Assembly (NCBI GenBank): GCA_015227615.1 | Contig: JAALGZ010000035.1 | Span: 248,001 to 312,000, forward strand | Direction of reading: 5' to 3' | Length of the DNA stretch: 64,000 bases | Source: Labyrinthula sp. Ha | Taxonomy: Eukaryota > Sar > Bigyra > Labyrinthulida > Labyrinthulaceae | Part shown: piece after piece, positions 1 to 64,000 of the stretch | How the letters are laid out: every line of letters begins with the position of its first letter | How positions within the stretch are numbered: position 1 is the first letter of the stretch | Made by a program: the position numbers and the translations under genes | Notes under the pieces: generated by a model | Databases searched by the model: none | What the model was told of the DNA's origin: nothing | What the model saw: only the letters and a program-made list of their open reading frames with translations

Positions 1-1265
1 TTGGAAAAGAAATACTTTTTGCATATAATGAAGATACTTTGACTATTTATGATGTTTCTGATAAGCAAAATATAAAGAGGATATCTAGAACAGGTTATCC
101 AACTGCAAAATATACGCATCAAGGTTGGCTTACAGGTGATATGAGATGGATTTTCTTGAATGATGAATTTGATGAAAAGGAAGGAGTTGTGAATACCACA
201 ACTACATATATTGTAGATGTTTCTGATCTAAGAAAACCTGTTTTTGGAGCAAATTACACGCACAGAGATGTATCAAGTGACCATAATTTGTATGACTGGG
301 GTGCAATCCATGCTAAGGGATGGGGTGGATCACCACCTTATGAAGAAGGAAACTATTCTTTTCCACCAATTAGTAACAGATTTATGTATTTATCCAACTA
401 CGCTGCTGGGATTAGAATATTGGATATTCAAGGTACACCAAAAGTTTCAGAAGCAGGTTTTTTTGACATTGCTCCAGACAAAGTTACGAATGAATTTGTA
501 GGTACTTGGAGTAATTATATGCACCCAAGTGGAAATTTAGCTGTGTCCTCTATTGAAAGAGGGTTTTTCATGCTTAGACCAAGAGATAGAATACTATACA
601 CAGAATTGGAGTACACGATCTCACCTACAATTGTTCCTACTGCACCCACAGTTAGTATTGCTCCAACAATGTTACCAACTTCTTCACCATTCGTTTGTGA
701 GGATGAAGTACCTACTGGTTTGATTTTAAGAGCTACCGGAGAACCTGCATTATGTTCGGATCTTGTCAGTTATTGTAATGATCCTATTATCCAAAAAACA
801 TGTCCTGCTAGCTGCAAACTTTGTGTTTCTCCAACAATGTTACCAACTTCTTCACCATTCGTTTGTGAGGATGAAGTACCTACTGGTGTGATTTTGACAT
901 CAAACGCAGAACCTGCATTATGTTCAGAGATTGTAGAACTTTGTTCTGATGATATAATAAAACAAAGATGTCCTGTTAGCTGCGGACTTTGTATTCCTCC
1001 AACATCTAAACCCACTGATTCACCTACAAATGCTGTAAATGATCGCGTAGGGAATATGGGCTCAAGTGAAGAGAGTGATGACACATTGCAAGATGGTTTA
1101 CTTGTTGGTATTTTTGTGGTTGTAGTTGTTATTCTTATGTTGCTTGTGCAACTTGTTTGGAATTCATACCATGTACCTGCAGTTAAAGAGAGTGCTCTCA
1201 TGGATGAGGGAAAGAAAAATGAAGAAGCAAAAGTCATTGTCACTGACGAAAAAGCTGATATTTAA
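1..1265 (+). CDS. Choice-of-anchor-B/LVIVD-repeat membrane protein with ShK-like modules, 5' partial
   Basis: The frame is open from base 3, so the gene starts outside the window and only its C-terminal 420 or so residues are seen. The first 200 residues have the look of the choice-of-anchor-B family: LVIVD-type beta-propeller blades (TIYDVSD, TYIVDVSDLRKP, IRILDIQG) and a conserved WGAIHAKGWGG stretch. A Pro/Thr/Ser-rich linker follows, then two six-cysteine ShK-like modules of about 40 residues (EPALCSDLV..CP.SCKLC), a second PT linker, one transmembrane helix (LLVGIFVVVVVILMLLVQLV) and a short charged cytoplasmic tail. This fits a type I surface protein with an extracellular propeller. The second cysteine module is a tandem duplicate of the first: bases 661-719 and 829-887 are identical. 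The PT-linker plus ShK style is common in stramenopile surface proteins. Domain calls are from pattern only. Confidence 0.8.
   Translation, partial: GKEILFAYNEDTLTIYDVSDKQNIKRISRTGYPTAKYTHQGWLTGDMRWIFLNDEFDEKEGVVNTTTTYIVDVSDLRKPVFGANYTHRDVSSDHNLYDWGAIHAKGWGGSPPYEEGNYSFPPISNRFMYLSNYAAGIRILDIQGTPKVSEAGFFDIAPDKVTNEFVGTWSNYMHPSGNLAVSSIERGFFMLRPRDRILYTELEYTISPTIVPTAPTVSIAPTMLPTSSPFVCEDEVPTGLILRATGEPALCSDLVSYCNDPIIQKTCPASCKLCVSPTMLPTSSPFVCEDEVPTGVILTSNAEPALCSEIVELCSDDIIKQRCPVSCGLCIPPTSKPTDSPTNAVNDRVGNMGSSEESDDTLQDGLLVGIFVVVVVILMLLVQLVWNSYHVPAVKESALMDEGKKNEEAKVIVTDEKADI
661..887 (+). repeat. Direct duplication inside the ShK-like region
   Basis: A 59-bp segment at 661-719 recurs without change at 829-887, a period of 168 bp (56 codons, in frame). 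The rest of the unit has diverged, so the identity is confined to the linker and the first cysteine. It encodes one extra PT-linker plus ShK-like module. Confidence 0.85.
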
Positions 1266-4200
1266 ATTAAGTTGGGAAGTTTATGAATTAAGTTTATAAG
1301 CATTTTTGGGAAGATACTTTAGTGGTGAATTTTAGTTCAGTTTCACGTCATTCGCAAAGAAAATATGCTTGTTCCGGTTTTTGAGCTATTCTATGTATTA
1401 TTAGAAGCCATTTAATGACTCAAACCGATGTCAGAAGTCTGACCAGAACTCTTAGGTTTGCTTTAAGGGTCAGTTAAACACCAAGATTTTTAATATATAC
1501 TAATCACCAAAGAGCAAATACTCAGATTTAACACTTGATTATAACGCTTTCCAAAGATTTACCCAGTATCTTGATGGCTATTAACTGTTTTCCAGTATTG
1601 TGCTTTGTTAATATTCTTATTCAGTTGTGGTAAGTGTAAACTTTATTTACATTTTAAAAAGTTATTTTCATACTGTCAACCCATAGTTGACCAATTTGTA
1701 TCCTGGACAGTTGCTATAACTTTGTCATACTTAAGTAGGTAGCTCCCGAAGATACTTTGTAATAGCCGTTATGATTGTTATAGACTTATTCGTTAATACT
1801 AATAATCAAGAATTCGTTTTTGAACTCAAATACTGTACAGAAAAAGACAATACTTACAAATGTAACTCAGCTGTTTCTTTACTCTCAGATACAACTTGTG
1901 GAACTTTCCTTTATTATTATATTTGTTTATGACTTTGGTGTTTCGCCTTCAACGGTGGTTTACCGCGGCCTTAACCTGGTGCTCTTATTATGTTGCGTTA
2001 CTGCATTTTTTTAACGGAATTTAGTTTTCGAAGACCAACATAATAACTGTATATTGCGTTTCTCGTGTTGTATTAGATAAATATAACTTGACTATACGTA
2101 GTAAAATACTGTTATATCACCAAATAACCTGGTACCGGCCTAAGCTAAAAATTTTTTTCTTGTTTTAAAATTGATCTCTTATTAGCTTAACGCTTATATT
2201 AAGAAAAGAAAATATTCACAAAAAGTTAACACAATTTTTCCCTGCCATTAGTTGATTTTCACTTCCAAAGAATTATTTCCAAAATTTAGCTAAACTGATC
2301 GTACAGTTACCCCAGTCTGTAAGACAAACCAATACCAAATCCCCAAGGAATTTCCTACCCCACTCTTTTTATAGCAATCCAGAAACATCATGTAGAACGC
2401 GGGAATAGCTGAAATAAAACCATTAGTTTCTTTCCTCGCGATAATTGTTACTTGCACTGGTAGTTACTCTAACATATCTAAAAAGTCAAGAATGGCGACC
2501 CTTTATTTAGAAGCAGAATAATTGATGCTCGTATTCAATACTCATTCAGTTTTCTATTTTATTTTATACAAATACTTTACAAAGTACTAGTGTACTGAAT
2601 ATATAATGTTAGAACACTTTTTGAATATCAGAAACCTATGCGAACAAGAAGTATAAATAATATCATAGCTTTATAGAATAAATGTTAAGCAGACACAACC
2701 CTGGGAAAATAATAAAACAACAAAGAAAAAAGAAACTTATTCTTTAACAAGACTTGGTTTCTAAATACTTTTCACATTTTTCAAGCAACTAGTGAGACTC
2801 TAAACAAGTTATCCAAAGGAGAAGTTTGGAAAATCAGTGTCTGTTTATATGATTATTGTATAGTCAAAATGGGGGCGGTTAACTTTTTCTCTGGAGAGTT
2901 TCACTTCAATTGATATGGTTGTTTTTATGTTCCTTTTAGCAATTAGTATCTTAAAAAGTGATTGACAAACCTTTACAAACTAGAAACGTAATCAATAAAA
3001 GCGATGACAAAAAAATATTTAAAAGAACCGAGAAAGAAGAGAAAGGAGTCTAGATTTAACTTGGACCCTAAGAACCTTTGTCTCAACAGTTTACATTAAA
3101 TGCAAGTGAAACAGTGTGCGACACATAGAATTAGACTAATTATAATGTTTGTTCTATTTTCGTGGGCCTGGCTCTAAGAGATCGTATTAAAGTTACAATA
3201 TCAAAGATATGTATAATTCCTAGATTTGTTCAAAGAAATGTACATTTGAGTTAAAAACTTAACCAGGACCTCTAAAAAATCTTTTTGTTATACTTTTAAC
3301 TTTAATTACAAAAGAGAAGCTGGATTCTGATTCAAAAGTAAATTAATAAGGTTATTAGGAACTAAATAAAGTTGCGCGCACATCCTAGACACAGGATAAA
3401 GAATAACATATGTAACTAAGCTATCTATTCAGAGATAACTGCCTAGGATCCTAATTGGTAATGATATAACTTAGTACGAGAACTTGTAATCTTTAAAGGT
3501 TATATACAGTTCGGGAGTTATAACTGTGGAAATAATAATAAAATGTGTCATCTCTTCAGCTAGAATACCAACACTTAGATTCAAATTTGGAAAAAATAAA
3601 GTTGACAAATTTGTATTTTAATGTCTCTATATTTAGCTGCATATTGGCGACGCTTGTATTCATTTCTATTTTGGATTATACCGACAAAGTTCCAGCCAAC
3701 GAGAACTTAACCATAAGCTTCTTGTTATATTATGCACAGAACCGGATTACTTCATCAAATCCATAAAATTGACAACCCATTCACGAAAACAGAAAACATG
3801 ACATAATATTTGGAAGCGTTGAAGGTTTATGGAGTTCAGGGTTCCAACAATATCATGACTGATCAGTTAAAATAATTTTTAAATGCTGTAAATCAGCTCG
3901 AACTATCTCATTTCCACTGATTTAAACATGTTTTATCCTTTTTTTGATATTTTCCGAATGTTTGACCGAGGATGAGTCGATGACTGGCAAAGGTAATCTT
4001 GCGAATGAAACTTTCTCCTAGAATTTGGGACTCTTTCTTGCTGTGTTAGTTATTTTGATTTGTGCCTCAAGATTTTCTAAACTCTTCCATCAGAGGTACA
4101 TAAACAAATATTATACGATAAAAACTATTCGCTGAACTTTCTCTCAAAACATACTAGCCATTTAAAACAAGAGGATAATTAGATAAATACACCCATAGTG

Positions 4201-7200
4201 TATTTATAGGAACGGCTACTTTGAACGGTATTAGGTAAATTTAGTATAGCCAAGATTATGAATCAGCAGAATAAAATTCTTACAGATATTACGCATAAAA
4301 TAATTTCAAAATTAGAGCACTGTTTTCCAGCGATATCGATTTATCAAAAATAGTACATAAACTTTGTGAGAAGAAAAAGTCTCAATTTCTTTCTTTGCAA
4401 CTTTCTGTTAATGCTATCAAGTTTCTCATTCAAAATCTGTGATGAAACGTTGACACAAGATTTAGCTATAATACCTAACAAAAAAACTGGATGACACAAT
4501 TCCAACCTAAGATTATTTCATGCGGAAAAGAGCTAATTCTATTAGTAGACACTTTGAAAAAAATGCAACAAGAAAAAACTAGAATACTAAGAACAAGCGT
4601 TTCTTCTACCGTAATAAAGGTATAGATTATTGATAGCTCTGTTTGGCTTCATACCATGAGATAAAAACTGTGATAGTCTTAATTAAGAAATATATCGAGG
4701 GATACAAAGCTACCTGATGACTGGGTTAAATTCACCCGAATCTGTTTTATAGCTCTGGTATCGCTTGAAGACATTATTCCAATAGGTCACCCGCCTTGGA
4801 GGATATCAAGGAATACCGGATGAAATCCATATATATAGTAATGGAATCTTGTGCTGGTTCGGCTACTTGTATAACTTATTGAAGTTGGGTTTTCATCTAC
4901 CATAGATAACAAAGGGCTTATATTTCAATCAGTTCATATTGTAGAACTATGACAGGGCTAATGTAGATGATATATTTCTTAAAATTATGACTGGAGAAGA
5001 CGTAAAGTTAGAGCCGCTAATTGCCATAAAAACCTGACAAGGAACGGAATGCTTGGTGAATAGTAAGCCCGAAATGGTTAGGAAAATTATAAACATAGGG
5101 TAATTAACTAGGATTTCAGTTTGCATTTCGAAAAATATTGTTTTTTTGAAATGACTAGTAAAACCCCAGCGACCAACAAAAGTGGATTATATAATAACAC
5201 TTTGTTGTGGTAGAAAAATGATAATATCAAGTTATGCTCCAAACTTAAATCATAATTCCGTCTTCTTGTTTTTCAGGATTAGAAATATTACTTGTTATAT
5301 TTGAAACTTTATGATGCTCTTGGTTATTGCTCTTTGCACATTGACAGAAAATTCTTCTAAACTTCTTTCCTCTTAAGACCTCTGTATCAGCAGCAGGCGC
5401 ATTATAGAGTTCTCTATTTCTTATGTTTTCCGTTCAATTGAGAGACAAATATTATGATTATAGTATTTAGAGACTACAATTTACAAGACCTGTATTTGAT
5501 TCTCCTTAAAACACAATATTGTATGAATAAAATAAAATCAGTTGCGGACTCCTGTGTTTTTTTCACTAGTCTTACTTTATCCTATTGAAAACTACATTAA
5601 TTTTTTTTTCTCGCACATTCTTCTCGAACAAAGTTTGTACTTATTTCTAATTGGTTCATACCATTTCTTAACTCAAATATGTATATGTTGTGGGAATTAT
5701 ACGGAAATTACCGATATTTACTGCGCAGCACAATGCGCACAGAATGAGTAATCCAGTCTCAAAGATTCACCGCATCAATTGTAATTAAAGCTTTCTGTTA
5801 TCTCAATAGTTGTCAGATGATGATACGAACCTGTTCTTTGAATACAGGGATCCATCTCCAGTTATAGTTAGACGCGATTCTAGTAATCCAACAAGTAATG
5901 CGTTCAGTTAAAGGGGGTACCTACGTGTTTTGATACAACGGAGAAATGAGCCTAGCAGCAAATCAAGATGTTATTGTTGATAATTCAGGTTCAAAATGTG
6001 ATTTTTTTTAAATCTTAAGAAGTTCAAAGATGTTGTCAAACCTAATAGGTAGTCAAGTTGATATATTTAAAGATGCCACTGTACTTGGTGATGGCAACTA
6101 TGATAAAAAATAGAACCCACCCTTTAAGTTTAATCCTGTATTATAGTAATGAATGTCAGAACATCTGACTACAAGAAAAACTGACCGAGGAAAGTACAAT
6201 ATGATTAAGGTTAGTTACCTCAAACTCAGATTTTTTGAAATGAGGCCTGTAGTTTGTAGGAGAGAGACATAGGAAATAAATTTTGTTTCTACTGGTCAAG
6301 CATTTCGTATGAACTTAAATACTATGAGAGGTAGACGGTGTAAATGGAGCGGGAACGAGAATTTCTGGTGCAGATACTTAGAATTATGCATACAAAGTTA
6401 ATATTTACTGTTGTTGAGATAGGTTGAAAGTAAAGCTTGAGAGAAAGTGACTTGAACCACAACAAGCCTACCACAAGCTTGTGAGTATTTGATCCGATCA
6501 GTTTATCCAAAAAGGGTTTGACGGTGATAAATACAAAACTAATTATAACAGAATTATGTTCTTACGTTATATTTTATTTAATTCATGCCGTAAACAAAGT
6601 TATTTGGTTAGACAAGTGTAAGACATGTGTCTAGAGACCAATTCATCTTGAGCAAGTCTAACTCAAATGGTATGTTCTCTCAGAGGAAGTACATCCTCAT
6701 TCATATCTTGAAGATGCAAAATACACCTAGTGACGGGATAGTATTTTATTAATCATTTTTCAGCGCAAACAGGGCCTAACCGGAGGAAACATATTATAGA
6801 GTCAAGTTGTACTCTGCAGTATTTCTTGTATAACTAATGAGAAGTTAGTGCTGCTATGCTAGTATGGAAGAAGCCTGAAATAAGAGCAATGTAAAACTAT
6901 ATTAGAGAAAAAGAATACAGTTGGACTCAGTTGGCAGTTCAAACTAAAGTTTTGTTCTTGCTTGATATGCATACATAAAAAACCTATTTACAGTAATGTT
7001 CTGTTTAATCAACATATCTTCAGATAATCACTCTTGCTCAAGATGCATTGAAAGTGTTAAAGGAATACAGAGTATCCAAGTGTTAGCTATGCTTGAATAA
7101 GGCTCTGATTTATTTTAGATATTTTGACCAATGGCATATCAGTGGCCTCCATTCAAGTTTATAGAGTTTGTGCTCTTAGTGCTCAAAACACAAAGATTTA

Positions 7201-7885
7201 GAGTACGTTAGATTTATCCTGGTAAAGTTGAAGGTGAAAAGCAATGGCAAAAATATGTTCCAGCTCCGTACGGTATTCTCTAGTTGTATTCATGTCCGAC
7301 TATGTATTTATCGGAAGAGACTACTAAGGAAAATGAGCTCATCGCTGCTCCAGTGCAGATAAAGTTAATCTACAGGGTTGTCTGCACAATTTTGTCAGAG
7401 AATTAAGTGAATCCCAAGCTATTAAACAATATTTCGAAGATATAACCCCCTTTGTAAAGTTAAAAAACCTAATGAGTCTGCAGTATTAGAGGCTATGTTC
7501 ACTCAAATCCAAATATTAACTTTCGAAGACGTGTGACTGACAAGAAAAAAAAATTATTTAAAGACCAAATGGCTTATGCCTTCTTCTCTAGGATCATAAG
7601 AGTGCAGCTCACGGTGTAGTTGAGTAGTGACAAGAGCAATTTTCCTATCGTCTTGTGGCCAAAATGGTTCTGCTTTGGGGTAATTTCGTATTTCTATTCC
7701 CGTATTTACGTACTGGTATCTTCTTCAACTGTGTAAAACGATGCCAAAAAGGACATGTCCAAACCAGCCAGGTACACATCGCTGACAGATTTGGCCATGA
7801 GTTGAAAAAAACGGGTACTTCTTTTGGTACGTAAAAAGCAAAACAATCACAAGTTCAATAGTAAAGTGAGAACAACTTTAAATAA
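1266..7885. other. Long AT-rich stretch without a supported gene
   Basis: No open frame here looks like a conserved protein. Bases 6600-7700 on the + strand read as short protein-like pieces broken by stops and are probably old mobile-element or pseudogene debris, family unassigned. With introns of about 30 nt in this genome, short-exon genes could still be hidden. Confidence 0.5.
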
Positions 7886-9052
7886 ATGAATATCAATCTA
7901 GGTATGCATAGGAATACAACCTCAAGTATAACAGACTCCGTGGTAATATCTGAAATAGAATCGCTCACAAGCCCAACACGTCCTAAAACGCTACGAGGAG
8001 GAGCTGAAAATCCAGAAGCATCTGATTCTTCGACTGAAGAGAAGAAAACTAAGTTTTCGTGGAACTGGATTACAAGCATATTCTCAGGCGGGTATTTTTT
8101 TTTTCTTTTCTTCAACGTAGGTCAAACAATGAGACTTTATACAGACCGTGCAGTGAAGATGAGAAGTTTGTAATTTCCAGCAGCAAACTGTATTTCAAGC
8201 AACTTATTACTACTGGGATAATTGCAATAGTTGCTTGGTTTTTTGTTGTAAAACTGGAAGAGGATTCTAAAATTGGAGAACTGTTTAATTGTGATGCAAA
8301 TGACAACGATTCTATCATTGCTGCAGATGAGGTTGCGGGTGATTTCAAGGGTAGATTTACGCTTTTGGTTTTACTTCCTAGATGGTGGAGAAAGTTTTTG
8401 TTACTTCAAAAGTGTTATGATCATTGTGAGTTTCATCTTTCTTTTTCCATTTGCGTTGAGAACGCTGAGTTTGGTGTTAATCCTGTGGGTTTCAATTATT
8501 AATGAGGAGGTGCTAATTCCAGTGTCTGAAGGATTTTATGCTGGACAAGGACAAGTTTATTCTGCCTTGATGAGCAGCAATCCACTCCGAAGAGTTTTTT
8601 CTACTATTTCTGGGTTTAGGCAAATTGTTGTCTTTCTTGTAACCAGTACTGATGGCAACTGCAAAAAAGTTATAATGGTGTTTGAAATTGTGTGGAAGTT
8701 TTTCATATTCTTGCTTCCAGATATTCTGTTGACGTTCTCCTTATTTCCAATCTCATACTTTGTAATGCACTCGTCCAAATCTCCAGATGAAGTTGTTGTT
8801 AATCTTGTTGCTGTTCAAGTATTTGCTACTCTAGATGAGATCTTTGTAAAGATGCTTATGAGGCCAAGGGAGGATGTTGGTGAAACTATCCAGAATTATT
8901 GTGAAGTTAATCCAAAGATTGAAAGGGCAATGTACAGGCCATTGAATGCGTATTTACTTGTAGTTAATAGGCATGAAATGGGGATTCCAGTTCAAGGACA
9001 AAATAACGGTGTTATGGCTGACTTGCATAACTATTCTGCATTCAAGATCTAA
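7886..9052 (+). CDS. Multi-pass membrane protein, unrecognised family, two tiny introns
   Basis: The coding sequence is join(7886..8091, 8121..8350, 8382..9052), about 368 residues. Intron 1 (8092-8120, 29 nt, almost all T in its first half) and intron 2 (8351-8381, 31 nt, ending CCTAG) both have GT...AG ends, and removing them joins three overlapping open frames into one. The N-terminal 70 residues are Ser/Thr/charged and probably cytoplasmic. Hydrophobic helices follow: TTGIIAIVAWFFVV, a pair in VMIIVSFIFLFPFALRTLSL and the residues after it, and a pair in FEIVWKFFIFLLPDILL and the residues after it. The C-terminus is hydrophilic. The ATG at 7886 lies in an A-rich context with stops upstream. 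I do not recognise the family, so no transport role is assigned. It converges with the minus-strand gene that ends at 9378. Confidence 0.75.
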
Positions 9053-9377
9053 AGCAAGTTATTCAGGAATTATTCCCTATGGATATCCTACCAAGGAAGC
9101 GATAAAGTTTCAGATAAGTCAAGTGCTCTTATTTGTAAGTTCCTTACTGCTTCTACCAGCAGGTTAAACTTAAAATGTTTTATTTGCAACAGGCTAATCT
9201 CTTTTTCATTCTGGTAAATAACTGTTTCAAAATCATTTCGACAACCTATATATATTGAGTTGTTTTGTTGGTCTTGATGTATAAAAAGTTCAGTAATCCA
9301 CGTTGAAATAGGTGGATAGTTCCCATCGGCAAATCATTTTCCACTGTTGCTTTACTTAAAGTGGTCAATCTCTTCAT

Positions 9378-10060
9378 CTAAACATCTATCGCCTGAACGT
9401 CAAAAGGAAATAGCACGTACTTCTTTAAGCTCTGGAATTATATCGTATATAGCAGCTCCTCTTACATACGATGTAGCCACATTAAACCCTCTAACTAGGT
9501 TAGCTGTTAACCCACGACTATTTACAGTTGATTCAAACAGTTCAGGCAAGTATTTCCCGTGTCTCGTCTATTGGCAAAAAATTTTGAAAACTATACAAAT
9601 GGAAACAAGTATTGTGATTCAATATAACTATAATCGTGAGACTCAGACTAAAAAACGAAGTTAGCCCAACAGTTATCTCCTGATACCTGCTCACTAGAGC
9701 TTATGGCCTCTTACCTAGCATTTATAATTTTTGGTGTTCTTAACTCAGGCAGGTCCAACTCATTGGGAAGAAGTAAACACGGCCAAGGACGATATTCTAC
9801 ATGGAACCAACAGGAAACGGATATGTTCGAGCTGACGCCAAAACAATTTTCCATGTTTATGCGAATAGATGTGTATGCTTTCTGCAGCTTTACCTTTCCT
9901 TTTGGTTTTCTTGAAGTCTGAGTTACGCTATAATGATCTTATTCCACCAAGAGTTGACATTCATCTGGTAAACAACAACTAGTTTCCTCACATGGTTCGA
10001 CTTTCACAGCTTTTATTTTAAGAAAGCAAAACAACAAGAACTTTTTCCAGAACTTTTCAT
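9378..10060 (-). CDS. PWWP-like small protein, hidden gene with six tiny introns
   Basis: Read on the minus strand from an ATG at 10060, seven exons join in frame when six GT...AG introns are removed: 10041-10010 (32 nt), 9947-9918 (30), 9714-9687 (28), 9656-9628 (29), 9596-9568 (29) and 9420-9393 (28). All phases match. Every in-frame stop falls inside an intron, and the third donor is the strong AG|GTAAGA. The product is about 169 residues. The middle part (CWFHVEYRPWPCLLLPNEL, then about 35 residues later a hydrophobic run ending YLFPF) has the PWP core, spacing and closing PF of a PWWP domain, a chromatin reader fold that binds methylated histone tails and DNA. The N-terminus is Lys/Cys-rich and the C-terminus helical. 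It starts 98 bp downstream of the helicase stop on the same strand. The PWWP call is moderate; the gene structure is firmer. The 3' end could extend if the last acceptor is further downstream. Confidence 0.62.
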
Positions 10061-10158
10061 TTTTAACGCCTTAACCTAGCTTTTTTCAACATCAACGGCT
10101 AGCTGTGAAATTAGAAGTGAAAAAGTTCTATCTAACTAACTAATATCAAAGAGAAGAA

Positions 10159-13100
10159 CTAGCGGGAATTATAGTATTTAGGTTTTTTTGGTCTCTGAAA
10201 GTTCTGACTAGCAGAAATATCATCGCTTTCTGAGTCTTCGATAATTATATCCGCAACAAGATCTACGTATTGCTGGCACTCCCTTACAATTTTCTGACTA
10301 TGTCTATGCGGTTCCAAAAGAATTTGCAAACATACATCAAACCTTTCTTTCGCATCTCTAAGTAGTTCAAAGTCATCTCTATTTTCCAATTTATACTGCA
10401 CCCATTCTTTAATATCCAAGAACTCTCCAGAACCTAGACCGTACTCTCTTGCTTTTCGCACATATTGCTTACGATCCAATTTAAACAGTTCATACCCACT
10501 TTGTGCCAGGAAAACTTTACTACTTCCAACTCTTTGTTTAAAATCTGGATCAACAGCTTTTAGCTTTCTATTCAGTGCACTTAACTGTGCCTTATCACCT
10601 TCCTTAGCAACCAAAAACTCCACAAGCTGCTCCATCTCAGACTTTTCCGCTGGTACTTCTTTACTCGCTGTGTAATTTTCCTTCATCTGAACATCAGACG
10701 CGAAGAAAGCAACTGGAAATGGGGAAATTTGAGATGCATCGTAAATATTCACTCCCATGTCTGTTTTCATGCTGTCGAAGTAAAACAAGTACTTGTGCAC
10801 AAAGTCAATGTTCTTCAACTGCTGAGCAATCACACTGTTTTTATGCAGGGAAACCTTTCCATGCTTTCTCGCATAGAACAAACTCATTCGAGTTTTAGGA
10901 GTAATCTTCAGTAAATTCAAGTCTCCCATCAATCCAGACACAAGACAAGCTTTGACAACAGGCCAATCATGACTTCTCTCGTTCAACTTTCTATAGTTAT
11001 CACCAGTTGCATCAACTTCTAGGCTTGTAAGCAACTGTCGCTTCAAATCCTTTACTTTCAACAACTGCGCATTGGACAAAAAGTTTTCTCTTGCAAAATC
11101 ATACCTTCTTGGATGGTTCATCCATTTATCGTACGCGTTCAAGATGGTGAAATGATCAGTAGGATGACCTTCTGACATTGCTAATTTCCTTTCATCAGCA
11201 AGTCTTTGAAGACCTTTGTCCATAGGCGTATAAAAGATGTTCTTTTGTGACATAATCGACACCAAAGTAAGCACTGGATCTACACATTTAAACACAGTCG
11301 ACAAATAAAGTGTTTTTGCAACTTGAGGTGGTAATGGTAGCATGCTAATCTTCCTCCCAAACCATGTTAAATCCTGCTTTCCATTTTCATTTTTCATTGC
11401 GTTCAAATTCAAAAGTAGTTCAATTGCATTTTCTACACTTTTTTCCTCAGGTGGAGTTAAAGCTTTTGAAAGAAAATTCTTGCATCCATCTTCTGTCTCA
11501 TCAGCAAGTTGCAAAGCTCGAGTTTGTAAGCATAACTGTTCTAATGACGTGGTTAACATTTCAGGAGGACTAAATTCTTCCAAACCGAACTTAGCCAATT
11601 TTTCTGGAAGGAGACAAAAGTATTCTCCATGTTGCACACGACCAGCTCTACCTTTTCTTTGTTTCAATCTATCTTTTGAAGCTAAAGCACTTGTCAGAAC
11701 GCCAATGTTTGTTTCATGATCATGTGTCTTCTCACGAACCAGTCCAGAGTCGATTACAAACCTTACATCGTTCAGCGTAATTGAACTCTCCGCAATGTTT
11801 GTGGAGAGAACCAGTTTTCTTGTTCCATAAGGAGATGGAAGAAAAACTTTTCTTTGTTGTTCAGAAGATACCAAACTGTGTAAAATGTGAATATCCAAAG
11901 AAGACACTTCAGGAGATCTATCACCTTGAAGTAGTTCATGCAACTTTTTAATTTCTCCCCATCCAGGAAGAAAACAAAGGATTGCATTTGCAGAGTCTTC
12001 GCCTCTATCAGAGTTCACAATATTCTTAATCAGCTTCTGAATTACACCATAAGGCGGTTCTTTTTCCTTGAAACCGTCAATGATCACATTCTTCGATCTC
12101 TCTGACCCAGAATAAGTGAAACCAATGCTCCCATCCCCGTGTACCCAGTTTTGATTAGTTTCGGAAGGAGCTGTTTCTTTTCTTTTTCTTCCTCGAAAGT
12201 TTCTTGATCCTCTTGATTGGTTTCCTTGCTCGCTAAAGTCCTGAGTCGTAGCTCCAACAAGATCTATCACGTTTTCCAAGTAGTTTTCTTCAACAGGAAA
12301 CATTCTTCCTTCAATCCCAAGCTCTGCAACTCGATCAAACTCATTGAAGTATTCCTTAAAGTTTGTTGAATCCAGCGTCGCACTCATTACAACAACCTTT
12401 AAATCTGGTCTCTTCCTCACAAGCTCTTTTAATATAACCAATAGAAAATCACTGTCCAAACTTCTTTCATGGGCCTCATCTATAAAAACAGTAGTTACAC
12501 CCTCAAGATCTCCATCAAGTGCTAATTTTCGTAAAAGTACTCCTGCAGTGAGATATAAAATTCTTGTATCCTGAGAAACTTTCTTGTCCAGCCTTATCTG
12601 GTAACCTACAGTAGATCCAAGCTCACAGCCAACTTCTTCCGCAACTCTTGTTCCAACTCCAATGGTGGTAAGGCGCCTAGGTTGTGTAACTACGATGTTT
12701 TCGAACTTGGATTCTTCCATAGCTTTTTCTAGAAGATATTGCGGCAGTTGAGTCGTTTTTCCAGAACCTATCCGTTAAGAAATGAAAAATTTTGAAAAAC
12801 CTGTTTCTCCAGAAAGAATAATAATTTGGTTCTCTTCAAGCAGCGACAGGAATTGCTCACGATATTTATACGCAGGAAGAGTTGTTCGAAACTTAGTTAT
12901 ACTTGGCGAGGGATTGTGCGAGGAGTTTGTGGGCATGTGTGTTGATGATGTTGTAAAAACATCAGATTGGAAATTTATGTTCATGGAAGGATTGATTTTT
13001 ATGTGCTGAAGAGAAGAGATTGAAGATTGTAGTTTTGATTTATATGAAGGTGAGATTCTAAGCGCTTGTGCATCGAGAATAGGCGTGTTCTGAGTATTTC

Positions 13101-13227
13101 CTGCAAGATTTGGAATGGTTAAAACCTCTTTATTCAAAATTTTCTGTTTCAGGAGTGGAGGAAGACTTCTTGAGTTGGTTACATCTTTAATTATACTCTC
13201 TGCTGCTTCTTCTAAAAGAGTGGACAA
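10159..13227 (-). CDS. DEAH-box RNA helicase (DHX36/DHX57-like)
   Basis: The coding sequence is complement(join(10159..12767, 12801..13227)), about 1011 residues. A 33-nt GT...AG intron at 12768-12800, which contains an in-frame stop, interrupts the Walker A motif. Removing it restores GETGSGKTTQLPQ near residue 140. The other superfamily-2 motifs follow in order: TQPRR (Ia), LTAGVLLR, FIDEAHERS (II, near residue 239), VVMSATLDS (III), FLPGWGEI (IV), STNIAESSIT (V) and QRKGRAGR (VI). Helicase-associated and OB-fold-like regions come next. These DEAH proteins unwind RNA or G-quadruplexes using ATP. A basic insertion (RKRKE, near residue 340) could be a nuclear signal. The 150-residue N-terminus is low-complexity. 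The start is unsettled: the frame stays open above 13227 without an ATG up to a stop near 13308, so a further 5' exon joined by a tiny intron is likely. Confidence 0.93.
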
Positions 13228-13309
13228 AGATAGAGGCTTTACGTTTCTGCTTGAGACTTCTATTCCTGAATTTTTGCCAGTTAAATTTCTTGTTTGAGTA
13301 AGATCCTAT

Positions 13310-16300
13310 TTGTAAGAAGAAGCTGCAATGTACGTTTTTGTGGTCTTTGCATCTTATTCATGGTGTTCAACATAACTGTGGTGTTGATTACCGTTCTTTT
13401 CATTTGTAAAGTGACAAGCGGTGGTAACACGGTATTGAACAAAAGTGAACCATGGTTGAGTCTTTTCACTTTTTTTTTGAGTCATGGTGCTGCTTAGTTA
13501 TAGGTCTACTGCTTAGTCTATCAGCTGACATAAAGTTAGTATAGACTACGTGAATAATAAACCTTAATGAAGATGATAAATTTCTTTGGTTGAGTACTTC
13601 TCCCCAACTAGATACAACAGTTAATACTAAAGGCGGGACCTCTTTTCTTAATGAATATGGATCCATTAGCAATACCTGGTTTTCTACGTTTAAGATTTAG
13701 CTATCAACCATTTGGATAAGTTGAATGATATATAGATATTAAAGTGCTCATCTAAAGACGGAATCCAGCTTGTAGGGTTTTTAAGTTTTTTTCTGTTTTG
13801 TCCAAAGCATAGAGCGTCTTCAACGCGTGAACAGGGTCTGGGGTATATTTATACCACCAATTGTAAACTTCAAATGCGATTAGTAACTTTTGATGTCTCT
13901 TTGATTACTAGCTTAATCGTTTACTATTTATTTGGTGAACTTGTTGTCTTTCTTCAAATAGGAATTTATTATAGCTAATGCTTAGAGTTTAATTGCCAAT
14001 ACTACTAGTTAGAGGATAGCTTCCCAATAGAGGTTACAAAGCCTGTTAACTATATGACTACGGAGTTAATATATCTATCTTAGTACTTAAATAACTATAT
14101 AGGTGGTTTTATGCCAGTAATCACAGAAAGAATGTGAAACTAATGTCACACAGTCATTTTTTAGCTAAAACAGTTCGACTATGATCAGCACAGCATTATT
14201 AATCGTTAAGCTCTGTATCGGGAACAAGAAATGTAAGGGAGTAAAAATATATGAAAAACCGGCTTCTGATTTATTTATATAGTAAAATTAAACTTTAACA
14301 AGTACCCACAGGTTCTCTGAATGTTGTACTTACGCATATATGATGGGTAAAGTAACTAGCCATGTTATTCTATTGAGCAACTTCTGTGGAAGAGACGGCC
14401 AGTAGAAAAATGTTTCTGTGAAAAATATTTCTGAGAATTTACTGTAAGTATTGTAATTGGACTTATTTTTACCATTATCATATTTCCTTTTATTTTTCTG
14501 GTAAAACCACAGTTTTTTTTCATAAGGAGTCAATACTATTTTCTCTGTTAAACAGCTTATCGAACAAATTAATTATATTGAGAAAAGCAGTAGTGAGTGT
14601 TACTTTGAAAGGAGTTATTTAATGATGACCAAACTCTTATTGAAAATTAATATTTCTAGATATATGTGGAGCAAGACCTTTCTGAAAGCCAGACGTAATA
14701 GAAACAGATCCCAAATGCAGAGTATATGTGCCCTGTTAAGCATATCGACTGTGTTCCTTTTTTATGAATGGAAAACAATATTTTGAAAGAATAACAGCAT
14801 TTAACATCCGGATATAAACTATTGAAGAGCATGAAATGCTTAAAAAGATGAACTTATTGCAAAACAAAAAAATAAATCCGTCGATTTTGCCTATTTTTTT
14901 GGGGGCTAGAATATCGCCGAAAAGCTTCAGGTATTAACAGATGCTAAATTAAAGTCTTTAACAGGTTATAAATAACATGGAGCCGTAACTAGCTCACTTT
15001 CGACTTTGGAATTATTATATTAGCATGAGTAGATACACCATATCGCACTTGCTCAGACTCCCAATACGAGCTATTTAACATAGATCGGGCTTGGTATGAA
15101 CTCCATTCTTGTAGATAATAGAACTGAGGATTCTAACATAAATACACTTACCAAGGTAGGAGGGTTGAGAAAAAGTAATTCCTCAAAGAACTTTGACAGT
15201 TAAAATGGTAAACTTGAGAGATTTTATCACTCTTTGATCCATACAGCAAGGGCAATTTTATTTCAAGAGAGCTTTTTTATGGTTTCAGGTGATCAGCAAC
15301 CATATGTACAGTATTTAGCCTTAGTTGTAGTATTAACTAAAAGAAATGTCCGCGTACAAATCACTAAAATTGAGGAGGAATTTTCATGGAGATATAATCA
15401 TATTTGAAAAAAAATGTTAAAATTCAACTGAAGAAAAAACTGGAAATATATATCCATATCTTATTCCCGTATTGCAAAACACATTCGTTAACATAAGGAC
15501 TCATTATTATTGAAGGGAACTCAAAGTGGAATGTCAGGGATGAGTCTTTTGGCCATATTGAATTATCTTGTAGAACTGATCTTCTATTACGCAAGTCTCT
15601 TGGAAATAAATCAGTTTCAATAATAAGTTAATATATTATGGCTTAGCTTAGCATTTTTGAAATTTTGAACAACGGGGTCCGGACATAGGAAACGATATTG
15701 TAGGCTGGAAATAGCGGGGTCAGAACAATGCATTTGAGTGTAAAAGCAAATCGTTTCATCTTCACATGTTCGATGAGGTGGAACTTATTAATATATTGCA
15801 TGATCCCAAGAAAGAAAGATAACTTTCATTGCAAAAAATGGAAAATAGAATACATCATCACAATATTACGAGGAGATAATAGCAATGCTCATTAAGGATG
15901 TAGACTAGAAATCCTTGACATTGAACGAAGTAATCTATAATATTTTCCACCTCTTTTAGCTGTTATGAGACCCACGGAAAGCAGAGCAATTTCATCGATA
16001 AAACTGTTGAGCTGGGCGCACAATAAACAAATAATGTACAAATAAACTTATGTGTTGTGACTTGTGAGCAAGAATTTTTCTTATCTGGCAAGCTTAACTG
16101 AAACCGTGATTATCCGGTTGCATCTTTTATACATAAACAGCCAGATACTAGGGTTGCATAGAATTGCGAGGTCAAAGCAAATCACCTACATGGTACTACT
16201 GCCTTCATTGATGAAGAAAAGTGAACTCTATTTTCAGAAACTACTACGCAACCACTACACCAGTAAAGCAAATAATTTTTTCTTAAACTGCAACCAGTAT

Positions 16301-16648
16301 TTATAGACTAAATAAGCAACTCATATCTGGTTTGAGACCTTAACAACCGTTTTCGGCTAAATTTTACAGATTAGGGCTGTAGTGCATGCGTTTGTCTCAT
16401 AAGAGGAAAGGAATGTGACAATGATTACATTTTCATTTTTCTGCGAAGTAATTAACACTTGTAAATAAAGTACGGTAGCATCAAATGAAGGAAACTCTTA
16501 CCAGAAACATATTAGTAAAAGCACTGGATAAGTTAACATACCTGGACGTTAAAAATTGAAGGTCCATTAGGACAATATTGAATGGAATGAGAGTAAAAAT
16601 AGCTGAAGAACTAGAAACGTAGTACAGAATGATTATTACAAGTAGGAC
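13310..16648. other. AT-rich intergenic region
   Basis: Apart from possible 5' exon material of the helicase near 13300-13470 on the minus strand, I see no supported gene, RNA or repeat. Short open frames here start at non-ATG codons and have no recognisable motif. Confidence 0.5.
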
Positions 16649-17229
16649 TCGGATTTGATTTATTGATGATTAATAAATTTGAAATTTCCCCATGTTTTTC
16701 TTGTTGATTGATTCTGAGAATCTCCAAACCATTTTGATTTATTATCAATAATTAATAACAAATTGGGGCAGGTGGTCTGAGGCCGAGCAGTAAAAAAACT
16801 ATAATTCATGCTGCCACCGTTTGGAATTCTGCTAGACAAGGGCATATGACTAGGGTTTATAAGGGTAGAAGAGCAACCTACCGTAAGAAATCTTTTCGGG
16901 AAATATGTACCGCTGCAGAGTCATAACGGAGATGTTACCGTTATTTCCCGGTGTAGTGTGTCATTAAAAAACCCTACAAATGACTCTGGTGCATTTTATT
17001 ACCGGGTTATTCATCGTCCGTATGATCTTTCTTTATGTATTTTCGTGCCGTCAATGGATATAATATATGTTGTTGGACCGCTGGGTTCAAAGTGATGAGG
17101 CCCAATGCATTGGTGATAATCAAAATAAAATCAGAATCATTTGATAAAAACCAAGATCTAAATTCTTTTGTTGATAATTAGAATCAAAATGATTAACAAA
17201 TAATTATTGATAATTCTTATCAAATCCGA
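16649..17229. mobile_element. MITE-like element with terminal inverted repeats, copy 1
   Basis: A 581-bp non-coding element is bounded by perfect 11-bp inverted ends, TCGGATTTGAT (16649-16659) and ATCAAATCCGA (17219-17229). The subterminal parts repeat GATAAT/ATTATC-type motifs in inverted orientation. Internal blocks (GATTGATTCTGA, CATGCTGCCACC, GGAATTCT, CATATGACTAGG, TTGTTGG, GGTTCAAAG) recur in the same order in the element at 35549-36128, which has almost the same length. This is the signature of a non-autonomous DNA transposon. No clear target duplication is visible. The superfamily is not assigned. Confidence 0.72.
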
Positions 17230-17340
17230 CCCCTAATTACGAATAAAAAGAAGCAAGAACCACCTCGTAGTATCAAATAGTATCATGGAAGGGGAATACG
17301 CGAGTTTGAACGTGGCAGTAAAATGTTATAACTAGGCAAC

Positions 17341-17575
17341 TGATTCGATAACAATGCTAAATAAGTATTTGATATTTTTTTTGACTGTGGTTATCAATAA
17401 AGGAATTGAAATTTTAAATTTTTTCTAATGATTCTGATTTCATTCTAGTTACCATTTGAATATCAATAGTCAATCACAATGGTTGGGGAATTATCAGAAA
17501 CAACCAATAAATAAAACAGGGGCAAAATTTTTCTTGATAAAATATAAATAAATAAACCCTTATCCTCATATACAA
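17341..17575. mobile_element. Decayed reverse-oriented relative of the MITE
   Basis: On the reverse strand this stretch resembles the left subterminal part of the two 580-bp elements (a TTCTGATAATTCCCCAACC-like block followed by ATTGAC/TATTGATA). It is shorter and more diverged, and its ends are not defined. It lies next to copy 1. Confidence 0.35.
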
Positions 17576-18108
17576 TTATATTGCTTTTTTCATAGCAGAG
17601 CTAGAGAGAGGCCTCGTTGGATGCTTGTTTGAATAGCCTTATTGTGATATGGACAAGACGAACTCAGGAAGTGAATAGACACACAAAACACTTATAAAAA
17701 AGGTTAAGACTGTTTTGTAACAATTTTAATATATAAAACTAACCTTATCTATGTAAAGTCGTAAATTATCTGGGTGGATGCCCTAATTGAAGCAACTAGA
17801 AAAAAAGAGAAACAGAATCCTTCAAGAAAATACTCCTTCCAAAGGTATATAAGCCAAGAAGAAGTTGTTAATATTCAGAAATCTGGTTAGATAAGGCTAT
17901 TTTTAAATTTCTATTCTTTTTATAATATTAGAAAACAAATTTATTTTATCGTAAAATGTGAACAATGGTATGGTCAACCGAATAAAGGTTCAACGCCTTT
18001 AGTAACTTAACTAAATGAAGAAAATATATATTACATCGTGCAAAATTACTCAATTTGAATTCTAAAGCATGTTAGTATATATGAATTAGGGGCTAAATAA
18101 TGTTATTT

Positions 18109-18267
18109 ATAATCCAATGTGCCATGGCAAGAAAACGTGCCGAGGGGTTGTTTTAGTGGGTTCAAGTCCCACACGACGCAAGAAAGGGCTTAGGCCAGAT
18201 GTCCTCCTTGTAAGACTGAAGGGTTTTCAACCTCGGAGTAGGCCCCCAAAAAAAATAATAATCCAAT
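18109..18267 (+). mobile_element. tRNA-derived SINE with target site duplication
   Basis: A GC-richer 139-bp insert (18119-18257) sits between two copies of ATAATCCAAT (18109-18118 and 18258-18267), a 10-bp target duplication. The 5' head looks tRNA-derived: TGGCAAGA near 18125 resembles a Pol III A box, and GTGGGTTCAAGTCCCAC forms a perfect T-arm whose GGTTCAAGTCC matches the B box. It is too short between the D-like and T arms to be a working tRNA. The body holds a 7-bp-closed hairpin domain (GGGCTTA ... TAGGCCC). The element ends in an A-rich tail just before the second duplication, as expected for LINE-mediated retroposition. The intact duplication suggests a fairly recent insertion. Confidence 0.75.
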
Positions 18268-18576
18268 AAGTTTGTAAAAGGTTTAGCCATGTCAAAGGAA
18301 AAGATTTTCCTGTTGAAGATAGACCTGTTTCACAAGAAAGAGGTGGAAATCAAGTATGAAGATGTTATCAATATAATATAATATAATTCTTCTTCGAAGA
18401 CTACTATATTCATTTTACTTCACATATGTTTTCCCATCTTAGTTACTATCGGTGCTTTTTTGCTTACTTTATCTTCTACTGTTTTTTTATGTGCAAACGT
18501 TTGTTCTAATTTATCCGAGAACATGCCCAAAATACACCAATTTTGCAAGTTTTCTCCATGAAGATTTAGAAAGGGA

Positions 18577-21114
18577 ATGTTTGGCAGTTTTTCTTCATTT
18601 GGAAAACCCAACGAGAAAGTAACCTCTTCAGCCTCCCAAACAAGTAACTTTACATTTGGTCAGTCAAATAAGTCGCAATCCGTCCAGAAACCAGCAAACA
18701 CATTTGAAAACAAAAAATTTAAACCAAAAGCAACAACTAAATATTCCTTACTTAATTCCAAAAAGTTCACTAATAAGTCCCTAGTGAAAAAAACAACACA
18801 AACAACTCCACAAAAAAATCTTCCGGTTTCATTAGAATCATCTTCTACTCCTCAAAATACTCAAAATCAGTATCAGTCCTCTACTTTCATTACTGGGTCT
18901 TGCACCACACTCTGCCCACCGTCAGAGCTCGAAACCCGAACGAATGAAAATGCACTTCATCCACTTGAAATCCACGAACTAATTCCACCTGTCAAAGCTT
19001 TTCAACGATCATCAGCTGGAGTTGTTCTCAATGTACCTGAAATCGTACGTACCTTACCCGTGCTCGTAGAAACAATTAAAGAACTGCTTCAGCTATTGAG
19101 ACAAACAGAGTCCATTTTAGAAAAGTTTCCTGATGAAAGTTTACCTTTTGTTTTTGGTTTTGTGTTTGATAGAACAAGAGCAGTAAGAAAGGATTTGTCT
19201 CTTCAGGGATACTTGGAGATTAATGGTAGAAACAGACCTTTAACAAAGGAGGAAAAGAATGATGTAATTTGGATAATAGAAGTTTGTGTTAAAATTCACT
19301 TGCTGGGTGATTACCTTCTCTGTGAATTTACAAAATCTCAAGGTCACGATTCTGTTCTAAATAGGCAAGAATTGAACAATTGTCTCAAAACATTATACTC
19401 ACTAAATCTCTTGTCGAAGGGGATGTTTGAGATATATATCTTACTTTCTGTACTAGGACAGGATACTCTTTCAGCTTCAAAGCTTTTAGCAGAGTATGCA
19501 AGATCCTTTGATTATTCTCACGGCGTTTTCTTATTAATTGTTCACTCCTCCAGACGAGGAAATTGGGCTTGTTTGAGACGTTCTGTTGAGTTCTGTAAGC
19601 GAAAGATTACTTCAGGAAAAGTTTCAGGGATGATGTACTGGTTTTTGTTGCTTGGTTATGATGCTTGGACTAGGTGTCTACTTCGTGGTGATGAGATCGT
19701 ACGGAAAGCTATGGGTCCCAAAGGCCCTAAGGCAGCAATTGAGGATTTAGAAACTGTTGCCGGTGGGTTGATTTCTGGAAGAGCGAGGGATGAAAGTATT
19801 GATCAAGTTTTTCTTTCAGAAGGATTTAACTTTGTGGTGGATTTGATAGAAAAAAAAAGTTTACAAAGAAAAGAAGAACCTAGAAAGAAATCGTCAAACC
19901 TACTCAGGAGTGTAAAAAAAGCTGTGGCAAAAAGAAAAGAAAGTGGTCTCAATAAAGAAAAGGCTCTCAAGGAAAAGCTGCTTCAAAAATCAAGGGTAAA
20001 AAAAGAGTCCAAACCAGTTGTTGAACCATCATTTTCTCCAAATGTCAAGCCAAATGTATCCCCATTACAAACTAGTTCAATAAGTGTCTTCAAACCAATT
20101 GCTACCGAAGCAAGGAAGATTGAGCAGGTGGCTGTACCATTGAACATTGCCTCTAAACCATTGATACAAGGGAAGGCGGCTGTGAAGGGGATTCAACCAC
20201 AACCTAAGCTCTTTAAACACAAGGATAATTTGACAGTTGTTTCTTCTCCTGCAGTCAAACCCACACCTATAGTGACCCAGAAGCTTGTGCCAAAGACATC
20301 TCCAATAATTTTGTTTAAGCCTAGGAAGCGGAAGTTTGTACCTGATGAGGACTCCTTTGAAATATATCAAAACCGATCGTTTTTATTGAAGAAGTCTCCA
20401 ACAAGAAAAAGTGTATCCCAAAGAAAAAGTGTTAAGGATGTTGATATTGGTTATTCTCGATCTTTGTCTACGTTGTTTTCTGAGAGCAAATTTAGCTGTG
20501 AAGAATATTCACAATACCAAAACTATCAGGTATTATTTTTTCAAAACATGCAACAAGCCAACAAAATACTGCATAAAAGAAAAACTCAAAGAGTAGTTGT
20601 GCTGGATAGTTTTTCTCATTTTCCGGACTTGAACGCCGAAGAGATCTATGTATTCGGAGACCTATTCGACTTATTTTTTTCTAACACAAACATGAACACT
20701 GTCCATTCGTTCATGCTGTTTCTCGATGAACATGATCCATCTTTAGGTGCGAAAGAGAAAATACGCAAACTCAGTGTTTGGTCTAAATTAAGATTACAGA
20801 AATCTTACGCTAAAAAGTTTGTAGAGTTTAGAAAAAGAAAGCCGGTTAACAAATACTCCATTGCGTTTGTGCTTGATGCGTTGCTCTCGGACTCTCATCC
20901 TCTTGTTTCAATACCAGAGGAAGAAAACATAACAGATCTTAATGCAACCAATGTATCTGATGAGGTAACTCTTGTGGATCTTCACAAAGAAAATGAAGAT
21001 GACTTGGAATTAAGACGACGGACGAACGAAATCAAACAACGAAACCTTGATAAGCAAATTATGGATTTGCAGAAACAAATCAAAGCGGAATTATCGAGAA
21101 CTAACCTCGTTTAG
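18577..21114 (+). CDS. SAC3: SAC3/GANP-family mRNA export factor
   Basis: The 845-residue frame is uninterrupted. The first 100 residues are Ser/Thr/Asn/Gln-rich with FG-type dipeptides (MFGSFSSFGKP, FTFGQ), as in nucleoporin-like N-termini of SAC3 proteins. The SAC3/GANP domain begins at TGSCTTLCPPSELETR (about residue 106) and runs to about 400; the conserved FVFDRTRAVRKDLSLQ lies near residue 197. A Lys/Arg-rich, Pro-rich region (about 430-660) and a C-terminal coiled coil (ELRRRTNEIKQRNLDKQ) follow. SAC3 is the scaffold of the TREX-2 complex, which couples transcription to mRNA export at nuclear pores. The ATG at 18577 is preceded by stops. The gene converges with the reductase gene, with 68 bp between stops. 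Confidence 0.88.
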   Translation: MFGSFSSFGKPNEKVTSSASQTSNFTFGQSNKSQSVQKPANTFENKKFKPKATTKYSLLNSKKFTNKSLVKKTTQTTPQKNLPVSLESSSTPQNTQNQYQSSTFITGSCTTLCPPSELETRTNENALHPLEIHELIPPVKAFQRSSAGVVLNVPEIVRTLPVLVETIKELLQLLRQTESILEKFPDESLPFVFGFVFDRTRAVRKDLSLQGYLEINGRNRPLTKEEKNDVIWIIEVCVKIHLLGDYLLCEFTKSQGHDSVLNRQELNNCLKTLYSLNLLSKGMFEIYILLSVLGQDTLSASKLLAEYARSFDYSHGVFLLIVHSSRRGNWACLRRSVEFCKRKITSGKVSGMMYWFLLLGYDAWTRCLLRGDEIVRKAMGPKGPKAAIEDLETVAGGLISGRARDESIDQVFLSEGFNFVVDLIEKKSLQRKEEPRKKSSNLLRSVKKAVAKRKESGLNKEKALKEKLLQKSRVKKESKPVVEPSFSPNVKPNVSPLQTSSISVFKPIATEARKIEQVAVPLNIASKPLIQGKAAVKGIQPQPKLFKHKDNLTVVSSPAVKPTPIVTQKLVPKTSPIILFKPRKRKFVPDEDSFEIYQNRSFLLKKSPTRKSVSQRKSVKDVDIGYSRSLSTLFSESKFSCEEYSQYQNYQVLFFQNMQQANKILHKRKTQRVVVLDSFSHFPDLNAEEIYVFGDLFDLFFSNTNMNTVHSFMLFLDEHDPSLGAKEKIRKLSVWSKLRLQKSYAKKFVEFRKRKPVNKYSIAFVLDALLSDSHPLVSIPEEENITDLNATNVSDEVTLVDLHKENEDDLELRRRTNEIKQRNLDKQIMDLQKQIKAELSRTNLV

Positions 21115-21182
21115 AGTCAACCTAAATGAGCTACTAATGCCGGGATTATTTCTTCCGAGTTAAATTATGAAAAACTAAAGAG

Positions 21183-22187
21183 TTAAAGCGCCAGGTGTTT
21201 ATCTAGATCAACATTGAGCGGTCCTTGAGGAACAATATCTCCGGAATAATACCCTTTCACTACGTCATCTCTATTTACTGTATCCTTTATATTTCTATAG
21301 TTGTACATTTCTTTCAAAAAACGAAACATGTTGGGCAAATCCTTTATCATAGTTCTAGAAGTCTTGAATCTGCTGAAATAAACGAGGTCATAACGAAATA
21401 ACGTTGCAAATAATCTTATATCGCTGAGAGTCACATGATCACCCGTAAGAAATTTCCTTTCCCCCAAAAGAGCTTCAATTTTATCCATTGCTATCCAATG
21501 TGCTTTATACGCATCAACATATGCTTCCTGACTTTGTGCAAATCCACATCTATACACCCCGTCATTTATCCCTGGATAAACTATGGAATCAACCTCCTTC
21601 ATTTCCTCTCTCAACTCTTCTGGGTTAAAGTTAAGATCTGGATACTTTGCCCACTTGTTGAACACTGAATTGAACATAACGATAATCTCACTGCTTTCAT
21701 TACAAACAATCTTATTTGTTTTCTCATCGAAAAGTATAGGTACACTAAATACTGGTCTTTTTCCCATCTCCTTGAACCGCTGTTTATATCCAGGTGAACT
21801 GAGTTCGTATATTTCACTTGTCGATTTGAACCCATGCGGCTCATGCTTCAAACTTCCTTTAGGCTCATTTTCATAGAAAAGCCACCCTTTATATTCGTTT
21901 GACTCTGACTCATTGAAATTATTCTCATCGAAACTCTTAATTTGAGGCATTTTTGCTTGTGCTATAGTCAAAGCCACACAATCTCCTAATCCTTTTAATT
22001 TATAGAGCATCAGTGTTCTGTGTGCCCAGGGACATAGGTAGTTCACATAAAGTCTGTATCTATTCTTCTCTGCTGGAAACTCTGCTTCGGGATCTAGGGA
22101 TATTTTGTTGTGGAATTGCGTTGGGTTTCTCTTCCAAGCCCCTTCTGCGTCACTCTTATTTCCGAACTTTTGTTGATCTGTTGACAT
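21183..22187 (-). CDS. ECM4: Glutathionyl-hydroquinone reductase (ECM4/Xi-class GST)
   Basis: The 334-residue product matches the family length. The N-terminal thioredoxin-like domain carries the catalytic NYLCPWAHRTLM motif (Cys52). The family's long insertion (GWLFYENEPKGSL, then SPGYKQRF) leads to RPVFSVPILFDEKT and the glutathione-contacting NESSEII. The helical C-terminal domain includes VYPGINDGVYRCGFA, FLTGDHVTLSDIRLFATLFR and YFSRFKTSRTMI, all typical of YqjG/ECM4 proteins. The enzyme removes glutathione from S-glutathionyl-hydroquinones, with the cysteine attacking the mixed disulfide. No targeting signal is evident, so it is probably cytosolic. Confidence 0.92.
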   Translation of the reverse strand: MSTDQQKFGNKSDAEGAWKRNPTQFHNKISLDPEAEFPAEKNRYRLYVNYLCPWAHRTLMLYKLKGLGDCVALTIAQAKMPQIKSFDENNFNESESNEYKGWLFYENEPKGSLKHEPHGFKSTSEIYELSSPGYKQRFKEMGKRPVFSVPILFDEKTNKIVCNESSEIIVMFNSVFNKWAKYPDLNFNPEELREEMKEVDSIVYPGINDGVYRCGFAQSQEAYVDAYKAHWIAMDKIEALLGERKFLTGDHVTLSDIRLFATLFRYDLVYFSRFKTSRTMIKDLPNMFRFLKEMYNYRNIKDTVNRDDVVKGYYSGDIVPQGPLNVDLDKHLAL

Positions 22188-25100
22188 TTTTATTTAGCTA
22201 TTAAGTTTGATTTATACCGAGTCGGTCAAGTACCTCGGAGTATCTTTTCGGCCTTTCTTCTGTTTTCTATAGTTAACTTTGAATTTACCGGGATTCAATA
22301 ACTTGGCCATGTGGCCCTCCATGGTCAACTATATATTTTTACCGTTAAGCAGGGATATCAAAGGTATTTTTAAGAGAAGTTTTTCTGAGAGGGCAGGGGT
22401 AATTTATTAGTATTTAGAGGAAATAAAGTACATGGTGTTGCTTCACGTAGCCAAGAAAAAGGAAAGAGTGTCTTCACTTAAATGCGTTTTGCTTAAGTGT
22501 TCTAAATCGGTGATGGGGTAAACTTTCCTGTACGGATTCCCACATGCGCTGGCCAGAAGAGTTTTTAGGAGTAAACATTTGCAATAACTTCAATTTGGTT
22601 GAGACTAATAAAGACAAGTGAATGTGAATTATGGAGGTTTTCCGTCCAGATAAACAATATAAACAAGACGTGCGCAACCAGAACGTGTGAACGTAGAGAA
22701 ATTATAAGCAGTAAAGTGTATTCTTGACAGTAAAGTATCCAAATATTGCTTCAAAAACAGTAAATAGTGAACGAACAGTTTTTTTATTCCAAAGTTAACT
22801 TTTATTACCACCAATAACGGCTATATTCCACTACTCTTGGATCAGTCTTAATGATGTGTACCCATAATATCAGTTCCCATAATTCATGAATTCCCAAACT
22901 GCACAAATATACACCCTTATTTCATAAACAAGTCAGCTCAATTATTACACCAACCAGAAATAAAGTGACAATTCCTAGTAAACCCATTTTTACTTAACAG
23001 AATCAAAATATTTAGTTCGTCATCAAATAAACCTAGGTGATAAGGCTCTCTGGTCACAGACCATTTTCAGGATATAAATGGGAAAATGTAATTTTAGAGG
23101 TGAGCTACGATGTAGAATCATGGCAATACAACGAAAAAAGCACATACGATGTCGTAAAGCAAATTTCAAACGAAATTTAAGAACTTCTTTTTTTTTCAGT
23201 AAATGCATGGACAGATTGGCTGAAGCAAAGTCTAAATGCTGGAGATAAGAGAAATATAGGAGTGTTAATGATGTTGATGCAGCAGCCTATAAGATTATGC
23301 TTGCATATTTTATATTTGATAATTCTCTTAATGGGGAGCAAAAGCCAGTAAGAAATCTCGAGCAACGTATCCACATCCAGTTGCTACATTTGTCACATAT
23401 GTTCTCATATAGGTAATCAGCTAGATTGTAAGACTTAACTTTGATTGATTCAAAATAATTTCAATATGTTGAGAATAAAAAATATCTTTGTTGGCCAATT
23501 AGTTGATAACAGACTTTGAGATTATTCCTTTGGAAACAGTAATAAAACTCCAATTAACACGTCATTGCTTCGAATCATATAGCAGTAGATTTCTAAGAAC
23601 TTTTGTATTTTCTTGTTCTAACTTGAATTTAGTCAGGTTGCAAGAAATATTCTACATTCAATCCAGTTACTGGAAACCTCAGTGAGCACAGGCATCCCTT
23701 AAAATTCTTTTATTAAAATCACTGAGGTATAATCCAACAACTGCAAAACTCATTTGTGTTGCAATATTTACAATGTCATCATTGGACCTTAGAAAGCTTA
23801 AGTCTTTTGAATAGCTGTAATATTGTTTTTTCATTGCTCTTATAACTGCGTTAGCTCTTGTGATATTTTATTTTTGACAAAAACTCAAAGGGACCAAATC
23901 TTTGAATATAACTGAATGTATAGCTAGAAACCAATATTATGAGACCAAATACGAAACATGGATCTGTTGATTTAGAATCTTTCACTTTTCTTTCAAGAAG
24001 CTGAGTGAAAAATCTCCCAAAAGTCATTCAACTCAATAATAGCATGTCATTTTAAAGTTTCTTACGTATGTTTTTGCAACTTTTTATTTATTTTCAGATG
24101 CCAAATGAATGATTCGGACCATTTAAGTAAAAATCGTCTCAGGATAAGCTGTTCCACAGATTATGTTTCTGTTTGGGGCCTTCATTGTAATTGATAAGTG
24201 ATACGGCTAAAAGAATCTTCTTATTATAGGAACAAGGTGAGATATCAAGAGAAAATTAAAATACCTTACCTTCCAAAGCACAATTCTCTATTTCTTTTCT
24301 TTTTACCCTTAGTATCCAGAGCACAATCTTATTATCCATTTGTTAGTTATCAATGAAACTGACTCTTAAAATATCTCTTCTTTTTAGCTCTCTTAGTAGA
24401 GATAATAATTCAAATAGAAATTTTCAGCTTTAATATTTAATGGAACGAATGTTTGGTGTTTATCAACCCTTTACAAAAATAACCTACTGTGAAGAAAAAC
24501 TGATCCTTATAGCACTACCTCCAATACTGAAGTTTGTAACAAAAAGAAAGAGATACAGTGTCTGCTGACATTATTGATATATAGAATTTCGGGAAAGTAA
24601 GTAAGTTTCTAAATCTTTATTTCAAAATCTTTACCATGTAACCTTAACCTACATCTTAATTATGAATAAAGTTTTCGACGTAGCTTTATCAGACACTCTT
24701 TTTGATGAAGATCTGATCTATTAAAACATATTTTATCCCATGCTGATACAGTCTGTGTGGGTTAATCACTATGAAAAATATATATGTATACTTGACCTGG
24801 TGTTATTTTTAACTATGTCTATTAAAGTAACATACACATTTTATAATTATTTGTAATATAGATAATAATAAAACATTTGGAATGATGCTCCTGTACTATT
24901 GTATTTCTAGAAGCTGATCTAGAGCAAAACTCTTCCTTGTTTCTTTCGAAATAGATATTAGGTTGTGGATTTGTTTATATGATTCTTGTGTCGAGGGAGG
25001 GGGGTAAGAATATATTAATAATGATATTGGAGCCTCTAACAGCAGTATAAATGGAACATTTGGTTAGTTTTTTTATAACTATTCTAAAAGTGAAGGTCAT

Positions 25101-28100
25101 CTTACTAATTCTGCTTATGAATATGTTATATGAGGCAATGATATGCTCCTAGGTAACTGAAGAAACGTTATCTTAAACTTTTCTTACGTTAATTTAGTTA
25201 ACGTATGACAATAATTTCTTAAAACATGTTAAAATAAAATTGAGAGGAGCATAATATATTTTATATCTCCAGTTTTGGAAAGGTATTCAAAGATCATGCG
25301 AAATATGTGTAACTTATCTCTCCTGGCTGTGATTTAAATCTAAACAAAAGTGTTTTTCCGTTTTTGTTATCCGTTTTCATTCCCTATGGATGTTACCAAC
25401 TTGCTCAACATGGAATTATTAAATAGCAGAAGAACTATAAAATTATCGGTGCAGAGTAGACATTTAATGGCCACAGAATCATGATTTTCGCCGAGCTTGG
25501 CAATTTATAATTTAGTAAAATTAAAACCTATTATTATATCAATATATTTTCCTCTAAGAGTATTTTCTCTAAATATATAGTTGATGAATGATAAGTGACT
25601 AGTTTATATAACAGTGATTGAAGTTTCATTTTGATAGCCTTATCAAACAGAAAGGCTGGAAACCTTCAATACAATATCCGGTTTTTAGTGATATAGGAAT
25701 ATAAATAAAATCTCTGCATGGTTTCAGAATATTTGAAACTTGAACACTTTTTAATATTATTCTTTTATGATTTTAAGTAAGTTTAAATTATGGGAAGTCT
25801 TTAACTTCCGAGTTATCTTGTAAATAAGTATCTATAATATCTTGGAAACTGAAGACGGCATACTAAGTTCAACGTTTAGATTGACAAGTTTTATCTAAAG
25901 GAAGTACCAGTTAGCCTCGATAATGTCTTTATTCAAAACGATTTATTCCGCGTTAACAAACTAGAAGTAAACAAAAAATAGTTTCTATGATACTCCTCGC
26001 TTAAGGCTATTTCATACATAACTATCTTCGCAAGCATGAAGAACATTAATAGAGTCACCCCTATTAGAGAGCCACAGAAAAAAATATTTTATAACTTTAA
26101 GGTTGAAATAAAAAAGAGAAAACACACATAAAATAAAATGTTCATTTCCAAGAATAGATAATTAGAGCTTAATATTTAAGTCTAAGAAAGAAGTAGAATT
26201 ATTTTATGAATACTCTAGAATTTTGATCCAACAACGGGGTATATAGTTTAACAGCATGAAACCTTTCGAGTTCTCTTTTGTCAGTCAAAACGAGTGTTTG
26301 ATTAATCTGCAATTTGGTAAGAATATTAGTGCTGCACAACTGTTTACATGCTCGAGACATTAGAGCCCAGGGTAGTTTTCTAGAGGTCCTGCTCTGGTTT
26401 GGGAGACTGTTATATAACATGTAAATGTCTGTTTTAAAATTATTTCTTCTGTATTATATTGTCTTGATGGTCAATGAGCTATGGGGTAACATCAGGTAGA
26501 GTCTTGTTGTATATATATATTTTTTTCATTTTCTTGACTATTAATACACTGAAGAGAGATTCACGTAGTTCTTAATAAACTGCAGCTAATCTTTCCTTTT
26601 CTGAAAAAAAGTTATTATTATTGGTCGAATAGTTGAATAAAACAGAACAGCAAGCAAACGTTAAAGTTATGATACTGAATTAATAAGTGGTTATAAATAG
26701 AAAGAGTAATGCTTTTGGAGCTCTCATTCTTGACTCACAGTCAAAACAAGAAATGAAAATTCTCTACATTTAAGAAGTTGATCATATTTGCCCTGCTCAT
26801 TTACCAAAACAAAACTCGGATTTAATTTTCCAAGACTGATGCAAAAATGAAAAAGTTAATTATTCTTGGGGTTTATGTTGCTCTGAAAATATAAGAACTA
26901 TTAGGTTGTACAATAGGGAATTTCTTAACTTCTTGTAATATTAAGCTTGTTTTTCTAAATTTAGGAAACTGATTTGATTTACTGATAATTTAACAACCAT
27001 CATTTTGCCTATATTGTTTTAATTGATGGAATCTGATAGTTCCCCGCGCACTTTGATACGACCCGATAAATAGAGTATAAGCAGAATAAAATCATAATTG
27101 CTTGCTTAGTTTCAAAATGTCAGTTGTCTTGTTGATATAGCTGACCAATAAAATTACCAATTCTTTATTGATAAAACTTATCAAGTTCGATACCTTCTTA
27201 TTTAAACTTAGTCGTTACTATTGTAAAATAGCAAAAACATCGTATTGTTTCGGGAATCTATCTTCAGACCATGTCTTTTTAATTTCACCATAGCAAAAGG
27301 ACATAATGTTAGGAACCAATAAGCAATGAAAAATAGACCAGACCAAGATAAACATATTTAATGAAATGAACAAAGTACCGGTGATCATCTAGTTGACATT
27401 CGATTTATTTTCTTAAATGTGCATTTAAGGGGGAAATTTGATTAGACCAATGAATGATCTCTTCTTTTCTTAATTTTTCTCCCATTTCACTGTCACGGAC
27501 CATATTCTCTTTTACTTCTTTTATTTTACTACCATACCTTCTAAAATTACACCATAAAAGTAGAAAAAAAATATCCCTTCCATGGTTTCGATTGTGATAA
27601 TGGTCGATCCAAATTCTGTGTATTCAAAATCTACATTTCAATAGTGTTTACTAAATTAAGTGATACAATTTTGTAGATTGTATTTAAATTTTGTGGCTAG
27701 AATAGCTTCTTGAGAAACCTGGTTACCCTTTCTAATGTGTTTAGTACGGTTTTCATCATCATTTCAATCATCTGAAGATATACATGAATACTTTTCTTCG
27801 ATTTCTGTATTTCATGCTTAACTTAACCGTAATAGCAATAACACAGACTTTTTACTTGAATAAAACAGCAGCAGTAGATTAGTCTAACCGATTTTGTTCT
27901 TCTTCCATGACATTAGTTTGTTTCAACCATGTAGTTCGGCCTCAAGAACACTTGAACCATATTTTTTCCTTTGCTTAGCCAACAAGTTTCCTTTATAAGG
28001 TTCTTAGAAACCTGGTTCTAGATTTTGATACGTCTTCGAATTTCCATGCACTACTTCTCCTAAAATATCTCTTGAAAATAATCTTACCAACAGCCTTGAG

Positions 28101-30000
28101 CTCAATAGAGGACACAGGCGGATCACATGAAATGGACAAAATTGACGTCAAAATGGAGACGTGTTTGCTTTCAAATACATGACGTAAGCCCATTCAGGTT
28201 TAATCTTACATGAACATGATGCACTTCTTACATTTTAACTTTCCTAGACGAAATAAGAAGGTCAAGACAACCCACTTGACGACTATGAACTAACATTCTT
28301 AGCGAGTTCCCTAGAAATCACATAAAAGGTTATATTTTCTCGGTATTGAAAATAGTTCCAAGTAATCTAAGTAAACGAAACCCCTAAGAATACAATTATA
28401 TTTTATTCCGTCCAAATCGAGATAATTCAACCTATATTCGGCTTCTTTGGATATATTAGTGAGAAACTTACGAAGTTATTTGTCTCTACAAACTTCTTAG
28501 TTTTTTAGATAATATTAAGGGAGGAAAGTTCCCTAGATTTATAATTTCATTTTGAGTCCATTACCAACTTCATTTTCAAAAAGATATATTTGCTACCATT
28601 TGAGTAAGACATTAACATTAAAATATAACATGACAGGTTCTCAAGCCGCCCAACTTAAAACTTATATGTTTTGAGCTGCTATAATATGTAGAGGCTATTT
28701 GGGATGTAAATAGAGGATAGTTCTTCAATGAAAAATGCAGGATCCTCAATTTTTAACTCACCAACACCGAGTTTTGGGAATTTTGAGGATTTTTAAAAAT
28801 CAGCAAAAAAGCCCATAATTCTTCAAATATTTCCTTACTTGTTCTTTTTACAAATTCTTAATGGTGACCCATTAAGTGTGGTAGCAAAGTTTGTTCATAT
28901 TTTCTCTGCACCTCGGGGGGGGGGGGACAATAACCTGGAAAAGTGAGCTTATTGGTTACTGCTCCATCTGTGGTACTTCGTTTTGTTCATTTCACTAACT
29001 TGCACCAAGCAAGAAAAAATTGGCAATTTGTGACACATGATAAAAGTGTTCATTGCGATGTTTGCCGGCACCGGTTTTATAGGCAACCAGTTTCAGGAAA
29101 TATGGTACAAGTTAGGGCAGTAAGAAAAGAGGAATGGCCCCTTCTTAATATTCATTTTGTTTATCATTCAATTATCTTGCGCTTAATTTGGTCTTCATTT
29201 TAATAAAATATGGAAGACAAACTGTCTTTGAGAATAATTTTATAAGCCAGCTCTCACCCGCCTTCTTGCTAATTTTTATTATGTTTGAACATCTCTTATT
29301 TCATAACCTATATCTCGATTCTCAGATTAAGAGTGAAAGCGCACTAAAATAAAAGGTACATTTTCATCACATTGAACCAGATGGAAAAACTGATGGGCTT
29401 CCAGCTATTAAGTTGAGCTCCTGTAGATGTATAGAGCGTACGAGTTCTAGAAATATCATCATTTATCTACATAGTTATTTTAGATTATGTTGAATCACAT
29501 ATACAGTTCGTAAGAGTTTTAGAAAATAATTAAGAGAGCAAGGGAAATATAAACCAATCAGAAGTAAGAATTGAAATATGGAAATATGTATTACACTTAA
29601 GGTCTTAGCGATGTTCAACTCACCTCAATACATTAGCCCACAGAAATGATACAACTTTCACGGATAGTTTACATAGTGAAAAATATATTCAACTAATGGC
29701 GCTGCATGGAAAATTTAACCTGAACATCTGATATATACAGAGGAAACGCTCTAACAGAAAATTTTTAATTGACTTTATGTATATCTCATCCATATGGACT
29801 TTGAGCAAGCTCCATATTTGTTGTGGTTGTTAGATAATAGTTGAAGTAAAGATGACACACTGAAGAGAATAATATTCTTATAAAACGTATTTTCTTAATA
29901 TCACAGTTTCTTCCAGATAATATCATACTACTCATCGTGGTCATCAAAGATACATGTAACGGTATAACTAAAGTTGGCCATAGCTTGAAAATTTAAATTT
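22188..30000. other. Long AT-rich region without a recognised gene
   Basis: No domain, tRNA or complete gene was recognised in these 7.8 kb. A minus-strand piece at 27993-28193 and nearby short frames read like coding sequence but are broken and unidentified. A weak MITE-like trace (GATTTGATTTACTGATAAT near 26970 to TTGATAAAACTTATCAAG near 27180) may be another decayed copy of the 580-bp element. A run of twelve G lies at 28915-28926. Confidence 0.4.
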
Positions 30001-30599
30001 TCTTTTTATGTCACAAAATGAATCAAGTTTTCTTGTATGAGAATGATATCAACAGTACATCCATCTCTTACGACCATTCGTAAGAAGTCGTAAAGAAATA
30101 TTTCTTGAAGTGTCTTTTGGTTAATTCCAAAGGTTTTCAAAAGGAAACAACGTAACTTCACAAAAAAAAGTTGAGAAAAATCTGGTTTTATTTCGGCTTT
30201 TAGACAAGGATGTTGGTGACTTACCAACTGACTCCTCTGGATATGTCTCCGTTGATTGGGAAGTAGAATGTGGACAATATACTGCATACTCTCCCATTCA
30301 AAATCATGTTTAGTAACAATGTTCGAGTGTATCGCTAAGGTAAAAATAACATTACACATTGTATCAGAGTATCTATCTTAGATTTTATTGAACACATCAA
30401 CATGTATGCTTCAAGATCTTGTATACTCTCTGTAATGAAGAGTCAACTCTATATTCAACATGAAATTCATGGTATGAAAACTTTCGTTCCTTGTAAAATG
30501 ACCTATAGACCCTGCAAGAAGCAACAGAGAAAAAATATATAATTTTCTTCTTTTTGGGGGATTAAAGTCAGCAACGTATTCTATTGGACCAAAATTTTG

Positions 30600-31639
30600 A
30601 TAATTTTGTAACATGTGTCCTATATTTTCTTCACTAAACCTTTTTCTTCTTGCTTTTATCTTGAACTTGCTAAATGAATAGCAAGCACTTTCTTATGTAC
30701 AGTAATCTATAAAAAGAACATACATAGAACTTATTTTTCTTGTATGTAGTTTTTGACTTATTCCTAACTTTCCCGAGACTATACTCCCTATATCCTCTCT
30801 AATTGTCATAGCGTCATTTGAATCATTTTGGTCAGAATTCTATAAAGATAAAAAACATTAACCCCCCCCCCCCGGTGAAACAAGATTTTTCTTCATCCTA
30901 AACAAGAGAACGTTCTCTTCAATTATACTATTGTTAGAGTTAACCACAGGTTTAAACTCCTTCAACCCCTGGCAAAAGGTGCCTACATTTAATAAAGGTG
31001 AACACGGCGCATGTCTATTAATATCCCTCAACCAAAATTTCAATCTTGGCACGTCACATAATTTTTATTAGCTTAATCACATTAATGTACACACCTTTGT
31101 TGTTGAAAAACATAGGGCGCAGTGTGTTAAAAACCCTCTGGCCTCCAAAATCACACACTCTAAAATAGACACCACTTTTTTTAAACCCTAATTTACAGTT
31201 TTTAACCTTCTATTAAATCTAAGTTCGAACCTGTCTTTTTTTTAACGTTTTTTCAAATTTAAACTTATAGCGACTCTGGTTCTTTTTCTTAAGATAGGAC
31301 ATTACCCCGGCAAAATTTGAAGGAATCAAATTTCTGACACTTCGTACACTTAAATCTTGTTTTTCATTTCCTTCCACGTTAGGCTTGATAGATTAATCTG
31401 AAAATTTTGAGCATAATTTAGCCCTAGTGTTTATTCAGTGCTACGGTAGAAATTATATCCAGCTATAGTTCTTAAAGTAGATGTAGACCCCTCCCTGCTA
31501 TCCCCTACTGTCCACAAAGAAGAAAGATGTTACCTATGAAATACGCTTCGGCTCCCTGTTTTATCCAGTACGTTTAGTACATGTAGTTCAAATCTTGAGC
31601 AACATACTTTAATAACCTTTACCGAAGGATATCTCGAAA
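30600..31639 (-). pseudogene. ROC (Ras-of-complex) GTPase segment of an LRR-ROC gene
   Basis: Downstream of the LRR exons, the minus strand encodes pieces of a ROC GTPase domain in the right order. These are a P-loop-like FIVGDSREGSTSTLRT (about 31520-31470), then the switch II motif DFGGQRVFNTLRP (31152 onward), then the G4/G5 region FWLRDINRHAPCSPLLNVGT (about 31045-30985). Possible tiny introns of 25 and 26 nt upstream join the P-loop exon to preceding exons in frame. The P-loop lacks the invariant Lys (GST in place of GKT), a stop follows the switch I region (STE, stop, TLGLN) and the frame changes twice, so I read it as decaying. A run of twelve C (30862-30873 on +) lies within it. ROC domains in ROCO proteins are Ras-like GTPase modules that follow LRRs, which fits the neighbour. 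The downstream end is not resolved, and a COR domain was not identified. Confidence 0.55.
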
Positions 31640-32522
31640 TTAACTTTCTCCACGAGTTAGATGATATAGAATTAGCGAGGGCAACATAATAGCCAGATTA
31701 CGTAGCTCCTGCTTACCAGTATCTGAAGTTTCAGAAAGACCTGGAAGAATTCTGAAATAAGTTTATACAAAAGTCATTACGTCAAAGAAAATAGTTTCTT
31801 CCATTTATCAACGCCCTGGCTCATTAAATTATATATTTCCTCATAATCAAAATAAATCTCGGTTTCCTCAATACTATACTTAAAACAGTCAATATTAATA
31901 CTATATTTCTCTTAAAGCTTTCAATTCCAATAATTCATCTAGAACATTGAGAAGTTGGTCTTTCTCAAGGTTGTTTCCTGCCAACCGGATGTTGAACAGC
32001 CAGCTCTTACTCTTCAAGCACTGTGCAAGAGCTGGATCCAAACACCATAAAATATGTTCCTTTTGAAACTAAAAATAAAAGGTGCATAAATACTTACGAA
32101 AGCGTTTGTAACTCAACTGTAGGCGTTCCTTCATCAATATAATTCATAGCTTGTGAGTCAAAAGAGCAGTTCAAAATGCTAAATAATAAAAACATTCTCA
32201 AATACAGGAGAAATTTTAGCTTCTCGAATCTTTTCAGGAAAACCTTCAATGTACTACCCACTTTGTCCCAGGGACATCTTCGTAGCCTAGGATTTCATTA
32301 TATTCAAATAAATACGTGAGACAGGCTACTACCTCATCTCTACGCACACTTCGAAGGAACTCCCGCAACATCTTTTTAAAAACGGCTCGATTTGTTGGAT
32401 ACTCCTTGTCATCACACGTCCTGAAATAAAGTTAATTTCACGATGTACCATTGCAGTGTAAAAATATTCTTTGGACTTCTTGTCTCATATTGAGTTAGAA
32501 TATTCACAGGTTGGCTTGTCAT
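31640..32522 (-). CDS. Leucine-rich-repeat exons of an LRR-ROC (ROCO-like) gene, five tiny introns
   Basis: From an ATG at 32522 the minus strand gives six exons when five GT...AG introns are removed: 32448-32421 (28 nt), 32315-32287 (29), 32097-32069 (29), 31901-31874 (28) and 31780-31752 (29). The product has about 230 residues. A helical N-terminus (MTSQPVNILTQYETR; VFKKMLREFLRSVRRDEVV) is followed by LRR-like segments (IRLAGNNLEKDQLLNVLDEL, then LPGLSETSDTGKQELRNLA and LPSLILYHL). One discontinuity remains: after the third intron the frame is off by one base beside TTTCAAAA, a homopolymer context that suggests a sequencing miscall or a recent lesion. The frame ends in TAA at 31640, but a candidate intron beginning in that codon would carry it on into the ROC segment, giving the LRR-ROC order of ROCO proteins. 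Confidence 0.58.
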
Positions 32523-35500
32523 TATATTATCTTTCTTTTTATTTTTTTGTTTCAATTGAGTTTACTATATCGTCATGTAGCTAGGAGTTGACATTTTAAA
32601 CGAGGTGAAGAAAAAATCGACTTGCTCTAATTTGTTAAATTTCTTAACGCTTAACTCTTAAAAGGGGGTTCTCTAGCAATATGTTCGATATAGACATATC
32701 AAGAACTGAGAGTCTTGAATTTATCGATCGTAGTTGGTATGTATTGTTCTCGTTCGGTACCAAGACCACCATAATGTTCTCGACACAATATATCTTGAAT
32801 ATTAATTATCACAGACGAAATTAAGAGTATAATTCACAATAAGACAGGAAATATATTGCTCCGAAGTGATGTCTACAATAATGTCTTATACACAAAAAAC
32901 AAGAATCAAGAGAGAAGAAAGAAAAACCTTTTCTTGCTTGCGCCTTGTGCATTTTTTTTTGTTTTGTACCAAGTCACACTTGCCTCCCCATATGATTACT
33001 TAGTAAAAGTTATTGTCTCTGTCTGAAATTGCAGAGTAGAGTGATTCCTCATTTACGTTTCAAGAGTTTCTTCGCTCACTGAATGAGTCTGAGTGAGTTT
33101 AGAAACCAAAACGAGCGAGGAATGAGGAACTTATTGAGAAATGGACTGATGATTTCAGAGGTATAAAATGAGCAATTTATACGGAGTTAACAAAGTAATG
33201 TTATGTCATTCGGCTTCATAACGGATTGCAAAGGATCATAAAGTTTTTAATAAAAATTTTTTATGGCATACATGCCAAACTGAGGTTGCATGTCCTTGCG
33301 CCAAGGAATGTCTTTCGCACATTTATTCATTTCATATTATGACCGGTTACAGTAAAACAGCAAAAATGGTTCCAACCTGGCTATTTCTTTCTGTTAAATA
33401 CTTCTCCAAACCTCTTGAAAGCCTGCTTTCGGGGAAACTAGTATTGGTGCCCCCAACGCAAATAACCCCGTGCGCCTTCAACATTTTTAGAGGGGTGGGA
33501 ACTTGTAGTTATGGGTTTGGTGGTTAAGTATTACAAGAGGGCTCTTAATTCAGTTCTAACTGGGTATATCCATGTTTAGCTTTGCAAGTATAACTTAAAA
33601 GAAAACTATCAAAGAATTAAGTTAGAGTGATAGGGGTAAACCTTAGATGTTGAATGAGTTTCTTGTACAGTTGAAGTGTGACGTATCAGTGATAAGTTCT
33701 TAAGCCGGAGTCCTATCAATCTACAAAGATTAACCCGCTTAAAAGTTGCATAGAATCATCTTAAGGAACATTTAGAGCTTAGTGAGTGGTCTCTGTATTT
33801 TTTACAGAGCAATTTGATGTTAAAGAACGGCGATTATTTCTATGCTAGACGAGTCCAGAAGCTCTTTTTCATCATTTACCACCAAGGTATCTTAGTTACG
33901 CCAAGAGATGGCTAATATTACAAGCTTGTGCTCCTGCAGCAACCCCAACAAAAAACGAAAATTTTTCAGATGGTAGGAGCTCTCTTGAAAACCTTCCGCA
34001 TTTGTTGGACAGAGAATCTCTTTGTTCATAATTTTGCGTTTGTTGTAACCTCCTAGTTTCATCCATCTCACTGAAGAAGCAAAAGTTTGTAATATGATAT
34101 TTGTTGTCTCTAACTTATTGGTGTTAAGGAAAAATGAAACATGTTGATACTTAGACTTCGTTAGTTTCCTTGGTTATCTTGGCATATAAACATGAAAACG
34201 CTATTTTGTATCTTATCAAAATTATGGGATTTTGTTTTTGTTTTTCAGTGGTAACAGTAGTGGATGAAAGATCTGATGAATAATTATACTCAGTGAAAAA
34301 ATTTAATAAAAAGAACTATGATAACAATAAAGATAAATCATTGTTCATGTCTAGTCTTCGTGTACCAAAAATCTATGCTCTTAAGGTTAGAGGCCATAGA
34401 AACTGAGGGTTCAGAACTGAAACTAGAATAAGTGTGTTCATAAGTAAGAACTTGGAGCAAGTGTAGTTATTCAGTAGCTTACTTTGCTTTGTCTTTTTGA
34501 TCATGGTTTTGAACCAGTAACACTTGTAGCTAGGCGTCGAAGTTGATAAGAACTATGAACAATCAATTGATATTTATTTAATCAAATTAACAATAGACAT
34601 TTCGTGTTACAACTAAGTTCAAACACTTCTGATTCCAATTTGGTTATGAACTGATTATCAAAATGAATAAATAAAATAGTTGAGGAAATAGCAGGAGTCA
34701 ATGAAGAATATGATGCTAACAAATCTATGATCAAGTTATGAAAGATTAACTCTGAGCTCTACTCATATCACAAAAAGTTCTTGCTGTCTGTTAACATAGC
34801 CTTGCTTCTAAGTGGTACAGAAGTACATAATCTCGAATCATAGAATATTTCCATAGCTTTGTGTTTTGAATACTCTATAGTTTGGTGGGTTCAAAATTTT
34901 TTACTAGAGTTAATTCTAAGATATAAAAAAGATATTTGTACTCCGTAGTCTTTTTAAACGACTCTAACATACTTAAAAGCTATAACATCCTCTGAAAACT
35001 TCTTATTCTTCGCTCTCTTCATCGTAACTAACGTATCCGTTTCCCACATTATTTCTTCTTTTATTCTGCACTTTGAATCTTTTTTAGCCCTATCCCACTC
35101 TTATATCAACTCAGTCTCCCTATAAGTATGTTTAACGAGATAACAAAATGCTCTCCACGAGGGTTTTGCCTGACTTTCTCTCTCGTTAAACTTTCCTACT
35201 CTTCCCACCAATACTATTAAACGAATCCGTATTTTGCTGCAAATTTCACACCTTCCGTACCTATGTTTTTGTCTTTCTGTGTTTCTTAGGATTTAATTGG
35301 GGACATCTGGCCTGACCTACTACACGAGGGTCGGTACCACTACTATGTTACTTACTCATATCGCTAAGTGATTGCTATGGCACTTATGTATCTATTATAC
35401 TCAGCTATGAGCCAGCTCAATGGCATAATCGGTCACTAGAAGGTACTTTCTGATAATCACCCAAGATTAATTTTGGGACATCACAAATTAAAACCAGAAT

Positions 35501-35548
35501 CCAATCCTGTTCAAGAGTACTGACGGAGTAGCAATGGGTTTCAGCTAT
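32523..35548. other. AT-rich region without a recognised gene
   Basis: A palindromic hairpin lies at 33045-33129. On the minus strand near 33330-33500 a protein-like stretch (LKAHGVICVGGTNTSFPESR) is open for about 50 codons but unidentified. GGACATCTGGCCT at about 35304 matches 13 bases of the reverse complement of the SINE body, possibly a decayed copy. Otherwise I see nothing supported. Confidence 0.4.
33045..33129. repeat. Imperfect inverted repeat (hairpin)
   Basis: An outer stem TTCCTCATT (33045-33053) pairs perfectly with AATGAGGAA (33121-33129). An inner stem of 14 bp with two mismatches joins TTTCTTCGCTCACT (33067-33080) to AGTGAGTTTAGAAA (33092-33105). The whole can fold into an 85-nt hairpin. 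It could be a small foldback element or a structured RNA; nothing in the flanks decides. Confidence 0.55.
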
Positions 35549-36128
35549 CGGTGTTATTTGATTCATTGATAATTTATGAATAAGAGATTTCTCCATATTT
35601 TTCTTATTGATTGATTCTGATAATTCCCAAATTACTCTTACTGAGTATTGATAATCATTGATAATCAGTAATAAATTGAACCAGATTACCTTTGACCAAG
35701 CGGTCGAGAAAAATATATTTCATGTTGCCACCATATGGAATTCTCCTGAACACAGGGCGTATGACTAGGTTTTCTTAACCACAAAACCTGATTCTACCGT
35801 CCAAATTTTTTTTGCTAAATCTTCACCAGGGTAGTACCATAAAAGGGATCTTACCGATATACCGCAATATTTTTATTTCATTAAAAACCCCAATATTTCA
35901 TCATGCTGCATTCTAGTACTGGTTATTCCCGGGATATAAGGTCTATTTATACGGATTTCCGTGCGGTACATAAGTAAAATATATTTTGTTGGGCCGTTGG
36001 TTCAAAGGCCATATGTCCCAAACTATTATTGATTATTATTTCATAATCAAAATGCCAATTTTTATATTGATAATCAGAATCAAAATGATTATCAAATAAT
36101 TATTATTAGTTTTCATCAAATAACACCG
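35549..36128. mobile_element. MITE-like element with terminal inverted repeats, copy 2
   Basis: A 580-bp non-coding element has perfect 14-bp inverted ends, CGGTGTTATTTGAT (35549-35562) and ATCAAATAACACCG (36115-36128). It shares length and ordered internal blocks with the element at 16649-17229 but has diverged, including at the tips, so the two are old or belong to sibling subfamilies. AGCT two bases outside each end (35543-35546 and 36131-36134) may be a 4-bp target duplication. Confidence 0.75.
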
Positions 36129-36396
36129 CAAGCTCCAGTAATAGGTGTACAGAAGTTCACGAAGTGAATTTGTTTGTTCGAGCTCGCTATTGGGGATAAA
36201 ATAACATCATCAATGCTATTTTCTGTATTTTGGTTCACTACTTTGCCCTCTGTTTGCTGACTTGGTTTTCTTTACTCGTTCCAGCAGTTGCGAGCTGGTA
36301 ATGTGTTTGTATCTTAATTTAAGCTCTTACGCTTGTTATTTCATGTTTCTTTTCTAGACCACGCCCCCGCATCATTCAAGAACATCTTGTATACTG

Positions 36397-36873
36397 CTAA
36401 CCTTTAACATGCACGTGATACATGAAATTTAACTTTAATAAGTTTACTTTGGTTCTTAGTTTGACCAAAAGTTCCAGGATTCTGTCGATCCGCCCCTGTA
36501 CTTCTGGGAATCGGTCAGCGAGTTCTTCAGACAGAAAAGTCACTACATTTTCAGGCTTGGTAGGCTGTTTTGAGAAAAACCATTTTCTCTTGGCTGGGTT
36601 AACTCTCATCCTTTCCTTTAGTTTTTGGTACCCGGCTTCGTGTACCTCTTGCAATATCAAAATGTCGACTGTTTGAGAAAAAAGAAGTAAATAGTGTAGT
36701 TTAGTAGAAGTAAGACCACCAACACTAATGCTCGCTAGTGTTAGTTTACGGTGCTGTTGACTCGTGACGCATGCACCTCCTTGTGCAGGTTTAGAAAGCA
36801 TTCTGTGATCAAAACTCAACAGTTTCTTTTGTTCTTGTGTCATTTCGAGTTTCCTAAAATTGTATATTTCCAT
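36397..36873 (-). mobile_element. LINE fragment: N-terminal AP-endonuclease domain
   Basis: An open minus-strand frame of 158 codons carries the start of a LINE endonuclease: TLASISVGGLTSTKLHYLLL, then VDILILQEVHEAGYQKLKER (matching the family pattern of an N-terminal beta strand and an LQE catalytic Glu motif), then RKWFFSKQPTKPENVVTFLSEEL. It aligns with the same part of the element upstream (about 41100-40800) and with the fragment at 58032-58430. The rest of the element is missing, so this is a broken copy. It lies just 3' of the longer LINE. Confidence 0.7.
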
Positions 36874-37899
36874 ACTCCCTGGATTAGATTAGACTTTAAG
36901 GGAGTTCGATGGCAATGTCAGTTGAGTACTGGGACCTAACCCTGTACGAACCTGTAATCTTACCCATACTCTCTACAGTAAAACAACTACTGTAATTACA
37001 TTACTTCCATTATCAGGTGGTCTTGAGCAACAGAATCCGCCTTGTTCCAATATCATATTGAATCTTGTGCAAGATTTCTAAAGTTTTGTGATTTGCCAAA
37101 ATGTCATCCAAGAGAAAAAACAAACACAAGTTGTGGTTGCCGATTAGAGTCAGGCCCAGACGTTGTAGTGATCCAGTTCCAGTATGATTCAGCTCCAGAT
37201 GGTTCTTGATGCTCAATTAGATGTTTCCCAGCGATATTTGATCATCGTTTACATTTCCAGCTATAAATTTTTTTCTCGACGTACCTCTATTTACAACTAA
37301 ACTCCAAAAGTTTGATTATGAACCCAAAGGGGTATATCTACTCCGTTTATTGAGGTTTAGACTATTTATCTTTATCCAGTGGAGACATATTGTGTGGGTT
37401 TTGACAGAGTTTAACCAAGATCTCGCAATCCAGATTATTTCCAAGCTACCAGTTTTCTTATATTTCATCCAGGTGCAAGAAGATCCTATATTGTTAGGTT
37501 GTCATGGTTCCAGGTTGGTGTTGGAGTAGTCTCTGATGCTCTTATTATGGCTTGATTTTCTCTTTCTAACTGCCTGGTGCTTTTCCTTGGTATGCAGAGG
37601 ATTCCAAGCCAGTCGGGTGTGTTTGAAGTTAGGAGGGAGCATCCAGTTTTTATCCTGGATGGTGTGGTGGGATGGATGGGAGAAGGTTCAAGTGGGCCTA
37701 GGCGTTGTGAGTGAGTTGGTGGGAGATTCACAGCATCGTTTTCTAAGCCATGTTTAGGATTTTGTGAAGTTGATGTTGAAATTGGAGGTTCATGGTCAGG
37801 AGGGACCGGTTGGTCATATTGTTCCAGATGTTCTCTGACCGTGCTTTACTGAAGTGCCTGTTCCAGAGATATTCTTTCACTAAGATATCGTGGTGTTCC

Positions 37900-40800
37900 A
37901 GGTTCCAGAATAGTTGTTTCACGTGCTGCGTCTAGTTGAGCATCCACTGTTTCCTATTCACTGAAGGGTTGGATCCGTTGTTCTGCGAGTTCAAAGACAT
38001 TTATATATCCATCATGCAGGTTGAAGTTCATGTTATCCAAGTTATCTATTTTCTCTTTTGTATTTTTAGAAAGTTCGTTGAGTATCTTCTTGATGGTGAC
38101 CGTGATGTTCCAGTTGTGGCAGTTTTATAATAGAGGTGAGAGTGCTAGTGACAAGAAGATCCTCCTTCAGATTTTTTGTTCAAGATGGTCGACTACAGGA
38201 GGTAGTTGAATTGGTTCAGGTCACTTTTTGCCCTTGTTATCTTGTCCAAGACTGCTTTTTCAACCAAACCCAAAGTGTTAAGTACTGCTCCAAGATATTT
38301 CATCTTGGTTGTTCCTTGTATTGTTTGGCCATTGACTTCTATACTTGGGACTTTCTTCCTGAGTAAACTGGTCAATATATCTTCTTCGCGTGAAACTGCT
38401 AGGGTTTTTGTTCTTGGACGGTTCTTTGTCCCATCACAGTATCTAGAAGCCCGGTGAATATTCAAGCATCTTGCAGTTTGAAGAAAACGGTCAAACATTT
38501 CATAACAAACTTTCACAGAACTCTATTGATCAAAGCGTCATATATATTTTCTTGTATTTTAGGTACTTTCACCATGTACATGATATGTGTTTTATTGAAA
38601 TTTATTCCCAGACCAGTGATGTATTTAAGTTCATTAAGTTGTTGAGCAAGATCTATTACTTGAAAGTCATATTTAATAAACCTAACTACATCTCTGCAAA
38701 AGCCATAAGTTGTAGTTGCTCAGTCCCTAGGCTTAATTTTTCATATGTATTATCTTTTAGGCGATGTATAATACTGTCCAGTGCCAGAATAAAGAGAATT
38801 TGTTGTAAGCTGTCACTTTGCCTGACTCTATTTAGAATCCTTGTTATTTTTCATTCTTTCTCTCCTTCAACTACTTTAACTTTTGCCATAGAGGTACATG
38901 ATCTTTTTTATTAATGAATTAGGTACTCCATGTTGTATGAGCGAAAGACGGATAGAGCTGTGTGAAACTGAGTGAAAAAGCTTTCTTGAAGTCAATAAAA
39001 AGCATCTTGTGTCCCCGTTTCTCCGCTATACTTTATGTAATTATTCTTTTCAGTATTTCGATATTGTTGGTTGTCACATGATGTTTACAAAAATCTGCTT
39101 GATATGAAGGTATTTTTTCAGCTACGTTCTCTAGTCGATTATTGATGATTTTGTTGACATTTTGAAGAAGCTTTGCAGCAGCATTATTGGTCTGTAAGAC
39201 AAGGCATTTCGTTTCTCACCCTTACCTTCATCTAGGAATAATACTATTCCTAGATAATATCCTGCTTCTTCATTTTCTTAAGGTTTCCTATTATAAAAAA
39301 TCTTTGGATGACTTTTATTAGATGTTTTTGAAGTCTTATAGAATAATTGAGAACTTCATTTATGACTTCATCATTTCCGCTGGCTTTGTTGTTCTTGATT
39401 GATTTTAGGATGTTGATGATTTCTTCTTTACTTGGAACATTGCATGAAACTGTGCAGCCGGTTTGAGAATTTAAGTTGAGTTGTCTGTGGTAATGTTGTA
39501 TTTCTTCTGCAGTCATATTCTCTCTTCGTTGAGTTGGATATTTTTGGGGCTCTCGGGTATGTTCCCGCAATGTTTTCAGTCTCTTTTGCACTGGTATGGT
39601 ATTACTTTCTCCGTCTTTAGTTATTCTCCCGAAGTTACTTTTCTTCCTCTGAAACATTTTCATTATTCTAAAGGCTTGACGAGAGTTTTTGATGATGTTT
39701 TTTTTGTCAGTTGCTGGACACATCTTGTCCAAATACGCGTTTCTGTCAGCAATGTAGTCGTTTCTGACATCTCTGGACCTCTTTCTTCTTTCTTCCTGTG
39801 AAGCTGTGTTAAACATTTGTATTCTTTAACTTGTTGAGTTTAAGAGTTGCTAATGAATTCTATCGGTGAAAGCCCTTGCGTTTCTTGGACGGAAACAGTT
39901 CTTCTGTTATTTCGCTTGATGCTTTTGTGAGTTAGATGTAATCCACCTCTTCGGTTTCAAGTTCAGTATTCTTCAATTTACATTGCAGAGCTTCGTCAAA
40001 CTGTTTTCTGCACGTCTCTAGATAGGTTAATACATCTTTTTCTGTGTTGTATTTAGGTTTGATGTTGTGGCGTGTGAGGTTGACGGAGATTTGTATTCCC
40101 ATGTGATCTTTTGGTTCATGCAGCCAGGAGGCTTTGCTAATCTTTCTGGTTACTTTGAAGGGTTTGATTGCTGCGGGTTCGTTGGTGTCAAAGAGAGCTA
40201 TTTATAATGATTTTTTCTGCTTGTTCAATGGCTTGAAGGTTGTATGTCTTCTGGATCCTTTCTTTTCTGTCTTGTACCTGTGATTTACTCTGTCCATCGT
40301 GTGTACCGTTAGGACCTGGGGAACACAGTAGTAGCCACTGTACCATTAGGATCTGTGGAATGATAGGAGCAGTAAACCGCTGTAGCGTACCGCTAAGTTG
40401 GTCAAGTAGGGCAATAGTAAAGGTATAAATAGAGTAATATGGTTGGTAGATAGGATTAGTCATCACTGTATAGGATAAGGCCATAGTAAAGAATCCAACC
40501 AACCACGAATTAAGAAAAGGGAATAAAGATATCACGAAAGGCCGATCAATACTAAGTTTAATGACTTAGAATTGGTGCACGTATTCTGGAGCAGAAACCT
40601 TTCCAACGTCTTTTTATTCCTGTTGCTTCTTAAGGTCATCCCGTACTTGTTGCTGGCGTTTTTTTCATGCTCTCTTGACCTGAGCGTTCCCATTGCCTCC
40701 AATAACTATGAACCACCTCTTCTTCACTGTTTTCATTACCTTTTCTTGTAGCTTTTCCAGAAATTTCTTGTGCTGCTGGGCCGGTAATTCACTATGAGAT

Positions 40801-41150
40801 ACGTGCACATTCCATAAAAAGTCTTTTGTTTTTACTTGACCTGTTCTTAATAGCTAGAATCTTGTCGCTCACTCTGTAGGTGTCACTTACATCATGGAGG
40901 AGTTCCTGCCACACATAGGTCGTTGCGCTACTGGAATTGAAGTTGGCTTGTGAGACAAACCACCTTCCTTTTCCGTTCTGACTGGCATTTTGGTTTTGCT
41001 TTGTCAATTCTTTCAACACTTTGTGTCCAACTTCTTGAAGTAAGATCAGTAGGGACGGAAGTTCGTAAACAAGGTTTACTATTGTAGAGAGAGTTTGTAT
41101 TGAACTAGATCGCCGATGTTGAGCAAGATTACTTGGACGCCCACTTTTTG
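37900..41150 (-). mobile_element. Degraded LINE with AP-endonuclease and reverse transcriptase (RTE-like)
   Basis: Read on the minus strand, the parts occur in the correct order but in shifting frames with many stops. The endonuclease start is near 41080 (SLLILLQEVGHKVLKELTKQ), the core at 41019-40792, a WFIVIGGNGNAQ-like GDFNA strand at about 40740, and a DHMGIQISVNL segment at about 40100 resembling the closing SDH motif. The RT follows: PSKEEIINILKSIKNNKASG (about 39450), a YRPI motif (about 39200), LFIDFKKAF (about 39000), RVRQSDSLQQILFILALDSI (about 38830), QLMAFAEM in place of FADD (about 38720) and LGINFNKTHIM (about 38600), with a thumb-like stretch near 38300. It is dead. Endonuclease plus RT without an evident RNase H suggests an RTE-like clade. 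Bases 37000-37900 may hold its 3' tail. Confidence 0.82.
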
Positions 41151-41460
41151 TTGGCTCGTGAAGTCTGGGAGCCCCTGGAGGCGCTGAGTTGACGTAAGCT
41201 TAAACTCAGAAACAACTTGTATCATTTTTTATTTACCCAAAATTTTCTTTCTCTTTATTTAACTATGCCCAAAGTAAAACAAGAGTCTGTCCTCTTTGTA
41301 AAGTCTTCACTAGACCGTTAAGAAATATTTAAAGTCCTATTGAACCTGTTCAATCAACAAAAATAAAGTTCTATCTTATCACAGCGATAACAACGCAAAA
41401 ATAGGTTATAAATGAAGATATTGAATATCTTTTTTCTTAGAGCAGTACAGAAGAAGGAGA

Positions 41461-42800
41461 ATGAGTCTAAGGAAACAAGTTAGAGAGGAGCTTATAAAAG
41501 AGGAAGGGAGAAAATTTACAATCTACAATACAGCAGCAGTTTCGCCTATGTTTGGGGTTGGACATAGAATCAGGGAAGATAATCCAGAATATGGGTTCCC
41601 TGATAAGACTCCAGTCTCAGAAGAGCGGGGAATCAGGCTTTCGAACAGGATTTGGATAGAGCAACAAACGAAGCAAGAGAGTTGTACGCAGAGTGTTTTG
41701 ATAATTTACCACAAGCTGCTCAAGTGGTTTTGATTCGTATGGCGTTTAGTATGGGAGGGAAGCGCTTGGGAAAGTTTGTGAAGATGAAAACTGCAATTAT
41801 AGAAAAGGATTGGAAAAGAGCTGCGGAAGAAGGAAGAGATAGTATTTGGCATAGGTACTTTCCACAAAGGAATGAAAATTTTATGAAAGTTTTTGATGAA
41901 CTAGCTAAAAAGGAAACATCTGATAGTGCTGTGAAGACTTCTTTTGTTATTAAGAATGAGCCAGGAAAGAATAGGGTTTCTAAGCTGTCTATGTCATCTA
42001 TTAACAATAAGAGTTGCTCAACTGAAAAAGAAACTGAGGAGCTCCAAGAAGATTGGATTCAAGCACGGAAGAATGCTAGAGAAGTATACGAGAGCACCTT
42101 TGTCCTGTTACCTAACAAAGCACAAGAAGCTTTAACAGATATGGCGTATGTCTTGGGGAAGCAAGGATTAGCATCGTTTGTATTATTCAAAGAGGCCGTA
42201 GAAAATAAAAACTGGGAAAAAGCGGGGATTGAAGGAAGAGATAGTGCATGGAATGCTAGAGACCCTGAGACTGCGGGTAGAATATTTAGAGCATTTGATG
42301 AGTTACATGAGGAAACAATGAAAAGGCAGCAGAAAGAGTCAAAGGAAATGTCGAAGACAGGTTGCATGTTGGGAGGAAGTTGTATAGGTTGTGTTAAGGT
42401 GCTGTTTTGGAAGAAAATAAGCGTTCAGTAGGAATCTGATATAATACAAAAGTCTTATTTACCAGGAAGAAGGGCAGTTGCAAGAGAATCGGCAAGAACA
42501 ATTTATGAAGAAATATTCGATGAGCTTCCTTTTAAGGCACAAGAGGCATTGACTGAGATGGTAATGGCGGTTGGAAAGCTTGGGTTGGAATCATTCGTTC
42601 GAATGAAAGTTGCTATTCAGAGAAGAGACTGGAGAGAGGCAGCATTTCAAAGTAGAGACAGTAGATTCCATGCAAGAGGCAGGGAAACTTGCGAAAGAAT
42701 TATGAAGAATTTTGAAGAACTTGCTTTAGATGAAGATAATGAAATACATACGACGGCAGGTCCAATTGTTGTGCTATCCAATATACCTCTTGCTGAATAA
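41461..42800 (+). CDS. Phage-type lysozyme (GH24) with three tandem C-lobes
   Basis: The start is ATG at 41461. The N-terminal lobe resembles T4-type lysozyme (ELIKEEGRKFTIYNTAAVSP, then MFGVGHRIREDNPEYG and TPVSEER), so the fold is GH24, which cleaves peptidoglycan. The catalytic Glu (Glu15) is present, but the T4 Asp20 and Thr26 positions read Thr24 and Met30. The helical C-lobe occurs three times: FEQDLDRATNEARELYAECF, then QARKNAREVYESTFVLLPNK, then ARESARTIYEEIFDELPFKA, each followed by a VLGKQGLASFV-like helix and a RDWREAAFQSRDSRF-like tail. The frame slips by one base beside GGGG at 41627-41630. One more G gives VSEERGNQAFEQDLDRA, so a homopolymer miscall is likely. A 33-nt intron (42399-42431, phase 0), which contains the only other stop, links repeats two and three. 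The gene has no secretion signal. Its family origin in phages suggests horizontal acquisition. Confidence 0.75.
42399..42431 (+). other. Predicted 33-nt intron in the lysozyme gene
   Basis: The intron runs from AAG|GTGCTG to TTCAGTAG|GAA in phase 0. It contains the in-frame TAG that would end the protein after two C-lobes. The length equals that of the helicase intron and of the intron at 51224-51256. The alternative is a genuine stop. Confidence 0.5.
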
Positions 42801-44565
42801 CATGTGTACTGAGGATTATGAAAGTCCATGAGACTTAAAGAAGAAGTTTATTTCTTGGCAGTTGGCTAATGTATTCCATTTACTGAAGTATTTTGCTGTA
42901 TTATCACGTTTTCGTTTGTGTTATTTATGTAATGAAGATTTGGTATTATAGACTCTATTCTGAAGAAATTGTTGAATAGATGCTTTTGTACTTTGGTTGG
43001 TTTGTGATATTAAAGGTTATTCCTTATTAGCGAACTATGTTATACAGTCTGTTGTACTAGAACTGTATTATATTCTGTGGTTCTGTAACTACTATTGTAC
43101 TTAGCTGTCCTGTGAATAGAAATGTCTGGTTATATCGTTTTATGACCACTTTCTGAGTCTTCAAGTGCCTAATTATGCATGCCTAGTCTTGAAGTTTCCA
43201 TTCTAAGCATATAGAGTTGAATTCATTAATACCTGAGTTAGAAAACCAAACCATAAGAGAAAACATCTAAGTGCTACTACTAACTATTAACTGTTGTGGG
43301 GTAACCTTTTATGATGGTTTTATCATTTCCTTTCAGACTCTTGCCTTGATACTGTAGCAGACCAAAGTGGTTGCAAGTTTACCTTTCTCAAGTATAATGG
43401 GTTTAAATGGAAACTATATTGAACAATGACCTATCTAATTATTGTGAACTCTAAGGATTCGTACTGATGATTGTTGCATATCTCTTCTGAAGTCACTTGA
43501 GTACTACTGATAAAAATTCCAAAAACAGAATACAGATTTGGCAATCTGCTTATACTTTTCTTCACCTGCGTTTTCTTTCAAATATGTATATACTTTCTAA
43601 AACTGCTTGCTAGCTCTAAATCTATATCGCTCTTATTTTTCTACCGCTTGATAAGTAAAACATAACTCTTTTTACTATCTGTTCCTTTCAAAAAGATAAT
43701 CTGGAATTCGAAAATTTTGTATTTCACTTTAATTATAAGATATCACTACACCAGGAACCATATCGGCTTTGAATGTTGGTATACAACAAGTACATCTGCA
43801 TGCTGGGATTATCATATCAAAATCAATCCTTTTCCCGTGAATATTCTAAATTTAGATTATATTCAGTTATTAAAAACATCTGATAAATATTGTTACATAG
43901 CTTTTAATTTCAGAAACTCCGACTCCCCTTTAGGATAGAAATTAAAACTGTTTATAAGTTCTACTTTATATAGTTTGCTTGCCTTAATCAAGTTCCTATT
44001 CACACAACTTTTTGTTTTTAATAAATTCCATTTAACTAGTTTATTGTACTCCCTGACATAGATTGGGAAATTTACTGCTTAATCCTCAAGATTATCACAC
44101 CAAGACCTCTTCGGAGTTTCTCTTACGAGTTTGAATACAGTATCCCACGATTACAGCGCATATAATTATCAAAGAGTCTTTTCAAATAATAAAACAATAG
44201 AAGAGCTATCTCTATTCCAGTATTAAAAGTTTGTTCATATTATTTTTGATAAATCCAGCTTCATGTCAAATTTGTAGATTCATTTTTCGGTGTTCATATT
44301 GTTTCCATAAGTTGCAGAAGTGTAATAATAAATTATAAAGTGCTTTAGATGATATATAGCAATTCTACTCAATTAGATCTTTCTATAGGCTAACGCAAGA
44401 AAATTTATATAGCCATAATTGTTTTATTGTTTTTCATTTCTTCATAAGCAAAACCATAACTCTACCGGTAGTAATATCATTATGTATTATGGCGTACTAA
44501 TAATTCCATCCAAATTACCGGAATTCAACAAATATTTTGGGCAATCAGTGTAAAAATAAACGAGA
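42801..44565. other. Intergenic region without a recognised feature
   Basis: This AT-rich sequence between the lysozyme and glycosyltransferase genes has no conserved frame, RNA or repeat that I can support. It presumably holds the lysozyme 3'UTR and the glycosyltransferase promoter. Confidence 0.5.
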
Positions 44566-45756
44566 ATGAAAAACAATTTTTGGATGAGACTGCTAATGTT
44601 GGCTTTCTTAGTTGGCCTGGTCTCTTTCCTATCCTTCTGGAATCATGAAAAGTATGAACAAAATTTTCAACCTGAGGAAATAAATACAAAAGTTATGAAC
44701 ATGGAAAGCTTCAGAGAGTACAGATTGGGTAGTTTTCATCAACAAGTCGCAGAACCTCAGTTGTACCATATTATTCTCAGCTACAAAACTTTATACTCCT
44801 GGTATTTTTGTGTTATAGAAAGTCTAGCAATTCAGTTGTCAAATAGTTCAACAACTTCAGATATCAACGTTTGGATTGTCACTTTAGAAAGCCTCCAAGA
44901 AAAGAAAACTGAATTAGAAGCTTTGGAGAACATAGTTAAACGATCAAAAAACCTTATTATCAGATTTAGAGAAATTGATGAGAATATAATATTTGAAGGA
45001 ACACCTTTGGATGATTTTTTTAGGCGCCCAAAAAATGCATCTGCTTTAGCTGCACGTCAGAAAGTATGGGGCAAACTGGAGATGCAAAATCGAGCGAATG
45101 GTTTAAGAATCGCTCTAGTTTATAAGTTAGGTGGGATGTACCTAGATGCGGATTTTATTGTGATGAACGATGTCTCCGAGCTCCATGATGGATTGGCTAA
45201 GCAGGAGGCAGATGGCATAGCTGCGTATAACAACGCGTTCTTCAAGTTCGAGAAAAACAGTGAGTTTTTGAAACTTGCTTTAGCTGAGTTCGTTCGTGGA
45301 TATAAAGATGTATGGGGTATACAGGGGCCACAGCTGATGACTCGAGTAATTAGAAAGCATTGCAGAGGAGACAGTAATCCTCCGACGCTTGAACCCTTCG
45401 ATCTTCAGTGCACTGGACGGGGTGGTAGGGGTTTAATAAAACCAACGTTTAGCCTTGCTAGCTGGGGTAAAAGAAATGGATATTTTTATCGAGGTGGTGA
45501 TGCGTATAAACCTTGGCCTCCACCTAAATCAATGCCTCAGGAAGAACAAGAACGAGTGTATGAGATTTTCCTGAACCCAAAAAAATATTGTTATGCCATG
45601 CACTTGTCTCATACTTCAACGAAAAAGAGGGAAATGGAACTTTGTAACAGTGGCTTTGGCAAATATAAAAAGGTTCTTCGAGGACACCTTCGGTTTCAGT
45701 TTTGTCCTGCGATTATGGGGATTATGGAGGCTACTAAAAACTGCAACTTTAATTAA
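44566..45756 (+). CDS. DXD-motif glycosyltransferase (GT32/alpha-1,4-galactosyltransferase type), type II membrane protein
   Basis: The 396-residue product starts with a short basic tail and one hydrophobic helix (LLMLAFLVGLVSFLSF, residues 9-24), the plan of a Golgi type II protein. The luminal part has the sugar-binding domain: a Rossmann-like start (YHIILSYKTLYSWYFCVIES), a QNRANGLRIALVYKLGGMYL helix-strand unit and the metal-binding DAD (residues 194-196 in YLDADFIVMND). The C-terminal half (GIQGPQLMTRVIRKHC, then CYAMHLSH) resembles the Gb3-synthase region of A4GALT-like enzymes. It should transfer a sugar from a nucleotide sugar to a glycan or lipid with a divalent metal; the substrate is not predictable. 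No intron is needed. The ATG at 44566 is the first in frame. Confidence 0.85.
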   Translation: MKNNFWMRLLMLAFLVGLVSFLSFWNHEKYEQNFQPEEINTKVMNMESFREYRLGSFHQQVAEPQLYHIILSYKTLYSWYFCVIESLAIQLSNSSTTSDINVWIVTLESLQEKKTELEALENIVKRSKNLIIRFREIDENIIFEGTPLDDFFRRPKNASALAARQKVWGKLEMQNRANGLRIALVYKLGGMYLDADFIVMNDVSELHDGLAKQEADGIAAYNNAFFKFEKNSEFLKLALAEFVRGYKDVWGIQGPQLMTRVIRKHCRGDSNPPTLEPFDLQCTGRGGRGLIKPTFSLASWGKRNGYFYRGGDAYKPWPPPKSMPQEEQERVYEIFLNPKKYCYAMHLSHTSTKKREMELCNSGFGKYKKVLRGHLRFQFCPAIMGIMEATKNCNFN

Positions 45757-45869
45757 GCTGAATTTTATATATAGATAAGCCTAGAATTCGATGTGGACCA
45801 TTTTGTGAAGATGTGAAGTCAGAGTTTAAGTTTTGTCAAATTTTATTATAGATTTGAACTCATCTTTTA

Positions 45870-46200
45870 TTGCGAATACTTCACCCGCTCTTGCAGTCAG
45901 CTTTATTGGATCCTGGATTAAGGTTATGAAACGCATCCTCTAAATCAAGGGTTAGCAACGGTCATTCTCGGTTAGAGATTATAGCTAAATTTGAGAATAA
46001 TTTTGGTTTAAGTTCAGGATATACCTTTTAATTGCTTATGCTGCTGATGTGCTTGTCTTTAGAAGAAAATTGCGAAGTGAATGCACTCCAAGAATAAACA
46101 GGCTGAGGAATAATATATTTTGCTGGTCGTCTGAGAGCGTTCAGATTCTGCTCGGTTTAGATTATTCTACAGATAAACCCTAAAATAGCTGCTTACTTTT
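45870..46200 (+). mobile_element. Reverse transcriptase fragment (non-LTR-like)
   Basis: The plus strand reads FIGSWIKVMKRIL, then about 40 codons later LIAYAADVLVFRRKL, which matches the LINE-type RT series WI...ML and YADDVLVF with one catalytic Asp changed. The frames between are broken. Only this part of the element is recognisable and its ends are unknown. It is not obviously the same family as the LINE at 38-41 kb. Confidence 0.45.
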
Positions 46201-46749
46201 CTCAGTTAGTTCCCATAGCTTCTGCATTTGGGTTAGTTGATCTCCTTTACCAGTCCGGATAAGTCATAACTAAATTTAATAGCCAAAAGTATATACTCAC
46301 CTTGGCATTCCCTAAATTCATGATTTTCTTATACATCCAAATAGGGGTATAAAAAGCAATTGCTTTTACATACTAATTTAAGTTAAGTGAAGAATAGAAC
46401 CTTAAACTTTGTTTATTTTAGTACTTGGTAGTAAAGACTTTAAAGTAAATGGTTTAAACAATTTGACAGCGAGTCTGGTGCTTTAAATTCCATTGCTCTT
46501 AATTCAATTTATGACTGGAAATTGGTTTAATATATTAAGAATTTAAAATAATGACGCAACATTGGGTTCCTCTTTACTGAACTACTCTACAGCATTAACG
46601 CAGCATGTTACGAGAATGAAACTAGCTTAGAACTAAAGGGGGAATTATGTTTTCAATGTGAAGACATGATAGACCAGCATTAGAAAAATGATAACAATTA
46701 CCATTTATTTGAAAATAGCCCTGCAAAACCTAATATATGGCAACCTTAC

Positions 46750-47650
46750 GACAACTAAGTAATTTCAGTATCTTTTGAAAAATGTCTTAAATAAGAATAC
46801 AGTTTTAAGGGAACTATTTGGGTTTCTTTCAACACAATCAGAGTCATTAGATATAACAGGTAAGAACTAATAGATATGACAGGAAAGTAAGCACTGCATT
46901 GAAGATATAGCGCCATGCATATGCGGCCTGAGCATGCTCTTCTGTTCAAACTTGCTGATGATTACTGTCAGGATAAACCTTAGTAGCTAAATAGAAGTAG
47001 AGTTCTCTACTAGGTTGTAATGAGAACCAGAGAGAACCTAAGAATAATGAGCTTGGGTGTCTTTGATTAAATTTCAGCTATTCGCCAGACATTACAAGAG
47101 TGCTAAGTCCGAATCCCCATTCCCAGAGTAGAGTTAAAGTATGCAATTTAAGTAGATTACATGGAAGCACATTAAATTTTCCCTGCAAGATCTTTGGTAT
47201 ATCGCGCCTGAGATGTTATACTTCTTTCAGGGTTTTTCTTAATAATACCTTAGTTCGTGTGCCTGGGATCAGATTGCAGAACTTTTTGTACATTGATAAG
47301 AAATCTATGTTTGATGAAGTGAGGATGAGCAGAGCACGATTCATAAATGCTGTTGTTTTTTGAAACAACTGAGAACGAAAAAGAAGATTATGTAGTTCTT
47401 TCAAGATTGTTCCAATTAGCTGATCCAAAACAAGAATATGACTTCCTCACTGGTATCTTGAGGAAAACATAATTAATAATACTGATTTCAATAGGTGCTA
47501 TAAGTCACCTATGGTGCGCTAGATTGCCACCATTAGTATTGACCTTATCAACTATAGATTTTTACGTGAATGGACAAGAATTTTCAGGATATGATCTGGT
47601 GAAGAGTCTTATACTGTTTTCAATTTCATTTAATATTTCATCTAATCAGG
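46750..47650 (+). pseudogene. Broken membrane-transporter-like coding remnant
   Basis: Several plus-strand pieces read as protein: KNTVLRELFGFLSTQSESL (about 46800), an 87-codon frame at 47100-47363 ending FDEVRMSRARFINAVVF, a continuation ETTENEKEDYVVLSRLFQLA one base out of frame beside a run of six T, and HLWCARLPPLVLTLSTIDFY with about 30 further residues (47500-47650). The last resembles the W..P.LV...T...YV.G segment in the first membrane domain of ABCC/MRP transporters. Some stops could lie in tiny introns (for example 42 nt, ending at AATAG 47493), so a live gene with a homopolymer error is possible. No ATP-binding domain was found. The identity is weak. Confidence 0.35.
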
Positions 47651-47699
47651 GGGAATAAGTGATTGACAGCACAGGTTCAATGCAGTCACAACTCTGAAA

Positions 47700-50100
47700 A
47701 ATAAGTAGAATCTGTGAATTAAAAAGTGTTTTACTGCAAGTTCTACTTCAGTTCTATTTTATTTCTCTATTTAACAGGTTTGAGAAAGTCGGAGCAATAA
47801 GGATATTATGCTTTGCGAACGGGTTCAAGTAGCATAATTCTTGGATTTCTGTTAGATTTCTATCACTGAAGTAAAATTAAGTGCAGTTTATCATTCTAAC
47901 TAGGTCTGAACAGATATTTGTCTAGTTTAAGTAGTCTTGTAATGACCACCACCCCGTTCATACCCGGCTTACGACTCTCTAAGCGAAAGATATTTCCTAC
48001 TTCATTTAGCACATGATTAAATTTATTCAGCATGGAACTTGGGTTGCATTGAATCAGATCAGAGAACTGATTATTGAATTAGAAATAAATATTAATTTCT
48101 CATTTTTCAATGAATCCAAAAGCGCCCACAAGCTGATAACATGACTTAGTGTATTTTTAAGTTTCATATACTTTAGCACTTTTTCACAACTTCACGAAGC
48201 ATTCTAGCTTTGAAGTCTGATAAAGAAAAAATTTGTATCAAACACTATGTTGACCGCTATCTATACTAAAATATTGTTAATGTGGTATCTGATACAAACT
48301 GTTCCCCATTAGTAGAAAAATTTTGTTCTGCGACTCTAGCATGCGAACTAAACTTTTCTTAACAAATAAATATGAGTACATTTGTGTCATAAGAAAATCA
48401 TCAACTCTTCCGCACGATGATTTGCAGCACATAGTCCGTATGTTCAGGGAACCTTTGTCTCCAAATGCTGTCTAGTTCTGTGTACCCCTGTATCTCAAGG
48501 GAGATAAGTTAATGAGGCCACTAGAAAGATAAGAAAGAAACTGGAACTAGAATTCCTGAGAATGAAGCGAAATCTCCGCCAGAACTTCAGCAGAGAGCTT
48601 TCCGCAGTCTAGCGAAACGAACTGAAAGAAGGCGACTTCAGAATAGTGAGACGTGTCAGTGAAAAACGCCAGAGCCAGAAAACAAACACCATATTGAGGA
48701 AATAACTGAGAGTGGTGTGCACGCTCTAATCCTGAAATTACCTTGACCATCTAGAGAACTTTCTACCATTCAATAGAAACAAAATGCGTTCGCATTCAAA
48801 GGCCAACAATCTAATGATAATACCTTTCATAACACTGTTTCCGCAAGAAAACGCAATTGCAGTCCCACTACCTGGTGTCTAATGAACTTTAACTAGACGC
48901 GCCTTGTAATTTCTTTTTTGCCTCCCACTCCACCTTATGAGCTTAGACCTGAGCAGCAATCTCAGTTCAACTTCCATTAAGTTTCACCAGCTTCATCTCA
49001 TAATTACACTTGAAAATTGGAGCATCGGAAAGTGGAAATCAACCAGAACATAAAGATCTGGAAAAGAAACTTACTCAAAATCCTAATACTAACTTCCCAT
49101 TAAAGCTCTAAGTCTTAACGATGATAAATACTCTCTAAATTGTGGTAATCCACCGCCTGTTCAGGTGAATTTAATGTCAGAGATCAGTTTAGAAAGATGA
49201 ACAATTTTCCGATCATGCTTGAAGCTGAAACCCATCATATCATCTACTCAATCTACAATAATCATGTGCCAATATGTACATTATTGCAAGAGGCTCCCAC
49301 TGTCGCGAGCCAGCAGTCAGTTTAGTTCTTGAAATCTATTCTTTTTTCGCGCTAACCATGAATCTGTCACCCATCGCAGAATTAACTTCTTTCTTGGGAG
49401 ATCATGAAATGACACCAAATTTAAACTCGAGTAACTACCTGTGCAACCTCACGAGCTGCAATCCAACCTCTGTAAAAACATTTCTTGAGGAGTTTTTCGA
49501 GTTGTATAGCCTTGAGACTCGGCTTTTGAAAACTGTGATTCATTATACTCGCACTTACCCTTAACAAGTACTTGCTCTCCGCTCCAGCAGTAATTTTGTA
49601 CTTACAGGCAGTCAATCATTAAAAGTAAGGTCTAAACACCTTCTATTGGGTAAAGAATAGTGAGAAATATCTTAAAACTACCCAAAAAGTTCAAATTCTT
49701 TCTACCCAACTTCTTAGTTCTTGGTTACGTCAACCTAAGTTCATTTTACAAAGCAGTTTTCTATTCCCAAGTCTCAAGATAATGTACTGTCAAAAAAATA
49801 TTTCCAGCTGCAAGCTAACACAGAACGAGTACTTTGCTCATTCTAAGTCACTACATCAGTTTAGCCCAAATATGCCAATAAGCGCTCTGTTTTTTTTACT
49901 CCGGGGTCAGATACTCCTCGCGATGTCATTGGTCAGATCGGTTTCCCAATTTTTTTTTTTAATACTTCGTTTGAACAATCGATGCACAGAACAATGATTT
50001 CCAATACTTGGACAAAAACCGAAGGAGCTGAGAACAAAGTGAAGTGTACTAGAAGATACCAAATAAATATTAATAATTAAAAAACATTAAAATGTGGAGA
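47700..50100. other. Region with unidentified broken coding pieces
   Basis: Plus-strand stretches such as EFLRMKRNLRQNFSREL and RIVRRVSEKRQSQKTN (about 48530-48700), and a 96-codon frame at 49274-49564 (NPTSVKTFLEEFFELYSLET), look like protein, but none has an identified domain. They may belong to one decayed gene or mobile element. Confidence 0.3.
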
Positions 50101-50195
50101 TATCTTACCCTAGCGTAGCGGGGAGCCTTTCATGCCCCCCGCGTCTTTAAAAATGGCCCCCATGACTCGGCCCTCCCTCCCCACTCACCCTCGAT
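50101..50195. other. GC-rich island with hairpin and G-quadruplex motif
   Basis: GCGGGG and CCCCGC arms near 50118-50142 can pair around a short loop. Bases 50171-50190 are CCCTCCCTCCCCACTCACCC, so the minus strand carries four G-runs with short loops, a canonical G-quadruplex pattern. The island stands out in otherwise very AT-rich DNA. It shows no coding frame. Confidence 0.6.
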
Positions 50196-50418
50196 GAAAA
50201 TGAGGATGGATTTAAATCTTTTTCCATAGCTTGAATACAGAAACTTGATAATATGTGTAGATTTTAATAAGTAAATATATATGAAGTGACATAATTAGAA
50301 GTTTAAGACAAATAATTTTGAAAACTGAAATTCAGAAGATTTAGATATTTGTTATAATTAAAATTTAAAAATTAAGTGGATTCGTCATCTAATCTAGGTG
50401 CAAGTTTTTTTATCCAAA

Positions 50419-50640
50419 TTAGCTTTGTTTTTTTTCTTGAAATATAAATCCTTCAACCTCATCTTTTTTTTTCCAATAATCCTGAACCTTTACTTTTTCC
50501 TTGAACAAATCCTCCATTTTCAACCCTCTGAACAGCACTAAATCTTGTAAAATCTTGTTAAATCTTGTATATTCTTGCCAAATCTTGTAAATTAATGTGT
50601 TTTCGGGGTAGTAGCTTTGTCCTGTCTTAGATTTTATCAT
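50419..50640 (-). CDS. Possible small protein, 73 residues
   Basis: This ATG-initiated frame encodes a charged, helix-prone peptide (MEDLFKEKVKVQDYWKKKDE). Its first third overlaps the 10-bp tandem repeat at 50541-50590, so the N-terminus may be repeat translation and not a gene. No relative was recognised. Confidence 0.2.
   Translation of the reverse strand: MIKSKTGQSYYPENTLIYKIWQEYTRFNKILQDLVLFRGLKMEDLFKEKVKVQDYWKKKDEVEGFIFQEKKQS
50541..50590. repeat. Five tandem 10-bp units AATCTTGTAA
   Basis: The units are AATCTTGTAA, AATCTTGTTA, AATCTTGTAT, ATTCTTGCCA and AATCTTGTAA, exactly in 10-bp register. The period equals one helical turn, so the T-rich tracts would lie on one face of the DNA. 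Confidence 0.85.
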
Positions 50641-51146
50641 GCAACTGTGATGTTTTGTAATTTTTCATCTTGCTTTTGTTGGTTTGATTTTTTCAAAAAA
50701 AAATTTTGAGCAATTAAAAATTCGGCCAATGAGATTTAGGAGTATTTGACTCCGGAGTCAAAAAATCATATTCCTACCAATTATTCCACAACAGTGCCCT
50801 TCCCTTCTGGTGATTCAAGATTGCAAAGATATGAAAATCAGTTAAAAAAAATAATTAAATACTTCGAAAGAATTCAAACCTAGTCTATCTATTCTGTGTA
50901 AGCACGACTTTTTCGTGTTTCTGCTGAGCATATAGACTTATGGAATCTGCAAATCTTCTTCACTCTTACATTCGACTATGGTAATTTACCATTTAATTGC
51001 CCGAGATTTTGGGAAATGTCCAAATCTAGATTAGAGTCAAACCCGAAATAATAATCCCAAGAAAGAGAACCAAAAAAGTAACTTGGTAACCATAAAGACA
51101 CTTGGGAATCGGAATCTTGGCAAAATAAATAAACCTTAAAAAATAA

Positions 51147-52475
51147 ATGCAGATTTTAATATTTGGAGCAGGGGCTATTGGAACAACTTTGGGATATTTA
51201 CTAACCAAGAAAAACAAGAACAAGTATATACTTTCCGCAAGTTGTTTATTTTTTAGTGTAACTTTTCTTGTAAGAGAAACAAAGGTATCAAACTTAAAAG
51301 GATCAACAATTCCTTTATACTGGTATGATAAGAAGAAAGCTATTCCTTTTTCTGGTTTTGATGTTATGTCAACAGATTCCCTTGAAAGTAACGTACAAGA
51401 CCAAGATTTTCAAAAATTTGAGTTGATTGTAATGACTTTGCATACAGATATACTTCTCTCCGAAACTGGAAAGCAGCTCATTCAAAAACTTAGTTCCAAG
51501 TTAAGCCCAACTTGTAAGTTTCTTTCACTTTCTCCTGGGTTTCGTCTTCCAGAAGAAACATTTGGCCCAGCTGGCGTTAACAAGAACAGACTTTCTTTTG
51601 GTTTACCGCTATTTTTGTGTCATGAAGTTCCAATGACAGGTCAACCAGAAGATCCAAAGTATAATGACAGACATGGAGCAAAATATGCGTTTCATTTCCT
51701 TGTATCAGGTTGGTTTCCCCTCTTGGTATCTAAGAATCCAGATAAAGTTATTTCCACGGCGATCAAAGGTGCTGGAGGAAGGATAATGAACTTTGGAAAC
51801 TCTGTATTAGAAGCATCAACTGTAATCTTCTTGATCCTAAACTTGATGCTCAATCTACAAAATTACCCTGCGTCTTTGGATAAAAAGGATGAAAGATTCA
51901 CAGTTGCGATCAAAGCATTCAAGCAAACGATGAACAATTATGGACTGATAGGAACTGGTATGAAAATAACTATGGGAAAAAATATGTTTAAGCTGACAGA
52001 TTGGGTAAATAGAAAAATGACGCTACCTTTAACTATGGAGTTTATTAAGTACCATCATGGACATAAAGTTCTTGAACAGAATGTGGGAGTAGTCAGAGGT
52101 TATATTGAGTATGGAAAAGCAAACAATAAAAAAGTTGATGCGATTGAAGAGTTTTGTGGGTATTTTGAAACCAAGGAAGCTCCACCTCAAGCACAATCTC
52201 CTGTCCCTGTTGCCCAAGCGACTACAGTTCCTCCTCCATCTGGAAGTGTTGATCCGTCACCTGAAATGGCAGCTCCTATTGCCATAGCTAGTCCAGTAAC
52301 TCTGGCCACTGATGTGATCAGTTCTGAGCAATCTAAACCAAGTTCCCCTCCTCAAGAATCTGCAGGAAGTGATTTGACAGCAACAGGTGGAGAAGAAGCA
52401 AAGGTTAAGAAGAAAAAAAAGAACAAGAAAAAGAAGAAGAGTAAACGAAAGAAGGAGCGAAGAGAGAAAGAGTAG
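51147..52475 (+). CDS. Ketopantoate-reductase-like (ApbA/PanE) protein with polybasic C-terminal tail
   Basis: The N-terminus has the Rossmann NAD(P)-binding start MQILIFGAGAIGTTLGYLL. Residues 27-36 (ILSASCLFFS) do not fit the family. They fall in a 33-nt segment (51224-51256) with GT...TTTTAG ends, and removing it joins KKNKN to NVTFLVRET, the expected second strand. This is therefore an in-frame intron, and the protein has about 431 residues rather than 442. A FELIVMTLHTD strand, LSPGFRLPEE and an all-helical C-terminal domain (to about residue 330) follow the family plan. A Pro/Ala/Ser linker and a Lys/Arg tail (KKKKKNKKKKKSKRKKERR) are unusual additions, possibly for nucleic-acid, ribosome or membrane binding. 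Related fungal and protist proteins are of uncertain substrate, so pantothenate synthesis is not asserted. Confidence 0.78.
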   Translation: MQILIFGAGAIGTTLGYLLTKKNKNKYILSASCLFFSVTFLVRETKVSNLKGSTIPLYWYDKKKAIPFSGFDVMSTDSLESNVQDQDFQKFELIVMTLHTDILLSETGKQLIQKLSSKLSPTCKFLSLSPGFRLPEETFGPAGVNKNRLSFGLPLFLCHEVPMTGQPEDPKYNDRHGAKYAFHFLVSGWFPLLVSKNPDKVISTAIKGAGGRIMNFGNSVLEASTVIFLILNLMLNLQNYPASLDKKDERFTVAIKAFKQTMNNYGLIGTGMKITMGKNMFKLTDWVNRKMTLPLTMEFIKYHHGHKVLEQNVGVVRGYIEYGKANNKKVDAIEEFCGYFETKEAPPQAQSPVPVAQATTVPPPSGSVDPSPEMAAPIAIASPVTLATDVISSEQSKPSSPPQESAGSDLTATGGEEAKVKKKKKNKKKKKSKRKKERREKE

Positions 52476-55400
52476 GAGGCATGTATTGTTTACCTAGTAA
52501 CAAAAGTTTGTTCTATGTGCATTTTGAATAATATAGTTTTGTATCTACAATTTGTTCATTCAAACCACGAGATTTTTTTTTCGCTGAATTTTGGTAACTA
52601 AAAAATAGGTTGAATGTCTCATGCAATAAAATATGCAAAACGTTGTTAGACTTAGATAAATAGAAAGTGCAAATTAAAAGTCTTGATGCTGAATGTTGTC
52701 TGCATTAACTACGTTCTTCTGGAATGTTATGGGATAAGATAAACTAGCCTAACACATGGAGCAGGTTTCCATGTAGGCATAGAAAGTAATAAAGAACACA
52801 AAATCAGGATATAGATTAAGCTTTACCCTCTGGAAAACTAGAACTCGATTTATATCGTATTTTCCAAGAAATCCCTGAGCGTTTGCAAAACTAACACTTG
52901 GAAAAACAAGAATCACTTTTGTCAAAGATGAAGAACATTGCCCAAACATTAAGTGCATGCTCCTCCAGGTTAAGAATATTATATTTAGGCAGAATCTAAA
53001 TACAGGTGTTTGAACCACATGCACAACTTAAGCGTTCAGAGCCTACTATTTAGAAATTATATGAACGCTATATAAGCTTTGGACAGAGACTAGACTTTTG
53101 AAAGTCTTTGAAAAGTCCCTTATTACTTGGGGCTCTGTGGTAGTGGTAATTGTGTTCGTACGATCAACCAAGGAAAAATCTAGGGTGTAGAACATGCTTT
53201 AAATTATAAGCAACTATCGTAACTTCCGATAATTCGAATGAGTGCTAGTATAAGAAGCAAAATCAACCTGTACTGCTTAAGATCCCTGGTCACGATTATT
53301 TTGATTGCAATATGGCCGATTTTCTAATATTTGACGGTCTGATGAAGAGAAATTTTCGAGATCCATGTTATATGTTCTTTCGCTCCTATTATAAATTCAG
53401 TACTTATTGACTTGGATAAAATTAAAGATATATTGTGTAACCACCAGTACCTGTTGAGCTGCTATGGCTTTGCATAATTTAATTGTGCTAAATAAATATA
53501 GGAACGAGCACAGTTGTAGTTAAGTTCTTAAGATATTTATCTAATATTTACTGCTTTTAATTTGCAATACAACAACCCAAAACATCGGTTATAAAATAAA
53601 GCTCAAAATGTATTATCACAGCTTCAGGAGAGGTGATCCAGGGATCTAAGTGCATCTAATTCAGGTGTATTTTTTTACAATTTGCATAATTGCATTGCTT
53701 TGACCACTAGAGGATAATATTGGTAGTATTGGTTAAGCCAATCTCATTTGATAGTAATCTTTAAGCATCAGATATCCTGATGGTTGGGATTTGTGTTTCC
53801 GAGGCGGTCTATAGTCGTTTGGTGTAGTTCAGCCCATGGCTACATGTGGATTCTAAACTTTGCTCCTGCCTTCCAGCACGCAGATGTATCTTTATGGCGT
53901 TATTAAGATAGTGAACTAATCAGGTGTTCCCTCAATTCAGAGAAACTTTCCAGGAGTTATCATTCTCAGATGGGTGATCAGACAGGTATATGTCTTGCGA
54001 CATTTGATTCTGTAGTTTCGGGTAGGATGTGGGCACTTAGGTGGAGAACCAGCTAGAAGTGCCGGTTCCATTTTGTATGAAGTGTTTGAATATGTTAGTA
54101 TTTTTCATAGCTTACTATTGCATTATTGTTATATCGATATTCGAAAGTGGTTCAATTTCATGAGGAGTGCGTCTAGGCCTATACTAAGTTAACTGTCAGC
54201 TAATTTTGAACTCTGAAACCTTAATTTGTTTGTGGGCTGAGCTTATACGGATGTCTCTATATATCCTTCCAGAAATGTGAAGTCCAAGTCCCCAGGATAT
54301 CATTTACCTTTATGCGTGTAGATAGTTCGATGAGATATTTTCTAATAGTAGTTGTCATTGTTCAGCTGTAACGCTTATATTGAAGTGGAGATGGAGCTAG
54401 CGATAGGGTGAACCTTTTTTTCTCTCTCCTCTGTCCATGAGACCCGGTCTAAGAAGGTAACGCAAGTTGCCTACTTCATTCCCTAACCATTCTATCTGGG
54501 CCAGGGTTGTGTCTTTCAATAGAACAAATGTTATAAAAAAGATGTCCTGGTTCTTTATTTCCAGAATGTATTGTATCCATTGCCCACCGACTGTGCCAAA
54601 CAGTTCCATTTCGTTAAGTGCTTAGGTACTATATCCAGTGTGTTAGAGACTAAGAAATTTTCTTGGTCAATTATTGGTTCCATCGCAGCATCTAAAAACG
54701 CCGTGGTTGTCGAAGGATACTTTAGACGGAAAGATCCAATTGTATCTTTCAACTTCAAAACTCTAAATAATTCTATTTACTAAAATGGCAACTATTTTCC
54801 GTTCAAATCTAACATTTATTCCATCCATATGAATTATGTTAAGCTGAGGTGACCTCAAGGCCCATGTAATATCATAGTTTGTGAAATCATTGTAAAGGTG
54901 GATAATTCAGAGCTAATCTTCACAAGAATCATCACATCGGTGAAGACAGTGGCTACTCCTCATGACATCTTCAGACTAATAACTGGCGATATGTCCTCTT
55001 CTAAGTGATATGCTATGTTTTTAGGTACATAGATAAACAACATTAGTAGTAACATATCTTTCTGCGTAACTTCCTTTTTAAATTTATTGATTTTAGTTCT
55101 TTTCTTCTTCATCCACTTTGACTTCAACAAAAACGTACAAGTACCTCATCTTTTATGTAGGTTTTACCTGCTTGATAACCGATGGTTGGATACAAATATG
55201 TATCACTGATTCACGCCTTTCCTCGAATCTAGAAAAACATAATTGTTTCATGTTTTTAGTGATGTTTTTTTTGCAATTTTTTTGTTTCTATTTCTCAATT
55301 ATTGTCTTTTTTGCATAATGTTTTCAAAAACCAGCATACTATGATGATGGTTCTACAGTCATACACCACAAGAATTTATTCAATGGTGTTATAATAGCGT

Positions 55401-57250
55401 TAAACCTTATTTGAAGTAATTATGTTTTTGCAAGGAACCAAAGGTCACCAAATTGTGACACATTAATTTTATACGGGCTAGAAAAGAATAGAAAGAGTTT
55501 AGAACTCTTCTTTGTATCTTCAGTTCTAGCTCTTATATTTAATTTATTTCATGTACTAAATATTTTTTTTTGCATTTTTTGGCTTATTAATGGTGGTCAA
55601 GATTTTCTCAACAATATTTTCTAGAAAGGCAATATAATGACCACATAGCCTAAATTTAGTACACAGATTTTAGATAAACTTCCAGATACATTCAGTACTT
55701 ATGCTAACACTCCTGGCATAGAAATTCACAGAAAAATAATATCAAGTAAAAGAGCATGAATGTTGGAAATAACACATATAGTATTTTTTAGGGATCATCC
55801 TGAAAGCTTCCTCAAATACAATATTGCCACGCACGGGATGTACTGCATTAAAAATCTTTATATGCCTATAATAAATCAAAGAATTTTTTAAGAATGGGCA
55901 CTTTAAACTTTAGATAAAACTCACTTAAGGGACATTCCACAGGTTCTATTGATCTTCAACAAAATAGTCTAAACTCAGCATCAAAAAGAACAATTCTATG
56001 GTTGGTTTGATTGCTATCAGATTCTAGGAGTTATTAGATTCGATTTCTTAAACATCCTGTAACAGTTTTACTATTCTAGTTCCCTTTAACCAATATAAAA
56101 TGGACTCTGAAAACTCAAATGTCCAAAATCTGTAAACGGAAAAATACAATGTCTCTCGATTTTGATCTAACACTGTAATTGTTTCGCTAGGAATTACCTA
56201 GTAGATGTGAAATAAGGACTATGGACTTTTAAATAGTCTTTGGGGAAGCAGTAAATGTATTTTCAAAGAAAAGTTGATGCTGGAGAAGAATGTTATTTTC
56301 ATTTTCTTGAAATAGCTCATAACCTCGGTGAATGCTGGTCTAGAACTCCTGTAAACTATATGCATCCAAACAAAGGTTATTTTGGACCTCACGAACCAAG
56401 CCATTTATATTTTTGAAATGTTATATACAGAGTTTCTTACAAAGGGTCTTCTTTTCAATACCAAATAAGCACTGAGAAGGATTGCTCTTAAGTGTAAAAT
56501 GCTGCTACCGGATAAGTGAGAGTAACAATAAAATATTCTAGGGAATTGTTTTCTGAAATATTCATTATTATTTCAGATTTACTTTGAGTCTAGTTCCAAA
56601 GATTTCAATAAATTTTGTTATTAACTAAAGAAAAAATAATATTTAAAATTAGCTAAGGTGGTACCAAACTCAGTCCTAATGTAGTAAAAGCTGGATTTCT
56701 ACTGTGAACAAAGTAACCACATCAGACTTTAACTCTATCAAAGATATATATTTCCAATGGATTAGAATGGAAATATCGTAAATAAGAACATATAACCTTA
56801 ATATTTTAGAAAATCTCCGTCATGTCACTACAATTATTATTTGGAAATAGAAGTTTCTTTCGGATTTACATCAGATAGAATGTTCAATCTCCAATAAATA
56901 GTGAAAAAGGACCAGTAATATTTGATGGTGACTAGTGTCTAAGTTTCACAAAAAGGAAGTTGTTTATTTCTTCCTGTTGTAGTTAAGAGAAGAAAGTGTA
57001 TTTTCTTAAGATATTGTTGGTGGTTGCGGTTTCTGTGTATATAAATTGCTTCTAAAATTATTCTAAGTTCAGTTTTTTATTGGCACAGAGAATTTTTTCT
57101 TAGTTTCTAGTAAAATCATTTGATTTTGAATTTAAGTAGGAAGAGAAAATATTTAGTTTGGCAACTTTGAAAAAATGCTTAAAGGTTTCGATGTTTATTG
57201 TGGTTGGGCTTCCATTATTTGCGTTAAAAGATAAATCCTTAATTTTGCAT
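52476..57250. other. AT-rich region without a supported gene
   Basis: On the minus strand at 54397-54758 two overlapping frames read like one protein (TTTAFLDAAMEPIIDQENFL, then QIEWLGNEVGNLRYLL) broken by a frame change; the family is unknown. A minus-strand 91-codon frame at 52749-53024 lacks an ATG. Nothing else is supported. Confidence 0.4.
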
Positions 57251-57499
57251 AGCAGTTATTGTGGTTCAATTCTTTGTTCGTAGTACACTTGGTCAAATCT
57301 TGGAAATACCTCATTTCGTTGGGTCAGTGGCTTGCTTATTACAGAGCTTGCCTATCGTATTTATATTTCCAAAATTCCAATCACAAATCAAACATGTTTG
57401 TAAAAGATTGAAATTATCTTATGCCGAGGAACAGGAGCTCCAAGTCAGTGACAAAGATCTTAAACAAAGGTTGTAAGATGTCTAGTATGGGCTAATAAT

Positions 57500-58430
57500 A
57501 TAATCCGGACAAGCTTCCGACTGGTTATTGCTGATTTTGAGTAGGCGTTGAAGTGGGATTTTCCGCTCATTATGCAACATCGGGCTCTAGCTACTATTGA
57601 TCTAAGCTTCTAGAGGATTCGTGAGTACGTGTTTCTGGATGGGGTGTTCCAGTGAAGCTATATCTTTGTGGTTCCAATAGATTTTGAGCTACATAAAGCT
57701 GTTCTTGTTGATCACTTTTTGGGATTGAGAATAGTGATATGGAAAATTAAGCTATTGGTTGTATACCGGGGAGAACAGTGTTGTATATTGTTGAGTAGGG
57801 GGTGCAACACTATTATAGGCAGTAGCAAGGGTTCAGAAGAAGTTTTTCCATGGAGATAGTGTTCCAGAATGCTGAAGTATTTTTTGCAAGGGATTTTGCG
57901 GGATCTGTTGCGTTGGCCTGTATCCAGCTTAGTCGAAGCAGCCTTATCTTTCCGTGCAATGGACATATCACTTTTTCTTTAACGTTCTAGTCACTTGTGC
58001 ATTTACTTCACGCCCTAAAAACTTATATACTTCATTTGTTTCCTTTCTCGTTTAGCTTGTAGGCTATTGCCCCAAGCCCACAGTGTAGAGCGTAGCGGCT
58101 TACTAAAACAACATTTTTGTTACCGGTTCTGTTGAGCACAATTTTCAGGACCCTGTCGCTAGTAATTTGAGCTTTAGAGCGGTTGCAAACAAGTTCTTCG
58201 CTCAAATACGTCATTAGACCTGCTGCCTTTGTAGGTGCTTTTGAGAAAAAACTAACCCAGTCGCCGCTGACATTCGCCACTTGTTTCAAGGTCCTGTAGC
58301 CATTTATATACAGTTCATGTAACATCAAAACCGACACTTGTGGGGTTGTCTCTTTTAAAAGTTGAGTTTTGTTGTAGTAAGACCATCTACGTTCACAGAC
58401 TACAAGAAAACTCTGTCTACGGTTACACAT
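57500..58430 (-). mobile_element. LINE fragment related to the 38-41 kb element
   Basis: Minus-strand frame 58430-58032 contains TTPQVSVLMLHELYINGYRT, then FFSKAPTKAAGLMTYLSEEL and DRVLKIVLNRTGNKNVVLVS. These align with the endonuclease N-terminal parts of the two LINE copies at 36.4-36.9 and 40.8-41.1 kb. Decayed pieces downstream to about 57500 probably continue the endonuclease. No reverse transcriptase was seen. This is a truncated, broken copy. Confidence 0.6.
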
Positions 58431-60518
58431 ACACTCTAGGCCCTCCGTAGAGAACTAAGCCAAGCAGTTTTGCTGAGGCAACTACATTTAACTATTTTTC
58501 TTCCTCCGTGCACAAAATATATTCTGCTTCATTTTCCTTTTATCAATGGTCAAAGGAACTTAGACCAGGAAGGTTTCCCGGCACGAAATATTATCCGTGG
58601 AATAAGACCAGGTAGTGTTCCTACCGGGATAGTTCATGCCTACCTATAACCAAGGACTAAAGTCGGGAAACAAGAAATGAACCATTGGAGAGACTTCCCG
58701 GGAAACAAAGCTGGATCCCGGTTTATGCCAATAACGACAACAATCCTTCTTTCTAACCACACTATATGCGGTTGTCTGCTTCCCGGAATCTTCATGGTCA
58801 ATGGATTACGGAGATATCGGTACTAAACGAATAGTAACGGTAGAACTATCCAGATTTTATTTTGTATTTGTAATGTTGAAACTTGGAAGTTTACATAAAT
58901 TTTATTTTTTAAAGGAAAACATAAAACAAATGGATACGAGAGGATGTGAAGGATTTATGATAATTTAAATTGAACTGGCGGATGCCTATGGAAAGTTTCT
59001 GGTTAAGTTAAAATGAGAAAACAAGAGCAAGTAAAGGACTGGTGTGTGCATTTCAAGTAAGAAAAACTTTCCCAAAATCAGGCCTTCGAAGCCGAGACTT
59101 GAGAGGAGATCAGAGAATATTGTTTTGAACTTGATTCTTAATTTAGATAAGAGGTGTAAAGTATTAGAAATTTGTAATTTACCATAGAAGTCTAAACTTC
59201 AATCTGATTCTTATAGCCTTGAATAGGGTTCTGCCATGATATTCTGATAATTTATTGATACTTTAGCCAACCACTACCTACTTGAGGGCGACTAGTGTAC
59301 TTAAGCTCACCTTAGTTTTCCATCAGCAACTGAAAGTAATTTATTTGTCGTGGTTGGTTTAGATCTTGCCTAATAGGCCCTTTGGGTACATATTCATGCT
59401 TTTTCTCGCAAGTTAACCTCTTCTTGATATCAACTTTGGCTGTCATTTAAAAGTGTTTACATCTTTTCTATATCTCGATCTCAACTCCTTTGAGAATAAC
59501 CCTGTTAGTTTATTTTTTGTACTTAGGTTGGTATTTTTATTGGCGCTATACCTGGAACGGACTCTAACCTGGTTTCTCTTAAGTAGGAACTTCTTAGGTC
59601 TTAGCTAACGTAATTGATACTTAAAAATAGCTTCCAGAATAATAACAGAGAACCTAACTATACAAACAAAATGCTGATGAATTACCTGTTTAATCTTTGC
59701 TAACTGCTTGGAACCAAAGCAGCTTCTCGTACGTATAATAATGGATCATATTTTTCCTGTCAAGGGGCATTGAAAATTCCGCGATTGAACCTTGATATTG
59801 AGGTTACAGTCACTTGTATTTGATAAAGGCAAAGGAAAAAACTTCTCTTTGTAGCCAGAAACACGATTATTATCTTTTGAGTATTGATAGTTCATTTACT
59901 AGCCGAACCCTAAGAATAGGTTTCACGACAATATAAATAAAACAAATAGGTATTGTATCTTTGAAAAGATGGAGTCGCTATTCGACTAAGCAAACTGAAA
60001 AAGCATCTACTAATAATTCTTTGTCACATAAGAGTTTTTCAACTATTTTTTTAGATGAACTTCAAGTATTTTTTTCTTTTTCTTAAATTACCCACATTAA
60101 CAAGAGTTTCATCTGCACCCTGTTTCGTCTCCATGTGTTCATGTTTCACACCAAGAACCTCCTTCAAACTAATATTACCTAGTTAACACACTACTTTAAA
60201 TTCTTTTCAAATGAATTCATAACTTTACAAAAAAAAATTCATACTTTACCGAACTTTTCTGCACTAGATACTTCACTAAAACGCAGTAGTTTTAGTAAAC
60301 AAGATAATTATGTTCTGGAAATGTAAATTTCGGTATATCTTTAACGTTTGATTAACGTTATTTCAATACGGAGAGTTCATAGATATACCAAAGTCTGACC
60401 AGTGTACGTCAAATATTCGAGTCCGATAGAAAACGTATTTCGCAATATCAAAATAAAATACGCACTCGATGCGAAATTGATTAGGAAAAAAGCGAAAATT
60501 CAGGAAATATAAACAAGA
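58431..60518. other. Intergenic region without a recognised feature
   Basis: Bases 58560-58790 contain several scattered copies of CCCGG-type words (TTTCCCGG, TCCCGGGAAAC, TCCCGG, TTCCCGG) in both orientations, perhaps part of an old repeat. The rest is AT-rich, with no supported gene. Confidence 0.4.
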
Positions 60519-61475
60519 ATGAGCATCAAACCGACTGAAGTTACAAGAAAACTACCTGGAAATATTGAAAAGTCTAAATATAAAGTTGGACTGAAGTCGT
60601 CTGCGGTTTTTAGAGAGTTTGTAACTTTGGATAGAGAAAATGCTGAGGTATCGGGTGAGAAAATTCTGTCTGACAAGTGCTATAAAAGGTGGCTTATGAC
60701 AAGAAAGAATAAAATTAAACATCCTGAGGATAGCTTCCGTCGTACTTTACTTGCTCATCTGCGTGGATCAGACGGGAGAAAGCCATTCAGCCCCAAAGTT
60801 GAGGAGTCTCTCTTAAAGAAGCTACGTACAGAACGATTTCCCTGGGGTTTCTTAAAATCTTATAAAGATAACTATAACCCAACTCGACGAGCTTTTTCTG
60901 GAAAATATTATGGGTTTCATGAGAAAACACGTGCAACAAAGTTTCGCTTAGCAATGCAGGCTTCTCAAGAAAAACAAACTGTTCAAATGTCAAAAATAAA
61001 CGAACAAATTGCTTATATTGACTTGTTACGTGCCGTTCGGCAAGTTGAACTTGGTAATGGCGGCAAGCTTCGTATTCCTCCAACTGTTGATTATGCGTTA
61101 GAAAAGTTATGCCAAGGAAATAAGTTTCTCCAGCGAGAAGAAGTTTTGCCACTCGTTGAAGACCAATGTTTTAGTGGAGATAGTCCAATTTTAAGATATA
61201 CTGTGAACCAAGTGGATTGCAGCTATTATTGGTTGAATGATGTTGCGGAAAATGTATTTGGGAATGTATCATCAGCTGCTTTAGCGGAGGTAGCACCTGA
61301 TCCGATAGAGTTTTTGAGCTTGGCGAGACATGTAATCCCTATGTCAACAAAAAGTGGGAAAGGATGGTACAGGAAACGGCACAGGACGGGTTCTGGGGAT
61401 TATTTGAGGCTGCTTGTATACTTTGAACAAGGAAAGGATAACTTTTTTTACTTTCTTGCCCAAGTAGTTAATTAG
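60519..61475 (+). CDS. Basic protein of unknown function, 318 residues
   Basis: An ATG-initiated frame runs without interruption and has the codon and amino-acid make-up of the confident genes. The product is rich in Lys/Arg, mainly in the first 200 residues (RKNKIKHPEDSFRRTLLAHL; FPWGFLKSYKDNYNPTRRAF), with a more acidic stretch and a short aromatic C-terminus (LVYFEQGKDNFFYFLAQ). There is no signal peptide, membrane helix or motif I recognise. The composition would suit a ribosomal or mitoribosomal protein or an RNA-binding protein, but that is a guess. It converges with the COX5b gene, with 239 bp between stops. Confidence 0.75.
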   Translation: MSIKPTEVTRKLPGNIEKSKYKVGLKSSAVFREFVTLDRENAEVSGEKILSDKCYKRWLMTRKNKIKHPEDSFRRTLLAHLRGSDGRKPFSPKVEESLLKKLRTERFPWGFLKSYKDNYNPTRRAFSGKYYGFHEKTRATKFRLAMQASQEKQTVQMSKINEQIAYIDLLRAVRQVELGNGGKLRIPPTVDYALEKLCQGNKFLQREEVLPLVEDQCFSGDSPILRYTVNQVDCSYYWLNDVAENVFGNVSSAALAEVAPDPIEFLSLARHVIPMSTKSGKGWYRKRHRTGSGDYLRLLVYFEQGKDNFFYFLAQVVN

Positions 61476-61714
61476 GTAGTAGATACATCTTCTTATTCTT
61501 GAGTGGGTATTGTGTTTATTGCTTTGTTAAACTCTGTGTATTACTTTTTCCAAACTTGTTTCAACGTTCAAATGATCTTTTCATTAGAAAGGTAAAATAT
61601 CTGCTTTGCTCTTAAGAGTAGTATTCAACTTGCCCATCCGAGACTCACGAGGACCTGGTAAGAACGTTGGTAAGAGCTAAGATAAAGCTTTGTTCCTTCT
61701 TTAAATTTAAGTAT

Positions 61715-62119
61715 TTACTTGTTTGGGTTAACAAGCTTGAAGTGTAGGTCAACTTCAGGTACATAGTGAACTGCTTCATCAGTTAGCATGAACCAAATAG
61801 GTCCATCTTGCCCTTTAGGAACAATTCCAACAGCGCGTTCATGAAGCTCGCTAGGCACAGGTACCGGATTTTCAAAAGTTCCTTGTCCAGGTTCCATCTG
61901 AACAGGCCTTCTATTAAAGTATTCTCTTCCCTCCGCAAATGCTTTCAACTCTTCTCTTTCTCGACCTGTAGCTTGATCCGTGTCACTCGGGATCACACCA
62001 TCTTTTCCACCAGGTCCTTGGGACAACGGAGGTTGTGCATATCCACCAAAACTTCTTACTGCCAGGTTTGTTCGAGATGCTCGAACACTGCTGTTTAATA
62101 ATCTTCGCAACATCGTCAT
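61715..62119 (-). CDS. COX5B: Cytochrome c oxidase subunit 5b, mitochondrial
   Basis: The 134-residue product begins with an Arg/Ser-rich amphipathic presequence (MLRRLLNSSVRASR), as for mitochondrial import. The mature part carries the family signature FENPVPVPSELHERAVGIVP, followed by a beta-rich end (GPIWFMLTDEAVHYV, then LHFKLV) that aligns with the C-terminus of COX5b/COX4. Subunit 5b sits on the matrix side of complex IV. In the usual family four cysteines bind zinc (a CxC and a CPxC pair). Here all four positions are replaced and the protein has no cysteine. The gene is divergent from the LRR gene, with 121 bp between start codons. Confidence 0.85.
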   Translation of the reverse strand: MTMLRRLLNSSVRASRTNLAVRSFGGYAQPPLSQGPGGKDGVIPSDTDQATGREREELKAFAEGREYFNRRPVQMEPGQGTFENPVPVPSELHERAVGIVPKGQDGPIWFMLTDEAVHYVPEVDLHFKLVNPNK

Positions 62120-62240
62120 TGTTTTTTCACGATTTCTATTCTTTTTTTCTCTGCTTTTAACGGATGTATCTTTTGGTGCAAATTTTCCTGGTTTTGGTCA
62201 ATTTGTTCCCTCTCAATGCTGCATTACTGTGGAAACGAAA
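62120..62240. promoter_or_regulatory. Shared bidirectional promoter region
   Basis: Only 121 bp separate the start codon of COX5b (-) from that of the LRR gene (+), so both promoters and 5'UTRs must lie here. A T-rich tract (62130-62158) is the only obvious element; no TATA box is clear. Inferred from geometry. Confidence 0.4.
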
Positions 62241-64000
62241 ATGCATATGACGTGGCGCGATGAAAATGAAAATCTAGGATTTCATGAGTTTCCACACCAC
62301 TTGCTGAATTTCTCATATCAAAAGGAGACAGAAAGAGGGCTTCTCACACTTGCAAGGGGACTAGACTACTCAAAGATTAGAAGATGTCTTGATTTCAGGG
62401 ATTGGAAAATTACAAAGAAAGTTCTACAGGATACCGTAAAACATCTGCAGATCGCATCCGGAAAAGAGAGCTCCCCCAGAATTCTAAGTTTTGAGAGATG
62501 CCTTCTTTTCATCGATCAAGCGCAACTATTTGAGATATTGCTGAGTAGCCTGGATCTGTGGAAGGACCTTCACGGCATTTACTTCGGACAGCAACTAACA
62601 CAAAGCAGCACATTTGTAGCATTTGTCCAGGCATTCTGTCAAAACAATGGAAAAAATTTGAAATATCTTTCATTGAATGGTTCCAGTATAACTGATTTAG
62701 AATTACAAGTAATCAACCTCTGTGAGAATTTACGATTCTTTGACCTGTCATCCTGTAGCAAGGTAACAGATCAAGGACTTTATGATTTACATGGGCTAGT
62801 AAACTTACAGGAGCTAAAAATTGCTTCCTGCAAGCGCATCAAAGGATATTTCTCCTTAGAACCAGGAGAAAGTATTATCCTACATCGAAAACCTTTATTA
62901 CGACTTTGCTTGTCTGGTTGTGAGCTTCTTACAGATAAAGCTCTCATGATATTAACCGCAAGCTATGGTAAGACATTAATAAGGCTTGACATAAGCTATT
63001 GTAAGAATGTTAGTGGCCTTGGTCTGAGATATATATATGCAAATTCTTCAAGCATACAATATCTTAATCTAGAGCATTGCAAAAGCATAAAGCATGATCA
63101 ACTCCTCACAGACCTGAAGAAAATGGAATCTCTACAATATATTAACCTCTCTTCACTTTCTTTTTATTTAACCCTGAGTGAAATATATGACCTACTTCAG
63201 AGATTCATTAACATTGAGGCTTTTATTTGCAAACAAGTTGAAGAACCTACAATCAATCAATGCCTTACATTCAAGAGGCGGCGAAAAGAAATTAACATGG
63301 GTAACCTATGTAAGCTCAAGATTCTTACTATTTTTGAGACAAGAAGCTTCTTTAAGCTTGAAAGAGAGAGCCAAATATTCAAAATACTCATCTTAAATGC
63401 TACACAATTGGTTGAATTATGCTGCCACTCAGAAATAGTTCAAGCAGACGACATCTTTGTTGCTTTGGAAAGACACAATCTACTTAAAAAGTTATCTTTA
63501 CTTAATTTCTTCTCTATTAATTCTCAAAACTTAAGAACACTAGTCTGCTGCAGATTTTTTTTACACTCCCTGGATATTCTTGATTTAAGTATTGACAGAA
63601 TAAAAGCTACTTTCAAGAGCCATGGACATCAGAAAATCAAAAGAGACAGATTTGTACAATCAGATGTTCACTCACTGTTTCAGAACAGTCAATCATTGAC
63701 GACAATAATAGTAACTGGAAGAACAAAGTTACTGATTCCAACAATAATATTTCAAAGGAAGCCCATTAATGTTTCAATCAACCGCTTCAACTTAATACGG
63801 AACTGGCAAACCACGCGTCTGCTTCAGTTTCTTCCAAGGCTTCTAGGGTCAACTCAATCTGCAGCCCGATTTATAGAAAAGGATATCCATGTTACATATA
63901 TTGAAGGGTGTCTGAAAGACTTACAAGAAATTACAGAAAGAGAGTTCAATGATTCACTTTTTCAGAGTAGATTTCAGTTGGAGAAAGTTAGCATCAAGAA
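62241..64000 (+). CDS. Leucine-rich-repeat protein (AMN1/F-box-LRR type), 3' partial
   Basis: A frame opens at ATG 62241 and runs to the window edge without a stop, more than 586 residues. The N-terminal 130 residues are mixed helical. From about residue 135 there are cysteine-type LRRs: LKYLSLNGSSITDLELQVI, LRFFDLSSCSKVTDQGL, LQELKIASCKRIKG, LLRLCLSGCELLTDKALMIL, LIRLDISYCKNVSGLGL and IQYLNLEHCKSIKHDQLL. Later repeats are more degenerate (LKKLSLLNFFSINSQNL; LDILDLSIDRIKA). This repeat class forms the substrate-binding arc of SCF ubiquitin-ligase F-box proteins and of AMN1. No clear F-box is visible at the N-terminus, so the ligase role is unproven. No intron is needed in the visible part. 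Confidence 0.82.
   Translation, partial: MHMTWRDENENLGFHEFPHHLLNFSYQKETERGLLTLARGLDYSKIRRCLDFRDWKITKKVLQDTVKHLQIASGKESSPRILSFERCLLFIDQAQLFEILLSSLDLWKDLHGIYFGQQLTQSSTFVAFVQAFCQNNGKNLKYLSLNGSSITDLELQVINLCENLRFFDLSSCSKVTDQGLYDLHGLVNLQELKIASCKRIKGYFSLEPGESIILHRKPLLRLCLSGCELLTDKALMILTASYGKTLIRLDISYCKNVSGLGLRYIYANSSSIQYLNLEHCKSIKHDQLLTDLKKMESLQYINLSSLSFYLTLSEIYDLLQRFINIEAFICKQVEEPTINQCLTFKRRRKEINMGNLCKLKILTIFETRSFFKLERESQIFKILILNATQLVELCCHSEIVQADDIFVALERHNLLKKLSLLNFFSINSQNLRTLVCCRFFLHSLDILDLSIDRIKATFKSHGHQKIKRDRFVQSDVHSLFQNSQSLTTIIVTGRTKLLIPTIIFQRKPINVSINRFNLIRNWQTTRLLQFLPRLLGSTQSAARFIEKDIHVTYIEGCLKDLQEITEREFNDSLFQSRFQLEKVSIK

Follow-up and report, generated by a model that had tools for sequence, protein, structure and literature searches.

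Probable GT-AG introns of about 28-33 nt in a 64-kb region of an intron-poor eukaryotic genome

In the 64-kb stretch of DNA analyzed here (hereafter designated as the window), a conserved motif and several open frames are interrupted by segments of about 28-33 nt, raising the question of whether such small segments are spliceosomal introns. The window is eukaryotic nuclear DNA with a G+C content of ~35%, and the original prediction placed at least sixteen introns in it. Our tally amounts to seven well-supported introns, about six possible ones, and one rejected, while the rest of the predicted introns depend on the gene model or are wrong (Table 1). We regard the supported segments as ordinary GT-AG spliceosomal introns of ~28-33 nt from a eukaryote that has few introns and long spaces between its genes (probability of about 0.85), and for these segments the earlier interpretation is retained as the best one. 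Their removal restores the conserved P-loop of a helicase and the Rossmann-fold N-terminus of a PanE-like protein, and joins open frames elsewhere. Two of the seven were fixed by homology and five were supported by frames and signals. Their lengths (28, 28, 29, 29, 31, 33, and 33 nt) fall in a narrow range, which has to be read with the small size of the set in mind, as well as the fact that five members were chosen partly on signals.

The clearest case was found in the gene of a DEAH-box helicase, in which the P-loop GETGSGKTT is split after GETG by 33 nt containing an in-frame TAA. When all excisions of 10-250 nt were tested, 33 nt was the only length that restored Walker A (IIILSGETG/SGKTTQLPQ), and this excision yields exactly IIILSGETGSGKTTQLPQ. 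Six registers are equivalent for this excision, and one of them has GT..AG ends; among the GT..AG segments of 14-90 nt, 12768-12800 was the sole solution for the P-loop. DHX29 and PRP43 from PDB aligned to the spliced protein with no gap where the exons meet, and the spliced protein scored 44.2 bits against PF00270 versus 29.6 bits for exon 2 alone. The motifs DEAH, SAT, and QRKGRAGR are otherwise kept over ~1000 codons. Thus, the Walker A intron claimed previously was supported by the unique solution, the internal stop, and the gapless PDB alignments.

The second intron fixed by homology resides in the gene of a PanE/ApbA-like reductase. The protein after splicing scored 30.5 bits against both PF02558 and TIGR00745, versus 20.1 and 17.6 bits before splicing (gains of 10.4 and 12.9 bits, respectively), and 11 extra residues disappeared from the TIGR00745 alignment. 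The junction register is unique and GT..AG. Neither the spliced nor the unspliced protein had a match in PDB (0 matches). We regard this intron as the less certain of the two, because its length is a multiple of three and it contains no stop; stop-free introns of such lengths have been pointed out as a possible annotation artefact (PMC5014332). The segment, being in frame and leaving the unspliced ORF intact, could alternatively be an insertion in the protein, but its presence costs 10-13 bits in the profile scores and its donor/acceptor score is the strongest in the curated set. An insertion is consequently improbable in our view.

Table 1. Genes, supported and possible introns, and the rejected segment in the window
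Feature	Positions	Strand	Basis or remark
ShK-domain protein	39-1265		
Membrane-protein gene, two introns, 362 aa	7904-9052	+	gene model; no Pfam family
29-nt intron, membrane-protein gene	8092-8120	+	frame join and signals; 62% T
31-nt intron, membrane-protein gene	8351-8381	+	coding score best among 11 GT..AG joins
Gene B, protein without named family	9378-10060	-	gene models
Possible 28-nt intron, gene B 3' end	9393-9420	-	gene model, YTNAC, YAG; no homolog
Possible 29-nt intron, gene B	9568-9596	-	gene model
Possible 29-nt intron, gene B	9628-9656	-	gene model; missing from some runs
DEAH-box helicase gene	10159-13305	-	PF00270, PF00271, PF21010; PDB matches to DHX29/PRP43
33-nt intron GTTTTTCAAAATTTTTCATTTCTTAACGGATAG in Walker A, helicase gene	12768-12800	-	fixed by homology
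Possible 31-nt intron, helicase 5' part	13212-13242	-	gene model only
Possible 28-nt intron, helicase 5' end	13306-13333	-	gene model only
SAC3/GANP protein	18577-21114		
GST-like protein	21183-22187	-	
Gene A, protein without named family	31640-32522	-	gene models
29-nt intron, gene A	31752-31780	-	sole GT..AG frame join at junction
28-nt intron, gene A	31874-31901	-	sole GT..AG frame join at junction
28-nt intron, gene A	32421-32448	-	picked in every gene model for the locus; YTNAC
Phage-lysozyme-like repeat protein	41461-42800		
Segment called an intron earlier, rejected	42399-42431	+	30% T, several internal AG (CAG/AAG) sites, 16 alternative GT-AG joins
Alpha-1,4-glycosyltransferase-like protein	44566-45756		
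PanE/ApbA-like reductase gene	51147-52475	+	PF02558, TIGR00745
33-nt intron GTATATACTTTCCGCAAGTTGTTTATTTTTTAG, PanE/ApbA-like gene, without in-frame stop	51224-51256	+	fixed by homology
Unnamed ORF	60519-61475		
COX5B	61715-62119	-	
LRR protein	62241-64000		runs past window end

The five remaining introns were placed by frames and signals. In the membrane-protein gene, 8092-8120 is the sole GT..AG join of 20-40 nt between the two frames on either side of it (the runner-up, of 17 nt, had a lower coding score), and 8351-8381 contains a YTNAC whose A precedes the 3' end by 9 nt. Removing both segments merges three frames into the single protein listed in Table 1. For gene A, the original prediction proposed five introns, of which three (28, 28, and 29 nt) were clean, while the gene models gave no join in the middle (~32060-32260) without odd introns. 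For gene B, six had been proposed; three near the 3' end (28, 29, and 29 nt) are plausible, while the gene models found no clean chain of 28-32 nt introns in the 5' half. Gene B is a minus-strand gene, a point left out of the original prediction. Neither gene A nor gene B could be resolved into one convincing chain of short introns. When models were forced end to end with introns of 20-40 nt, GT-AG ranked 2/64 for each of the two genes, and most decoy dinucleotide pairs gave no path at all. These ranks support short introns in genes A and B generally, without fixing their positions.

How much weight frames and signals can bear was gauged against decoys and against the window itself. The 63 decoy dinucleotide pairs also offered a segment of 20-40 nt that restores the frame, with a frequency of 11-87% that varied among the loci. 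Where homology is lacking, decoys restore the frame nearly as often as GT-AG does; frame joining by itself is weak evidence for introns. All seven supported introns have GT...AG ends, and three of them have a unique register. Because five of the seven were picked with signals in view, the following p-values are optimistic: against all GT..AG segments of 26-34 nt in the window, the donor was GTA in 6/7 (p = 0.002) and the acceptor YAG in 7/7 (p = 0.002), the mean T content was 0.49 versus 0.31 (0 of 20,000 resamplings reached 0.49), and YTNAC occurred in 4/7 versus 15% expected (p = 0.013). The GTA donors described earlier thus predominate in these seven as well. Where a branch-like YTNAC occurs in the 3' part, its A is 8-16 nt before the 3' end, with ~12-25 nt left to the donor. 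Over the whole window, a codon-model gene finder run without signal models ranked GT-AG 19/64 against the decoys, namely no excess, because introns occur in few genes and the codon model is a weak one. Strong look-alikes of stop-free introns inside long intact ORFs numbered 6 in sense and 2 in antisense, too few to draw a conclusion.

The same material could be explained by a mixture, in which just a few segments are introns, the remaining shifts of frame stem from assembly indels or lesions of pseudogenes, and the narrow range of 28-33 nt is partly a selection effect. That decoy dinucleotides often join frames too fits this explanation, as do the unclean joins in the central part of gene A and the 5' half of gene B. 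The lysozyme-like gene is also in its favor: the frame is broken by one base within a run of G near 41625-41640 with no space for an intron, so indels or gene decay do exist in the window, and a second interruption of the frame is a TAG in a linker. The 33-nt intron predicted within this gene (42399-42431) was abandoned for the low T content, the internal acceptor-like sites, and the alternative joins given in Table 1, albeit it shares with the four other exactly placed segments (8092-8120, 8351-8381, 12768-12800, and 51224-51256) the GT...AG ends and the length claimed for it. On the other hand, the Walker A segment contains a stop, a point indel is impossible there, and both introns fixed by homology are 33 nt long and have features in common with the other five. 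As an account of the entire set, we consider the mixture rather doubtful.

Far less probable is that the segments are DNA elements eliminated from the genome like the internal eliminated sequences (IESs) of ciliates, with the window being germline sequence. IESs can be as short as ~26-30 nt, the window has long non-coding spaces, and a short direct repeat flanks the Walker A segment, making its six registers equivalent, all of which would suit such elements. Nevertheless, neither TA nor any other flanking repeat is common to the seven junctions, the three junctions with a single register are all GT..AG, and the T-rich 3' part with a branch-like site is what introns would have. We thus retain spliceosomal introns as the preferred reading of the supported segments.

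The gene content of the window gives the setting of these introns. Most of the named genes are one open frame and intronless, and introns were found in 4-5 of ~13 genes. Neither the tRNA scan nor the Rfam scan of the 64-kb window gave a match (0 matches), and spliceosomal snRNAs were accordingly not detected by Rfam in the window. All of the 12 gene models examined for their stops end with TAA or TAG (12/12; e.g., at 1265, 9052, 10159, 21114, 45756, 52475, and 61475) and none with TGA (0/12), an absence with p ~0.009 as calculated from trinucleotide frequencies. No sense TGA was seen in the long genes of the window. Reading TGA as sense opened no new convincing long frame within known genes, and a 744-codon frame suggested by this reading turned out to contain the LRR gene, itself intact, at the end of the window.

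Several observations on individual genes and repeats were made alongside. Two 168-bp tandem repeats (647-1004) lie within the coding sequence for the ShK-domain protein. The lysozyme-like protein consists of about three tandem phage-type (GH24) domains in a eukaryote, with PF00959 scoring just under the cut-off. In an alignment of the COX5B homolog, all zinc-binding cysteines of the animal protein are replaced. ORF fragments resembling decayed non-LTR (LINE-type) retroelements occur at 36397-41199 and 58032-58454, both on the minus strand; endonuclease-like and reverse-transcriptase-like motifs were recognized in them by eye, and the fragments compared with Pfam gave no convincing match. An AT-rich dispersed repeat family of 90 bp (17136-17225, 27097-27186, and 36032-36121) has copies that are 64-77% alike and spaced by ~9-10 kb. 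Searches of viral contigs with the GST, helicase, and retroelement-like proteins found no relatives.

Judged from the protein sequences, the seven segments are probably spliced out in the cell. We infer that they are U2-type introns that shrunk until the donor, the branch-like site, and the acceptor nearly touched each other. The splice sites would be paired across the intron (intron definition), and a U2-type spliceosome would excise such introns as a small lariat; a missed splice would usually lead to a stop or a frame shift. With odds slightly below even, we propose that the source of the window is an aerobic eukaryote whose genome is loose, bears retroelements, uses TAA/TAG stops, and has practically all introns at 28-33 nt; it would be yet another lineage that arrived independently at ultra-short introns without genome compaction. 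What may be novel is the lineage, as the size class of the introns is already known. Should a peak at 28-33 nt be confirmed across the genome, one more lineage would join the few with ultra-short introns, and in this one genome compaction is excluded as the cause. Such a lineage would help to tell explanations like intron deletion bias or lost splicing factors apart from shrinkage of the genome in general. Default minimum intron lengths in gene prediction would miss most introns of such a genome.

Introns of comparable or smaller size are known from diverse eukaryotes. Those of Dicyema are 26.2 +/- 1.9 nt on average (PMC2222250); they are very short and uniform, as are the introns found here, albeit slightly shorter, and the hosts are parasites of animals, while nothing marks the window as dicyemid. 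Trichomonas vaginalis has type B introns of 23-26 nt in a genome of ~160 Mb with ~65% repeats (PMC12316389). The type B introns resemble those of the window in being T-rich and in belonging to an intron-poor, repeat-rich genome, and their branch site near the 3' end has a branch-like counterpart in some of the window introns, but Trichomonas has an additional class of introns longer than 50 nt. Trichomonas is not known to possess cytochrome oxidase, and COX5B encoded in the window argues against anaerobes such as this organism. In Mikrocytos mackini, introns measure 16-17 nt and transposons dominate the genome (PMC10245619), and long intergenic distances have been reported for another mikrocytid, Paramikrocytos (PMC11069148). 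Mikrocytids are similar to the window in combining tiny introns with a transposon-rich genome, but their introns are almost invariant at 16-17 nt in contrast to 28-33 nt here.

The introns of Paramecium and Nyctotherus are 20-35 nt, around 25 nt (PMC5014332). This range overlaps that of the window introns. In Paramecium, introns are very numerous and TAA/TAG encode glutamine, in contrast to the window, in which TAA/TAG end all of the gene models. Stentor coeruleus uses the standard genetic code and has introns of 15-16 nt (PMC9505925), being similar to the window in the code and in the possession of tiny introns but different in intron length. The original prediction set the window apart from ciliate and nucleomorph genomes that are compact or recoded; this contrast is contradicted by the reports on Mikrocytos, Trichomonas, Dicyema, and Stentor, because some genomes with ultra-short introns are large or transposon-rich and Stentor retains the standard code. 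Likewise, the notion of a spliceosome working at its limit does not hold, since introns this small or smaller have been published, down to 15-16 nt in Stentor, and with introns of 28-33 nt the spliceosome is therefore not at its limit.
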